Shown here in pieces: positions 1 to 64,000 of a DNA stretch of 64,000 nt (position 1 is the first letter of the stretch; each line of letters starts with the position of its first letter). Location: positions 5,821,014-5,885,013 of the forward strand of contig JABAKD010000026.1 in the NCBI GenBank assembly GCA_012845835.1. The letters are read 5' to 3'. The notes below the pieces were generated by a model. The model did not search any database. It saw only the letters and a program-made list of their open reading frames with translations, and was not told the DNA's origin. This DNA is from Undaria pinnatifida. Taxonomy: Eukaryota > Sar > Phaeophyceae > Laminariales > Alariaceae. The position numbers and the translations under genes were made by a program.

Positions 1-689
1 GACACTTATTTGCCGGCCCCGCATATACTACTGAATTTGTATCGCAAAAGTCACTGTTCGGGTGATAGTTCGATGTGTATGAAGGTCCTCAACTCAGAAG
101 CCTAATAAATGCCCAGGTACACTCTATCCTCCCGTCTTCCGTACTATTATTAATAGTAGCGCGTGTCATTGTTGAGGTTTGCGGATGAAAGCGCTGGGTG
201 CATTTTGATCTACACGGCGTATATCTGCCCCATTAATGGTACACGAGAAGATATACGTATAGCTAACTGAATTTCAATCACACAAGCAAGCGCGGCAAGG
301 AGTTGTTGAGAGTACTGAATGAAGCCTTGAGATAGCAAAATACTGCGTCCTGAAACAGGCCAAGTGTGATTGTTTGCACCTGGTACATACCGGTGTATAT
401 CACATAATACGTACAAATAGCATTTTCTGCAAATGCAGACAAAATTTCCCGAAAGTATACTAGCATCACGACGTCTATTACTTGTGCAGTTAAATCGTGG
501 CATTGCATTATCCTGCGCCCGCGCTGAACTGCTGTACAGGCTGAAATCCGTGCATCACTTGACTCGCATACGTCGAGCATTATTTTTCTCTTTTTGCCCG
601 CTGGCGCTCGTTTGCAACCAGGCCGGCTTTTGATGCCGACCTCCGAATGTGTTGTAGCTGCATCATCCTCACCGTCCTCTCTCCTACGC
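1..689. other. stretch without a recognised gene
   Basis: No exon with splice signals and no family match was seen. The open frames here have no protein-like pattern. A TATTAATA palindrome lies near 149-157. The upstream exons of gene 1 were searched for here and not found, so they probably lie outside the window. Confidence 0.4.
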
Positions 690-838
690 TGTTGTTGTTG
701 TCCTCACATTAACTCATTGTCGCCAAAATGAAGCCCGTGGTTTGAAAAAAAAAACAGGTCAGGCCAGGCTCCAGGCTCCAAGCTCCATTGAGTCTGAAGT
801 GTTAAGGATACCCCCAGGAAAAAAATAAAGCGAGTCGA
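690..838 (-). mobile_element. family P repeat, (AAC)n-tailed, diverged
   Basis: It begins with a (TTG)n run followed by TCACATTAACTC, then a CAGGCTCCA stretch and CCCCAGGAAAAA. This is the same order as in the better copies at 19203 and 32733. It is the reverse orientation of the copy at 56728. Confidence 0.6.
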
Positions 839-1299
839 AAAGCGGTACTCCTCTGTGTAAATACCAGGTACTGCTGATGATGTACATGTATGCTTCGAAG
901 TATGATATCATCGTACCGTACTGCTGCACGTACCTGAAGCAAGTCGCACATCAACCAGAAAATAACAGTGAAACCGGAAGTCAGCGTACGTACGTATCAG
1001 GCCTATGCTAAAACGTGCGTTTCAAGGCTCGAGGCCGAAACCGAGTACATTGCATACCAAGGAATGAAAACGATGTATGTACAAATCCGCGGAGAAAACA
1101 GTTGACAAAAAAAAAAATCGAGATAATATATTATATGAAACGAACAAGTGTTCGTTGTACGAACACACACAGAAAAATGTACAAATCCGCGGAGAAAACA
1201 GCAACGAAAGAAAAACAACAGCATATCGTATAGAACGAAGAAGTGTACGAACACATTGCCGGCCCCCTCATAAGGAAGAAAGAGCCCCACAAAAAACTT

Positions 1300-2218
1300 G
1301 GCCTAAAAAATTACGGGGAAATGCGAAATTCGACAGCTGTTATACAGTATACTGAAGTTGTTGGCTTCCAACGCCCTGAATGAATATCACGGGGGAAATA
1401 ATAAATTCGACAGCTGGTACGTTGAACCTTGTGCTTGGCCCCAAAATCACGGGGAAATAAGAAATTCTACACCTTTTTTATGGAAGTTAGTGGCTTTGAA
1501 TACCCTGAAAATTACGGGGATTTAAGAAATTCGGCAGCTGGTACGTTGAAGTTGGTGTACGACACACCCTTTCTGAAATATTTTAGCCTAACACTGATGC
1601 ATCGGTTTCCTGTCAGAGAGCCGGTACTTGCATTTTGCTCGAATATTCACACGTCGGACAGATCACGACCTACAGCAATAGCTCATGTAGATCCTCTACC
1701 TGTCGATATCATATGTTGTGCAGGATCTGTGCTCAGCCTAAAAATCACGGGGAAATGACAAATTCGACAGCTGTATTGCTGAAGTTGGTGGACGACATGC
1801 CCTTTTCTCAACTGAGAAATCCAGCCTGAAACCAATACTGGTACATATCTCGGTTTCTTATCAGAGGGCCGGTACTTGTTTTTTTCTCGGATTTTTCAAA
1901 TATCGGACAAATAATGACCAGACCATCTACTGTTGTAGGTCATGTAGATCCTGTACCTGTCGATATCACATGTTGTGCAGGATCTGTGCTCAGCCTAAAA
2001 AATACGGGGAGATAAGCACTTCGACAGCTTTTATGCTGAACTTAGTGTAGGACACACCTTTTTAAATGCATCTTGCCTCAAATCGGCATATCGGTGTTTT
2101 CTCAACGGGCCGGTACTTGTATTTTGCTCGAATCTTTCACAGGTCGGAGATAACGATCTAGATGGTGTAGATCCTCGACCTATTGATATGAAATGTTGTG
2201 CAGGATCTGTACGGTGCA
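1300..2218. repeat. tandem array, ~230-258 bp units
   Basis: Units start with an ACGGGGAAAT..AAATTCGACAGCTG motif near 1512, 1741 and 2000. Shorter, truncated units begin near 1311, 1391 and 1444. The long units share the order GGGCCGGTACTTG, then GTAGATCCTC.ACCT, then TTGTGCAGGATCTGT. Spacing of about 230 and 258 bp shows a satellite-like local expansion. The last unit runs into family K DNA. Confidence 0.75.
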
Positions 2219-2392
2219 GATCAAACCCAGGAAGCGTGTGCTAGATCGTGCAGACAATGCGACTCCCACCCGGCAACATGATGATCTGTAGGCCCTGCAA
2301 ATCGTTTAGACCAGGGATCTACTGTATCTGCCCTGAAGGACAAATATCATACATGGGGAACTGATCTGTCTGATGTGTGGAATTTTTCCCAG
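2200..2392 (+). repeat. family K repeat ending at a splice acceptor
   Basis: It shares GTGCAGATC, AACCCAGG, a GTGCTAGA.C.TGCAGA block and GATCTGTCTGATGTGTGG with the copies near 42650-42905 and 27015. The right end supplies the pyrimidine tract directly before the exon at 2393, so a repeat probably contributes to this splice acceptor. Confidence 0.5.
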
Positions 2393-2504
2393 GTGCTCCC
2401 CTTCTCGTTGATGCTCTTCTTGGCGTCGAGCATGTCGCACGTGGAAGCGGCGGTTGTTCAAGTCGCCTACAGAAACGCCAAGTACCTCTGGCCTGGCTTC
2501 GCAG
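2393..2504 (+). CDS. hot-dog gene, internal exon a
   Basis: The acceptor is TTTTTCCCAG and the donor is GCAG|GTACAG. The exon encodes 37 codons plus one base, starting in phase 0 and ending in phase 1. It carries the helix-to-strand part of the first hot-dog: LMLFLASSMSHVEAAVV and YLWPGFAG. The split glycine codon is completed exactly by the exon at 14304, giving PGFAGDTF. This is an internal exon; its predecessor lies upstream. Confidence 0.82.
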
Positions 2505-5500
2505 GTACAGACACGAAGCAAATTGGTGCGTTCATTATTAAGGTTCATGAAAGTACCACTGAGGTGCATTAAGGTGCTGTGATCACTTTCAACATACAGG
2601 TGTAAGGCATTAAGATACAATGAGGTGCAATGTGTTAAGGTGTTAGTGGGGTGTTAGTCCGTTTGACCACTTGCAAAAGGTTAACCAAAAGCTTACCCAA
2701 ATTAAGCCTTATAACACTCTCCCGGGGACCCTGAAACGGCGGGATACCAGGTCGGCCGGATATTCGGGCGGACCTGTCAATATCCAAGCGGTTTCATTTC
2801 CTGGGGATACCGGGGAGAGTATGTTTCAAGTTCGACATGGGGAAAGTCTGAAAAAAGTTTATTCATGGTGGATGTGGGACTCGAACCCACGACCCAAAAA
2901 CCCATGGTCCTGCCGACGACGCCATTTGTTGAGGTATTAGTAGGGTATTAGTCCATTTGACCACTCGCAAAAGGTTAACCAATAGCTTACCCAACCTAAG
3001 CCGTATAATAAATGCAGTATATAGAGCCCCAAAACCCCAAAACCGTCCCTATGCTAGTCCCAAGTGATTTGTCCCCGGAAACGGCTTTCCAGTTGTGAAG
3101 GCGTTAAGGCACATTAACCTTAACCCTTTTAGAGCCCCCAATCCCCTCCCTATACTGAATCCAAGAAATTTTGTCCCCAAAACGGGTTTCCAGTGGTGAA
3201 GGGGTTAAGGTACATTAACCTTCGGGCCCAATAAGGTACATCAACCGTAAGGTCCAGTAAGGTACAATATTGTACATTAATTAAGGTATCATACATTAAG
3301 GTACGTTAAGGTACTCTGATCACCTCAATATTGAGGTGTACGCCCTGCTTCGTCTATTGTGGTTCATTTGCATATTTTTGGTTTGTTCAGACAGACATGC
3401 CGATGTGAGACTTGTTTCATCTCTGATACATGTGTATCAACATCATTTTCGCTTGTTCTTCATATAGACACGCGGGTGTACGACTTGCTCCAGCTACATA
3501 TATCACACTGGTTTGTAGCATGATTTTCTTTTTTTCCTGAGTGTTCCTCCACGCCTGAGTGAGTGGAGCCTGTCCTGTGACCGCGGACTTGGTTATGCGA
3601 GTTAATGCGAGAACAGCAGATGCATGGCTTGCTTCAGCTGTGACATTACGCGTACATCGCTTTGGATTGCATCTAGTTTTTCCTGAGGTATCCTCCCACT
3701 CCAGAGTAACTGGAGTCTGTCCTGTGACCACGGTTGTTGCTGACTTCATGTGAGAACAACAACCGCAGTCAACAATAGTCAATCCTAATCCTTGCTACCT
3801 GGTATAGTTTTGTGTAGCTGGATTAGTTAAAACCACCGAAAGCTCATGTCTAACCCATGTACCACAGCAGTGGAAAAATGGTTCCACACTATTTATAGTA
3901 TCCAATAGGTTAATCCTCAAACGTAGATTGCAGTTGTAAAAGAAGGTTACAGACCAGTTTAGATTGGTTTACGTTATAGGTACACGTACGTGCGATTTTT
4001 TCAGATTTGCACGTAAACGCTTTGTGTGTGTTGACACAAAACTGATATTTTTAGCCATTTACGTCCAGCACTATTGTCGAAGTGTTCGTGCCGATGCCTC
4101 CTAGAGCGACGATCTCTGCTGCTGCTGTGGTCACTGAGTACGAGACAGAGATACCCGTTGCAAAAGACAGCAAGTTGTTTTGGCCATGCAATGAACCGCA
4201 ATGAACACGCGGGCAAAGAAAAAAGATGCGTTGGGAAGCGATACATGTATAACGATTCCCTAATGTGCAGGTCCGCACGAAACGACAAGCGTGGTGCCCA
4301 GACCTAGCCCTAACACTAACCTAACCCTAACTGCACCCAACGGCTTGGGCTTCGGGCTTCGGCGGCTCGAGGTCCGCTCGAGGTCGTTTGGGTTTTGGGG
4401 GCTCGAGGTCGGTCGGCTGGGGCATTCCTGCGGTACACGCACCGCTAATGAATTGTACCGTGCACATGGACAAACCTAAACCTGCTACTAATACTAATAT
4501 AGTAATTGCACGTTATTAGATACTCCGTAGCTTACTAAGATGAGCTTCCGCGAAATCTTCGATCTCACAGCTGCTGTAGTGTATTTTAATTTTTAGACTA
4601 TATCGGTGCGATTGTACGTAGCCGGGGTGGGATTTGAACCACAACCCGTTTACCACTAAAAAATTGACCCCACATTACTTCCAAGTAGTTTTTTGCGGTT
4701 GTAAGGGGGTGTTGGACCCGTCGTGGGCACACAACATGGGTGATGGTCGTTTGACCGCGTACAACAGGCAGTGACCATCCGATGTGGTAGCGGCGTGTTA
4801 CTGGTGTTAGGCGCGACGTGGGCACATGACATGGATGATGGTAGTTTGACCGCGTACAACAGGCAGTGGCCACCCGGTGTGGTCGCGGCGTGTTATCGGA
4901 GTTGTATGTAGCGGAAAGTGGAGCACCGAACAGTCACTACCTGGTGCAATGTCCCATCGTCTGTATTTCCCAGGTATGTTGCAACATTTTTGCTATGGCT
5001 TTGCTGATGTGAAGGATATTACCAGGTGTAAGGTGATGTTCTAAAGTATCGTATCTCTGTGCATCTCCGAAAAAATAACATTGGGGATCTTGCCCGACAA
5101 CAACATCGGGGATCTTGTTCTATACCGATAGTATATAGCAATTGGTTGTAGTACCTGCCTGCACATAACGTATACGTCAACATTGGAGATCTTGTGTCGC
5201 CCTAATTGTTTGTATACTTTTTAACCCCTTTAGAGCCCCCGAACCCCTCCCTATACTAAATCCAAGTAATTTTGTCCCCAAAAACGGGTTTCTAGTTGTA
5301 AAGGGGTCAAGTATGTACCAGGTAGTATTTCTGTACATTATACAACCAACGCTGGGGACCTTGCTCTTGTACAGAACTATTAATTTACGACGACAGACAT
5401 TGGGCATATTTTGACAGTCGGGCTGTAATGCCCAGCGGAACACGCTTTGCGTTGGTGTTGGAGCAGACGTACGTACGTACGTACACACAGCACGCACGCA

Positions 5501-7596
5501 CGTGTAGTTTTTTTTTTCCCTGCGGGGACCGTTGGCAATGTTTCCTGGACGGGGAGGGGAGTCAGTTCCCCTGCCTCTCTTTCCCCGCTTGCCGCGGCCA
5601 CACTCCGCCTAATCCGGCAGCGGCAGTCCGGCACGGACGGTGCTTCTATTCGAGGAATGAACACCATCCGCAGTTGTTACTGCGGCAGTTGGCCCGTGAG
5701 ACCCGCTGTGGTGGGTCTATTTGTTGACCCTTGCAGCAGCGCCGTTGTTGTTGGGACATAGCACTTGAAATTTTAGACTGGGCAATTTTCGAAGTTGAAA
5801 AAGGGAGATGGGTAGAAACGTAATACCATTGTAATACCACGGTAGGTATCCCTATAAGGCGGTATCCCGATATATGGCGGTAAAAATCGCTTGGCGCTAC
5901 TGTGGAATAGCACTCTTAATCTGGAATTGATAAGATGAACAAGGCGACTTCCCCTATAAGGCGGTCATATTGCCATCTTGCTCTCTATATTGCTATAGTG
6001 TATACCACACCACCACGTTATTGGGGAACCCCTGCTGCGCTGCATAAAATGTTGAAAAAAAATGTTCCACACTAATTTCAAATAATAAATGATACCTTAA
6101 AAATCCCCTTAGAGCCTCAAAATCCCTCCCTATACTAATTTCAAGTAAATTTGTAAAAAATGAAAGAGTTTCAATTTGTAAAGGCGTTAAGGAGTTGGAA
6201 AGCGGTTGTACGTACGAGTATCAAATGGCTGCAGGTAATATCACCCACCAATTCCAACTATTATTCATAGTCCCTTTGAGACTTTTGAAACGCAAAAATT
6301 GACGAAAAAAAGTTACTTGATTGCACCGTCGGCCACATGACGCAACCCGAGCTGCCGCTGGTGTAGGAGATAGGTTTGTTCGAGCTCCAACGCAGGAAAC
6401 TGTGGTGGCTGTGAGGCAAACGTGAGGCATGACGACGCTCGGGTAGCCTCCGACTTTTCCTAGCAAACGCAAGGATTAGATCGCGCTCGTCCCTTTTTTT
6501 TTTTTTTGTCTGTATACTATAATCAATATGTAATCAAGTCTCCAAAGGGTTGATCATAGTTTGGCCCGAAAAACGCAGGTGCTTTTGTCTGTATACTATA
6601 ATCAAGATGTAATCAAGTCTCTAAAGGGTTGATCATAGTTCGGCCCGAAAAACGCAGGTCCAGCGCGGGAGGGATTATTTAGCCGTTTTTCAACTGGTAA
6701 AAGTTATTCTATTCTAACTTTAGTTGCATTGTCCCCATAGCGGGAAGAGTGCAGTGATACAAAGGGGTGGAATCAGTAGCGGTAGTAGCACCGCCGCACG
6801 GGTTGGATGCGTACATATATTTAGATATGTCACTCTGCCAAGGGCTAGCACGGAGGAGGAGGAAGGTGGAAGTACTGACAGCACAAAACTCCTCCGGCGT
6901 GCCACGCACGGTAATCAGTACAGATGCCTATGCGTGCAATCATAACCGACTTGAAAGCCAGGCGCACCCTTGTAGACATTGCTGGCAGATGCCGCTCCTC
7001 CCAATGGGGTTGGCGCCGGCTCGAGATGACGCGTGCTTCGATAGAGGGACAGCAGTAGGGATCTCTCGGTAGTGCCAGTATGTGCGAGCCAGAAAACACG
7101 GCACTATAGCGGCAACCGGCACTACTCCACACACTTGCCACTATAGGTTACAGTGTTCCCATCCGTGCCAAGCGGTTTTTCCGGCACTACTGAGGGACCC
7201 CCTATACTACGGCTGTACGAAGCGCTTTTTGGTCCAAACATCTCTGAAGGACGGACACCGCAGAAAATATATCAATATCGTTGGCATCCCGTTGACGTAC
7301 GGTAATACTGCTATAAATTGTGCAAGCTTCCCCTTCTGGATGTAGTTCGCTTGAAGTCCAATCCCGGGGGGTGACCGTAGGTTGAAAATGGGCCGCTAAA
7401 AATGGGGGAGGGGGGAACTCTTGAAAACTGAGTTAGAAAACAATTTTGCCACCGCGCGAGCAACCCGGCAAGTAATACCTATATATGCGTGTACTACCTT
7501 GGGTTGTTCGTGTTTCTTCCCTGGGGTATTCCCCAGCTCCTGAGTGACTGGAGCCTGTCCTGTGACCACGGACGTGATTATGCGAGTTAATGTGAG

Positions 7597-7640
<44 letters not shown>

Positions 7641-10600
7641 CCGACCAGCCCAAACGGGCTTATTGCTTAGGCGCTACCGTTATTTTATTTTTTTTCTTTC
7701 CCCTTCTTATCCTTATGAAGGGAGTCTTGCATGGTGGGTAGGTGACGAGCCTGTTTTATTTGGCCCTCCCAGTCTTCCTTCTTCTACTTGTTTCTTTTTT
7801 CCGGGGTATTTTTTCCCTTTCTTTCCCCCTTGCATGTCCATTTTGGCTCATGCTCGGGGTATGTTTCTATCTCCCGTGCTTTGGCTCCCCTTTTTATTTA
7901 TTTATTTATTTATTTTGTCTTGGTTTCTTTCGTTGTTTCTCTCTTTTACAAGGTATTTTGGTTTAATGAGAAGAACACAAAGGGGGGAGGGGGGGAAACA
8001 GGAGGAGTAGAAGGAAAGCCGTCCAAGGGAATGGGGGCAGGGGGGGCAACAGGAGGAATAGAAGGGAGACCGCGGTGGACGAAGGCAGGAAGGAGATGGC
8101 AGACAGGGTAGCAAGGTACTAGGCCGACTAGTAGGTACATAGCACTTTTCGTCTTTCTCTGGGGTATTTTTTTTTTTCCCCTTTGTTCCCTCCTTGCGTG
8201 TCCAGGTTTTTGGCTCGTGTTCGGATTATCTTATTTTGGTTTTACTTTACTTTATTTTATTTCATTTTATTATGTTTCTTTTCCGAGCTTTGGCTCTCCT
8301 TTGCGGTTGGGTTGTTTCTTCGATTTCCCCTTCATTTTGTTTGTTTCATTTTTTGTTTTATTTTTATCTTTGTTTTTATTTGTTTTCTTATTTTGTTTTT
8401 TGTTTTTTGTTTTTGTTTTTGTTTTTGTTTTTGTTTATTTCGTATTTCTCTCTTCCAATGTATTTCTGTTGCTGACGTATGTATGTTGTGCCTGTCGTAC
8501 CCAGTACTAGGGCATGACATTGCGTTGTCGAATGCATTACGATGCATTATCTCTGTGTCGTGGCTTGTGACCACAGAGCTGATCTTTCTAGGGTGAAGAA
8601 TCAGTACGGACACTGGGTGTGCTGGATGTCAACGAGTAGAAGAACGGTTTAATGTGAAGAACACACACACACACACACACACCGAAGCAAATGATGTCAG
8701 GAGACGGCACTGTCAGCCCTTGACCGACGGCAAGTTTTGAATAATTTGCCCAGGCTGACGCCAAACTATTAATACTAGGTTTTATTTTGAAACGTTTGGT
8801 TTGACTTGATCGCTGGACGTTCTTCCTTGACTGACCATTTCCTGAGTGAGATAGCCACTGAGGGGCCCTTCTGAGGGACCTTACGGGACCCTACTACTAC
8901 TGGTTGTAGAACCTTTGGGTCTAAACGTGTATCGAGGACGGAAGAAGTAACTAATATCGGTGGGACCTCGTTTATGTGTGATTTGTCTTCACATTAAATC
9001 GTTGTTTCTACCATAGTCTATATACCCAACGACAGCAGTACACCCAGAGTCCGTCCTGGTTCTTCATCCTATTAATAGAGAGATACAAATTCTGTGGTCA
9101 CAGACGACTATGAAACAGAGTTAACCAAACAGTCGCAATTCATCAAGGTAAAGCAGGTGAAGTGCTAGCGTACCGGGTACGAGAAACAACAAGTCAGACT
9201 ATAAAAAATGATTGAAAAAAGAAAAAAAAAAGAAAAAAAAAAAGCGAAGCAAACGACAGGTGTTGTGAAGGATGTGATGCAAGAAGATCGGAAAGGAAAG
9301 GAAAGGCTGCAATTGCCGGAGGAACACCACCATACATACGTGCTGAAGAGGAGCAGATACCGGTTGCACGGGCATAACAACACGAAGATAACTGCTGTTG
9401 CACGGACAAAACAACACGAAGATAACTGCTGTTGTAAGGACAAAAACAACACGAAGAAAGGGAAGAAGATACCGGCATAAGGGATAACAAGGCCGGCGGA
9501 GAGGGAAATAAAGGGGCAAACAAAAAGAAGAAAAGAAAAGAAGAAAAGGGAAGGAAAGGACAGCAAGTCGTTGCTGCTGTCGCTTTCGCGCTCCCCCCAT
9601 TGAGCTCAACGAAAACAAACAAAGCAGAAACTACCACTCGCTGTAGAGGGTCCATGGCTATAGCACACGCTCAATTTAAATAGTCGAACTGGTACCTTGC
9701 TACACAGATCTACCACTTCGTTTCTGCATTCGTCCACAGCTGTATCAGTACGGCTGCCCCCCCCCCCCCCCCCCACCCCCCGGTTTCCCTTGGTTGCTGC
9801 TCCTAGCCCCCTCTGCTGTGGCCAGTTCCCACTCTTCCTAGCCGCCCTCGGCCATGGCACAGTCTCTACTCTGAACAATAAAGGGGAAGCTGTCCGTGGA
9901 CCCCTCGCTTGCTTCGAATACCCTGATGTCGTCTACCAGACACTGGGCCCAGTTCTTTTCCGGTCGGCCTCGTCCCGGGTTCACCCCACCAGCCATCGCC
10001 TCGAACATCAGGCGATGGGTCAGTCGCTCATTGGTCGTCCGTTGCACGGCTCCCGCAAATAGGAGGCGTTGTTTGCGGATAGTCGTCTCAACGTTCTCAC
10101 ATTGTTTTGAGAGCCTTGGCGTACGACAGGCCATGTGTTGGCATAATTATGGTATAATGACGTCAACTATGCAATCCGACGCGAATCGACGAGGGAAGAA
10201 AGGGCTGGAATCTCCCCTCGATAAAAATGAAGGCAGGTACCGTAGTGGGGAGGGGGGAGAAGAGCCTGATTGGTGACCCTGGACCTGAGTTACGTCTAGG
10301 GAGGGAGAAAGGGGAAGAAGAAAAACATACGGTGCGGTTCGGTGCGGTTTTAGGCAATCGGGAATCTTACGGTGAGGCTCGGTGCGGTTTTCGGATACTG
10401 CATATGCTACGGTGCGATTCGGTGCTGTTTTCAGAAATCAAGAATCCTACGATGCGGTGCGGTTCGCTTTTGAAGAGGGCAAACATCCTACGGTGCGATT
10501 CGGTGCGGTTAACCGAAAAACCGCACCGAATCGCACCGAACCGATAGGATAAACCGCACCGTAAAAAAACCTGGAATGGTGTTTGTTTTTGTTCTTGACG

Positions 10601-13600
10601 GTATAGACTAAGTTGTAAACTCGTTTGGGCTGGCTGGTGATACTTGCCGGGTTTACTTGCGCGGTCGCTAATTATTTTCCGATTTTTTTTTTTTGAAGGT
10701 TCCCGCCCCCCCCCCTTTCAACTTAAGACACCCCCCGGGATTCCAAGCCGACCCCGTCCCGAAGGAAGGGGGAGTTTGCGCATCTAATACCAGGTATTAT
10801 GCCTCTAAGGGCCATGAGATGGTTCCTCTGTTTTTTTTTCTTGTTTTGTTTTGTTTTCCTATTCATTCTCCGGCGGATGGGGAAAAATATGTTGAGGCTT
10901 TAGTGGGGTATTAGTCCGTTTGACCGCTTGCAAAAGGTTAGCCATTAGCTTGCCCAAGCTAAGCCTTATAACACTCTCCCCCCCTGAAACGGCGGGATAC
11001 AGGTCAGCCGGATATACGGGCGGACGTGTTAATATCCAAGCGGTTCATTTCCTGGGGATACCGGGGAGAGCATTTTTCAAGTTCGACATGGGGAAAGTCT
11101 GAAAAAGTTTGATATTGTGGATGGTGGTGTTTGAACCCACGACCCAAAAAACCCATGGTCTGTCGACGACGCCATTTGTTAAGGTATTAGTGGAGTATTA
11201 GTCCGTTTGAACACTTGATAAAGGTTAACCAATAGCTTACCCAAACTAGGCCTTACAACACTTCCATGTATTTTCATACCAGGTACACGCTTGTGTGTCG
11301 ATTTAACTCAATTGCATTCGCAATCCAGCGCTAGCTGGCGTGTCCTTCGGTTCCCACTACAGCGATAGCGTGAGCTGTCCCTACCGGCGGTCCCCGTTAC
11401 TACTCCAGCAGCGCAAGCTGCCGTTGTATACGGATGCGTGAGTGTGTCGACCCGGCTTGACCCCTGAGGGTCGGGTGCGGTGGAGATAGCCACCCGGAAC
11501 GGAATCATTCCGGGTAGTGTGGGACGTGCGCAAGCTCATCCACTAACAGAACCCCCGGCATCTGGTTCAACCCCTTTAGAGCCCCAAAATCCCACCCTAT
11601 ACTAACATGGGATGAAATTGTCTCCCAAAGGGGTTTCAAGTTCGAAGTGAAGGCGTTAAGTGTACTTTTTTTCTCGTTTTTTTGGCTAAAAAAAATAGCA
11701 CGGAACGTGTAGAGCTCCTCAACTGGGTAGAAGAAAACGGATCGCACCCCCCACGCAAGCATGCATGCATGCGCAGGCATATTACAGCGGTCGCAAAGCT
11801 GAAAAGGACCAAGAGTACAAGCAGTGCAGTGACGACTGCTGATAAAGATTAATCATCACAATGGCGGACGAAAGAGGGTATAGTCAGGCGCACTCATATG
11901 CCTGAGCCATGTCCGTTCGGCCGAGGTAATGTTTTCTTTTCCAGCTTACCATGGTATTGTTATTTTATTTTATTTCCACGCTGAACCACGCTCTTCCTCT
12001 CACTGAGGGAGGGTACCTTACCGCTTTTTCGACAACATGGTTGGCATACTCATCAAATTAGTGTGTCCGAACTCTCACCCTAACCCAATGAAACGTAACA
12101 ACCATTGTACGGTGAAACCACCTTCGTCTCGTACACGGCAGTTACGTAGTGTGCGTCAAGCATGTTGTCGAAAAATTGGCAAGCTCTACTGCACTGAGGG
12201 CGTTCGTCCGCGTGACTCTTTCTCCGAGGTGGCCTGGCGCTAGTGGCACAACGCCTCGATTTTTGGGGGGGCGTGCCGGTTTGGAGGCGAAAATTTAGCT
12301 TGCGTTTTGGTATATTATTTCTTGCTAGTATGCGTCGTTTTTCGCACCGACAAGATTTTCGAAGCGGCACGAACTGGCGTGTTTTTTTTCAACATGCGGC
12401 GTTCGCTCGAGAAAAAAAAAAATCGGTGAGCTTTTTTGTCCAGGCCAAACGTTTGACGCCTGCAACGATAGAGGTAGCGCTTTTCTTCTGAAATGGTTTC
12501 TGAATGACGATGCTCCTTAGACCAAAATCGTCGGAAATTCGCCATTTCTTTTTTGCGTGATTATCGTTGTACACCTAGACCATGGGATTTTTCAGGTACC
12601 CGTTTTGTTTTGTTCTATCCAAGTTGTTTTTCGGGTTGAGACAGGTCATAAGCTCCCAAATTGAGGAAAACCTCAGTAAAAAACAACAACGGTTGATGCA
12701 CCTCTATCTTAGTATGCGTTTTTTTTTTTCTCTTCTTTTAATGATCACGTTCACTCTCCAGCTCAACTCGTACGAGGTCTTACCCTCGGCTCAATTGTTT
12801 GGACAAGGTCGTCATGGTCACGGGTGTCTTCCTTTTCCCCCCCGCCCCCGCCCCCCCCCCGGTACTTGCCTTCATTTTTATCGTGCACAGGGTTCAGCGT
12901 TCCCACTTTTCAGCTTTTTACGCTCGTCGATTGGCATCGAATTTCGCCAACGCACGTTCTCGCGCTTTCGGTGATGTCGATTTGTAACAAAGAGTCCCTT
13001 GTCATATTCGAACCTATACCCTTGACCTCATAGTTTCGCGGCTTACTATGTAGTGGAGCTATTGGACCACCGGGGTTTTGGGGCTTGTAGTACAACATTT
13101 TCCCCACACTGGTGCCAAGTGTTTTTCCCAAGGCACGTGGGAAAGATTCCAAGACGGCCAACCCTTTTATGTAGCAGTGCACTTCCGTTCCGGTCTGAGG
13201 ACAAAACAGTTGGAATTATGAGTAGGATAGCCCTTTCAGCACAGGGTCAACCAACCCTTTTATATACCACTGCTATTGTGGATATCATTCCATATTCCCT
13301 AGATTGTACCGCCTCCTCATCACTATATTCCTTCAAGATCATCTTGGCTCCTCGAGGCAGACTCTGAGGTTTTTCCTCATGGTTGACCCTCAAGCGTGCG
13401 GTTGCGCACATAACCTACCTCGGTGTGTCTCCACACCTCCATCTGAGAATGAGAAACCTGCGAAGGAACCACCGTCCCACACTATCAATATTGATATTAT
13501 AATAGTAGCTGCACTTCCTGCCCGGGGACAAAACAGACCAAACGGACCAAACGGAGTAAGCAGTACGTGTAAGCGTCGCGCCTTTGGGGTTTCTGAAGGA

Positions 13601-16600
13601 AAATTTACGAGTGAAACTGACGATATTGCAGCATTCTCCTCACAAAGGAAGCAACCGGGGCTCTGGTGGATTACTAGCTGACGAAGATTTTACTGTCGGA
13701 CTCCAATCAATGCAAGTGCCTGTAAGACACGCGCATAGTTTGCCCTGCCCTATGCTGCATGAAGAGCATGCTCGCACCATGATAAGAACGGGCTTACAGT
13801 TTGTTTTGTCGCTGTACAATATAGTATGATATAGTATGATATAGTATGATATAATGCATGGACACCCTATGGGGTACGCTTTACTTTCCCCGATATGCCT
13901 GAAGATTTAAAAAAAAAACGAAAAAGCAAAAAGGGGGGGGGGGCACTTGGATTTAGACTATTAATATGATTATTTTAGGAGTTGGTAGAGAGTTGAGGTA
14001 CGCGCATAGATCGTGCTGCCGTGTGCTGCGTGCTGGCACCATGATAAGACACCATGATAAGAACGCGCTTATACTTTGTTTTGTCGCTTTGCATGGGCTT
14101 CCAAAGGGTTGAGCTTTGTTTTACTCTATAGTATGCCTGACGATGAACCAAAAAGCCAAAATCCAAAAAAAGGGGGGGAGCAAAAAAAGGGGGGAGGGGG
14201 TTGGGAATTAGACTATTAATAGGATAATTTTAGGAGTTGGTAGAAAGTTAAACTCGATCGCGCCCTCCGCTCTCCGTGCGTTGCTGGCACGCGACAAAAC
14301 CAGGGGACACCTTCACCAAGAGCTTCGAAGTCAAGGCCATCCACACAGCAAGCGAAAAGGAGACCAGCACGTACGATTTCACCTGCCGCCTCGTGAATCA
14401 GAGGGGAAAGGTTTGCATGGAGTGCGACAGGGCTACCATGTTTCCCTTCCAAGTTCCTCCCTCCCCTCCGGACCTCTCGACCGGAGCGAAAGAGCCCGCC
14501 CCCCCTGAGACGGCCCGAGCGGGAAATACGGCTGATCTGCTGCGCGATCACGTCGTCAAGCAATCCGAAAAGCTAGGTAAGGATGGGTTTTGGAATGGCC
14601 TTTGTAGATAGCCACCCACGCAAACATGAAGGATATCGGTACAGCTGTGCGGTATTTAGCATGGAAACGGCCAAGCAACACACGTGTGAGAACGATACGG
14701 TCGACAGTTTGTCCGAGTTCTTTTTGCCCGAATATTTCGGGACAGCTTTCAAACTTTGGCTACGGGCGGGGGTAAGGTCCGAGTTAGGGTGGGGTTTGCG
14801 GTTAGGGTCAATTTTCAGGGCGTTTTATCCAACACGCCTTCTCGCAATACAGAAACCACACGCCGTACGCACATGATTCGATTTTTTCCACGCTGTAATC
14901 TGAGCCGCCTATACACGCCGTACACACGAAATTTTCATTTTTCCATACTGTAAAGAATCGTGTAGGATACAACGTGGAAAAAAAAGAAAAAAAGAAAAAG
15001 GTGTATACGACTTGTGGTTCCACTATTATTGGAAGGCATTTTGGATAAAATACCGCAAAAACTAAGACCCTAGTCCTAACCCTAACCCTAACCCTAAGGT
15101 AGGGTATGCTGGTATGATGTGGTTATGACCAGTGTTACGCCCTCTAGTCGGAAAGCCCCGAAACACGCCTCTGATCTGCTGCTTGATGACGTCGTCAAGC
15201 AATCCGAGAATCTACATTACACTAGGTGGTTGGAGTTGGTTGTGTAGGTCTGTTGGATTTGGTTGTTTGTGCATGACCAAGCGTGAATGTCCTCGAAACG
15301 TTATGGACTCGCCGTTCCTGGTTGATGCTTGGTATATCTATAACATGACTACAAGGCTCCCCTGCGGGATCCCGCAGGTCAAGGAGGGGACGGAGGCGTT
15401 CCTATGAGCTGCGATATACCAGGTATCTGTAACATGGAAAAACTGTTCAACACTAAATAAAAAGTAATTAGCCACCGCGCAAGTACCCGGGCGAGTAACA
15501 TCGGCCAGCGCCCAAACGAGTTTATAGTTTAGTCTACCAGGCATAGTATCAATGGTACGATATCATGACGCTTGCTAATATAGGGGTGGTGCTGTACCTC
15601 TTTTTGGCCCAAATATTTCTAGCGGACGGCTCTCCTCAATTATATAACTTCTGTACCTCTTTTTGGCCCAAAATATTTTCAGCTGGCGGCGCTCCTCAAC
15701 TGTTTATTTAACTACGACGTACTGTACCTTTTTTCGGACAACCTATTTATAGCGGACGGGGCTCCTCAATTATTTGACTACCGCTGTACCTATTGTTGGC
15801 CGTGACGGGGCTCCTCGCATAGGACGAGCGAGTGCTACAACAATACAGGTAGCACTTTTTGGCTCAAATATTTTATTATATTATAAAAATTTTGTGAATG
15901 CAGGAGAGCTCCTTACCCAAAAATGAGAATCGAAAAAATAATTATTTCTTTCTTTGCAATATGCGTTTTTGCATGCCTGTTAGTATTACTATTGCTATTA
16001 CTATTGCTAGTTGTTGTTGTTGTTATTGCTAGTATCAGGCCATGGGATTGTTCGCCGGGTGAGCTGCACGTTTCATTTTTTTTGTTTTCGATTCTTCAAA
16101 AAAAGCTGTTTTGTTTTCGGGTGGAGTATAGAGTCGTATTACTTTATCGTTTGAGGAACCACAGAAAGAAAAGGGTGTGCAAACTACTGCTGTGCACACC
16201 TTCACGGACGTGGCATGTGTAATACACTATTAATATCTGTACGTTTTCTGAATACAGCAGTACCTCGAACGTTTTACCAATGGTCTAATACACTATGTAT
16301 ACCGGTATATAGAGTTCACGTATAGATCGATATCTATGAAACAATACATCACTGAGTATCTATAGTCCTAACAAGCAGAGGGCCACTCAAATGACCTGAA
16401 GAAAAAGTGGAGAAACGATCCGGGATCAAACCAGTGTAATACGCCAATACCAAAGAAGGATTGTTATACGCACAACTGAATCAGAATTAGACAATTGATA
16501 AAACGTTCGAGGTATTTAGAAAACGTTCGACGGAATGCGTCTCGCAGCTTGCAACGCTAAGCACAAGTATCTACTATTCAATAGGTGGTCACGGTTCACG

Positions 16601-19600
16601 TACAAAACATTTCAAATCATTTTACGAGTACAGAAAATGGAAGTTTGGAAAAAGAGTTTTCCTCTGGCTCTCCGCCCCCCCCCCCAACAAAAAAACACAT
16701 ACAAGCTCGAATTTCGGTGCAGTCGATGCCGGGTCAGCTCAACCAGCGCGATCACGTATTTCTTTCGGCCCTTTGCCGGGCTGGGAGGGTAGTGTTAAGG
16801 TATTAGTGGGGTGTTAGTCCGTTTGACCACTTGCAAAAGGTTAAGCAATAGCTTACCCAAACTAAGCCTTATAACACTCTCCCGGGGACCCTGAAACGAC
16901 GGGATACCAGGTCGGCCGGATATACGGGCGGACCTGTCAATATCCAAGCGTTTTCATTTCCTGGGGATACCGGGGAGAGTATTTTTCAAGTTCGACATGG
17001 GAAAAGTCTGAAAAAAGTTTATTCATGGAGGATGTGGGACTCGAACCCACGACCCCAAAAAAACCATGGTCCTGCCAACGACGCCATTTGTTGAGGTATT
17101 AGTAGGGTATTATTAATAGTCTGTTTGACCACTTGCAAAAGGTTAACCAATAGCTTACCTTACCCAAACACCCTTTTCTTGTAACAGTAGGGAGCTGATA
17201 AGAATTTTTCGACAGTGCTTGCTTCCTTGCGCGCGGGATATTTGTTCCCGATGTTTTTTCCAACTGTTCACGTATGTAGACAATGGTACTAATTATTAAT
17301 GGCCATGGTAACGGTAGGTTGGTTAATTAACGCCTCCACAGCTGGAAACCCTTTTTTTCGACAAATTTACTTGAACTTAGTATAGGGAGGGATTTTGGGG
17401 CTCTAAAGGGGTTAAGCCCCTTTTGGGTAGGGCTTCAGAGGGAGAAATTAACGAAATATATGGACGATCCCAGCATCCGGAACGCGAAGCAGCCCGGGGC
17501 GCCGGCCAAAGGATGTGTGCCCACTAGTGTGTTCGCTAGCGTGTTCGAAACGCAACGGGAGGAGCTATGATATGTACACGACACCAAATATGTCAGGAGA
17601 CGGCACTTCAAGCCCTTTACAGACGGCAGTTTTCCAAAAAAATACCGTGACTGACGCCAAACTAAGTTTTAGTCTTGAAGGCTTGGTTTGACACCCTTGA
17701 CGGCTGGACTTTTTTCCTTGACTGGCCGTCTCCTGGCATCTTTGCATGACACACGCACCGCATTCTGATACTATTAATAATTAATAGCATGATAATATAT
17801 ACTGCTGCAGCAGGCTCTTTCTAGACGGTTTATATTATGATGCTGTTAATATCGACAACCTCTCGTTTTTGGTCGATTTCAACGGGCCTCAACAGGGTCA
17901 ATGCTCTGTTTGATTGATTGTCCGCTCTTTTTTTTTTCGTGCCTCCCGTTTTTTTTTCTGCAGCGGAGATGGGGGGTCAAACTCTGAGGCGATTGAGGGC
18001 GGGACAGCTAATCATCCACACACCAGGTGGGTGAGCGATCGGCCCATGACCTACCTCTCTTTTCGATGCTGATGCCCTTTTGGCCCCATTTTTGTCCCTG
18101 TTCCAACCTCTTGACTTGTTTTTAACCCAATCAGGAAAATTAAAAAATATACCTGGTACCTGGTATATATCGTTACTAATTCCAAGTTATTTTGTCTTAA
18201 AAAAAATGGATGCAGGTTTAGAAGGGGTTAATGTAGCTTATTCATACATACGAAGTATAGCTGTCCCTGGGGACTCGCGCAGCAAGACGTTTGCAACTGC
18301 TGTCGCCTCTAACTTGTGTGCGTTGGTTGATAATTTGGAGGGTCGTATTATTATCGTTAGAAAAAATGGAAATCGAGCACTTACAGCTGGGAGATGGAAT
18401 TTTTCTACTCGAAACTCATCTTTGCAAGCTGCGTGTGACATGTGATACGTTCGGCCGCGCGTGTTGTGTTACGGGATATGTTACAGATGAAAAATCTCGG
18501 CCGGCGGCGAAGTACAAAGCTCCATGAAACCATCTCGAACGGAGGCCTTATTTTTAGGTTCGGTGTAAAATCGTACGGAGTAGTATATAGTCTTGGGCTA
18601 CCATTTACTCTTGTCTCTAGTTCCAAGTGTTTTGTCCCTATGTCGGAACCGCGGCGGTAAAAGGGTTACAGCAGCAGTAGTAGTGGTCCCTCTACGGACT
18701 TATAATACGTCTACAGTGAGGGTTGATCAGTGCCGGTTTGCACGCTACACGTAGCGAATATGTGACCGCACTTTGACCCCTTGACCGACGGCAATTTTCC
18801 GATAAGTTACCTTAACTTACGCCGAACAACTAGGTTTTAGTGTGGAACGATCGGGTTGACGTTGTTGACCGCTGGACGGTTTCCCTTGACTGACCGTGTC
18901 CTGACGTATTTGATATCATATGTATTGCATGTGTGTGTTCTTGACATAAAACTGATACTCGTATTTCCACTCGTTTACATCCAGCACAAGCAGTGTCCGT
19001 GCCGATGCCCCCCTCCTAGGGAGACGAGCTTTCCTGCGGTCGCAAATTACGAGACAGATACAAGTTGCAAGTACGGCAAGGTGACTTGGCCATGCAATGC
19101 CAACCGCAATGAACACGAGGGCAAAAAAAAATGCTAGCCAGCACGCCAGAACATGCGAATTCGCTTGGCACATCTCGGAAAAAAGCAGTAGAATTGGGTT
19201 GAGGAGTTGTTGTTGTCGTTGTTCCCACATTAACTCGCATAGTCAAGTCCGTGGTCACAGGACAGGCTCCAGTCACTCTGGAGCTGGGGAATACCCCAGG
19301 GAAAAAACACAAACTTGGATGGTACACGCATATATCACAGCTGACGTAGTGCCGGTTGGCGCTAGAATGCCGGTATTTCCGCGTGGCACATGCCCGCGCT
19401 GTGGAGGGACCACAGCTATTGCTGTAATGCAGATACGGCTTGTATCGGCTTGTGCATCAATCTGTGACTCGTGGGCGAGGCCGAGGATGGTTGAACCGTT
19501 CGCACATGGGCTCTCCAAAGTTTCGGGGCGGGGTTGCTCCGGCTGCCTTGAAGAAAACTTAACAGTAGCAGTACCGTACAAACATATAGTTCCCTCGTTT

Positions 19601-22600
19601 GGTTAGGAAATACGTCTATTATCCAAGGGGAGTCGCCGACCTATATCCACACCCGGTAATACGCGCGATCGAAGTATCACACACAGCTTGCAAAGATGAT
19701 TTTCGACGAAAGCTTCGATCTCAAAGGTGAGGTGTATTTTAATAATATATTAGTTCGCTCCTTTATAATTGTTCGCTCCTTTGGTTTTGGGTGATGTGTA
19801 TACAGCAGTCAGCAGTAGTTCACTCGCTTCGGTTGAAGCACATGCAACATGCACGCATGCACAGTCAGTTAATGCATGTATCAGTGTACTAGTTCTGTTC
19901 AGTAGTTCATCGTTCATTCGTTTGATTTGCTCGTATTATACATGTGCTTCGCGCGATTGGTTTGGCAGCGCAGTAGTAGTAGTTCACTTGTTTGAAACGA
20001 TCTGCATCGTTTTGTCTCGGTCTTCGCCGCACGCCTAGACTCGTACATATCTATCACACACAGCTTGCAAATATGAGTTTCGACAAAACATTCGATCTCA
20101 CAGCTGGAGTGTATTTCGATTTTGATGATATATACGAGTACTGTACACGCTATCCGGAAATATAACAACATTTTATTTGTACGTACCTGGTATGTTATTG
20201 TCCAAAGGTTTTGCTTATATCTCCGGATAGAGGTAGCCAAAAAATATACGCGATGCGCGTAGACGGGACCCAACCCACGCATCGACATACGAATACACGA
20301 GCTCGAATACACACCCTGTCCTTACCTCTTTTGACTGCAGAAAATACTATGCACTAAGTTGAAGTAGTTTGTTCCGCTAAAACGGGTACAACAGTTCTAA
20401 AGAGGTTGACCCCAGACACGTGGCAACAGCACTCACTCACTCTCAACCCCTTTGAGACGAGATAGCATAGGAAAACAATGACGACGAAAAATGATGATTA
20501 CGGCATCGGCCACTGCTGGGCGATGATCAAATTGGGGTCTGAACAAAAACAATTCAAAGACTCTCGCACGGGGCGGGCGCAGCATGGTCCTAGGCGTACT
20601 GCTGCGCGCTCACGCAACTGGTTAACCCTTGAAAACATCGCAATCGCCATTTTTTTTGGTCGCTGTACTATAATCAAAACATATATATATATATATATAA
20701 TCATGTCCCAAGAGGATCAAGACATGCGCACGTGCTCTTGAAGCAATATCCGGAAACCCGAAAAGAGTCAGTTTTGTTTGTCGTCGCCATGCACGCTCCG
20801 AAGAACAAGCCTCGACGATCCCCGAAAAGCTACGAGATACACTGCTGTTAATAGTAGACTAAACTATCATATAAATTTTGTTTGGCCTGGTCGGTGTTTT
20901 TTGCCCGGCGTTACTCGCGCGGTGGCTACTGACTGTTTTTTTTTGTGTAGTTTTAAGGGTATGGTATTTCACGTTGCCCTACCTAGCGCTCAATAGGAAC
21001 GCCTATATTCCCCCTTTTCTGCTTGCGACACTACTCTAAGTATAAGATAGGGGTTCCTCGCAGGGCGATACCATAACAACACCCCCTCTATTTGAAGCCA
21101 ACCACATCTCGAAGGGAAACATTGCACTTCACACGTCGAATGTATCAGGTCCCTATTGATATACCTGGTACTGATTTTCAATATGATTTGTGTCTTTCAG
21201 GGCAGATAGATTCCAGGTTAGATTGATCTGTGTGGCCTATAGATGATGCTGTCTGATGGGGGCCGTATGATCTGCATAACCTTTCAATAGTACAGCTGGT
21301 ACGTTTCCTGAGTTGGATCTGTTGTACACAGATCCCGCATCACATACCATAACCACAGATATATGATCTAGGTGATATAGATGGTCTAGATAGATCATGA
21401 GCTCAGCGAGTGGAACCTTGTTTACCTGTATACCGTAGAATAACACGCAGGATGCCACCCCCCTCCTTTGGACGATTTTCAAAGCTGATTTTTTTTTCGG
21501 GACAAGATACAACACCTCCTCGGCCAATTGTTGAAGCTCCTGGTTTTTTCGACAGCGGGGAGCGAGCGAACGCCGAGCGATTTACTTCATGGAGGCGTGC
21601 TACGATAAAAACACCTCCTCGGCCAATTGTTGAAGCTCCTGGCTTTTTCGATAGCGGGGAGAGCGAACGCCGAGCAATTTACTTCATGGAGGCGTGCAAC
21701 GATAAAGATAGCCACTTTTCGGCTGAAACTTCTTTTTTCTTTTTCTTTTTTTAGTTATCCTCCAGCGGGTGGGGAAACATGAAGCTTAAGCTCACAGCGC
21801 TTCCACGTATTTCAGACATGTCGTGTCAATTTTAACTCAATCGTATCCGCAATCTAGCGCTGGCTAGCTGGCGTATCCTTCAGTTCCAGCTGAAACGTTT
21901 TCCGAATAACGGGGAGCTCCTTTAACCCAAAACAGATTTCGTTTTTTTTTATTGCAATAATTTCGTTGAGCTACTCACCCAGGGCACGGGATTGTTCATC
22001 GGTCGTACGACGTAGCGCTTTTAGTTTCCCCCAAAAAACAGTTTTTTCGGGGACGTACAGATAGACCTCCTTGACCCCTTTGAGACTTTCGGAGGGAAAA
22101 ATGAAGGACAAGAATTAAAATCGACGATTGCGGCATCAGCCACTGCTGGTTGGCGATGATGATGATGATAACATTGGTGTCCGAACGAAAACAATGCGAA
22201 CACTCTCTCGTATGAGACGGGCGAAGCATTATCTTCTACTCGTAATCCTGCGCTCTCACGCTATTGACACACGCTTGGAAAATATCGTAATAATCGTAGG
22301 TGGGTTTGGGTGGCTTTACATGCTACTGACAGACGCTTGAAAATATCGCATCAATCGGCGGGGGGGGGTTGGTAGCTATACACGGGCCCCAAATGAGTTT
22401 TGCGAGGAAGGAGCTCTAGAGCAAAGGTGGTGCGCCTCTAGCATAGCGTGCGTTCATAGCAATTTCTCGACTATGAATAGATGTTAGGGAATTTCCCCAC
22501 CTTCGTTGTATGTATGCGTATGTGCGTGTGCTTTGGACAAAAAGCGCAGGGAAATTTGATCTAGGGAGGGTGTGTTGTCTTATGGGTGGTATACGATAAG

Positions 22601-25600
22601 CGTTGGCCTCCGTTCTGTAAGTGCCAACGAAAGCAATGCCTTTTGGGGGCGCGGTGAGACAAATTTCGTCGGCGTCAAGATGGCCGCTCTCTAGCTTTGG
22701 ACGTTTTGAAATTTTCGACGGCCGTATGCCCGCTGCCTGCCGTGTCTATCCCCCCTTTCCCCTTGTGGTGTGTTTTCATCGCGTCCAATATCGAAAAACC
22801 TAGTCTATTATGCGGAGCTGTCGAGCTCGTCTGACCTACTCGCCACACTTCGACCCCAATCCCATTTGTTTGTTTTTCAGCTCGTCCGATATCGAAAACC
22901 CAGTCCATGGAACTGTCGAGCCTTGCCCGTCTGACTCATTCGCGACATTTCGACACCATCAAGCACGGGGAGGACGGGCTCCTGGTGCCTGCAGGGCTGA
23001 TCATCGCTCTGGCCACCTCGCTCTCTGCGAGGGACCTTCACGAGGTGTGTGCGGACAGAGGGCGTTCGACGGCCTGCAGGAAGCTTAACGTGGGGGGGGT
23101 CAAGTACCAATTGGGATTGGTCTATAGTAGGCACATGTGCGGTAGAGATGAACCAACTTTTTTTCTGAGGCTCTTCAGTTGAGAAGCTCTATACCCTATA
23201 ATATTGCTATAATACTATAGTAGTATGATACCCCAGACCCAGGTACTGAATTCGAGAAAACTGAAAGTGCAACCCGATGAGCAATGCCATGACCTAGGGT
23301 ATGGAAACCGTTTTTTTTCGCGAAACACGGACGACATTATGACGATATTGGATTATAACCGTTTTGGCAACGCACTCCCGACATGGGGACAAAACACTTG
23401 GATTTAGAATAGGATAGTTGTAGGAGTTGGAAATGGGTTAAGGAGTGCCGTCTTACTGTTATACTCCAGACCCAGGTGCTGAATTTGAGAAAAATGAAAG
23501 TGCAACCCGATGAGCAACGCCATGACCTAGGACTTTGGAAACCGTTTTTTTTGCGAAGCACGAATGACATTCCGACGATATTAGATTAAAACCGTTTTAA
23601 CACCGCACTCCCGACATGGGGACAAACACTTGGAGTTAGAATACGAGAATTGTAGGAGTCGGAAACGGGTTAAGGAGCGTCGTCTTTCACAAAAAAAAAG
23701 TGCTACCTCTGTTGTTGCACGCGCCTATGTAATACCTGGTACCAGGTTCCCCTTGAAAATGGGGTTGACTTGATATTTGACTTGATATCCCGGGGGCATC
23801 GCAAGCCGAAAAGGGGGAACACAGACGTTCCGATGATATGTACAGGTATGAACCACAGCACTGTTTTTTTTGCTGCTATATGGTTCGTATATCTGGTATG
23901 AGGTCCGACCATGTGCGTTCGACTGTTGCGTTGGACGTGCTAATGTTGTCGAGGTTCGACGTCCTGCTGCTCTCCACCAGCCACACACAAACGCATACAC
24001 CGTGATTCTGGCGCGCAATTCGATGCGAGTCGGCGAGGGAAGAAAGGGCTGAAGTCTTATCGCGCTAAAAACGACGGCACATACCGTGGTGGAGAGGGGC
24101 GAGAAAAGCCCCCTTGGTGACCCTGGATCTGAGTTACGTCTAGGGAGGGAGAAAAATGTATAAACTGTGCGAAAACATTAGATGGGATGAGAAAAAAAAA
24201 CTGGCACAGGCGAGAGCTTGAAGCACCGCTGCCGTTGTATCGTTGCTGCTGTACTGCTGTATACCCTTCTAGCACTGCACTCCCGATATGGGGACGAAAA
24301 AAACACTTGGAGTTAGAATAGCCATAGCTTAGCAGTTGGAAAATGGTAAACAATTGTAAAAAAATGAACAAAAACATGTAATTAATGGTGGGGCTTTCCA
24401 AATCACCTACTCGCCTCAGCGAGGCGCAACGTAACCCCTTGCCAAACGAGCCAGCTCAAGCGACGTGGAATGCTCAGAGCGCGCGACACGAAGCTCGGCC
24501 ACACGAAGCTCGGCCGGGATCAAGCATGCACCGTAATGAACCCATCGCCCCCGTGCTTGCTCCGCAGCCGAAAGCGCGAGAAAAAACCGGAGGCCACCGG
24601 AGAACACCATGCCTCCCGCTCCAAAAGTGCATTTTACGAAGACATACATATATTGTTTTGACTTGAACTTGGCCTTGAGGAGTCATTTATTAGTAGGCGT
24701 TTTGGGGACTCTCTTTACCTTGCTATGGGGTTTGCCAGCGTTTTCTCCAGCGCCGGAAATGTACACACTTGTGCACCCCGAACGTCTACTGCGGTGGTCT
24801 CTTGCTGCCCGTGTCCGTTGCAATCGAACGCGAATCCTGTGCGCCCACGTTGGCCAGACCCTTCACGAAGAGCTCATGTACGCCAATTTCGTCAACCCGT
24901 TTCGTCCTGGCGACGCCATGACATCCATGACGTACGTACAAAGAGTGGAGCAACACCCCAACGGTGAGCCTGCCCTGTCCGCCCGCGAAAATAAAAAACC
25001 AGGTAGATCCCGAATTAAGGCGTGTTCTGTGTATATATGTGTGTTTTTCGCATTGAACCGTTCTATTGTACCCATCTAAATCCAGCATATCTATTAATAT
25101 TTTTAGTGTTCTTGTCCACTGTTCTCACTGGGGAGATACGAGCTCTCTGTGGTTATAGACTGGGAGACAAACATGTGCGCCTATCGCCATCCAGCAAATC
25201 TAGTGTCTGCGCCGATTGTGTCCTCCTTGTAATGGAGAGACGCAAGCTCTGCGGTCGCAAATTACAAATCAGATATGTGCATATCGCAAAGTACTGTAAG
25301 GAGATTTTGGCCATGCAACGCGTAAACGTAATTGGAATATACCAGGCTTTTCACGGGTCAAAACCAGGCTCACGGGTTGGATCAGTTCTCTCGCGGGTTG
25401 GATTGGGTCAGGGTGACTCGATCCGACCCGACCCGACCCGACGCGTGAGATTTGAAACACTTTCCTGACCCGGCCTGATCCGCCCGCCCCGTGAGATTTC
25501 GAAATACTCCCGACCCGACCGGCCCCGATCCCTCGTTTTTTCTATAACATCCTGATCTGATCCGACCCGCGGGACGGGTCTTGGCCAGTGGAAAACCTTT

Positions 25601-28600
25601 CAAATTTGCTACTCCCACGGTAAGCACGCCTCGTTACCGCGTAAACACGCACGAGAGCACACTCCCCGCTGGGCGAAATTTCTCGTTTTTCGACAGCGAA
25701 CGGGGAGAGGCCGTACATCGAGCGATGCGTCGATGGAAAGAAATGTGTTGAACGAATTATTTCCAAAGCCACCATTTTTTTGTTGGGGAGATGATGATTG
25801 ATGGAGACATCTTCGAGACATTATTTGCATACAGCCACCAGTTTTGTGAGTACCCCCCCTTCCCCTTAGTTTGGGGGGATGCGTTGATGGAGACATCTTG
25901 CCGATGAAACATTTTTTCCAAACACTCTACGATTTTTGTTGCGTGCATACTCCCTTAGCTTGGAGGAATGCGTTGATGCAGACATCTTTCACGAAATATT
26001 TCCAAAGCTATACCTTTTTTGTGTATACCTCCTCTTAGTTTGGAGCGATGCATTCGTCTATTGGAAATACATCAACGACTGATTCTGAAGCCGCCATTGG
26101 CGTTGTGTGTACGAACCTCCCGCTACTTCGGATTATTTAAGTCGACCCGGAAAAAGCTTCCCTGGGTGTGGGCTATCTTTGCGTGTTGTACGGATAATTA
26201 GAAGCGAGGGCTGCTAAATTATTGTGACGAGCTGGCCGGAAGGATCGTAAGAGCACTGCTGTGTCGTTCCGTTTTTTACAAGACACTCGAACGTTGTTGG
26301 TGAATTAGTTGTTGTTGTTCTCACAATAACTTGCATAATCAAGTTCGTGGTCACAGGACGGGCTCCAGTTGCTCTGGAGTGGCAGAATACCCCAAGGGCA
26401 AAAAAAAACGAAGCAAACCAAAAAGTGGCATACGCATGTATATCATAGCTGAAAGCAGTTCATGCGTCTGCCAATAAATTAAACGAATGAAATCGGAAGT
26501 CAGCCTACGTACGTGCCAGGCCCGCAATGGTACATACGTTTCACGAATCGCATCTGAGACCGACTACACCGCATGCCAGCAGCCCAGGAAACCCAACCAC
26601 TCTAGATACGAATCCGAGGAATGATTAACAGTCTCTAATGTAAAATACCTAAAAACTTTCCCCTCTTTTGCTGCTGGCGACGCTTTTTTCAAGACCTTTG
26701 ACCTTTGAATCATTCCACGATACATAGGGGTTCAGCAGAAGGTTCTGAGAATTTTCTGAACTCCTAACATTAGGAGCCAGCTCAATGTCATCATCATCAT
26801 CCATCATCATCATCCATCATCAACCCGAAACATGACTTTGAAGACATTCGTTCGTGCAACTCGACCAACATTTCTAAGCTCAACCGGTCAGGTACATTAT
26901 TAGTTAATCCGACAACTGCAGCCCCTACGGTGGGATGACTCCTTTGCCCCTTCTTGGGTTGGGTGGGTAATTGGTTAACCTTTTACAGGTAGTCCAGCGG
27001 ACACACCACGATTTAGATTTCACGCATTGGACAGATTGCGATCTATTGGTCATATAGATCCTAGTATCTGCCGTTACGATGTTTTCGTGCAGGTATCTAT
27101 GTAGTACCGATCCATCCCAGAAAACGTGTTATAAATGCTTGAGATCACACAGATCATGTAGATCGTACTGTATGCACCCTGGAAAGGAAATGCCGTTGAT
27201 AGAGGTGTGATCTGCTTGATCTGTCACTGCCTTACCACGTCTCTATTTTTGCCGGCGACGCCAGGAGTACTCGAGAAACTGAGGGTTCGAACGATCGGCC
27301 TTAAAGACGTCCTCGCAGAGGGGCTTGCGGGCAAACCCCTCCCTGTCGAGCTTTTCACCAAGAATGGCCTCCGGACAAAGGAGTGAGTTTTTTTTGTTCT
27401 TGTTTTTTGTTTTTTGTTTGTGTTGTGAGTTGTTTTGTTCTTTTCTTCAGGCTGGTTCACGTTAAAAACCCCAAATGTAGTCCCCGGCGAACATCCACGC
27501 CGTTTTTTATTCAGACTGTAAATTTTTCACACGTCTTGTATGTGCCCATGCAAAGATCTCACCCGATGTTTTGATTTGTTTTGTTTTTTCGCCTGATTTT
27601 TCGTCAGTCAAGATTTTTCTTGGATTCTTCGGCAAATGTGGACCACCTTAGCCCGTTTTTTCAGCTAAAAACAAGAAAAGGAAACCCCCCCCAGAGACAG
27701 GCCTCGGGATGGGCATGTAGAACACGTGTGCAAAATCTCAGGGTCTATCTCTCAAAAACGGCGTGGGCATTTGGACTTTCGCACGTAAACATGAGTAAGG
27801 TACGTTATTTCCTTCAAATGACTTGGTTTTAGTGTAGAATCCAGCTTTTTCGCCAGATTTTGCTTAATGTTGAACACAGGCAGGTCGTATGTTCGATTTT
27901 TTGCGCGAAATTTCTGCAGACATTCCTTGGCGTACGTCCAACCGGGTCGTGCAAAATGCGGCGCAAAATATTTTTTTCACCCCCGCTGGGAACAAGCCTG
28001 AAAATTTTTGAAAAAATATGAAGGTCTGTTATTGGTCGATAGGAGTTTCGTTCCTAGAGGCAGTCCGAGGCCGGGAAAAAAAAGGGCAACGTCGCCCTTT
28101 TCCACCTCATGGGGGTCACTATGATACCAAATATTCACTCCTTGCCTCGATGTTGCGAGCGGTATTCGTGGGGGAGAGAATTTGGGTTTTTTTACTTGAA
28201 CCAGCCTGTTATCTCGTTTTTACTTTCCAACTTCTAGACACGCCGTGGTTATAAGTTTCGCCCCTTCCCCCCCGGTATGTGCCCTCGTTCTCATTGCGGG
28301 TAAGGTTCACCATTCCCACTGCGCTTCGGTTTTCGTCGAATATTGGTGCACGTCCGGATGTTGTTCACTGGGCGGTGTGCTTTCCCGTTGTGCGGCAGAA
28401 AGGCCTAGCTAGCATGGTGTTCCGTTCCGACCGCTCGCCTTTTCCTGAGTACGAAAGATGTCACCATGTTCTAAAAGACAATTTAAAACATACTACATGT
28501 AGCTTGAGTACCAAACAACTTACCAGAAAAGAGATGCAGTGTGAACCGCGGTATTTGATACCAGCACTTGCACGATTTTTGGGCTGGTCCTCACAACTTT

Positions 28601-29092
28601 TTCAGGAATTCAAAACGGGCGGCGATGCCGCACTTGGGGCGTAGACTTAGCCGGGGTCAGGGTTGTGATTGGCGCTAGGGATGAAACGACGCCCTCTCGT
28701 TCGTAAATACCTGGTACAAAATACTTCCAAACGCAAAACTACAACTAAAAAATCGTCATGTTTGTGGTACTTTTATCTGGTATCATATTAATAGCAGGTA
28801 TGTATTGTGTGCCACGACTGATGAAAACCACCTTAGGAGAAGGCGACCAACATAGCGCCCGCAGCAGGAAACAATCCAGATTCAGCGTGGACCTGGATTT
28901 GATACCTGGTATGCTTTTTCTAGCATTGATTCTGTCTTTGAATTTCCCTGCTGCAGTTTTTCGTGCGTTGATTCTGCTTTCCCGGACCTCCCTGTCCCGT
29001 GTCCCACCAGAGTGGAGCGCATCTGCCGGGAGTCCTTTCCTGAGCTCTCCGAAAAAATTGTCGTCCTCGCTGAGCGTGACGTCATACGACAG
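2393..29092 (+). CDS. MaoC-like double hot-dog acyl-CoA hydratase, multi-exon gene (partial)
   Basis: The family hydrates or dehydrates acyl-CoA thioesters. The closest type I know is mesaconyl-CoA hydratase, which has two hot-dog folds in one chain. Exons 2393-2504, 14304-14576, 22881-23044, 24858-24963, 27265-27382 and 29011-29092 join in phase into 285 codons without a stop. The first hot-dog contributes PGFAGDTF and VNQRGKV. A proline-rich linker follows. The second gives LLVPAGLIIALATSLSARD, then NPFRPGDAM, then LRVRTIGLKDV. The GD motifs are the typical hot-dog hydration loop. The N-terminal half of the first hot-dog and the last exon or exons were not found. Five introns total about 25.8 kb and are made of repeats. 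Membership of the hot-dog family is firm; the exact substrate is inference. Confidence 0.85.
2560..2632. repeat. AAGGTGCA/TTAAGGTAC simple-sequence tract, left half
   Basis: Short AAGGTGC and TTAAG motifs recur here and again at 3210-3350, on the far side of the TRIM and two D elements. This suggests one low-complexity tract was split by insertions. Confidence 0.45.
2633..3010 (-). mobile_element. family E: TRIM-like element (terminal-repeat retrotransposon in miniature)
   Basis: This 378 bp unit has two direct terminal repeats of exactly 84 bp (2633-2716 and 2927-3010) that start TG and end CA or nearly so. Read on the minus strand, a TGGCGTCGTCGGCAGG primer-site-like stretch starts 2 nt inside one repeat and GGGAGAG abuts the other. 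AATG flanks both sides as a possible target duplication. The interior has no coding capacity. It also carries a tRNA T-arm-like hairpin with GGTTCGAGTCC. It looks structurally whole. Confidence 0.75.
3021..3107 (+). mobile_element. family D MITE, partial
   Basis: The right half matches the D consensus (GTCCC..AAACGG, CCAGTTGTGAAGG, GTTAAGG). The left terminus is not preserved and abuts the TRIM end. Confidence 0.6.
3120..3208 (+). mobile_element. family D: ~90 bp piggyBac-like MITE
   Basis: TTAACCCTTTTAGAGCC at one end is the inverted match of GAAGGGGTTAA at the other. Between them is a conserved core, CCCTCCCTATACT then TTTTGTCCCCAAAACGGGTT. TTAA at both ends with inverted repeats starting CCC is the signature of piggyBac target sites. 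There is no coding capacity, so it would depend on a transposase in trans. About ten copies occur in the window. Confidence 0.75.
3210..3350. repeat. TTAAGGTAC simple-sequence tract, right half
   Basis: Repeated TAAGGTAC(AT) motifs at irregular spacing. The same kind of sequence lies at 2560-2632. Confidence 0.45.
3525..3765 (+). mobile_element. family P repeat, two overlapping or rearranged copies
   Basis: The segments GTGTTCCTCCACGCCTGAGTG..TGGAGCCTGTCCTGTGACC and TCCTCCCACTCCAGAGTAACTGGAG occur in turn, each followed by GTCCTGTGACC. They are the same modules as in the single copies at 7478 and 56728, so this is a tandem or recombined pair. Confidence 0.55.
4003..4232 (+). repeat. family I repeat
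   Basis: Shares TTGACA.AAAACTGATA, TTTACGTCCAGCAC, GTGCCGATGCC.CCTAG, GAGACAGA and TTGGCCATGCAATG with 18905-19132. It keeps the empty CCTAGAGCGA site that carries a TATTAATA insertion in the copy at 9003. Confidence 0.65.
4296..4331 (+). repeat. degenerate interstitial telomere-like CCCTAAC repeat
   Basis: CCTAGCCCTAACACTAACC then TAACCCTAAC. It resembles a (CCCTAA)n telomere unit in poor register. Confidence 0.4.
4535..4600 (+). repeat. family C repeat, fragment
   Basis: GATGAGCTTCCGCGAAATC, TTCGATCTCACAGCTG and GTGTATTTTAAT match one end of the fuller C copies at 19605 and 58668. Confidence 0.55.
4712..4888 (+). repeat. two-copy tandem repeat, ~86 bp
   Basis: CGTGGGCAC, ACATGG.TGATGG and GTTTGACCGCGTACAACAGG occur twice with a period of about 86 bp. 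A T-arm-like TGGGATTTGAACCACA (reverse sense) lies just before at 4627, but no cloverleaf forms. Confidence 0.65.
5221..5310 (+). mobile_element. family D MITE
   Basis: TTAACCCCTTTAGAG at the left mirrors GTAAAGGGGTCAA at the right. A TACCAGGTA palindrome begins 6 bp past the right end. Confidence 0.75.
5834..6037 (-). mobile_element. pogo/Tigger-like MITE (AAGGCGG group)
   Basis: CTATAAGGCGGTATCCCGAT.T and TATAAGGCGGTCATATTGCC face each other around AATCGCTTGGCGC, which matches the copies at 30668, 36708 and 53981. The ends are weaker than in the 30668 copy. Confidence 0.6.
6097..6190 (+). mobile_element. family D MITE, diverged
   Basis: TTAAAAATCCCCTTAGAGCC to GTAAAGGCGTTAA, with the CCCTCCCTATACTAA core intact. 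Confidence 0.65.
6505..6660 (+). repeat. two-copy tandem repeat, ~78 bp
   Basis: GTCTGTATACTATAATCAA, ATGTAATCAAGTCTC and AAAGGGTTGATCATAGTT occur twice in near-identical form, so the duplication is probably recent. Confidence 0.75.
7053..7210. mobile_element. TA-flanked MITE (TAGTGCCGG group)
   Basis: CAGTAGGGATCTCTC..TAGTGCC at the left is the inverse of CGGCACTACTGAGGGACCCC at the right. Internal GGCACTATAG and GGCACTAC blocks repeat. It resembles the elements at 45244 and 47616. Confidence 0.6.
7478..7641 (+). mobile_element. family P repeat with (AAC)14 tail
   Basis: Order: TATATGCGTGTACTACC, TTCCCTGGGGTATTCC, a CTCCTGAGTGACTGGAG hairpin, CCTGTCCTGTGACCACGG, GCGAGTTAATGTGAG, then (AAC)n. 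The element is about 110 bp plus its tail. A 3' microsatellite tail at every copy fits a SINE-like retroposon, but I see no tRNA or 7SL head. Confidence 0.65.
7660..8469. repeat. T-rich low-complexity region
   Basis: Long TTTTATTTATTT, TTTCCCCTT and (TTTTG)n tracts, with (TTTTTG)n at 8395-8440. Open frames here are phenylalanine/leucine-rich artefacts of composition. Confidence 0.6.
8470..8692 (-). repeat. family I repeat, reverse, ending in (AC)n
   Basis: TTGTGACCACAGAGCTG..CTAGGGTGAAGAATC and GGACACTGGGTGTGCTGGATG are the reverse of family I. (AC)n at 8671-8692 separates it from the adjoining H element. Confidence 0.55.
8695..8846 (+). mobile_element. family H MITE, ~150 bp
   Basis: TGTCAGGAGACGGCACT at the left mirrors TTGACTGACCATTTCCTGA at the right. 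The core has GACGCCAAACTA and GGTTTTA. In this copy TTAATA is inserted after CCAAACTA (8767-8774) compared with CCAAACTACTAGG at 46346. Confidence 0.65.
9003..9150 (+). repeat. family I repeat, diverged, with a TATTAATA insertion
   Basis: CCGTCCTGG, TCTGTGGTCACAGACGACTA and GAAACAGAG match the order in family I. TCCTATTAATAGAGAGA replaces TCCTAGGGAGA of the 18905 copy. Confidence 0.5.
9200..9560 (+). repeat. purine-rich low-complexity tract
   Basis: A/G runs flank a short direct repeat, ACAACACGAAGATAACTGCT, at 9388 and 9410. The long open frames on the minus strand here are low-complexity F/L/S runs. Confidence 0.5.
9838..10134 (-). mobile_element. non-LTR retrotransposon (LINE) 3' fragment
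   Basis: The minus-strand frame has RKQRLLFAGAV, ERLTHRLMFEAM, GRGRPEKNW and CLVDDI. This is the pattern usual at the C terminus of LINE polymerase proteins (R..R..GH/AG, then GRP.K.W...). Upstream reverse-transcriptase motifs are missing past 10134, so it is a truncated copy. An (oligo-C) tract at 9759-9778 lies just beyond its stop. Confidence 0.7.
10170..10322 (+). mobile_element. SINE-B tail fragment
   Basis: CGACGAGGGAAGAAAGGGCT, CGATAAAAATGAAGGCAGG, then CTGATTGGTGACCCTGG and GAGTTACGTCTAGGGAGGG. It matches the tail of the full element at 38082 but lacks the tRNA head. Confidence 0.65.
10325..10565. repeat. ACGGTGCGRTTCGGTGCGGTTTT array ending in a 19-bp hairpin
   Basis: Five degenerate units of about 40 bp carry (A)CGGTGCG.TTCGGTG. 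The last one turns into a perfect inverted repeat: 10492-10510 (GGTGCGATTCGGTGCGGTT) pairs with 10519-10537 around an 8-nt loop. Further inverse units continue to 10560. Confidence 0.8.
10855..11518 (-). mobile_element. family F element end, interrupted by a TRIM
   Basis: ATTCTCCGGCGGATGGGG at 10866 is the F terminus. After the TRIM, TTTAACTCAATTGC, GCTAGCTGGCGTGTCC and GATAGCGTGAGCTG continue as in the F copy at 55431. A TACCAGGTA at 11277-11285 is absent from the other F copies. Confidence 0.65.
10890..11260 (-). mobile_element. family E TRIM-like element, nested in F
   Basis: Two 84 bp direct repeats (10890-10973 and 11177-11260), beginning TGTT and ending AACA, flank an interior like that at 2633. 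It looks structurally whole. It sits inside an F element, so it is younger than that F copy. No target duplication is visible. Confidence 0.75.
11566..11659 (+). mobile_element. family D MITE
   Basis: TTCAACCCCTTTAGAGCCC to GTGAAGGCGTTAA around the CCCACCCTATACTAAC core. Confidence 0.65.
12464..12712 (+). mobile_element. family M repeat, near full length (~249 bp)
   Basis: It runs from AACGATAGAGGTAGCGCTTT through TTTCTGAATGACGATGCTCC, AAAATCGTCGGAA, TACACCTAGACCATGGGAT, CATAAGCTCCCAAATTGAGG and AACCTCAG to GCACCTCTATC. GATAGAGGT at one end and ACCTCTATC at the other form short inverted ends. It has no coding capacity. About ten copies occur in the window. Confidence 0.65.
12790..13078 (-). 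mobile_element. SINE-A, divergent copy
   Basis: Reading the minus strand: CCCCGGTGGTCCAATAGC (A-box region), GTATAGGTTCGAATATG (B box), the ACGAGCGTAAAAAGC..GTGGGAACGC body and the GTGACCATGACGACC end. It is more diverged than the copies in the 38-60 kb region, especially in the A box. Confidence 0.55.
13720..14250 (+). repeat. two-unit tandem duplication abutting exon b
   Basis: ACGCGCATAG, GCACCATGATAAGAACG.GCTTA, TTTGTTTTGTCGCT, GTATGCCTGA and TTAGACTATTAATA occur in the same order near 13725-13965 and 13998-14221. Each unit ends in a D-type segment with a TATTAATA insertion. The second unit ends about 50 bp before the exon at 14304. Confidence 0.65.
14304..14576 (+). CDS. hot-dog gene, exon b (end of first hot-dog plus linker)
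   Basis: The acceptor AAAACCAG is preceded by a pyrimidine tract; the donor is CTAG|GTAAGG. The 273 nt are phase 1 to phase 1. The exon completes PGFAGDTF and continues KSFEVKAIHTASEKETS, FTCRLVNQRGKVCMEC and ATMFPF, the usual final strands of a hot-dog. A proline/alanine-rich linker with VPPSPPDLS follows, then ADLLRDHVVKQSEKL leading into the second hot-dog. The frame is also open upstream to about 14252, but only the AG at 14303 fits the phase. Confidence 0.88.
15078..15100 (+). repeat. interstitial telomere-like (CCCTAA)n
   Basis: Between three and four perfect CCCTAA units. The motif is the common eukaryotic telomere unit, here internal in an intron. Confidence 0.65.
15141..15214 (+). 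pseudogene. duplicated 3' part of exon b inside the following intron
   Basis: CTGATCTGCTGCTTGATGAC and GTCGTCAAGCAATCCGA match exon b at about 14533-14568. The flanking GCCCCGAAACACGCC matches more loosely. It lacks the donor and the hot-dog codons, so it is a partial duplication about 570 bp downstream of its source, not a usable alternative exon. Confidence 0.75.
15592..15800 (+). repeat. tandem array, ~62 bp units x4
   Basis: CTGTACCTCTTTTTGGCCCA, then ATATTT..AGC.GACGG and CTCCTCAATTATTT, recur near 15594, 15650, 15720 and 15785. The unit resembles the start of family M. Confidence 0.65.
15838..16070 (+). repeat. family M repeat, diverged
   Basis: CAATACAGGTAGCACTTTTT, GAGAGCTCCTTACCC, AATTATTTCTTT and GGCCATGGGATTGTTCGCCG follow the M order, with a (TTGTTG)-like expansion between. 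Confidence 0.5.
16793..17170 (-). mobile_element. family E TRIM-like element, incomplete
   Basis: An 84 bp terminal repeat (16793-16876), an interior almost identical to that at 2633, and an incomplete second terminal repeat from 17089. The high interior identity with the other two copies suggests young insertions. Confidence 0.7.
17327..17414 (-). mobile_element. family D MITE, reverse
   Basis: TTAACGCCTCCACAGCTGG to GCTCTAAAGGGGTTAA. It is 88 bp with clean TTAA at both ends. Confidence 0.75.
17591..17738 (+). mobile_element. family H MITE, best copy
   Basis: TGTCAGGAGACGGC at the left pairs with GCCGTCTCCTGGCA at the right, a 148 bp element with about 12 bp inverted ends. GACTGACGCCAAACTAAG in the core shows the site without a TATTAATA insertion. 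Confidence 0.75.
18122..18231 (+). mobile_element. family D MITE with a double TACCTGGTA insertion
   Basis: TTAACCC at the left and GAAGGGGTTAA at the right, with the ACTAATTCCAAGTTATTTTG core. The segment before the core is about 19 bp longer than in other D copies and holds two overlapping TACCTGGTA palindromes at 18150-18165. Confidence 0.65.
18330..18480 (-). repeat. family C repeat, reverse, diverged
   Basis: CGAAACTCATCTTTGCAAGC and TGCGTGTGACATGTGATACG match C copies at 41598 and 59070; the remainder is diverged. Confidence 0.5.
18765..18904 (+). mobile_element. family H MITE, diverged
   Basis: TTGACCGACGGCAATTTTCC, CGCCGAACAACTAGGTTTTA and CTTGACTGACCGTGTCCTGA follow the H order. 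Confidence 0.6.
18905..19132 (+). repeat. family I repeat, directly joined to H
   Basis: TTGACATAAAACTGATACTC, GTTTACATCCAGCACAAG, GTGTCCGTGCCGATGCC, GAGACAGATACAAGTTGCAA and TTGGCCATGCAATGCC. Copies at 8470, here and 46400 all adjoin H, so H and I may be parts of one composite unit. Confidence 0.65.
19203..19350 (-). mobile_element. family P repeat, reverse
   Basis: A short (TTG)n run, CCCACATTAACTCGCATAG, GTCACAGGACAGGCTCC, AGTCACTCTGGAG, AATACCCCAGGGAAAAA and GGTACACGCATATATCACAG. Confidence 0.7.
19605..19750 (+). repeat. family C repeat
   Basis: GGGGAGTCGCCGACCTATAT, GCGATCGAAGTATCACACAC, AGCTTGCAAAGATGA and TTCGATCTCAAAGGTGAGG. Confidence 0.65.
20040..20130 (+). repeat. family C repeat, fragment
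   Basis: TATCACACACAGCTTGCAAA, ATGAGTTTCGACAAAACA and TTCGATCTCACAGCTGGAG. Confidence 0.6.
20445..20645 (+). repeat. family G repeat
   Basis: CCCCTTTGAGACG, TACGGCATCGGCCACTGCTG, CAAAGACTCTCGCACGGGG and GCTCACGCAACTGG pair with 22070-22290 at the same spacing. It begins with a D-like CCCCTTTGAGA end. Confidence 0.6.
21195..21400. repeat. family K repeat, diverged
   Basis: GATCTGTGTGGCC, CTGGTACG, GTTGGATCTGTTGTAC and repeated GATCT motifs resemble K at 2200 and 27015. Confidence 0.35.
21511..21706 (+). repeat. two-copy tandem repeat, ~97 bp
   Basis: AACACCTCCTCGGCCAATTG, TTGAAGCTCCTGG and TTTACTTCATGGAGGCGTGC occur twice with few differences. The segment CGACAGCGGGGAG..CGAACGCCGAGCGA also occurs inside family F at about 55645. 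Confidence 0.75.
21752..21880 (+). mobile_element. family F terminus, fragment
   Basis: TTATCCTCCAGCGGGTGGGG, AAGCTTAAGCTCAC, CTTCCACGTATTTCAG, TTTTAACTCAATCG and GCTAGCTGGCGTATCCTTC. It is an empty comparison site for the TACCAGGTA at 11277. Confidence 0.65.
21885..22075 (+). repeat. family M repeat, fragment
   Basis: GCTGAAACGTTTTCCGAATA, ACGGGGAGCTCC, CACGGGATTGTTCATCGGTC and GCGCTTTTAGTTTCCCCC. Confidence 0.6.
22070..22290 (+). repeat. family G repeat, second copy
   Basis: TTGACCCCTTTGAGACTTTC, TGCGGCATCAGCCACTGCTG, (GAT)n, GAACACTCTCTCG and CGCTTGGAAAATATCG. A further GCTTGAAAATATCG fragment follows at 22335. Confidence 0.6.
22881..23044 (+). CDS. hot-dog gene, exon c (start of second hot-dog)
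   Basis: The acceptor is TTTGTTTTTCAG and the donor is CGAG|GTGTGT. The 164 nt enter in phase 1 and leave in phase 0. The protein reads ISKTQSMELSSLARLTH, then HFDTIKHGEDG, then LLVPAGLIIALATSLSARD and LHE. HFD followed by G..LVPAG..ALA is the long-helix region of a MaoC-type hot-dog and aligns with the second domain of mesaconyl-CoA hydratase. I see no clean Asp-x4-His hydratase pair, so the catalytic residues may sit in the missing first-domain exons. Confidence 0.85.
23228..23690 (+). repeat. two-copy tandem repeat, period ~233 bp, each with a D-like element
   Basis: CCAGACCCAGGT.CTGAATT, GAAAGTGCAACCCGATGAGC, ATGACCTAGG and GGAAACCGTTTTTTTT recur at 23234 and 23467. Each unit ends with a D-like AACCGTTTT..CTCCCGACATGGGGAC..GGGTTAAGGAG, so a D-related element was duplicated with its flank. 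Confidence 0.75.
24010..24155 (+). mobile_element. SINE-B tail fragment
   Basis: GCAATTCGATGCGAGTCGGC, GAGGGAAGAAAGGGCTGAAG, CCTTGGTGACCCTGGATCTG and AGTTACGTCTAGGGAGGG. Confidence 0.65.
24255..24350 (+). mobile_element. family D variant MITE
   Basis: CTAGCACTGCACTCCCGATA, TGGGGACGAAAAAAACACTT and GGAGTTAGAATAG, the same variant as in the 23228-23690 duplication. Confidence 0.5.
24858..24963 (+). CDS. hot-dog gene, exon d (second hot-dog, hydration motif)
   Basis: The acceptor is CGTTGGCCAG and the donor is AACG|GTGAGC. The 106 nt enter in phase 0 and leave in phase 1. It reads TLHEELMYANFVNPFRPGD, then AMTSMTYVQRVEQHPN. NPxRPGD is the conserved hot-dog motif. The frame is open much further upstream, but only the AG at 24857 matches the phase of exon c and joins RDLHE to TLHEEL. 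The weak pyrimidine tract leaves the 5' edge the least certain in this gene. Confidence 0.8.
25073..25330 (+). repeat. family I repeat, diverged and expanded
   Basis: AAATCCAGCATATC, GTGTCTGCGCCGATTGTGTC, GCAAGCTCTGCGGTCGCAAA and TTTTGGCCATGCAACG. A GGGAGATACGAGCTCTCTGT block occurs earlier in it, so the unit is partly doubled. Confidence 0.5.
25375..25600. repeat. (CCCGA)n-rich tract
   Basis: Perfect GACCCGACCCGACCCGAC at 25423-25440 is surrounded by TGATCCG, GACCCG and GCGGGT variants on both strands. Confidence 0.55.
25755..26070 (+). repeat. degenerate tandem array, ~100 bp units
   Basis: GATG.GTTGATGGAGACATCT, ATTT.CAAA and TTTTGT..ACTCCC.CTTAG.TTGG recur near 25790, 25880, 25960 and 26040. 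Confidence 0.6.
26305..26465 (-). mobile_element. family P repeat, reverse
   Basis: GTTGTTGTTCTCACAATAAC, GGTCACAGGACGGGCTCCAG, AATACCCCAAGGGC and CATACGCATGTATATCATAG. Confidence 0.65.
26470..27010. other. intronic stretch without a recognised feature
   Basis: No exon or strong family match. AAATCGGAAGTCAGCCTACG at 26490 resembles AAACCGGAAGTCAGCGTACG at 971, a short dispersed similarity. (CAT)n occurs at 26790-26822. GTAATTGGTTAACCTTTTAC near 26968 resembles part of the TRIM terminal repeat. Confidence 0.35.
27015..27235. repeat. family K repeat just upstream of exon e
   Basis: ATAGATCCTAGTATCTGCCG, GTGCAGGTATCT, GATCACACAGATCATGTAG and GTGATCTGCTTGATCTGTC resemble K at 2200. The K right end again lies within about 40 bp of a splice acceptor. 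Confidence 0.45.
27265..27382 (+). CDS. hot-dog gene, exon e
   Basis: The acceptor is GGCGACGCCAG and the donor is AAGGA|GTGAGT. The 118 nt enter in phase 1 and leave in phase 2. The protein reads VLEKLRVRTIGLKDVLAEGL, then AGKPLPVELFTKNGLRTK. The LR.R.IG.KDV strand follows the second hot-dog, as in mesaconyl-CoA hydratases (LRLRLVGVKN-type strand). The split codons restore exactly on both sides. Confidence 0.85.
28213..28345 (-). mobile_element. SINE-A tail fragment, reverse
   Basis: TTTTTACTTTCCAACTTCTA, ACACGCCGTGGTTATAAG, CCCCCCCGGTATGTGCCCTC and ATTCCCACTGCGCTTCGG follow the SINE-A tail order, without the tRNA head. Confidence 0.6.
29011..29092 (+). CDS. hot-dog gene, exon f
   Basis: The acceptor is TGTCCCACCAG after a C/T-rich tract and the donor is CGACAG|GTAAAA. 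The 82 nt enter in phase 2 and leave in phase 0. It reads VERICRESFPELSEKIVVLA then ERDVIRQ. The frame stays open to 29359 if the donor is ignored, so an unspliced extension cannot be excluded. The final exon was not located. Confidence 0.75.
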
Positions 29093-29744
29093 GTAAAAAA
29101 TCTCATGCTCCGCATTATGTATATGCCGTCTCGCTCAAAGAGAATACGAAGCTCTTGGCGCTTTGAATGGAAAGTTTTGAGAGGCAAACCTTTTCCCAAT
29201 GGCACGCGCGCTGACGGCGCGAGTGGCACGTTGTTTGTGTTGCATGTAGTTATGCCACGTGGAGTGCGCGCACCGTCGCCAGGCAGAACCGATGTGTTAT
29301 TTGCTGTCTTTGAGGTCTTCACGGAACCGGGTCCACTGCGCAGCACTATTATAACTTGAATGCATCCTATTGCGAGCCTTGAAGTTGTGGTTGTACGTTC
29401 TACCCTATTTGAAAGCAGCACCAAAATTGCCCTTTAATTCTTGCATTGCTACCAGATGCTACCGGTGAAGCATAGATGCAATGTGACTTGCAACGTGGGT
29501 TTTATTTTGTTCGTGTCTGCAAAAAAATTACCCATGTAACGACCCTGCGCTGGGGGGCTTCGGTACGCTATTGCTTTTACTTGGTTTTCTTGTTGGGTGT
29601 TCTTCTCTCGCTTCTGACGCAGACTCCCCCGTAACTCTTCTTTTTTTTTTCGAAATCCATCCCATCAATCATCTTTTGAGGCTTTTTTTCGTCAGCTCCT
29701 TCTCTTGTCGTAACGCAGATCCTATCGCAGATTCTAGGTCAAAT

Positions 29745-29870
29745 AGCAGCCCCCCCCCCCCTCCCCCTCCTCCCCAGCCTCTTCCCTCACTGCAGTACGT
29801 GTCTCTGTTTTTATCGCGAGAAGAACTCAGCGTCAGCTTTCCTCGTAGACTCGCGTCGAACCATCGGGTA
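29745..29870 (-). mobile_element. SINE-B tail fragment, reverse
   Basis: CCCCTCCTCCCCAGCCTCTT, TTTTTATCGCGAGAAGAACT and TCGTAGACTCGCGTCGAACC match 51598-51735. Confidence 0.55.
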
Positions 29871-30475
29871 ACCATGTACCTCGGGGATGAAGTCAACACT
29901 GGTCTTCCCTCGTCGACGCGCGTCCAAACGTCGGATAACCGTTCACCTCGGGAACAATTTACAATTTAACACTTTCGTACCTCGTTGACTCGACTCGAAA
30001 ACATGGGATACTATCTAACTAAAACGTTTTTTTTTTTTCCGTGTTGCGTTTTGCCGCATGCACAGGCGCCCAAGTCCGAGGTGTTCCTCCTTTAAACACC
30101 TACTAATAAAAAACGCAAAATGCTGACCCAGGCGGAGTTTCTTATCTGGGAGAGAAGTGCGGTCTACACTTAACTTCAGTATAACGGCTCCCGGATTTCT
30201 TATTTTTGTTATGTACATCTGGGCTTGAGCTTCTTTATTACCCTGTTTACTTCTGTTTTTTATTCGGTACCCCCTGTTATATTTCACGGAAGATATTTTT
30301 GGATTGCGTGGCCCGGTCTGGTGGCTCGGTGGTGGCGTTCTGTACACCGTTGCTAAATAGAAGTCGAGTGAGGCGGGGGGGGCGGGGGTGCAAATGGTAA
30401 GGACGAGGAAAAACGCCTGCTGCGATAGGGTGTAGCGCTTTTGTTGGGTAAAACAAATCTGATGACGGGGCCTCC

Positions 30476-30566
30476 TTAACCCGTTCAGAGCCCCAAAATT
30501 CCCTCTCTATACTAACTTCAAGTACGTTTGTCGAAAAAAAAGGGTTTCCAGTTGTAGAGGCGTTAA
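30476..30566 (+). mobile_element. family D MITE
   Basis: TTAACCCGTTCAGAGCCCC to GTTGTAGAGGCGTTAA, with the CTCTCTATACTAACTTCAAG core. Confidence 0.7.
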
Positions 30567-30667
30567 CCATATATCGTCGGAATGTCACATGCTTTTTCTG
30601 GCAATATTAATCGTTCGTTGTATGCCAAGGCCATGGCGTTCTTCATAGGATTGCGGTTTCTTTGATG

Positions 30668-30861
30668 TACAGTAGGGGTCTCCCGCAGTAAGGCGGTGGT
30701 GTGCCAGAGCAAGATGACCGCCTTGTAGGGGGAAGCCGCACTATTTATTCCAGCTTATGAGTGCAATTTCACCCAGTCGTGGCGCCAAGCGATTTCGACC
30801 GCCTTGTACTGGGATACCGCCTAATATAGGGATACCGCCTTATTGGGGGACCCCCACTGTA
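30668..30861 (+). mobile_element. pogo/Tigger-like MITE (AAGGCGG group), best copy
   Basis: TACAGTAGGGGTCTCCC..TAAGGCGG at the left is the inverse of CCGCCTTATTGGGGGACCCC and CACTGTA at the right. It has about 28 bp inverted ends in 194 bp, with TA at both edges. CAGTRGGG..CCC ends with a TA target are typical of pogo/Tigger relatives of Tc1/mariner. There is no coding capacity. Confidence 0.75.
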
Positions 30862-30919
30862 TTTTTCAAGTTTTGGTGTTGGGGGGGTGAGGTATTGAGC
30901 TCAAACCAGGAACGAACCT

Positions 30920-31730
30920 AAGAACGTTCGGGTGCGCAGCTACCATAGCTTGCGCTGGAAGAGCGCTATCTCCTTGGTAGGTTTTGGCGCGTGGTATTTG
31001 TACCGGATAGAACCGCAATATTGCATCCCCCCCAACCAAGTGTTTTTTTTTTTTTTTGGGTGATCACCGGGATGGTTATCGTGTAAGGTCATATTGTGTG
31101 CGGGGTGGAGAATCCTCACCCCGCACAAGGGGAATGATCGCACCACGGAGTGTGGATACGGTAAGGCCCCCACGAGGCAGTTACGTAGTAATACCCATTG
31201 CTGTCTCTGGAGTGGCCACACCAGAAAACTAAGTATAATTCATTGGCGCTGCCATCTATAGGCAAGAAAGTAGGCACAAGGGGCCGAAGTCCGTCTTACG
31301 AGCGGTTCTTGGAAGGATGCAGTTCACCTTTCATGCGGCTCGCCAAACACCTCGCGGCGCTTCGCGCTTGGTGCTAGCAATGTCTGCCTGGTTGATGAAA
31401 ACCCGACGTGCTCCGTCCCGGCATAGTAGGGATGCGAGGGTGTATGGTCATACGACTACGGCCATGCACAAGCTGAGCACACCCCCACCCCCCCCCCCCC
31501 TCCTTCCCCGGCCAAGGCTGCGGAAGGGGCGGAGTCACTTTTTTTTTTTTTTTTTGGTGGTCTCAAGCATTCGTGCTATCTAAATTTTGTGATGTTGTAT
31601 GAGCCCGCTGTGGGATGGTATCCTACGAAGCTTCGCCAAGAGCTAGCCTAAAGGATGTTTGTGAGAGAGGTACAGCGAAGTTGTTTTTGGCATTTGTAGT
31701 GCTGAAATGCCTGCAGTGAAGGAAGATGGG
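30920..31730. other. intergenic or intronic stretch without a recognised gene
   Basis: A GGTGAGGATT/ATCCTCACC-type inverted repeat lies at 31103-31121 (GGGGTGGAG..CTCACCCC). There are C and T homopolymers at 31489 and 31540. An open frame at 31317-31583 has no protein-like pattern. Confidence 0.35.
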
Positions 31731-31735
31731 GGTAT

Positions 31736-32152
31736 GTTGCGATTTATGGTGCCCCCCCGATTTATGGGACCCCTTGCGCAATATCCGGACCCCACTTCAA
31801 AATATTACCCCCCCCCGTTGATATTGTAGTATACAAGGGGGCTATATTTCACCCTTGATACAGGTGATCATCCGGCTGCTCGAGTGGGACAGGGGGATGA
31901 TATATTTCGGGGGGGGAGTGACATATTCCAGGGGGGGGGTGATATATTTCAGGGGGGGGTGATATATTTCGGGGGGGGGTGATATATTTCAGGGGGGGGT
32001 GATATATTTCGGGGGGGGGTGATATATTTCAGGGGGGAGTGATATACTTCAGGGGGGGGGTGATATATTTCAGGGGGGGGTGATGTATTGGAGTGGGGTT
32101 CGGATATTGCGGAAAGGATTCCATAAATCGGGGATGGACCATAAATCGCAAC
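31736..32152. mobile_element. foldback element with ~75 bp inverted ends and a G-rich core array
   Basis: The left arm 31736-31812 (GTTGCGATTTATGGT, CCGATTTATGG, CGCAATATCCGGACCCCAC) is the inverse of the right arm 32076-32152 (GTGGGGTTCGGATATTGCG, CCATAAATCGG, ACCATAAATCGCAAC). Between them GATATATTTC(A/G)GGGGGGG repeats about nine times at ~20 bp spacing (31895-32095). GGGGGTAT before and GGGGGGGTAT after could be the target duplication. Confidence 0.8.
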
Positions 32153-32261
32153 GGGGGGGTATATTATAAAACACAGCAGTAATGCCGTAGGCTTGGTCCC
32201 CCGGCGAAACGTGTGCTACGCTAATAGAGGTATATGGTACATACCTCTTTTGGGCTGAAAC

Positions 32262-32370
32262 GCTTTCTGAACGACGTGTCTCCTTTCAAGTTTCAACCCT
32301 CGTTACCCCAAAATCGTCTTTTTTTAATTATCTCTTTTTCGCCATTTTTTCGCTGTATACCTAGGCCGAC
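32262..32370 (+). repeat. family M repeat, left-half fragment
   Basis: GGGCTGAAACGCTTTCTGAA, CGACGTGTCTCC, CCCAAAATCGTC and CTGTATACCTAGGCCGACG. Confidence 0.5.
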
Positions 32371-32380
32371 GCGTGGTACG

Positions 32381-32645
32381 ATATAGAGGTATACCTGGTA
32401 CCGATTTTTTTGGCTATATATATTTTTTTCTGAATGGGACGGGGGCTCCTCAACTCAAAAGTGGTCGGAAATAGGCCGTTTTTTTTCCATGACTCTTGTC
32501 GTGTACCTCGGTGTAATGGGATTTTTCATGTCCGACGGTAGTCAGTTTTGTTTTTCTCCAAATCTGTTTCTGGGAGAGGTCTTGAGCTCCCGAATCGAGG
32601 AACCTCAGAAAAAGAGTGGTGCGCACTTCACCTCTATCATACCAG
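32381..32645 (+). mobile_element. family M repeat, near full length, with TACCTGGTA insertion
   Basis: GATATAGAGGTA at the left and CACCTCTATC at the right, with GGGGGCTCCTCAACTC, GAGGTCTTGAGCTCCCG and CGAGGAACCTCAGAAAAAG between. TACCTGGTA at 32392-32400 interrupts the left end compared with GAGGTATATACCCC in the 33984 copy. Confidence 0.65.
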
Positions 32646-32732
32646 GCATCGGCCGTGAGATTGTGCATCGGGTGTATCAGCACTTCTTTGTTTTTTGTCC
32701 CCAGATCAGTTTTTGTTGCCTCAGGAGAAGGG

Positions 32733-32890
32733 TTGTTATTGTTGTTGTTGTTGTTGTTCTCACATTAACTCGCATGATCAAGTCCGTGGTCACAGGACAG
32801 GCTCCAGTCACTCTGGAACTGAGGAATACCCCAGGGGAAAAACACAAACAACCCACGGTGGTACACGCATATATCACAGCTGACGCAATT
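32733..32890 (-). mobile_element. family P repeat, reverse, well preserved
   Basis: (TTG)n, TTCTCACATTAACTCGCATG, GTCCGTGGTCACAGGACAGG, CTCCAGTCACTCTGGA, AATACCCCAGGGGAAAAAC and GTACACGCATATATCACAGC. Confidence 0.75.
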
Positions 32891-32994
32891 CATGCCTCCA
32901 CCAGAAACATATTAAAGGGGTGTATTATAGGGTATGAGGCTCAGGTGAGGAGCGCCTCTCGAGCAGAAAAACAAGAACAACAAAAATGATGCAC

Positions 32995-33625
32995 CTGTAC
33001 CGTGCAGCAAGTGTCTCGCGTTTGTTTTTGTTTCGTTGTATGGTACGGGTGCTTGTTGTGTAAGAATTGCCATAATCTTGCTTGTTTTTTTTGTTGTTTC
33101 GTGTGTGGTCATGAAACGAGTTCCCCGCTATGCTTGTGTGGTGTGTTGTTTGGTGTTTAGGGGGTATGATAAGGGTTGCCGACGAGCTTGTTTTATACCC
33201 TGGTACAATTTTGTTTCGTGTTTAGCCATGGTACGAGTTGCCAGCTAGTGTGTGTTAGATGTTGTTTTGGGGGGGGGGGCATGGAACGCGTTCACAGCTA
33301 GCTTGTTTGGTGTTGTTTTGGTGTTTACCCATGATAAGGAGCTAGCTCACAGCTAGCTTGTTTTGTGTTGTTCCGTGTTTGGCCATGACACGACGAGTTC
33401 ACAGCTAACTTGCTTTTCGTGTTGTTTGGTATATGTGGGATATGATACGAGTTCGCAGCTATTCAGTAGCATGTTCCGCGCTGCTTCGTGTTGGGCCATG
33501 ACACGAGTTGCCAGCTACAGGGTAGCTTGTTTGTTTTTTGTTTGGCCTTTGCAAGCCACGACACGAGTTGCCAGCTACATGGGGTTACTCGGTGCTTGTC
33601 CATAATAAAAGTTTCTAGCTAGCTG
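32995..33625 (+). repeat. tandem array, ~60-65 bp units, ~10 copies
   Basis: GCTTGTTTTGTGTTGTT, GTGTTTGGCCATGA.ACGAG and TTCACAGCTAGCTTG or TTGCCAGCTAC recur across the region with length variation. Confidence 0.75.
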
Positions 33626-33983
33626 CCACAGCGTGTGAGATGCTCCATCAACCGTGGAATGAAACAAAATGATGCCGACGAGCTTGGCAGTCGGTGTGGA
33701 GAAATGAATAACAAACCACCATAATAAAGAGGACTTTCAGGGCGCGCTTCTTTCAGCCCTTCATTGCAAATAGTGTTTTTTTGTTTTTCGTCACACATTA
33801 TCTGAGTTTTTTTTTCTGCCTTTTTTAGACCTAACCTCGTGAAGAACTGCATCCCCGATTTTTGAGCCGAACTACTAGGCGTTAGTACGGGTTAACTACT
33901 AGACTATGCACTTGGAAAGGGATTTGCCTTTAAACCCTTTTTACTATAGTGGAAAAGACGCACGATACGGTATAGGCATTGAA

Positions 33984-34395
33984 AAAGGTATATACCCCTT
34001 TTTGGCTGAAACGAGTCATCCCACGGTAGGGGTTGCTGTTGTATGATTGCGCCAAAAGGTCCCTGGGCGATTGAGTTCCTCATGTGAGAAACTGCCGGTC
34101 AATGAAGTAATTTCACGAGTACATTTATTTTTAGGAATAAGCCATAGAAGCTTGATCGGGTTGTGCGACCGAACGCCTTCGAAGTCACTTTTCGGGTGAG
34201 ATATTGAGTTCTTCATGTGAGGAGCTCAGGGACTTTCTGCTTGAACCCTACTGTGGGATGGCTCAAACGTGCCAACTTTCTGAATGACGAGAATCCTTAG
34301 TCCAAATATCGTCGGAATTTCGCTATTTTTGTTGAGAATAAATAATTGATTTTCGTCGTATGCCTAGTAGGCCATGGGATTGTTTATCGGTTTAT
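33984..34395 (+). mobile_element. family M repeat split by a nested element
   Basis: AGGTATATACCCCTTTTTGG and CTGAAACG lie left of the nested element. CAACTTTCTGAATGACGAGA, AAATATCGTCGGAATTTCGC and GTAGGCCATGGGATTGTTTA continue right of it. Confidence 0.65.
34017..34260. mobile_element. ~243 bp inverted-repeat element nested in M
   Basis: CATCCCACGGTAGGG at the left is the inverse of CCCTACTGTGGGATG at the right. GGCTGAAACG before and GGCTCAAACG after could be a 9-10 bp target duplication, as in Mutator-like elements, with a few extra bases on the left. No coding capacity is seen. Confidence 0.65.
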
Positions 34396-34414
34396 ATCGG
34401 GTATATATATCAAA

Positions 34415-34665
34415 ATGAAAATTAAAATACACTCCAGCTGTGAGATCGAAGATTTTGTCGAAACCCATATTTGCACGCTGCGTGTGATACTCCGATCGCG
34501 CGTATTACGGGTTGTGTGTCCTCGTTAAGGATATAGGTCGGCGACTCCCCTTGCAACTACATACAGTGTAGCTATCATGGTCAACAGGGTGATGTTAGGC
34601 AGTCTGTGCGCGGAAACTATAAAACCCGTTTCTGAGGGGGACAAAATCTGACAGCTGTGGAAGGA
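34415..34665 (-). repeat. family C repeat, fullest copy (~250 bp)
   Basis: CACTCCAGCTGTGAGATCGA, CTGCGTGTGATACTCCGATC, GGATATAGGTCGGCGACTCC, GGTCAACAGGGTGATG, GCGCGGAAACTATAAAACCC and GGGACAAAATCTGACAGCTG. It defines the order used to recognise other C copies. No terminal inverted repeat or poly-A was found, so its class is unknown. Confidence 0.7.
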
Positions 34666-35022
34666 AGGTATATATATGAAAATCACTTTTTTCTTTCACG
34701 CGTGCTACGATACGTAGCGGGTGCGACATTTCTTTTTTCTGCAAAAAAAATGTTCCTCAATTTGGGAGCTTAAGACGTACCTCTCACAAAAGCTGAAAAA
34801 AATCAGGAACAAAAATGTTACTACTGAGATAATGATACCGGATGAAAAAATCTCCATCTGGCCTAGGTACACGACGAGAATGATGCAAAAAAAAATGGCT
34901 TATTATTGTTTTTTTTTTTTCTCCGACGATTTTGGGTCAAGGTGCCCCGTCATTTCAAAAAAACATTTTCGCCAAAAATAAACATGCTTCCTTTTGCTTT
35001 TGTCCCCAACTCGTTTTTTGGT

Positions 35023-35590
35023 AGAGAGGGTACATCATGCATGGGTCAGGATCTCCTCAAGCGAGGACGCATGCTTTACGGTAGGGGGTATCAAGGTATA
35101 CCTTTTTTTGGGATAGAGGGTATATCATATATGCGATAGAAGTATTAAGGTATACCTTTTTTTGGTATATTATAGAGGGTATCATATATGGGTCAAGATC
35201 TCGTCAAGCGAGGACGCATGCTTGTTACGGTAGAGGGTATTAAGGTATACCTTTTTTGGTATAGAGGGTATATCATATATATGGGTCAAGATCTCCTCAA
35301 GCAAGAACGCATGCTTTACGGTAGAGGGTACTTAAAAGGTATACCTTTTTTTGGGATGGAGGGTATCATCTATGGGTCAAGATCTCCTCAAGCGAGGACG
35401 CATGTTTTACGATAGAGAATACTGAGGTATACCTTTTTTGGGGATAGAGGGTATATCATATATGCGATAGAGGCATTAAGGTATACATTTTTTGGTATAG
35501 ACGGTATATCATGTATGGGACAAGATCTCCTCAAGCGAGGACGCATGCTTTACGGTAGAGGTGTTAAGGTATACCTTTTTTTGTCTAATA
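35023..35590 (+). repeat. tandem array, ~110-125 bp units x5
   Basis: GGGTCA.GATCTCCTCAAGC, GAGGACGCATGCTTTACGGT, AAGGTATACCTTTTTTTGG and AGAGGGTATATCATATATG recur with small length changes. Partial units alternate with full ones. Confidence 0.85.
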
Positions 35591-35790
35591 GTTTCCCCGG
35601 GTGGCCAGGCTCCTTAACCCCCCATTTTTTTCTTGCACGATATTGTCGTTGTACACCTACGCCACGTGGGACATACATGTTTCATCCGGTAGCATTTTCT
35701 CAAGCTACTAGATATCTGTTTTTTTGGGGAGAGAATCTTAAGCTCCCATTGAATTGAGGAAACCTCAGAAAAAAAGTGGTGCAAAATGTT
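35590..35790 (+). repeat. family M repeat, right part
   Basis: GGCCAGGCTCCTTAACCCCC, TTGTCGTTGTACACCTACGC, CTTAAGCTCCCATTGAATTG and AAACCTCAGAAAAAAAGTGG. Confidence 0.6.
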
Positions 35791-35945
35791 CACACCTACT
35801 GTCGTAACACGCGTCCGAGAGGAACACCCTTGCAGAAAACAAAGGGGAAAAGGGAGGGGGCACGTCTACCGTGGCACACACATGCATAAGAAATTAACCC
35901 ACACTGTTGGGGGCCAAGAGTATCCGCCCCAAGGAACGCGCTTCT

Positions 35946-36707
35946 AGTTACGGTACGGTTACAGTACGGTTACAGTGAGGTTACAGTGCGGTTACAGTGC
36001 GGTTACAGTACGGTTACAGTACGGTTACACTGCGGTTACACTGCGGTCACAAAGAGGTTACGGTACGGTTACGGTACGGTTACCATACGGTTACAGTACG
36101 GTTACAGTACGGTTACAGTACGGTGACAGTACGGTGACAGTACGGTTACAGTACGGTTACAGTACGGTTACAGTACGGTTACAGTACGGTTACAGTACGG
36201 TTACAGTACGGTTACGGTCCGGTTACGGTAGGGTTACAGTACGGTTACAGTACGGTGACAGTACGGTGACAGTACGGTGACTGTACGGTGACAGTACGGT
36301 TACAGTACGGTTACAGTACGGTTACAGTACGGTTACAGTACGGTTACAGTACGGTTACAGTGCGGTTACACTGCGGTTACAGTGAGGTTACGGTACGGTT
36401 ACAGTACGGTTACGGTACGGTTACAGTACGGTTACAGTACGGTTACAGTACGGTGACAGTACGGTGGCAGTACGGTTACGGTACGGTTACGGTATGGTTA
36501 CAGTACGGTTACAGTGCGGTTACAGTGCGGTTACAGTACGGTTACAGTACGGTTACAGTACGGTTACAGTACGGTTACAGTACGGTTACAGTACGGTTAC
36601 AGTACGGTTACAGTATGGTTACAGTACGGTTACACTGCGGTTACACTGCGGTTACGGTACGGTTACGGTACGGTTACGGTACGGTTACGGTACGGTTACA
36701 GTACGGT
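35946..36707 (+). repeat. minisatellite, 11 bp unit GGTTACAGTAC, ~70 copies
   Basis: A 762 bp array of GGTTACAGTAC with variants (GGTTACGGTAC, GGTGACAGTAC, GGTTACACTGC, GGTTACAGTGC). Variants cluster in blocks that reappear along the array, a sign of higher-order duplication. The last units flow into TACAGTAGCGGGG, the terminus of the MITE at 36708. Unbroken reading frames here are a by-product of the 11-mer. Confidence 0.95.
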
Positions 36708-36925
36708 TACAGTAGCGGGGTCCCCCAGTACCCCGGTAAGGGTGGTGTGCCCAGAGCATCGTGGCCGGGCGCCTTATTGGGGGAAGCCCGTCTCATTCAT
36801 TCCGAGTTATATGAGTGCAATTCCTCATGTCGTGCCAAGCAATTTCGATTTTGACCGCCATTAGTGGAGTATCGGGATACTGCCTCATTCAGACCGCCTT
36901 ACCATTGGGGGACCCCAATACTGTA
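36708..36925 (+). mobile_element. pogo/Tigger-like MITE (AAGGCGG group)
   Basis: TACAGTAGCGGGGTCCCCCA at the left is the inverse of TTGGGGGACCCCAATACTGTA at the right, with the GTGCAATTCCTCATGTCGTG and AAGCAATTTCGA middle shared with 30668. It directly abuts the minisatellite. Confidence 0.7.
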
Positions 36926-37104
36926 CAAGTATAATAAAGGGGTTTCGCGCGGCGGGTGCGCCTGGCCACGAGTGAGGGCGTTGCCAATTGTGACGAAGGC
37001 TTCGCTGGGGGGGGTGTCCACCCAATTTTGACTACCGAGCATGTGGCGCCTCCTCACGAGTGGCTCTGTGTGCGTTGCTGTACCGGGGACTTGGAAATAT
37101 TTAC

Positions 37105-37290
37105 ATGTCGGCGTTTCGTAGCAATAACAAGCGATTCCGTGGCGGCGGCGGCGGTGCATGTGCCCTGGAAGACTGGAAAGCGCAGAAGCTCAAGACTGCG
37201 AAGAGGGTGGGTATCCCACCGGCGCGAACCCTGGGGCTCCTAGCCCCTGAAAATGATGACAGTCGTCGACGTGACCCCTTACCCCCCTAA
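37105..37290 (+). CDS. unassigned open frame, possible exon
   Basis: ATG MSAFRSNNKRFRGGGGGACA, then LEDWKAQKLKTAKR, runs to a stop after 61 codons. A GAGG|GTGGGT donor could end it after AKR. The segment is more GC-rich and less repeat-like than its surroundings, but I recognise no family. It could also be a coincidental frame. It lies between the two recognised genes. Confidence 0.2.
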   Translation: MSAFRSNNKRFRGGGGGACALEDWKAQKLKTAKRVGIPPARTLGLLAPENDDSRRRDPLPP

Positions 37291-37574
37291 CGTAGCGTTG
37301 TTCTTGTGGAAACATTTTGCATTGCTTATCTGGCATTGGCGATTGTGGCAACTATGAAGCTTCTGAGGTGGGGGGGGGGGGATCCTGAAAGAAGAATTGA
37401 AGTTATGGTTGCCGCAGGGGCATACGAAGTGCTCAACCCGGCGGACTTCGGGAGTAGTAGGGTATTATAGGTGTTTCATCCGAACTCAGGGAGACGGTAG
37501 GGTGTTGTATATATTAGGATGTTCTATTTTTTAACCGAATTCAAGGAGGGGGTAGAAGAGGGGACGCATGCTGC

Positions 37575-37658
37575 TGTTATAAGGCTTAGTTTGGGTGAGC
37601 TATTGGTTGACGTTTTGCAAGTGGTCAAAAGGACTAATACCCCACTAATTCCTCAACA
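37575..37658 (-). mobile_element. solo terminal repeat of the family E TRIM
   Basis: An 84 bp segment from TGTTATAAGGCTTAG to CCTCAACA, equal in length and ends to the terminal repeats of E, with no interior attached. It is a typical product of recombination between terminal repeats. Confidence 0.75.
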
Positions 37659-37761
37659 AATACAGGCCTTTCGAGGCCGTATCTTAACACTACGACGGAG
37701 AGGTTCAAAGGTATTTGCCGCTTTTTGGTCGAAAAAAAATCCGAAAAAATGAAGGCGCCCC

Positions 37762-37840
37762 CTAACCCCTTTAGGGCCCCAAAATCCCTCTCTATACTAA
37801 CTTCAAGTAAAAAATCTGTTCCCCCAAAAGGGTTTCCAGT
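37762..37840 (+). mobile_element. family D MITE, right end lost
   Basis: CTAACCCCTTTAGGGCCCC, CCCTCTCTATACTAACTTC and AAGGGTTTCCAGTTG. The right terminus is replaced by family M sequence. Confidence 0.65.
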
Positions 37841-37842
37841 TG

Positions 37843-38060
37843 AAAAATTCGGTCACCCAAAATCGTCGGAACTTATCATTCTTTTTTTGCAAAAAATGTG
37901 AACTCGTTTTGTACCTAGGGGCCATGAGGTGCGCGGTCGTCGGCGGGCTGCGCTTTTAGTTTTTACTCAAAATAAGTTTCAGGATGAAGTACGTGCAGTG
38001 CTCACTTTGACATGCGAGGAGCCTTCAAGAAAAAACCGGTGCTCCTTTACTGTGTAGCGT
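37843..38060 (+). repeat. family M repeat
   Basis: CACCCAAAATCGTCGGAACT, TTGTACCTAGGGGCCATGAG, GCGCTTTTAGTTTTTACTC and a degraded CTCACTTTGACATGCGAGG. Confidence 0.55.
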
Positions 38061-38081
38061 GAGTCGGGAGATGATGATACC

Positions 38082-38385
38082 GGTCGCCCCACGGTGGTAT
38101 AGATAGTGGTTATCCTCGAATACTACTAGCGGTGGTCCTTGAGTTCGATTCCCACCGTGGTGAGATTTGACTTTATTTGCAAAAAATGCTAAAAAAGAGG
38201 ATCAACTGCTGAAAGCGCCTAGCAGCGCGTGGGTAGGCACAATTCGACGGGTGTCCCAAGAAAACGCTGAGTTCTTCCCGCGATAAAAAATGATGAAAAT
38301 GAAGGCACGTGCCAGAGGGGGGAGGAAAGAAAGAGCAGGGCTCGCTATGTAACCCCGGCTCTGGGTTACTACTGGGAGGGAGCGC
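38082..38385 (+). mobile_element. SINE-B with tRNA-like head, full copy
   Basis: The head starts GGTCGCCCCACGGTGGTATA. It has an A-box-like TGGTATAGATAGTGG and a B box, GAGTTCGATTCCC. CCACGGTGG and CCACCGTGG can pair as an acceptor-like stem. The tail has CGCGATAAAAAATGATG, GAAGGCACGTGCC, CCCGGCTCTGGGTTAC and TGGGAGGGAG. Polymerase III boxes and a separate tail define a tRNA-derived SINE. The other B copies in the window are tail-only. Confidence 0.75.
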
Positions 38386-38528
38386 GAGTGCGGTGCGAGG
38401 ATAATAAATGGAATGAAGAATAAAAGATAAAAAATAAATACCATGTAGATTTTTCATCCGAACTCAAGGAGGGTAGAGTGTATGACATTTTTTCTTATCC
38501 GAGAACTCAAGAGGGAGTAGGGTAGACT

Positions 38529-38845
38529 GGTCGCCCCGGTGGCGTATCAGGTTATCCTCGAGCCTGGTATAGGCCAGTTTCGTGAGTTCGAGCCCCGCCG
38601 AGTGCATATTCTACTCGTATAACTTCACTGGGACTTTTTCTTGTGCACAAATTGACTTGCGGAAAGCGCGAGAGCGTGAGTTAGCAACACTCGATGAAAA
38701 GTCGACGAGCAGGGTGGGATTGATTGCTGAATCCTATGCGCGATAAAAATCGAAGGCAAGAACCGGGGGGAAGAAGAGACGACACCTGTGACCACGGCTT
38801 GTTGTCCAGAAGCTGGAAAGTAGAAGTTTGAGAAAAAGATGGTAG
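38529..38845 (+). mobile_element. SINE-A, full copy (tRNA-derived)
   Basis: The head is GGTCGCCCCGGTGGCGTATC, with A box GGTGGCGTATCAGG and B box GAGTTCGAGCCCC. The body is ACTTGCGGAAAGCGCGAGAG, TAGCAACACTCGATGAAAA and CGCGATAAAA. The tail is GACACCTGTGACCACGGCTT and CAGAAGCTGGAAAG. Shared order in nine copies supports polymerase III retroposition. This copy has small insertions compared with 57772 and 60368. Confidence 0.8.
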
Positions 38846-38864
38846 GGGATACAAATTTTTCTTC

Positions 38865-38990
38865 ACCCTGACAGCACCCGTCAGTCCTGAAACGAGCGGA
38901 CCAGTGTATCACGCAGCTTGCAAAAAAAGGTGAAGTATCGACCCGATATTCACCGAACTCGCACTCCACAGCTGACGTGTTTGAAATAAT
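38865..38990 (+). repeat. family C repeat, diverged, directly after SINE-A
   Basis: GTGTATCACGCAGCTTGCAA, GTATCGACCCGATATTC and CTCCACAGCTGACGTGT match 47500-47600 most closely, a C subgroup. Confidence 0.5.
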
Positions 38991-38999
38991 TTTGTGATT

Positions 39000-41597
39000 T
39001 TTTTTCGTCCGCACTCAACGAGGGTTAGAAGTGTGCGAGACGTTTTGTTCATCTCCGAAGTCAAGGAGTTGGCGAGAGACACGCGCGCTGCATGGCACTT
39101 GCTCGTACGGCGCGTGCTCACACGGCAAACGACGGCTGACTAAACCACACTTACTTCTGGTCATTTTTTTTGTCGCGCTATATATGTGGGTCCACCAAAA
39201 AAAAAGGGGATGCTCTGTTGCTTTTCGGTATTATTAGCGATTGTTGTGCCAACGGTTATTAAAACTGCGTTTGTTTACGCCGTACATAGACAAGTAGTTC
39301 CCCCATGTGGGTGCTGGAGTCTGACGGTGGATTTTTTTCGCAACGCACGGGTCCACGGCGGTAGTCAGTGATAATCTTATACACGCGCAACACCACAACC
39401 TGAGGCGTTTTGCAATCGTTGGTGCGAACCTGCTTGAATTGAGCGTTCCATCAAAATCCAGGCGGCAGTGGGTGGGGCCAGGTTCCGGTGCTCAGCACGT
39501 CGGGGGCGATTTCTTTCGTGCGGTTGCCATCGTTTGGTACATAGAAACGCTTGTGTTCCATCCATTCGGAGGGGGGGGGGGGGGGGGGTACCAGGTGCTC
39601 CTCCGCAGCACGTTCATTGTTTCGCTGGAAGCCATTCATGATAATGATAATTTAAGTTTAGCTTTTTTTTTCGTGTGTGTGCCATTGTTCGCACTTGCAA
39701 CTTTTGCAACACACAGCACCAATCATATATTTGTTTTCTTTCTGAGGCAGATTGCCCTCCTCCATCGTCTATCTAAGTAAGCAAGCAGTACACTGAGTAT
39801 GAACACGGCAACAAATATGGTTGGAGCGGCGCATTCAACACACTTATCCTAGCTGTGGTTCTATTATTTGTCATGCTTCTCGCCGATCTGGTCGTGTAAT
39901 AATACGTGTCGCGTGCCACAAAAAAAACACGAATTTTACTTGCACAACAGCGACAAAAGAATGCGGAATGCAGATAGAGCAGCTGTCATAGCAATCGAGA
40001 AAGTTGATCCCCGGATTATGCTTGGCGCCACTTCATCCATCTTCCTGCGCGACGACGGCGACATTTATTCGGCCCACACGCGTCAAGACGAAAAGTACTT
40101 GCTACCTCCATCGTGCAGCACGCGTCTAGACAGAGTGCCTTTCAAATCGCTGGGCGCAGATGGGAACAACCGGTGGTGGCAGTATAGTAGTGCCAGTTGC
40201 CGCTATATATATGGTGCAGGCATTTATTTCCTGTTTGCACATATATGCCCTGGTATATATATGCTACTTACTGCTGTAGCGTCCCCAAATACCGAGGGGT
40301 GCAGTTCGAGAAGGGTTAATCGCGCCTGTTGAACTAAAATCATATTAAAGAAACATATATAGTCTAGTCTATAGACTATATTAAAAAAAATGAAAAATAC
40401 ATAGCAGTCTATAATAGATGAACATCTCACTGAGTGGCTCCCCCCCCCCCCCTACGCATGTATGTATCGCGAACAACGTCTGTTTCCATATTAACGTAAA
40501 AAAGCCAGCCGTTACCTGCGGGTACTAGCTATTATGATCAAGTAGTGAGTGGAGGTTTTCCGGCCCCCCTTCCTGGTGTAAAAGAAGAGTGTCATTATCA
40601 TCAGGTAGATACTCGTACATACATTCCTGGGGGGGTGCGGTAAAAAAGTACCAGCCACCCCAGATAGGTGAGATGATGCGATGATGCTGCTGTCGTGTGA
40701 CTCTCCGAGATATGCAATCTACTACTACTGTAAATCTACGGGCAGCGACAAACAGGAGTATAAAAGAGAGGGTATCCGAAATACGATTTCCCCACCTTCT
40801 ATGTGCCGTTATATAGCTACGTTATGCGTTATTTTGTTTTAGGCCGAGATTGATTGCCATCTCGTGACACAGTTATTATGATATTGCTGTTGTATTCAAC
40901 ATATGTGTATTCAAGGGGAAGCAAGGGGGGCGAGTGTGTGGCATGCGGCGTATCATATTGCCAGGTGTATCATACGTACGTAAAAGGGCGGGGGCGGGGC
41001 ACAAGTGAAAATGCTGATGATGGGAGAACGGGGGCCTGCTTGAGCTACGAGTGAATCACGAACGGTACATCATTTTTTGGGCATCATTTGGATTGCCGAG
41101 GAAAAGACATCATCAGCCGTGCTTGGAGCGTCCAGACAAACTGTTGTTGTACCAGGTACTAATAGTCCGCGCCAACCGTGATGTCTGCTCAAACCGGTCT
41201 ACGTAGAGGGTATAGAGCGTGCAGCACCATGACGTACGTACCCGGTGTAGATATGATACTCGTTGTTGCGCTCTCCTCGTGCTACGAGTACCTATCTATC
41301 CATGTTATACTACAGCCGAAACAACACCACCGGTACCTAGAACACAAAAAATGGCCGGAGAAAGATAGTGTGGGCAGATTTAGACCCTCCGTAGATACGA
41401 GTAGATTGCATGGGGGTAGATTATGAAGGTCGATTCAGACAGATGTATAGTCTAGCCATGTATTATTATAGGTGTGGGGGTAGTTTTATGTGTTGCTGTC
41501 TGTCGTCGTATTGGCATCGGCATGGATGGATGAAATCTCATGGAGCTGTTACAGATTGCCCACACCGCATTAACGCACGCACCAGGATTCAGATATT
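39000..41597. other. intergenic stretch without an assignable gene
   Basis: The frame at 39777-39899 would encode EYEHGNKYGWSGAFN then a membrane-like LILAVVLLFVMLLADLVV before a stop. The frame at 39868-40332 holds RAAVIAIEKVDPRIMLGA. Neither could be matched or linked to splice sites. G/C homopolymers occur at 39570 and 40441. A TACCAGGTA lies at 41150. Confidence 0.3.
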
Positions 41598-41731
41598 ATA
41601 AAAATAAAAATACACTTAGCTGTGAGATCGAAGATTTCGTCGAAACTCATCTTTGCAAGCTGTGTGTGATACTCCGATCGCGCCTATTGCTGGGGGTGTG
41701 TCCTCATTGAGGATTTTATGTTTTTATTTTC

Positions 41732-42025
41732 TCTCACACTTTTACTTTCCAGCTTCTGGACAAGCCGTGGTCACAGGTGTCGTCCCTTCTCCCCCCCGGT
41801 TCTCGCCTTCATTTTTTGTCGCGCATAGGGTTCAGCAATCCCACTGCTCGTCGATTTTCCATCGAGTGTTGCTGACTCACGCTCTCGTGCTTTCCGCAAG
41901 TCAATTTGTGCGCAAGAAAAAGTCTTCACGAATTTATACGAGTATGCACTCGGCGGGGCTCGAACTCACGAAACCGACCTATACCAGGCTCGAGGATAAC
42001 CTGATACGCCGCCGGAGCGACCGGT
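41732..42025 (-). mobile_element. SINE-A, full, inserted in C
   Basis: Reverse of the consensus: CTTTCCAGCTTCTGGACAAG, CCGTGGTCACAGGTGTCGTC, TTGCTGACTCACGCTCTCG, GGGGCTCGAACTCACGAAAC and CCTGATACGCCGCCGGAGCG. Confidence 0.8.
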
Positions 42026-42035
42026 ACTAAGATGT

Positions 42036-42207
42036 AATTTTTTATCGCGCATAGGGTTCAGCAATCCCACTGCTCGTCGATTTTTCATCGAGTGTTGCTA
42101 ACTCACGCTCCCGCGCTTTCCGCAAGTCAATTTGTGCACAAGAAAAAATTTCACGAATTTATACGAGTATGCACTCGGAGGGGCTCGAACTCTCGAAACT
42201 GACCTAT
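42036..42207 (-). mobile_element. SINE-A, partial tandem copy
   Basis: It repeats from TTTTATCGCGCATAGGGTTC to GGGGCTCGAACTCTCGAAAC, then stops at GACCTAT where a TATTAATA begins. It lies head-to-tail with the copy at 41732. Confidence 0.75.
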
Positions 42208-42649
42208 TAATAGATATTTAGACTAAGGATATAGGTCGGCGACTCCCCTTGGAACCACAGTGTAGCTTGTAGCAGGGTCAACAGGGTGATGCTAATCAGT
42301 TTGTGCGCGGAAACTATAAAACCCGTTTTTGAAAGGGACAGAATCTGACATCTATCTGTAGAAGGAAATGCATCATCAGTCTATCAAGTGTATCCTCTGC
42401 AAAGTCGTATAACCGGGTGAGGGGTGGGCGGAGATTTTAAGGGCGTGGGGGGATTCATATCTACAGCAATATAGTCTATATGCCGCACGTGTGTGCGTGT
42501 TGTGGTTATTGGCTCAATTATCGACGTACCACCATACTTACTGCTGTAGCCAACGACCTGCGATAAAGAAGACAGAGGGCACGCGGCGGCGTGGGAACTT
42601 GCACACACATCGGATAGGTGACGATCTTTGATCTTTTAAAATGTTCGAT

Positions 42650-42905
42650 TATTATCGGTCCTGTATTTATTCGTCGTAATGTATTTGTGCAGCGTTTGTG
42701 CGGTTCAGATCCAACCCAGGTAACACGTGCTAGACCATGCAGATCAATCGGCTCCACACTCCATATACCCGTCACCAAGATCTAACTAAAGCCCACATAG
42801 AGATGCAGAGACCACACACCTGACCGGGGGTGATCTATCTGTATCTATCTGCCCCGAGAGACTCCGATCATGAACTTGGATCTTTAGACTAGACTACCCT
42901 GTCCG
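42650..42905. repeat. family K repeat
   Basis: GTGCGGTTCAGATCCAACCC, CACGTGCTAGACCATGCAGA, GATCTATCTGTATCTATCTG and CTGTCCGATGTGTGGGAG share order and spacing with 2200-2392. Confidence 0.5.
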
Positions 42906-43182
42906 ATGTGTGGGAGCTTTGGGATCGTGGGAGCACACAACGGGGACATAGATATATACATACCGTCAACTGTATATACTAGCTACGGCATACAGCTGGC
43001 GGTAAGCCATGCGCCTCCGTACAATGTATGGTGCAATGTGTGCGCGACGAATGATGAACGGGGGCATGACATGAGACATGAGACGACGTGATAATGTTGA
43101 GGGTCACGCGAGCGAATAATGCGGCGGAACCGATGCTGGTTCGCATTTTGTCATCCCCGCACTAAACATTTTGTTTTTATAC

Positions 43183-43347
43183 ATGAAACTCCCTGTCGCA
43201 TCAATTCATCGATTCAGGATACCCTCCTCTACGGCAGCGCTGTGCTGTGAGAGTTGTCAAGTTATGCGACCGCCGACACGCTTCGTGTTCTTGGGTGCTC
43301 CGGGTGTTGGCAAGGGCTCTTTTTCATCAGTCATAGGCCCACAATTG
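43183..43347 (+). CDS. ADK: adenylate kinase exon 1: presequence and P-loop
   Basis: ATG at 43183 opens MKLPVASIHRFRIPSSTAAL and a Cys-containing stretch. Then comes RFVFLGAPGVGKGSFSSV, a textbook adenylate kinase P-loop with the nucleotide-binding lysine and Ser in place of the common Thr. The donor is AATTG|GTGAGA. The next in-frame ATG, 35 codons on (43285), just before the catalytic core, is an alternative start and would give a cytosolic form. Confidence 0.9.
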
Positions 43348-46300
43348 GTGAGACACCATCCCAGCGATTTTGACATACATTCAGCATCACGTTACCATTG
43401 CTACGTACGCTGCGCTTACACGCCTGTTGTACGTAGTGGGCAGCATTAGTACCTGAGGTGCTTGGTACTGCTTGGTACTACTACGTAGTACCTGAGGTCC
43501 CCTGGTACTACTGTTGGTGCTGGTGCATACGTGCATACCCTCTATCTCCTGACACGTGGTCTCCTGGGTTTATGTATGCCAGAGCAATGAGGCCCGAAAT
43601 TCTCTGCCATGGCTGGTACACTCGCCTGGTACACTCGTTGTACCAGGCAGCAGTAATACCGCAGGGGCGTGGTACTGATTGGTACTACTGGTGCACGTAA
43701 GGTCACCTGGTACTACTGCTGCTGCTAGTGGTGGTGTATATACCCTCTATCTCCTGGCATACGGTCTCCTGGGTTGAAGTATGCCAGAGCAATGAGGTCC
43801 GAAATGCGAGCACTTCCTCTCTCCTTCGCAAACGATGTCAGGAGACGGCATTCCATTCTGCACGGAATATAGAGACCGTTAGATTATTATTATGAATATA
43901 AAAAATTCCTTATATTTATGTTCTCATTGTTTTAGAACCTTGGTCTGGTTTTAGAATGGGAGCTCCCAAAGGTGTGAGATTCCCCTACGAGAAATGCGTA
44001 GGGGAGTGGCGCAAGGGCACATATCACTGCCGGACGCACACAATACGTCTTATCCACCCTCGCGGGGGAAAAAAAGCTTTGAGGGCTTGCCACGCGCGAC
44101 ACACTGCACGGAGCGCGCCCAAACCTCGACCACAGCAGTGACCGCACGGTTCGCGTTGTCTCCACCCTCTCGGCGTTTCGGCTAAAAGTGCGCCGACGAA
44201 GAGGTACCTCCGAAAACAGAGGCAAAAACGACCAATCACTAGTAATTGGAGGTAATGAGGCGCCGCGGCCTCAATACCTGCAGTGGTTATATCTGCGATG
44301 CACCATGTATGGAGTTCCTTGTCATGTATTGTAATGTATTGGCATTGAGCGCGTCCCAGAACCAATTGCTCCTGCGATAGATTGGCTCTGGATTCGTTCT
44401 GTTGAAGCTGCTGCCGTGAAGCAATTACGCGGCGCGGCCACCCATCTGGATTGGACAGGTCGCCGAGGTCGTTGTACCTCGATTCGAATTGAGGGTGTAC
44501 CCGCAGGTTTGACACCACTGCTTCTGGTATTCCGAACGAAAAGGGTACGATGGCGGAGAGATTATGTTGTTGTTCTCGACGCGCTTGTGTGCGTGTGGGC
44601 ATTGTGGGCTTATTCTCGACGAGCTTGTGGGCTAGTCGGTATTGTGGGCTTATACTCGACGAGATTGTGAGCTAATCATTATATCGTGCGGCGGTTACTC
44701 GAGTATTATATGTGCGGCGGAACTAACTCTACTCTTTTCTTGTCGGTATAATTGAGCTTTCAAAAAGATCAAAATGGCCGTTTCATCTCGTGCTGTCGAT
44801 TATTGGACAGATGACGCGGTTCAGGAGTGTTTCTCAGTTCTGATGCGTTGGTACGATGTTTCGAGAACTCGAAAAAATGATAGAGGAACCCAGTTTTGGT
44901 GGTGGTGAAAACGCACGTTGCCGCATCTGCCTCGACGGACTCTCAAGGACTTACGTCGAAACCAATTCGAGAATAGTTGTCTGTTTTTTTGTGCGTGCAC
45001 GGAACCCGTCGGGACTGGCCTTGGATCGTGTACGTTGAGCGCGGTGGACAAACGTGGCCGAAACCAATGCTGACTTACACAAACATACACACAAACACAC
45101 ACAAACATAGAAAGTCGTTCAAGGCACCCTACCCCCTACCCTCGTATGCGATCCGATATGAACAGTTTTTTCCCCCTTGGAAAACCAAAAAAGGCTCAGC
45201 GCTGCGCGCTTCGCGCTCCTCGTCAAAACTACTCATATAGAGATCCCAGTTGTGCCGGTTGCCCGCTATAGTGCCTGTGAACTCGAGTGGCACAGATGGA
45301 AACTAGTAGTGGCAGTATGCGGAGTAGTGCCGGTTTTTGCTGTAGTGCCGATAGTTCCGGCTGGCGCATACCGGCACTATAGAGGGATCACTACTGCTGC
45401 CGCAACGTCGCCCAAAAAAACGGTGCCGTAAACTGACGTCTTTCCTTCTTCCTCGCGCTGCCATTGTCAAAAGGCCATGGGTATGACTCGAGTGCGAAGA
45501 CGCCAGGAGACAGCACCTTCCATCTTTGACCAACGAAAAAATTCCAAATATACGTATGCACCCCTAGCGGTGTATAGAAGCCATACACCCCTATTTAATA
45601 CCAAGTGTATACTACTAGTATCAATAGTATACCGTTATCCCCGGTATCAGGTCCCAGCCCGACCAGAAGCCTTAGCCCTACGTAACCTAGCCCCAAAATC
45701 ATACGCCTAGCCCTACGTAACCTAGCCCCAAAATCGTACGGGGTGGGATCAGGGTGTATACATATATTACAACACTTCGGGTAGGCGTGCATGACTTATA
45801 TACGACACCTAGTTTTTTTTTTCGTACACGATGTAAAGAAAATTAACGAACGAGCCCCTTTTTACGAGGAAACAAGAAGTGTTCAAGGCGACATTGTCGT
45901 AAGATGTTTGAGGCCTCTGCGTTGACGCCTATGACGGTTGATGTATCCCAGGTTCGACTCGCGCCTGTAACAACTTCTCTTCTTGTCTTGCGTGGCGTGT
46001 AGTACACGCCAGGTTGGGGCAAGGTTCGACGACGAACCAAGCAACGGCAAACAACAGAAGTGCCTTGAGGCAATTGAGAGGTGCTTGTACAGAAAGAACG
46101 AGAGTCGACAGTGATTACTTGTCGGCGGGAAACGGATTTTCCCGTCTCCCTGTCGCCCGAATCTACGGAGACTCCACGACCACTTTTAGTACAAGAAGAC
46201 ACGATATCCAACACCTCTGGAACGGCTACCGTTCGTACAAATCTTCACGAGAACATAATATTACTTTGCCAGGGTAGAAAGTGTACCTGCGGCGACCAAC

Positions 46301-49300
46301 ATAGGGGTGTGCATATATTTTTTTCGAAAAAATGCCTTGACCGACACCAAACTACTAGGTTTTAGTGTGGAGCACTCGGCCTTACACCCTTGATAGGCAT
46401 GGGCGCGGACACTGGTTGTGCTGCATGTAGACGTGTGGAAAAGTAACAGTTTAATGTGGAGAACACGCATGCCCTCTGAGTGCGCGCGTTTTCCAGTGCG
46501 CTGTAATTGCTGTCACGCTTGTGTGTCATGGACATGTATGTTGTTTTGGGTCCTCCCACAGGGGCTGTCCACCGTGGGTGTGGGAGACTTGGTTCGAGAT
46601 GAGGTGAAGCAAGGAACGGCTGTGGGGAAGCAACTCAAGGTGAGAGCTAACTAACTTTTAGCACAATCATGTCACCTCATATATATATGTATATATGTAC
46701 TGCCGGCATTACACTGCTGCTACTGCTGCTGCAAGCTACATACGCTAATCAAGTAGTCTATGCGTCTGTGCTGCAACAGTTGCTCTTTGTATACTCCGTA
46801 GTATAAAAAGCCAAAGGGTTGTTGTTGTTGTTGTCTGTCGATGGGTCTTACTTGGATGCTATATACTGTGTATAGATCGCATGATACCAAGCATGAGATG
46901 TGAGCTATGACCAGTGCCTCGGCTTACCGAAATGAAAAAAAATACGACTGTTCACACGTTTACACCCTTTGAGCGGCTGCGTGTAGCTCGCGGGGAAGCT
47001 GGCATAAGACTTTTTCTGTTCTCAGGAGTTCCCATCGTAGTCCACACAGCTTTCCATAGCAGCTTTTGTGTCATACCTTACACGTCGCAAATACTATTTC
47101 TGTGCCAGATACTTGTTTTTATTCCGTCAGGATGCTTGTCTTTACCTTCTTTGGTGACCGCGGGCTAGGTTTCGGGAAAATGGGCTAAGAAATGGCCACA
47201 TGCTACTATTAGTACTAATACGATTAGTAGCACTAATAGTACGGTAGAGGAGCGCCAATTATTCTCTGATCCTCATCAGTTGAGGAGCTCTATGCCTTCC
47301 AAGTAACGATGATTTTGCTGAGCAAAATGAAACTCCACCCAGATACACAAACCCTTCGCCCAGGCGTACATACATACACTCATACCTTGGGATAAATGTA
47401 CGTGTAGTAGCTACCTGCTACCGTTAATATGATTGACAACACTTTGTTGATGCTCACCCTGACAATATCCATAGATAAGAAGAGTCGTGTATGTATATCT
47501 TCAAAAGATACCTCATCTGTAAAAACGAATGGCCGGTGTATCACGCAGATTGCAAAAATATGGGCATCGACCCTAGATCCACAGCTGACGTATCTTAGAA
47601 CAATTTTATAAATGGTACAGTGGGTGGCCCTATATAGTGCTGGTCATATAGTGCGGGTGTCCGATATTGTGCGGGTGAAATCGTTTGGCACAATACAGAC
47701 CCCTCTATAGTGGCCGGTTTTTATATAGTGCGGGTGCCCGGTATAGTGCGGGTAATTTTTCGTGACACATACCCGCACTATATAGGTCCACCTACTGTAT
47801 TGCGAACGAACAAGAATGACGAGATTCCGACGACTTCGGGTCAGGGATCCCCGTCGTCGTTCAGGAAATATTTTGGCCAAAAAAATCTGCCTTGCTCGTA
47901 GAAGGCGGCAATAATGTCAGAATTTCATCATCTTTATGATGTTGATCATCACCACTACACCACACACAGCCTGTGTTGGTTAGGAGGAAAAGTTACACCT
48001 GTTGAGCTATCTCAGTCGCCAGCACAGACAGTATCGTGTACAGCGGTGGGGGGCTTCCCACAGTGCCGTTTTGAGAATCCCACTGCCATCTACAGTGCCA
48101 CTGCTCTCTATAGTGCTGGTTAAATATTGCAACTGCTCTCCGTAGAGCCGGTTGAGTAGTGCCGCTGCTCTCAATAGTGCCGATTTAACAGTGCCACTGC
48201 TCTATGCAGTACCGGTTGAACAGTGCCACTGCTCTCTATAGTGCCGTTGGCACACCTAGAACTCACTATGTTGCAATATAGTAACCCTATTCCCAATAGT
48301 GCCGGAGCCCTGGATAGTGCCGGTATATTAGGCCGGCACATGTATGCCGGCCGTATCGGGAGCCCCCCGCTATCTCAAGACACGAATTTAGTATGCAGTA
48401 CCCCATTCGGTGGACTTTCATAGCGCTTTTTTGGTCGGCAAGGGGGAAGAGTGCATACCGCCGAACGATTCGTGTATGGGCATAAATCTCGTTGACGTGT
48501 TTCCGAAGCTTCACGGTATTCGTTGCTGTTGTGTTTTCACCCCCTAGTCCTGGAGAAGACTATCGGGTCGGGCAATTGTCCCCAGGGGGTGTGCTATCTC
48601 CCGCATTATACTTGGATAGCTTCTTGTAACGAACGGCTCTTGGTTCGGAGCGTTTGCCTATGGCGTAATATTTTCTTTTTTTGTTTGCCAAGGATCCAAA
48701 AGTTGGGATTTTTGCCCCCAAAACCGGCTGGCGTTCCGATGTCGGCAAGAAATGGGCAAATCTTGGGGCCCTCGGGGAAATTTTTGCGCCGGCGTACAAA
48801 CTTGGAACCCTAAGCCCTGTGTAGCAATTGGTACTTCGTGTGGAATGCTCTCGCCGAATTGACGGAGTACTCCTCCTGAGAACAGGAAGTCTTGATGTCG
48901 AGTTTCCGCGCGAGATACAGCCAGCCGCTAAAATCGTGCAGGAATGCAAGATTTCGGAAAGTTGAGATACTGATGTTATTGTGCCATTTTTTTTTTCCTT
49001 GGCCCGGCCGTACGAAAAGTATACCCTCAGGTAGGTTGCAACGGAGTACCGGTACACGAGTACACAACGGCGTTTTGCCGTTTTGTCTTTTTGAGGGCAG
49101 CAGAAAGTCGCCGCGAGATCCAGCCGCTGAAATGGCGTAAAAAAGAAGAGATCGGAAAGTTGAGATAATGCGGAAAGTTGAGATATTGCTTCCATTAGCA
49201 TGAAGCCTGACAGTAACAACAGGGATACTGGTAACTTGCTACCCTTACAAAAGCAAAGGTACACGAGTACACCACGGCGGTCGAGCGCTGTTTTTTGTTC

Positions 49301-52300
49301 TTGAGTACAGCACTACTGCCTCTCGAACAGCTGGAGGAGTGGTATAGTTTGTCGGATGTCCATGCCACCGTTTTTGCGTGGCCAAAAGTTATTTTATTTT
49401 CTCTGTATTTTTGATGCATTATGTCCGTCTCGTATTTTTGTGGCACTCGGAGCTTGTGCTTGACTATGGGCATGTAACAGGGTGAAAAACTAGCACGAAC
49501 ATTGAGACGGGTTGAAAGAACAATTTTATGTGAAGAACATACATACACAGAGCAGTAGCACTAAGGGAAGTCACCGACATAAACATCCTTCATGAGAAGA
49601 CATGCGCACTCCGTAGAGCGAGCGCGCGATCGAGGCATCACACACAGCTAGCAAAGGCGAGGCTCGACGGAGTCCTTGACCTCAACGCTGAAGTGTATTC
49701 CTGAAGTGCAGAGCGCTGATAAATTATCGCGTCGCAGGTCATATACGCAAGGGTTCCCGTTTCGAAGTTGTGCATCTCTATCAAAGTGCAGCAGTACTGC
49801 TGCTCTACAGTATGTACCGTCGCTGATTTCTCATGCCCTCGACTGCTCATGCCACCATAGCGACAATCGATTTTGGGCCTGGCATATGCTCGGGAATTAA
49901 ATCGCCTTCACGGTACTCGCATGAGTGGAGCATGATATGCCGTTCCTGGTAGCTTGCTTTTACGGGCTGCTGTTGTCTGTACGTAGGGCTCTACGTAGAC
50001 AACACGAGTACGCTCGAACTCGAAACGTTCGATTTTCTGTTATAGCAGGCACCCCAGGAGGCGCCGTAAACAAAAAAAAAATGACACGCCGCAGACGCCG
50101 CAGGTTTTTTCCCCCCGTTGGACAAGAGGGGTACTCTAAAAACGAGTGAAAGTAAACGTAAAACATCCAAAGAAAAAGTGTTATTTTCTCATTTGTTCTT
50201 GTATTCACAACGCTCCGGTTTGTTTTTTGTTCTGACTTCTGGTGGATGTGGCGTTGCGTGTACGCATTTTCTACCCGGTACCCGGTACATGTTTTGCATC
50301 CTGTTGCGGTGTGCGTTCAAGCAGTCCCCGTCACTTACGAGCAGAGGAAGTTTTCACGAAGGTATTCGTACGTGCCAGGTATCATACGACTGCATGACGA
50401 AGCCGTCGAAACTATGGGGTGCCCTACGTGCGGCATCACAACAGTAGGAGTAGTGCTGTGATGATAGTGCTTTTTTGTCCAAGGTACCAACACAAAGTAA
50501 TTTGTTGTAGTGCACGGAACACGAACCAGTTGTATGTTGTTTAACCCAGAATGGTCATGATTTGCCTCATGAAATGAGACGAGATCGACCGAAGGCATTT
50601 TTTTTTTTGTGTGTGTGTGCTTTTCACGACACAAGAAGAGAGGTTTTTCTTTTTAAGCCCCTTTGAAGCCCAGGCATGATACCGACGTGAAAAGCGACGA
50701 GGTGGATAGTACCAAGCCTCTGGGAAGGGACACACAGCAGTGCGAGTGAGTGCCACAATGATGCACGCGTGTCGCGCAGACTCCTACAGGTCAGTTTTTA
50801 CACGCCCCTTACCCGAGCAAAACCAGGCTCTTTCGTGTGGTCGCTGCTGGAATCGTCAGTTTTTTCCCGTCATTTTTCCCCGCTTAAGTTCCATTTTTTT
50901 TTGTGTTCACCCTTGTGGGCAGCCCATGTACAGCGAATGTACAGCAGCGACCAAAAAACGGTAATTGCGACGTGTCCAAGCGTCTGCGAGCAATGTGAGC
51001 GAGCAGTACTATTAATAGTAGGATTATGCCGCACCCGTCCCGCGCGGCCCGTTGCTTTGTTGTTGTTGTTGTTGTTGTTGTTTTTGTTGTTGTTGGTGGT
51101 GGTTTTGTTGTTGTTGTTGTTGTTGTTGTTGTACTTCGAACACCTATTCTATCATCCCCTAATCAGCAGTACCCAATGCTGTAAGCATCAATGTTCATGG
51201 TTTATTTTCCCCTCTGCAGACCCAAAGGGGTTCGTAGCTACAATAGGCGTATAGTCGGAAAAACCTGCACCATCAGCATATAAAAAACACTGCGCCCACT
51301 CATATACTTGTAGTCTGGGGGCAGGCCTGTATGTATTACGTTGTTTCATACCAGGTACGCATCAAGTGACCCGGCGGTAGCGGTAGCGGGTGTTTTCTTC
51401 AGATTAAATCGTTCTTTCTGCCCAGCATGTGCACTCGATAGCATATATATCTACTTCGTGGTAGCCTAGACCATGCGTGTAACTTCGCTCCAAGTACCCG
51501 GGACATGGTTAAGTGCGACAAAGTGAATCGCAACAGCGGCACTAGGCTCAGCTTCTTTTTTTCTTCTTCATCCCATTTGTTATCCTCGCACTACTCTCGC
51601 CCTCCCTCCCAGTAGTAACTCAGATCCGGAGTCACATAGCGGGCCCTCCTCCCCCCTTCCCACTACGGTACCCGCCTTCACTTTTTATCGCGAGAGTAAT
51701 TCAGCATTTTCTTCCCTCGTCGACTCGCGTCGAATTGTGCCAGCATTGCGTAGCGTTGATTATTAGCATTGGGTCGTTGAACGGTAGCCCCCTCAACTTT
51801 TCTTTAACAAAATCACCGATTTTGAAACCAGCCCACGGCCGTATCTTCTGAAATACGGTGCCCTTGGCCACCCCGACGTCATCGATCGATAGTCCTTCGC
51901 GAACAAGAAATCATGTGGATATATACTTTTCATAGCATCCTTTCTCGTATCGAGCAGCCACGAAACGTTCGTTAAACAAATCGCTGATCTGGGGGGGGGG
52001 CTGTCGTAGAATCAGTCCAATTACCAATATCAACTATGGATACCATGAGTAGCATGACAACAACAAAGCAGCATCAGCGTTAAATTGACATTTTTTTTAG
52101 CAATATTATCCATCACGAGTAGCTCGACAGCAACGAAACAACAGCCGCATTAACATCAGTTTGCGCTACTGCTGTAGCAATGATACTATCCACCACAAGT
52201 ATATAGCATGGAGCGCGCGACAGCAACAATAGCAGCACAAGCATGCATTAGCACCATTTATAACAGTAATTAGGATTTGCAATATCAACCACCACGAGTA

Positions 52301-55300
52301 GCACCAACATGGTGTCGATATCGCGCACATGATGACACGACCACTGCTGCTGTCGTACATCTGGTGTTATATCGTACCTACGTGCTGACAGTGGAGCCAC
52401 AGCCTAGCCACAGCCTCTCCCCCACCAGAATCGTTAACTAAGGCGGCCGCTTCCCTGAGTCGCAGGGTAACCTACAGAGAACAACTTGTTTTTTTTTTGT
52501 GTTGCCTATTCACAATAAATCTGCGCTTCAACCTACGTCGAAATATGTAAATAATTTCATTTCAGCATTTTTGAGGAGCCAAGGCATGGCCGCAACAGCA
52601 ACTGTTAGATGTGCCTATTGAAAAGGCATCGGTCTAGGTGACCGGCCCCAGCTTCTGCGCTTGTCTGGCGACTTGCAGCTGGCGACCACCTCAGACCGGT
52701 GATCGCGCCCCTCTCGGTGTTGGCCTATCTTGTCGTGTTGTCATCTCGTCTTATCGTCATCTCTTGCCTTGTCATCTTGCCGTCGTTGTTGTCTCTTGTA
52801 GTGTCATCTTGTCATCATATCTTGGTGTGGTAGTTGTCTTTCTGCCATTTGGTCGTGCTGTCACCTTGTCATGGTGTTGTCTTGTAATGTTTTCGTCGTA
52901 TCCTCTTTGTCGTGTTATCACTTGGGTGGTCTTCTTGTTCGTCTTGCCGTTCTTCCCGTGTTGCCATCTTGACATCTTGCCACCTTGTCATGCTGGTGTC
53001 TCTTCTGTCCGTGTCCTCGCAGGCCTTTTCTGACAGCGGACAGCTGGCACCAGACGAGGCAATCAACCGCTTGGTGAGACATAAAAACGTTGCTAAAATA
53101 GCCCTCGCACGCTTAACGAGCTGCACACGACTACCAGGCACATCGATGGCAACCTAGCAACCTTGAAAACATACTGCAGAGTTCCATTCTCTGTTGATTA
53201 TGTAGCACTAACCTCTACAAGTAGACTTGTCAATCACAGCACAACGAGCTGCGCGCGGCCGAGCAATCTTGAGCGAAAAAGCAGTACGGTTCCTTTTGTT
53301 TGTTCGTTATGTAGCACTTCCCCCTTCAAGTAGACTACTCAAATCACCGCACAATCGAGCTGCACGCGGCGTGCAACCCTGAGCACAAAAAAACTGTGCA
53401 TTTCTTTTTTCGTGGAATTGTAGAGCACTACCCACTACAGCAGTAGACTACTCGTTCACCGTAGAGCGCTGCCTACTAGACTACTCATTCACGTGACGGA
53501 GAACTCTACGTAAAACGGGTAGAGCCGTACAATCACCGAAGTACATGCTGTCGGGTGCGACAAATCTCTGTGGCTACGTAGCGTTCATCTCCGGGGCTCT
53601 TTATGTCAGGTCATCCTCGAGCCTGGTATAGGTCGGTTTCGTGAGTTCGAGCCCCCCCGAGTGCATACTCGTATAAATTAGTGGGGACTTTTCTTGTGCA
53701 CAAATGGACTTGCGGAAAGCGCGAGAGCGTGAGTTAGCAACATTCGATGAAAAATCGACGAGCAGTGGGATTGCTGAACCCTATGCGCGATAAAAATTTG
53801 AAGGCAAGAACCGGGGGGAAGAAGGGACGACACCTGTGACCACGGCTTGTCCAGAAGCTGGAAAGAAGTGTGAAAAAAAGACGAAAAAAAAAGAAAAAAA
53901 TGTCCAATACGTTCTACCTTCTATATTTTGTGCACGGAAAGTCCAGTGTCCAGTAGTCATGTGTCGGGCTGACAAGCCTGCACAGTAGGAGTCCGTCTCC
54001 CGATAAGGCGGTATGCCCATATAAGGCGGTATGCCCATATAAGGCGGTATCCCGATACAAGGCGGTCGAAATCGCTTGACACGCCTGAGGAATTGCACTC
54101 ATAAGCTGGAATGAATAAGGCGGGCTGCCCTCTATAAGGCGGTCACGTTGCTCTCTATAGCACTTCACCACCTTTGCTGGTGGATGCCTTTATAGTGCTG
54201 CTGTACGTACGTAAGGGGGACGACGTTCGGCATGCTTAGGTTGACCTGATGTGTTGCTGCAAAAAGTTTGCCGGTACTAAGGTCAAGTGGTGTGTGTTGG
54301 CGCTGTGCTAGCGGGGGGGTCAATCCTTCTATTGCTGCAAAACTTATCCCACGCTACGAGTACATCCAAGTTGTTTGTCACCAAAAGCGCGGGTGCTGTT
54401 CTTAATCGGTGAATTTGCCGAGTAATAGTAACACCAGGTACCTGGTATGCTTTTTCCAAGCTAGCATCGACGCTCCTGCTTCACGAACAACAGTCTAAAG
54501 CTCTGCCGACGACAAACGCAAGACATGTGTTCGGAGAAAAAAAAGTGCGTTGCTACCATATGTGCGGTGTATATTTGCACCGTGCAGATCATAGCCATTC
54601 ATTTTGATGTTTTCTGAGGTCGAAAATTGCCGATGTGTACTCGTGCACGCTACGACTTTTTTTTTGTGTTAGTATTCGTATCCCCGCCGGAGATATGGTG
54701 GCTGATGTTATTGTGGATGGCCTGCTAAAAAAACTTGGTTAACCGGTTTTACATCGGCGGCTGTCTCTTATGTTTTTTTAGTGGACGTTCAATTTAGCAC
54801 ATCTCCTTGACAAACTGCACAACACTCGATACTCCCCGCTCGTGTACCACGAGCATCTACTTAGCTCCATTTCCCCCCCGGTCACCGCCATGCATCTGTG
54901 CGTTTTTGAGCTTTACGTGTACCTTTCGGCGCTGCCTGCATTGTGTGCTTTTTTTTGTTTTTGTTTTTCTTACACTTCTTCTTTCCAGCTTCTGGACAAG
55001 CCGCGGTCACAGGTGTCGTCCCTTTCTCCCCCCCGGTTCTTGCCTTCAAATTTTTATCGCGCATAGGGTTCAGCAATCCAACTGCTCGTCCATTTTTCAT
55101 CGAGTGTTGCCAGCTCACGCTCTCGCGCTTTCCGCAAGTCAATTTGTGCCCAAGAAAAGTCCCAACGAATCTATACGAGTATGCACTCGGCGGGGCTCGA
55201 ACTCGCGAAACTGACCTATATCAGGGTCGAGGATAACCTGATACGCCACCGGGGCGGCCGATAGTATCTACATGTGACTTCCTTTGAAACCTTTTTGCGT

Positions 55301-58300
55301 CTCACGTATTATTTAGCGTGTTGAACGACGAGACGTTTGGTCTTGTCGAGCTGTGTCGAGCTGTCTGCAGAACCGTACGTCACGCAAGGTAACCCCTCCT
55401 AGCCTTTTTTTTTTCTTCTTTTTTTTTTTTCTATCCTCCGGCGGATGGGGCAAAAAAAATAAAGTAAAGCTTAAGCTCACCACACACTTTCACGTATTTT
55501 AGTACGAGTCGTGTGTCGATTTAACTCAGTTGCTTTCGCAACCCAACGCTATAGCTGGCGCACCCTTCGGATCCCACTGCAGTGGTAGCGTGAGCTGGCC
55601 CTCCTAGCATCCCTCGGTCGGCGACTACTGAAGCCTGTTTGCTCGACAGCGGGGAGAGTGCGAACACCGAGCGATGCGTGAGCTCCTGTAACTGTAAGTA
55701 TCAAGGCTGCTGGTTGTACTTTTTTGGGCAAAAAACGTTTCTGTTGCGGGCAAAACACGTTTCTGTTTGGACAATTCCTCAAAGGTGGAACTCTGGGTGT
55801 AGTGTGATCATTTTAGGAGTGGGGATTGCTTTTTTTAGGACTGTTAATAGGAATGCTGGCCGAGTTGCGGGAAGGAATGCGTTCTTTGCTTCGAAGTCAT
55901 GTTTCGGGTGCGACAATGGCAATATTGTGTTCCGGGTGGCTATCTCCACCGCATCTGACGACCCTCAGGGGTCAGGCCGGGTCGACATACTCACGCATCC
56001 GTATTCAACGGCAGCTGCTAGTAGCTTGCGCTGCTGGGGTAGAAACGAGGACCGCCGATAGGAACAGCTCACGCTATCGCTATAGTGGGACCCGAAGGAC
56101 ACGCCAGCTAGCGCTGGATTGCGAAGGCAATTGAGTTAAATCGACACGCGACGTGTGTGAAAAATACGTGGAAGTGTGGTGAGCTTAAGCTTTATTTTTC
56201 CCCATCCGCCGGAGAATAGAAAAAGGGTAATATTGAATGCGGAGCATGTGGGGTATGTTGAGATCATTGTGCTGGGAGGAGCTCAGAAAAATCTTGGGAA
56301 CATTTTTAGAATCTCCTGCACCTCTAGCTACGAGCGTGGGATGAGTCCACCGTTTTTGTCGTGTGCGCCCCCCCCCTGCTTCCAGATAGTATCGGCGGCT
56401 GTGAACGGAATCCGTCGCAGGGGGTGTGCCATCTTGGGTGTTGTTCGGTCGGAAGAGCGTGCAGCAGTATTACGTGGGAACTCGATTTTCGTCGGGACCA
56501 AATATTTTTCTTTTCTTTGTTTCTTTTTCTCCGATTGACTTATGCCTGTCGTGCGTGTATGCGTAGTGATAGATACTACGTGTAATATATACGTGGTAGT
56601 CTTACTTGGGTGGCAATCGGAATATTTGGTTCCTCCAGGCGTGAGTAGTGAGACGTATGCACCGGCCTGGACCTGGCACATCGTAGACTGACTCCCGATT
56701 TCACTTTTATATGTTTCTGGTGGAGGCATGAATTGCGTCAGCTGTGATATATGCGTGTACCACCTTGGGTTGTGTGTGTTTTTCCCTGGGGGTATTCCTC
56801 AGCTCCAGAGTGACTGGAGCCTGTCCTGTGACCACGGACTTGATTATGCGAGTTAATGTGAGAACAACAACAACAACAATAGTGTATCAACAGAGTAATA
56901 TGTTCCTATGTACCAGGTATAGTTTGTTTTTTTGTGTGTATGTGTGTTCTAAAATGGTGTTGGGAGGGTACAGGGTACTCGGAACCAATTATTGTGGTGC
57001 GATTTTGATGCGAGACGACGAGGGAAGAAAGGGCTCTGAAGTCTTCTCGCGATAAAAAATGGAGGCATGTACACCGTACATCGGGGGGAGGGGCGAGAAG
57101 AGTCTGATTTAGTTACCCTTGATCTGCGTTACGTCTAGGGACTCCGGAGAAAAGAGAAGGAAAAAGAGTGCGGAGAAAATACATGCGATGAGCCTCCCCC
57201 CCAAAAAAAGTTGCCTAAACAGAGGAATATATCATACCAGTAGGTGTTTGGGTTCATGGTGGGTTCTGATTACCATCCATGCGGTCCTCTGTTATAGTGC
57301 ACGTGTGTGACCATGCCGCGGCGCGCTTGTCGTCACGCCTCTTGTTTGTCGTTGCGCATTGGGCGCATCCCCTTGTTACCCGTTAGATCGTCAAATCGTG
57401 TGGCCGCAACCGTGGTCGTCAGCGATCGTCGAATTATTTTCGACAACTTTTTCCCGTCTGACGCCGCAAAGGTTTTTTTTTACCTGGTAACTATATATAA
57501 TATATATTGCTCATCTCTTCTATTAGATAATAGTACGATAATAGTACGTTTTTTTTTTTTTTGTTGGCGCCCTTTTTCTGCAATGGCCCGGAGTCACTCG
57601 CGCGAGTGACATACCCCCTGTTCCCCTTGAGGTCTTTAGCTTGTTGTTTTTTCTTGTTTTTTTTTTTATATTAGCGACATGAATCCGCAATGCAATAGCT
57701 AGCCACGCTGCGTCAAGCATATCGTGTGAAGTCGTTTCGTCAGTGAGATACAAGTGCTTAGTATGTCAGCCGGTCGCCCCGGTGGCGTATCAGGTTATCT
57801 TCGAGCCTGGTATAGGTCAGTTTCGCGAGTTCGAGCCCCCCCGAGTGCATACTCGTATAATTTCGTGGGGACTTTTTCTTGCGCACAAATTGACTTGCGG
57901 AAAGCGCGGGAGCGTGAGCCAGCAACACTCGATGAAAAATCGACGAGCAGTGGGATTGCTGAACCCTATGCGCGATAAAATTTGAAGGCAAGAACCGGGG
58001 GGGAGAAGGGGCGACACCTGTGACCACGGCCTGTCCAGAAGCTGGAAAGTAGAAGTGTGAAAAAAAAAAGAAGAGAAAAAAAAAAGAGTCACTTGTGCGA
58101 GTGGCTCAAGTCCCGTAGTGAAAAAAGCGGGTAACCGCCTACCACACTCTTGGTCTAATCTTGTCACTTTTCCATTATCTTTCTCCCTCCCTATAAGTGT
58201 ATTCTATAACTCAGGTCCGCGGTCATGAAGCAGGCTCTTCTCCCCCTTCCCCACCGTGGCACGTGCCTTCATTTTTAATCGCGGGAAGATTCCAGCTACT

Positions 58301-58374
58301 TCTTCTCTCCTCATCGACTCGCATCAAGTCGTGTATATCGTTGCCCTTTACAAGTTGTGGACCTGCGTCCGCTT

Positions 58375-58448
<74 letters not shown>

Positions 58449-60936
58449 GCAAAACTAGTTGGAATAAGAGTGGAACTTTTTTGTTGCGGTGCCGAAAACC
58501 GCTGCTAAAACGATGTGGTCGGAAAACGACGCGTCGTTTTTTTTTTTTCTCTCGTGGGCTCCTCATATTTTTCGGGTAGGCTCTACGAATCGGGTATTAT
58601 ATGGTGAACTCTGGTAGATTTTATCCCCGTCAAAAACGGCTTTTGGAGTTTCCGTGGACAGATCGATCAACATCACCCTGATGACCCTGGTACAAGCTAG
58701 TTCTAAGGGGAGTCGCCGACCTACGTCCTTAATGAGGACACACACCCAGACATACGCGCGATCGGAGTATTACACAAACAGCTTGCAAATATATATGAGT
58801 TTCAACGAAATCTTCGATCTCACAGCTGGAGTGCATTTAAAGTTTTCATAATGTATGTTGACCTCTTTGGGACCCACTCATGGCGACAAAAAACGGGAAG
58901 AAAATGAGAGTTCGGGGCGCGTAGGTGGAAGTGCGGCTGTAAGGGTGCTGGCGGGATAAACCCCCAAAAATGTTTGGTGTGATGACGAAAAACACAAAAC
59001 AGGTGTGGCCATATCAGCCACCCTTTATGGTGGTGTCAGCGCGCCGCACGAAGTAGTTTATTATTTTAAAAACGAAGACCCTATGATACAGCTCCGAGAT
59101 CGAAGGTTTCAAAAGTTTTCGTCGAATCTCGTCTTTGCAAGCTGTGTGTGATACTCCGATCGCGCCTTATGTTAGATATAGCGTTCAGCGCGCGTGTCGT
59201 GAAACATCGTCGCGTTGATGTTGGGGTACAGTCGGTCGTAGTCCCTCAATATTATAGTGCGTTGCCTTGCCAGATGACAATGAACGCACTAAAGTGGGTC
59301 CTCGCACTGTCACGGAATATTGGAGCGCCTGGTGCTCGATAGGAAAGAGGTCGCGACAAGAATTTTCCACCGCACTAAAGTGGGACCCCGCACTATAGAG
59401 TACCACACTAAAGTGGGACCCCGCACTATAGGGTACCGCACTAAATTGGGACCCCGCACTAAAGTGGGACCCCGCACTATAGGGTACCGCACTAAAGTGG
59501 GACCCTGCGCTGAAGGGTACCGCATTAAAGTGGGACCCCGCACTACAGGGTACCTCACTAAAGTTGTAGGGCACCGCACTGTAGGGCACTGCACTAAAGT
59601 GGGACCACGAGTGCACTGACGCAGACGGGTGCAACGATTGAGGTACTGTATTGTAGCACTTTTTTGCAAAAATGTTCTCTGAATGACGCCGTTTCAACTG
59701 CAAACCCTTTGTGGGGGGAAAAAACACTTGGAATTAGTATAGGAAAAGATTTGGAGTTTATAATAATCCAAAATCGTCGGAATGTCAGCACTCTTGTTTT
59801 TTGTTGTGCACACATGAATGTTTGTTTTTACCTAGGCCATCGGGTTGCGCTTTTTCGTTTTTTTGTCAAAAACAAAAACAAAAACAGCTCTTGGTGGTGA
59901 GGTCTAGAGCTGTTCAAGTCGAGTCGAACACCCTGCGGGGCGAAAAAGTGGCCCACCCCTCCCTGTGTACCGCCGTCACGCGGCCGTGTCTATTCTCCAT
60001 CTACAGTATGACGCCCTGCCTCGGTTGCTGCTTGATATGGCCGAGTCTGTAAAACGTGCTACTAGCAGTACCATAGAGGCACCACTTTTTGGCGAAAATA
60101 TTTTCCGAATTTTTCGGGGTTGGTTAACCCCTTTAGAGCCCCCGAACCCCTCCCTATACTAAAGCCATGTAATTTTGTCCCCAAAAACGGGTTTCCAGTT
60201 GCAAAGGGGTTATAATCCAACATGGCCGGAATTTCGTCTTCTTTTCAATTTTTGTTGCTGTTTTTGTACCTAGGCCAGGATATCTTTATGTTTGGTCGGG
60301 TTGTGCTTTGACTGCTTTTGTCCTTTAAAAAAAAAGGTTGTGGGTGGGGTATAGTACCAGATTCATCGGTCGCCCCGGTGGCGTATCAGGTTATCCTCGA
60401 GCCTGGTATAGGTCAGTTTCGTGAGTTCGAATCCCCCCGAGTGCATACTTGTATAAATTCGTGGGGACTTTTTCTTGCGCACAAATTGACTTGCGGAAAG
60501 CGCGAGAGCGTGAGTTAGCAACACTCGATGAAAAATCGACGTGCAGTGGGATTGCTGAACCCTATGCGCGATAAAATTTTGAAGGCAAGAACCGGGGGGG
60601 AGAAGGGACGACACCTGTGACCACGACTTGTCCAGAAGCTGGAGAGTAGAAGTGTTCGAAAAAAATAGGAAAAAAAAAAATACCGATCCTCAAGTTACTT
60701 GACCACCCTCGGAAAAATACTGCTGCCCTTGTATCGTAGCGTCACACGATTTTGTTACTTTGTGCTCCACAACTATTTCCGTCTGGAGTTTCAAAGGGGG
60801 TTAGTTACATAACCGGCTACTTTTTTTTTTCTTCAACTCGCATGCATAAGGTTGCTCTCCGTGGTCTCTCTTTTTCTCTGCTGAGCAGGTGAAGCGGCGC
60901 CTCGAACAACCGGACACGTCTTGTGGCTTCATTCTG
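43183..60936 (+). CDS. ADK: adenylate kinase, multi-exon gene (5' part; continues past the window)
   Basis: It transfers phosphate between ATP and AMP (ATP + AMP = 2 ADP). Exons 43183-43347, 46562-46639, 53023-53073 and 60889-60936 join in phase 0 into 114 codons. Seen in order: the P-loop GAPGVGKGS, the AMP-binding LSTVGVGDLVRDEV and GTAVGKQLK, SDSGQLAPDEAINRL, and VKRRLEQPDTSCGFIL. The last stops just before the invariant DGFPR. That exon, the LID and the C terminus must lie beyond 64000. All four donors are GTGAGA or GTGAGG. An N-terminal extension of about 35 residues, R/S-rich with few acids, suggests mitochondrial or plastid import (inference). Confidence 0.92.
43455..43805 (+). repeat. 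two-copy repeat, period ~205 bp, with GGTACTAC clusters
   Basis: CCTCTATCTCCTG.CA, GGTCTCCTGGGTT and TATGCCAGAGCAATGAGG occur at 43540 and 43745. Between them are many GGTACTGCT, GGTACTACT and CCTGGTAC words related to the TACCWGGTA palindrome. Confidence 0.7.
43832..43858 (+). mobile_element. family H terminus, fragment
   Basis: ACGATGTCAGGAGACGGCAT is an H end with no partner end nearby. Confidence 0.45.
43860..45240. other. intronic stretch without a recognised gene
   Basis: A 192-codon minus-strand frame (44024-44602) and overlapping plus frames exist, but none has a recognisable motif or a matching exon structure. Around 44575-44665 there is a local repeat of CTCGACG.G.TTGTG and GGCTTATACTCGACGAG. 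(ACAA)n-like CACAAACA runs from 45075. Confidence 0.3.
45244..45402. mobile_element. TA-flanked MITE (TAGTGCCGG group)
   Basis: CAGTTGTGCCGGTTGCCC at the left and CGGCACTATAGAGGGATCAC at the right, with internal GTAGTGCCG blocks. Confidence 0.55.
46336..46472. mobile_element. H fragment joined to a reverse I fragment
   Basis: TTGACCGACACCAAACTACT (H, the empty site for the TATTAATA at 8767), then GACACTGGTTGTGCTGCATG and AACAGTTTAATGTGGAGAAC (reverse I). The joint arrangement matches 8470-8846. It lies about 90 bp before adenylate kinase exon 2. Confidence 0.55.
46562..46639 (+). CDS. ADK: adenylate kinase exon 2: AMP-binding segment
   Basis: The acceptor is TCCTCCCACAG and the donor is CTCAAG|GTGAGA. 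It holds 26 codons in phase 0: GLSTVGVGDLVRDEVKQGTA then VGKQLK. This is the NMP-binding segment. The Thr-Gly of the usual STGD motif is replaced by Thr-Val-Gly-Val-Gly. The arginine that contacts AMP (GDLVRDE) is present. Confidence 0.92.
47500..47600 (+). repeat. family C repeat, subgroup copy
   Basis: GTGTATCACGCAGATTGCAA, ATGGGCATCGACCCTAGATC and CACAGCTGACGTATC pair with 38865-38990. Confidence 0.5.
47616..47799. mobile_element. TA-flanked MITE (TATAGTGC group), best copy
   Basis: TACAGTGGGTGGCCCTATAT at the left is the inverse of ATATAGGTCCACCTACTGTA at the right. It is 184 bp, with inner TATAGTGCGGGT and ACCCGCACTATA blocks. TA at both edges and CAGTRGG ends place it near the pogo-like group at 30668. 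Confidence 0.75.
48040..48345 (+). repeat. tandem array, ~35-40 bp units of CAGTGCCACTGCTCTCTATAG
   Basis: CAGTGCC.CTGCTCT, TATAGTGCCGGTTGA and close variants recur about eight times. The unit words match the interior of the MITE at 47616, so the array may have grown from such an element. Confidence 0.7.
48350..49574. other. intronic stretch without a recognised gene
   Basis: A 234-codon minus-strand frame (48560-49264) spans a local duplication: GAGATACAGCCAGCCGCTAA and AGAAAGTCGCCGCGAGATCC with GGAAAGTTGAGATA at 48956, 49155 and 49172, and GTACACGAGTACACAACGGC at 49051 and 49259. The frame is therefore best read as repeat-derived. Confidence 0.4.
49575..49705 (+). repeat. family C repeat, diverged
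   Basis: GCGCGCGATCGAGGCATCAC, ACACAGCTAGCAAAGGCGAG and TTGACCTCAACGCTGAAGTG. Confidence 0.5.
49710..51590. other. intronic stretch; (TTG)n at 51058-51131, otherwise nothing recognised
   Basis: No exon-like segment with phase-0 splice sites was found. Homopolymers occur at 50603 and 50890. A TACCAGGTA lies at 51349 and a CTATTAATAG near 51008. Confidence 0.35.
51598..51735 (-). mobile_element. SINE-B tail fragment, reverse
   Basis: GCCCTCCCTCCCAGTAGTAA, CTCAGATCCGGAGTCACATA, CACTTTTTATCGCGAGAG and TCGTCGACTCGCGTCGAATT. Confidence 0.65.
52015..52320. repeat. degenerate tandem array, ~85-90 bp units
   Basis: ATCCATCACGAGTAGC, GACAGCAAC.A..CAGCA, GCATTA.CA and TAGCAAT recur near 52035, 52110, 52190 and 52290. 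Confidence 0.55.
52735..53015 (+). repeat. TCTTGTCAT/CGTGTTGTC degenerate pyrimidine-rich array before exon 3
   Basis: CTTGTCATC, TCTTGCCGTC and GTGTTGTCATC words repeat at 10-20 bp spacing right up to the acceptor at 53022, so this array supplies the pyrimidine tract of the intron end. Confidence 0.65.
53023..53073 (+). CDS. ADK: adenylate kinase exon 3 (51 nt micro-exon)
   Basis: The acceptor is GTCCTCGCAG and the donor is CGCTTG|GTGAGA. It holds 17 codons in phase 0: AFSDSGQLAPDEAINRL, the family's G.LVPDE..... segment. It lies 6.4 kb after exon 2 and 7.8 kb before exon 4. It would be missed by frame-length methods. The reading rests on motif continuity with both neighbours. Confidence 0.9.
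53105..53480 (+). repeat. tandem array, ~120 bp units x2.5-3, starting just after exon 3
   Basis: ACGAGCTGC.CGCG, CAA.CTTGAG, TTATGTAGCACT, CAAGTAGACT and TCAATCAC.GCACAA recur near 53115, 53240 and 53355, then decay. Confidence 0.7.
53605..53880 (+). mobile_element. SINE-A, head truncated
   Basis: It starts inside the head (GTCAGGTCATCCTCGAGC), keeps the B box GAGTTCGAGCCCC and the full body and tail to CCAGAAGCTGGAAAG. Confidence 0.8.
53981..54205 (-). mobile_element. pogo/Tigger-like MITE (AAGGCGG group) with internal expansion
   Basis: CACAGTAGGAGTCCGTCTCC at the left and a CTGTA edge at the right. TATAAGGCGGTATGCCCA is repeated in tandem at 54012 and 54033. The AAATCGCTTGACACGCC middle matches 5834. 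Confidence 0.6.
54206..54967. other. intronic stretch without a recognised gene
   Basis: Nothing exon-like. A CACCAGGTACCTGGTA doublet of the TACCWGGTA type lies at 54432-54447. Confidence 0.35.
54968..55261 (-). mobile_element. SINE-A, full, reverse
   Basis: From TTCTTTCCAGCTTCTGGACA to ATACGCCACCGGGGCGGCCG, with B box GGGGCTCGAACTC (reverse). Confidence 0.8.
55431..56221. mobile_element. family F: 790 bp element with ~185 bp terminal inverted repeats
   Basis: The left arm 55431-~55615 (ATCCTCCGGCGGATGGGG, AAGCTTAAGCTCACCACA, TCGATTTAACTCAGTTGC, GGTAGCGTGAGCTG) is the inverse of the right arm ~56035-56221 (CAGCTCACGCTATCG, GCAATTGAGTTAAATCGACA, TGTGGTGAGCTTAAGCTTTA, CCCCATCCGCCGGAGAAT). 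Long inverted ends suggest a Mutator-like or foldback element. The ~400 bp interior has TTTGCTCGACAGCGGGGAG and a RNAGRVAGRNAF peptide shared with 61500-61835. No transposase is visible. Confidence 0.8.
56728..56880 (+). mobile_element. family P repeat with (AAC)n tail
   Basis: GCGTCAGCTGTGATATATGC, TTCCCTGGGGGTATTCC, CTCCAGAGTGACTGGAG, TGTCCTGTGACCACGGACTT, GCGAGTTAATGTGAGAAC, then (AAC)4. Confidence 0.75.
56996..57150 (+). mobile_element. SINE-B tail fragment
   Basis: GTGCGATTTTGATGCGAGAC, GAGGGAAGAAAGGGCTCTGA, TCTCGCGATAAAAAATGG and GATCTGCGTTACGTCTAGGG. Confidence 0.65.
57772..58062 (+). mobile_element. SINE-A, full, well preserved
   Basis: A ~290 bp copy from GGTCGCCCCGGTGGCGTATC to AGCTGGAAAGTAGAAGTGTG followed by an A/G-rich end. 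A and B boxes are intact, and it is close to the 60368 copy. Confidence 0.85.
58178..58335 (-). mobile_element. SINE-B tail fragment, reverse
   Basis: TTTCTCCCTCCCTATAAGTG, CCACCGTGGCACGTGCCTTC, TTTTTAATCGCGGGAAGATT and CTCATCGACTCGCATCAAGT. Confidence 0.6.
58374..58450 (+). repeat. (TTG)n microsatellite, ~25 units
   Basis: A nearly perfect TTG run with one CG interruption near 58386. Long cysteine/valine frames here are by-products. Confidence 0.95.
58668..58855 (+). repeat. family C repeat
   Basis: ACATCACCCTGATGACCCTG, AAGGGGAGTCGCCGACCTAC, GCGCGATCGGAGTATTACAC and CTTCGATCTCACAGCTGGAG. Confidence 0.7.
59070..59170 (-). repeat. family C repeat, fragment, reverse
   Basis: CAGCTCCGAGATCGAAGG, CGAATCTCGTCTTTGCAAGC and GTGTGTGATACTCCGATCGC. 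Confidence 0.6.
59363..59610 (+). repeat. minisatellite, ~33 bp unit, ~8 copies
   Basis: Units of CACTAAAGTGGGACCCCGCA followed by CTATAGGGTACCG, with short partial units. Each unit is itself a near-palindrome (GCACTA..GGTACC). GTGCGTTGCC before and GCACTGCACTAAAGTGGGAC after suggest the array grew within a TAGTGC-type MITE. Confidence 0.85.
59655..59895 (+). repeat. family M repeat with an internal D-like stretch
   Basis: ATTGTAGCACTTTTTTGCAA, TCTGAATGACGCCG, AAACACTTGGAATTAG (D-like), AATCCAAAATCGTCGGAATG and TTACCTAGGCCATCGGGTTG. Confidence 0.6.
60124..60212 (+). mobile_element. family D MITE, nested in M
   Basis: TTAACCCCTTTAGAGCCCCC to CCAGTTGCAAAGGGGTTA. M sequence lies on both sides (ACTTTTTGGCGAAAATATTT before, AATCCAACATGGCCGGAATT after), so D inserted into an M copy. 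Confidence 0.75.
60213..60355 (+). repeat. family M repeat, right of the nested D
   Basis: CCGGAATTTCGTCTTCTTTT, TGTACCTAGGCCAGG and TCGGGTTGTGCTTTGAC. Confidence 0.55.
60368..60660 (+). mobile_element. SINE-A, full, well preserved
   Basis: From GGTCGCCCCGGTGGCGTATC, with B box GAGTTCGAATCCC, to CCAGAAGCTGGAGAGTAG. It ends about 230 bp before adenylate kinase exon 4. Confidence 0.85.
60889..60936 (+). CDS. ADK: adenylate kinase exon 4 (48 nt micro-exon)
   Basis: The acceptor is TCTGCTGAGCAG after a T-rich tract and the donor is ATTCTG|GTGAGG. It holds 16 codons in phase 0: VKRRLEQPDTSCGFIL. In adenylate kinases this is followed at once by DGFPRT. No such codons were seen in 60937-64000, so the next intron is longer than 3 kb. 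Confidence 0.9.
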
Positions 60937-61141
60937 GTGAGGGTCTCGACCGCGTTTTTTTTTCTGGTTTTATTGTCTTCGGCCTCATTATTTTTTTTTT
61001 TTTTTTTTCATTTTTTGTGAAGGCTGCGGGGAGGTACACGGGCGGTGCGTTTCTTTCTGGCTAGAGGCGGCGTCGAAAGGTCCGTGCTACGCACCGCCAG
61101 TATGCATTTTTTTGTTCATTTATTTTGTTGTATGTGATACT

Positions 61142-61439
61142 ATTACGGTGGACCCTAGTAAATAGGACCTACGGTGGACACAAAAACCTATATATTCATG
61201 TATTTTTACCAACAATATTTGGTCCTATTTACTATCGTCCTCTGTAATACTACTGTTAGAACTGTTGTAAGTCTCTAAATGTTAGCAAAGATTACGGGGG
61301 ACCCTAGTAAATAGGACCTACGGTGGACACAAAAACCTATATATTCATCTATTTTTACCAACAATATTTGGTCCTATTTACTATCGTCCTCCGTAGTACT
61401 ACTGTTAGAACTGTTGTAAGTCTCTAAATGTTAGCAAAG
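61142..61439 (+). repeat. two-copy tandem repeat (149 bp), each containing a ~107 bp MITE
   Basis: Each unit has TTACGG.GGACCCTAGTAAA at one end and the inverse ATTTACTATCGTCCTC.GTA at the other, then 42 bp of shared flank (CTGTTAGAACTGTTG). Because the flank is duplicated too, this is a duplication after insertion and not two insertions. Confidence 0.85.
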
Positions 61440-61499
61440 ATTACTTGCAGCAGCAGCAATAGCAGCAGCAATAGCAGCAGCAATACGGTATGGCACGCT

Positions 61500-61835
61500 A
61501 GATAACCCGCCCTAACACCCTCGGGCGTCGGTTCTTGAAGCTGGTTTGCTCGATCACGAGGAGCGTGCAACAGCCGAGCAATAGTAGCGTACGGAAATAT
61601 CTCGACGAGATACTGCGGTTGATGCACCGCATGGCGTTCGTGACGCATCCCGCTCCAGGGGGTGCGCAAGCAGATTCCAGCAAGTTTCTGAGCTTGCAAC
61701 ACGAGGAGCTCAGTATCCCACCCACCCGAAGCATGGCTTCTTCGAAAGCGTTCGTTGGCGCAACACGGCCGGCATTTCTACGCGCTACTGGTGGCACTAT
61801 CGTAGCCTTAAAAAGGACTAAACTCGTGACATGAT
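61500..61835 (-). mobile_element. degraded relative of the family F interior
   Basis: Minus strand: GAAATGCCGGCCGTGTTGCG, CGAACGCTTTCGAAG and CATGCTTCGGGTGGGA parallel GAATGCTGGCCGAGTTGCGG and the following segment of F at 55850. CTTGAAGCTGGTTTGCTCGA parallels 55630. The shared peptide RNAGRVA suggests a lost coding sequence of an autonomous F. Confidence 0.5.
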
Positions 61836-62019
61836 CGTACTAACCTATAGCTCAACCGCACTATAGAAGTCAGAAGGTCAGAAACACTACTGGGTAAAAG
61901 AACTGAAACGCGTACCGTACCGTAGCACGGTGGGAGGTGAGTTGTGCTCTATCCGCGTTTGTGTAGAAATTTCGTTGGCCTTTGGAATTTGGTGCGAAGG
62001 AGCAGGGGAGCACACAAAA

Positions 62020-62195
62020 AGGAGAAAACGGACAAAAGAGAAAACGGACGAAAGAGAAAACGGACGAAAGAGAAAATGGACAAGAAGAGAAGAACGGACG
62101 AAAGAGAAGACGGGCAAAAAGAGAAAAACGGACGAAAGAGAAAACGGACAAAAAGAGAAGAACGGACGAAAGAGAAAACGGACAAAAGAGAAAAG
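62020..62195 (+). repeat. purine-rich tandem array, AGAGAAAACGGACGAA unit
   Basis: About nine units of 16-23 bp with A/G on the plus strand throughout. Long frames on both strands are by-products. Confidence 0.9.
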
Positions 62196-62199
62196 GGAG

Positions 62200-62894
62200 G
62201 GAGGGACACATGCTACGATGGAGGGGCATCGTTTTTGTTCTGAGATCACTCACTTGAGCAAATAGACCCTCCAACTGACTTATGAATAGACTTGTTAATA
62301 GAGTAGGCCGAAAATCCAACCCGAGAAACGAACCTCTGGCCTCGGCATACCATCAATTCATAATGCAAAACAAGAACGGCATCCCCGCGATTTTGTGCTA
62401 AGGAGCCCGATCATTCAGAAAAAAAAAGGCAAAAGTGCTACACATACCACTATTATTCGTGGCAAGCGTCAACGGAGGGGGCCATACTCTTTGGAATGGT
62501 CCGCAAGAAGAAAAAAAATAGGAGCGGCGTTGTGATTTCTGTGCGAATCAAGAAATTGTTCCAACCTTTTTATACTTGGTTTTAGTAATCCTTCCCCTCC
62601 CCTGTCTGGCTCCTTGCAAAAAATGATGTTTGTTTTTTTTCTGTGCTCCGGACCCTGAAAAGGGGTGTGCTATATCGTGCGTGTTATGCGGTAGCAGCAG
62701 CCAATCAAAATGCGAGAGGAAATTGTTCCAACAGAGGTTTCGCGCGAAGGAAGGAGAGACGTGAACGCCGCGCCTTCGCCGCGCCTTGCCTCGCCCCGAC
62801 CTCTTGTGAGGCAGCGCGGAAAGCTATATGATATGATACCCCCGACCACCTTCCACTCCCACCGTGGTACAAGCCCGGCCTGGATCGATTTTCG
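62200..62894. other. intronic stretch without a recognised gene
   Basis: No exon-like segment. GCAACGGAGG-type short repeats only. GCGCGAAGGAAGGAGAGACG and GCGCCTTCGCCGCGCCTTGC give a GC-rich patch at 62740-62800 without a motif. Confidence 0.3.
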
Positions 62895-62965
62895 ACACGT
62901 GCAACGACAGAGGTAGCAGTTTTCGTTTGAAATGTTTTCCGAATGACGGAGCTCCTTGGTATAGT
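62895..62965 (+). repeat. family M left end, fragment
   Basis: GTGCAACGACAGAGGTAGCA, TTTTCCGAATGACGGAGCTC and CTTGG. Confidence 0.5.
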
Positions 62966-62984
62966 GACAGTGGGGAGAAAACAG

Positions 62985-63575
62985 GGCGTATAATCGTACA
63001 CTAGATGATAATAATGTGAAAAGGAAGTACAGACAGATGTGTCAACACTGTGGTAGACCACACTACCAACCTGACAACCTCTACCAAATGCAGTAGCATG
63101 TGCCTACCGAAGTAAAGTCACCCTCGTGTTCAATAGTGGTGACATTGCATGCCCGCAGCACCTCGCTTGTTGTATTTGTGAGATGTATCTCTGTCTTAGA
63201 ATTGGCAACCTCAGTGCCCCACATCGGCACGGTGAAAATCATGGGTGTAAAATCGTAAATATGAGCCAATAATAATGTGAAGAGGAAGTACAGGCAGATA
63301 TGTTAAAATTGCGGTAGACCACACTGCCACCCTAATACGTAGGGTATTTCGTGCATACCGTCTGCATGATGGCCTCCCAACCTATGCCAAACGAAGGATG
63401 ACTAAACGAAGTAACGCAATTGAGCGCGGGTGCAGCCAAGCGTTCCTTTCAAAACATTGACGATTCGCACTTCTCCTCCTCGTGCTCAAATGGTGGTGAG
63501 ATTACATGACCACGTCACCTCGCCTGTTGTATTTTGCAACATGTATCTCTTTCATGTAATTAGCGATGTCAGAAA
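62985..63575 (+). repeat. two-unit duplication, period ~255-300 bp
   Basis: AATAATGTGAA.AGGAAGTAC, AG.CAGAT.TGT and GGTAGACCACACTGCCACC recur at 63010 and 63270. CTCGTG.TCAA..GTGGTGA, CCTCGC.TGTTGTATTT and ATGTATCTCT recur at 63121 and 63480. Confidence 0.65.
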
Positions 63576-63685
63576 ATAATGGTAACTACATGGTTGTATA
63601 TTCTATCTTGCGATCCATGTACAACAACAAATTATGAAGCTTGAACGCGTTCTTTACCACACCTGAAGATTGTGTTACATACCAC

Positions 63686-64000
63686 ATCTAACATCAAATC
63701 TTCTAGAATATTAAACAATACCAGGCAGGTGATAGAAAGGGATGTCTTCTTGCTACAATCGTCAGGTTTGTCCCCTTTGAGGATTTATAGTTTCCGCGCA
63801 CATATTGAAGTGTCCCCCCCCCCCCCCCCCCCCCCGATCCCTCTTGTTCAAACGCTCCACCCAAAATCAAAATTTGCCAGAGAAGTAAACATCACCAGCC
63901 GGCTGATATCATCTCATTATCTTTCTGGCCATCTAACATCAAATCTTCTAGAATAATAAAAAACGATGCCAGGCAGGTGATATAAAGGGATGTCTTCTTG
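63686..64000 (+). repeat. direct repeat, period ~246 bp, cut by the window end
   Basis: ATCTAACATCAAATCTTCTA, ACCAGGCAGGTGATA..AAGG and GATGTCTTCTTG occur at 63686-63752 and 63932-64000. Between them lies a family C end in reverse (GGTTTGTCCCCTTTGAGG, TATAGTTTCCGCGCAC) and an oligo-C run at 63817. Confidence 0.75.

Follow-up and report, generated by a model that had tools for sequence, protein, structure and literature searches.

Dispersed TACCWGGTA palindromes in the Undaria pinnatifida genome as possible excision footprints of a TA-targeting element

Introduction

The window analysed in this study, a stretch of 64,000 nucleotides from Undaria pinnatifida, carries numerous copies of the 9-bp palindrome TACCWGGTA, and the question is how one short, strict word came to be dispersed in this way. 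A previous sequence-only reading had tentatively attributed the copies to insertion of CCWGG together with a duplicated TA, left either by excision of a TA-targeting transposon or by a self-seeding micro-insertion. The palindrome was unreported in literature listings on kelp genomes, excision footprints, brown-algal promoter motifs and HIP1, and the literature searched contained no mention of TACCTGGTA as a separate word.

Results

All 19 palindromes listed by the sequence-only reading were exact at their coordinates, while 100 dinucleotide shuffles of the window gave a mean of 0.36 and a maximum of 2. The sites are as follows (strand shown as a dot).

862..870, strand., TACCAGGTA site, exact match
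3796..3804, strand., TACCTGGTA site, exact match
5316..5324, strand., TACCAGGTA site, a few bases off the end of a repeat family L copy
10788..10796, strand., TACCAGGTA site, exact match
11277..11285, strand., TACCAGGTA site within a repeat family F copy, relatives compared
15417..15425, strand., TACCAGGTA site, exact match
18150..18165, strand., doublet TACCTGGTACCTGGTA, one TA common to the sites at 18150 and 18157
20184..20192, strand., TACCTGGTA site, exact match
21162..21170, strand., TACCTGGTA site, exact match
23733..23748, strand., TACCTGGTA followed through a common TA by a one-mismatch unit, giving TACCTGGTACCAGGTT, mixed centres
28708..28716, strand., TACCTGGTA site, exact match
28903..28911, strand., TACCTGGTA site, exact match
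32392..32400, strand., TACCTGGTA site within a repeat family M copy, relatives aligned
41150..41158, strand., TACCAGGTA site, exact match
51349..51357, strand., TACCAGGTA site, exact match
54432..54447, strand., near-doublet CACCAGGTACCTGGTA with mixed centres and a common TA, its perfect site lying at 54439
56911..56919, strand., TACCAGGTA site, exact match
57481..57489, strand., TACCTGGTA site, exact match

The excess extends beyond the window. The surrounding 264 kb contained 78 sites against 1.7 expected under a third-order Markov model, an approximately 45-fold enrichment close to the 40-fold originally claimed, and the 511-million-base genome contained 85,263 sites compared to 3,475 for a reversed-pattern control (approximately 25-fold). 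TACCWGGTA had the highest enrichment among the dispersed 9-mers ranked in the 264 kb, a ranking that omitted low-complexity words and took at most 400 candidates per word length. One site set comprised 90 entries, 4 of them counted twice. Irrespective of its flanks, CCWGG was only mildly in excess in the window (135 vs. 103). The sites lie in unrelated sequence, as had been proposed: 72 of 78 fell outside the local repeat mask of the 264 kb, which speaks against one repeat family as the carrier. Given this distribution and the counts in window and genome, the probability that chance, an assembly artefact or a single repeat family explains the palindrome is negligible, and no evidence favouring any of these was found.

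The central base was predominantly A or T genome-wide (W 85,263 vs. S 9,212). The flanks, profiled on 72 of the 78 sites after removal of near-duplicates, were symmetric, with Y at +1 (A just 6%), T at +6 (50%) and A/T at +7 (75%), and the symmetry reached 11 bases out from the centre. The palindromic target preference around TA that a Tc1/mariner footprint should display is thus present.

Doublets sharing one TA, which the sequence-only reading had noticed in the window, proved to be a genome-wide feature (3,654 vs. 2 for the control). In the 264 kb, six pairs of ACCWGGT cores lay exactly 7 bp apart against 0.05 expected, and none were spaced by 8–15 bp. Among 50 listed doublets counted by hand, 16 had mixed centres and are therefore not the product of plain duplication; the same centre in the other 34 makes some tandem 7-bp duplication likely. 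A target model predicts 601 doublets, and the larger observed number counts against the excision-footprint reading. TATA was present at both sides of 224 sites, near the 126 expected for independent flanks, and 10 of 20 such sites fetched ended at exactly TATA length, so (TA)n runs lend no support to insertion.

Comparison of filled and empty repeat copies gave a divided result. The family F copy with the palindrome was 8 bases longer than most relatives; the palindrome was absent from all seven aligned relatives (one of eight was omitted from the alignment), and all eight scored better once the 7-base unit was removed. The family M copy was 9 bases longer than three aligned relatives, all lacking the palindrome, in an alignment that omitted two relatives and added one other copy. 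Two of two M relatives scored better with the unit removed, and one unaligned relative gave a marginally higher score when the unit was retained (34.6 vs. 31.9). The claim that these copies are longer than their relatives therefore holds, but the net differences of 8 and 9 bases are not exactly 7, corresponding to the 7-base unit plus 1–2 neighbouring bases. The doublet at 18150 in family D is real, although no relative good enough for comparison was found. Local relatives were available for six sites; three of these scored as inserted, including 5316 at a repeat boundary, and the other three did not. In a control set of 256 TA-N5-TA words that had relatives, 34 scored only as inserted and 89 did so with at least one relative.

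Two abundant repeats provided further comparisons. For one TA in a repeat of ~37,000 copies, the filled form hit the genome five times, none of them within the repeat, compared to ~100 filled copies estimated at a mean TA occupancy of 0.3%. For one TA in family L (~31,000 copies), where ~75 filled copies were estimated, the filled form had a single hit in the whole genome, within or outside L, a chance-level result. Together with the unsupportive (TA)n runs, the absent or chance-level filled copies at these two TAs leave the direct evidence for insertion thin. The low L count comes despite a mean copy divergence of 11%, compared to 8% in F and 14% in M. Site density per 1000 TA was 6.8 in unique DNA, 4.6 in repeats at 78–84% identity and 1.15 at 84–90%, with no sites among 1,375 TAs in repeats above 90% identity; the age trend was broken by repeats below 78% identity, with one site among 990 TAs.

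One-base variants were compared with neutral rates for the same context in local repeats. Outer T>C variants amounted to 9.6–11.2% per side (neutral 5.15%), inner C>T variants to 3.2–4.1% per side (neutral 2.44%) and centre W>S variants to 6.9–7.8% (neutral 3.6%), giving ratios to neutral of 1.3–2.2 across the three classes. Since the variants roughly track the neutral mutation spectrum, the sites look like decaying relics; such near-neutral decay is expected of a Tc1/mariner footprint. Apparent selection protecting the inner bases is largely accounted for by context mutation rates. A degenerate binding motif, in which symmetric variants should be strong, was rejected (CACCWGGTG 4 vs. 3.1, TGCCWGGCA 5 vs. 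2.0).

The full transposon with TA target and CC...GG termini that the insertion hypothesis called for was not found in the 264-kb scan for terminal inverted repeats (TIRs) or at the transposase loci examined. The TIR scan revealed no TA-CCWGG element among the 70 of 186 rows listed, and scans for elements opening with TACC yielded no CCWGG element among the rows listed. PF01359 had no match in the genome, nor did any control genome match. PF13358 gave eight short matches (E 9e-5 to 7.5e-4, seven over the cut-off), and the four of eight loci with visible inverted ends read TATGGTCC, not CCWGG. Neither family supplied a candidate source at the loci examined.

Discussion

We tentatively interpret the sites as aged insertions at TA dinucleotides, each consisting of CCWGG and a duplicated TA and decaying at a roughly neutral rate, left as footprints by a TA-targeting cut-and-paste element. 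This is the best reading, though unproven. The element, its termini, the staggered cut and the subsequent repair are inferred: an extinct or rare transposon working in the Tc1/mariner manner would have inserted with duplication of its TA target, favouring palindromic surroundings (R-TA-Y, with T ~6 bases away). Excision by a 5-nt stagger would leave 3′ overhangs CCAGG (or CCTGG), which could self-anneal as C-G, C-G, an A.A mismatch, G-C and G-C; mismatch repair fixing A or T would then yield TA-CC(A/T)GG-TA, and later hits at either TA of the scar would create the TA-sharing doublets. The extra units at TA in F and M, the chains, the target-like flank and the near-neutral decay agree with an excision footprint, whereas the failure to find a CCWGG transposon in the 264-kb TIR scan or at the transposase loci examined, and the absent or chance-level filled sites at one TA in each of two repeats, do not.

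Sleeping Beauty leaves the footprint TAC(A/T)GTA through equivalent pairing, again with an A.A mismatch at the centre. A Tc1/mariner footprint should match the terminal bases of a resident TA-flanked element, but no element with TA-CCWGG ends was found in the 264-kb TIR scan or at the transposase loci examined, and no genome known to us carries identical footprints in such numbers. In Tc1/mariner transposition the 3′ overhangs of the staggered cut become the footprint and the TA target is duplicated (excerpts of PMC7827188), two features in which elements such as Sleeping Beauty resemble the process proposed here. Tc1-like elements also favour palindromic targets (excerpts of PMC7913693, PMC9976928), a context shared by the TACCWGGTA flanks. 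In contrast, the unit of 5 bp plus TA exceeds the 2–4 bp of Tc1/mariner footprints (excerpts of PMC7913693). Stowaway MITEs of Triticeae leave TIR remnants between TAs and can re-enter a TA that already borders an earlier footprint (excerpts of PMC1925063). They thus resemble TACCWGGTA in their short remnants between TAs and repeated use of one TA, but in those excerpts they leave several differing footprints at one gene locus, compared to one fixed word genome-wide.

Alternatively, micro-insertions at TA may arise without transposon excision, through self-propagation or repair, for example by end-joining that adds CCWGG at staggered TA breaks, or by tandem duplication of the unit. The insertion evidence from F and M fits this process equally, no candidate element was seen in the 264-kb TIR scan or at the transposase loci examined, and 34 of the 50 listed doublets are same-centred. 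We nevertheless regard it as unlikely: a dimeric transposase making a staggered cut would give both the symmetric flank and the W centre, and to our knowledge no break-repair process writes a single fixed 5-mer. A selected regulatory or architectural binding site of a dimeric DNA-binding protein, with palindromic contacts over ~23 bp, has a similarly low probability. It would account for the symmetry to 11 bases from the centre, the depletion of palindromes in repeats and the two clusters located ~1 kb and 0.1–0.2 kb upstream of ORFs that are likely coding. Homotypic clustering also fits, in that of 32 CACCWGGT-type variants, 7 occur no more than 50 bp from a perfect site (0.9 expected), and the filled-repeat tests at two TAs and the (TA)n test are unfavourable to insertion. 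However, the one-base variants match the context-specific neutral spectrum with a mutual spread of ~1.5-fold, so the sequence constraint expected of a transcription-factor site is not seen, and the symmetric two-base variants CACCWGGTG and TGCCWGGCA are scarcely enriched. Six light-harvesting genes, a small sample, showed no promoter enrichment (2 sites in 17.8 kb upstream vs. 3.0 expected), and the longer F and M copies are left unexplained.

A eukaryotic counterpart of HIP1, in which methylation or mismatch-repair bias makes and keeps the word, appears improbable. CCWGG is presumably a methyltransferase-type core. HIP1 (GCGATCGC) of cyanobacteria is a short palindrome iterated through the genome with end-biased one-base deviations (excerpts of PMC4390886), and TACCWGGTA is similar in both respects, its one-base deviations being more frequent at the outer bases. 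Much of this outer excess, however, arises because T in RTA is highly mutable in this genome (5.15% vs. 2.44% for inner C), and decay of the word is largely accounted for by ordinary mutation, unlike that of HIP1. The mild enrichment of flank-independent CCWGG also argues against such a bias. TACCWGGTA further differs in its apparently eukaryotic genome, in its TA-sharing chains and in the longer copies of two repeat families, which a HIP1-like process does not predict.

The excision-footprint reading may extend to other words. A second TA-bounded word, TACTGCTGTA, occurred 30,703 times genome-wide (control 1,084), and its unit CAGCAG/CTGCTG likewise self-anneals with A.A mismatches. It is possible, though doubtful, that several extinct TA-targeting families left scars with distinct overhangs: CCAGG (one A.A), CAGCAG (two) and perhaps CGAG and CAG. 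GTTAATTAAC, TTTACGTAAA and ATGATGATCAT were rejected as comparable dispersed words because almost every copy of them sits within a tandem array. CTATTAATAG, unlike these three, is dispersed.

If the sites are excision footprints, short dispersed words could serve as a fossil record of past excision by DNA transposons, and where and when elements acted would be recoverable though no copy survives. Excision scars would then be a possible large source of small insertions in the genome, and an unusual 5-nt stagger is predicted. If several families were involved, 5- and 6-nt staggers would exceed the 2–4 bp footprints cited for living relatives, and over 100,000 datable scars would document the activity of transposons that have since vanished.

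Abundance and base composition of TACCWGGTA sites

The 9-base palindrome TACCWGGTA occurred 19 times in the window, at every coordinate given in the sequence-only reading, against a mean of 0.36 and a maximum of 2 in 100 shuffles. The genome-wide comparison upheld the excess: across 511,146,479 bases in 68 contigs, 85,263 copies were found versus 3,475 for the reversed-pattern control. The 264 kb around and including the window held 78 sites (1.7 expected), and here the word ranked first among 9-base words by distinct contexts, low-complexity words being excluded. Several other enriched palindromes derive from tandem arrays; CTATTAATAG is dispersed like TACCWGGTA. Only 6 of the 78 sites lay inside masked repeats, compared with 27.9% of TAs. 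The enrichment is real and strong.

A or T is strongly preferred as the central base; the C/G form, TACCSGGTA, occurred 9,212 times genome-wide (control 2,599). Read on the + strand, the 78 sites of the 264 kb divide into 31 with a central A and 47 with a central T. The flanks beyond the word were symmetric (72 sites), with A at only 6% at +1, T at 50% at +6 and A or T at 75% at +7. The +6/+7 signal was absent from all five other TA-bounded words tested in the 264 kb, and TACTCGTA was likewise low in A at +1.

Chains of sites sharing a TA

In the 264 kb, ACCWGGT cores were found exactly 7 bp apart in 6 pairs (0.05 expected) and never 8–15 bp apart, a spacing which means that two units (CCWGG plus one TA, 7 bases) have a TA in common. 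Such doublets, already noted at a few window positions, were borne out genome-wide, with 3,654 perfect cases against 2 for the control; a simple target-preference model predicted about 600, far below this number. By manual count, 34 of 50 doublet places listed had the same centre and 16 had mixed centres. Mixed centres suggest that a single TA was hit more than once independently, and the surplus of same-centre doublets suggests that tandem duplication contributed to some extent.

Clusters of 4 and 5 ACCWGGT units were observed at about −48502 to −48375 and −32802 to −32722 (loci L014 and L015; negative coordinates precede the window). They lie upstream of likely coding ORFs, one a kinase ORF and the other matching EsV-1-7 weakly (E 0.0037, under the cut-off).

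Sites within repeat families

Repeat copies carrying the word had been described as longer than their relatives by whole units. The copies are indeed longer, but by a net 8 and 9 bases. The family F copy at 11277 exceeds most relatives by 8 bases at the site, comprising the 7-base unit that creates the palindrome and one further differing base nearby, and the palindrome is missing from 7/7 aligned relatives. At 32392 the family M copy exceeds the 3 aligned relatives by 9 bases (the 7-base unit and two neighbouring bases).

Local relatives spanned 6 of the 78 sites in the 264 kb; three favoured the unit removed and three the unit kept. Removal scored better at 5316 (1/1 relatives, at a repeat boundary), 11277 (8/8) and 32392 (2/2); one more M relative, admitted at a looser threshold, scored slightly better with the unit kept. 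Among control TA-N5-TA words, 256 of 1,038 had relatives; 34 scored as inserted only, 89 as inserted with at least one relative and 161 as kept only. With control words scoring like this, the tally of inserted-scoring sites is weak evidence by itself; the weight falls on F and M, whose extra unit is exactly the word. Only in these two families is insertion directly supported.

Filled copies, with the word at a given TA, were scarce at one TA in each of two abundant repeats. In a repeat estimated at 37,000 copies from 19 in the 264 kb, a single TA should by our estimate be filled about 100 times at a mean TA occupancy of 0.3%; the filled form of one such TA had 5 genome matches, 0/5 inside the repeat. 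The flank of family L, a copy of which ends a few bases from the 5316 site, has 16 copies in the 264 kb and about 31,000 genome-wide, and the filled form of one L TA matched once versus about 75 estimated, even though mean copy divergence was 11% in L, against 8% in F and 14% in M. For (TA)n, 224 sites had TATA on both sides, near the approximately 126 derived from independent flanks (6/156 local flanks), and in 10 of 20 fetched TATA-flanked sites the TA run stops there. Three readings fit these results: activity mostly before these repeats arose, a target choice stricter than the flank model allows, or sites that originated mainly by some route other than insertion.

Decay and age of the sites

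Single-base variants were also in excess genome-wide: CACCWGGTA was found 24,623 times (control 5,523) and TACTWGGTA 13,174 times (control 6,200). Relative to perfect sites, variants amounted to 9.6–11.2% per side for outer T>C, 3.2–4.1% per side for inner C>T and 6.9–7.8% for the centre, by our own arithmetic with backgrounds from control patterns or local Markov expectations. Same-context changes in local repeats reached 5.15% (333/6,469), 2.44% (131/5,371) and 3.6% (116/3,225), respectively, in overlapping repeat windows whose counts are not independent. The resulting factors (1.9–2.2 outer, 1.3–1.7 inner, 1.9–2.2 centre) are alike enough for decay to be considered roughly neutral, with a site age about 1.5–2 times that of the average repeat copy. 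What looks like protection of the inner bases then largely reflects how mutable T is in RTA.

Site density was lower in young repeats, with 0 of 1,375 TAs filled above 90% identity; in unique DNA the figure was 6.8 per 1000. The bin under 78% identity (1/990 TAs) departs from this trend.

In local repeats of the 264 kb, A/T→G/C transitions (3.14%) exceeded non-CpG G/C→A/T transitions (2.26%), and T in TA was unusually mutable.

Other TA-bounded words

A second dispersed word, TACTGCTGTA/TACAGCAGTA, occurred 22 times in the 264 kb (1.0 expected), 0/22 in masked repeats, and 30,703 times genome-wide (control 1,084).

Window 16253, 24252, 40269, 42539, 52167, 53436: examples of TACTGCTGTA/TACAGCAGTA

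The mixed forms TACAGCTGTA and TACTGCAGTA had 0 copies each in the 264 kb (0.8 and 0.9 expected). One second-word site shares a TA with a TACCWGGTA (−64058 and −64050), and among places listed on contig C1 of the assembly three second-word/TACTWGGTA pairs do so by eye (996330/996338, 439173/439166, 2117067/2117060). TACTCGTA (48 versus 9.0 expected in the 264 kb, 12/48 in repeats) is a weaker third case, partly repeat-borne.

Among places listed on C1, TACTGCTGTA was found 43 times on + and 3 on − at 1.2–3.0 Mb, and 10 and 24 times at 0.4–1.2 Mb; this skew may be an effect of the listing, the places listed lying below the genome-mean prediction. CTATTAATAG/TATTAATA stands in unrelated contexts in the 264 kb (e.g., window 9069, 14213, 42204, 51009), its flanks tending to GTA, which yields TACTATTAATAGTA, another dispersed palindrome.

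Other features of the region

The window looks eukaryotic, with 11 ORFs at least 150 aa long and neither a tRNA nor an Rfam match at gathering score. It also holds a tandem array of 70 copies of the 11-mer GTTACAGTACG (35947–36714) and a MITE-like, TA-flanked 254 bp sequence with 15/16 terminal bases matching (CCTCGAACGTTTTA..., 16261–16514). A tandem satellite of about 189 bp with GTTAATTAAC and TTTACGTAAA lies at 67281–71618 in window coordinates (L019). Four loci of about 1.75 kb each (L029, L030, L031, L032) are about 99% identical copies of a DDE_3-type element with inverted ends TATGGTCCGTGCAC, apparently active recently; open frames at two related loci run to 771 aa (L033) and 767 aa (L034). 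Light-harvesting matches numbered 61 and, together with the weak EsV-1-7 match, hint at a brown alga.

Possible origin of the sites

A protein-binding site would agree with the symmetry of word and flanks, the filled-repeat results and the clustering, in which 7 of 32 CACCWGGT-type variants lay no more than 50 bp from a perfect site where 0.9 would be expected. However, it is an unlikely origin, fitting neither the near-neutral decay nor families F and M, and six light-harvesting genes, a small sample, showed no enrichment (2 sites versus 3.0 expected). Repair-driven micro-insertion without a transposon is improbable to a similar degree. Much less credible still is a HIP1-like bias: the outer-base deviations agree with it but are largely accounted for by mutation.

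The best explanation at hand, at somewhat less than even odds, is that the sites are excision footprints of a TA-targeting transposon, one of the two origins that the sequence-only reading proposed; insertion is directly supported in two families only, and no element with CCAGG/CCTGG ends was seen among the candidates listed in a TIR scan of the 264 kb or at the transposase loci examined. A passage in PMC7827188 describes Sleeping Beauty type excision, in which 3′ overhangs become the footprint. If an element had CCAGG or CCTGG at its ends and excision cut it with a 5-nt stagger, its two overhangs would anneal with a single A.A (or T.T) mismatch, and the product would be exactly TA-CC(A/T)GG-TA; we infer the element and its stagger as well as the repair step. 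Self-pairing 5-nt overhangs would account for why the word is strict and palindromic, has W at its centre and carries the TA, and the same logic suits the second word, because CAGCAG self-pairs with two A.A mismatches. Since no such element was seen and Tc1/mariner footprints are given as 2–4 bp in a passage of PMC7913693, the sites are not classed as Tc1/mariner members, but they may work like Tc1/mariner footprints.
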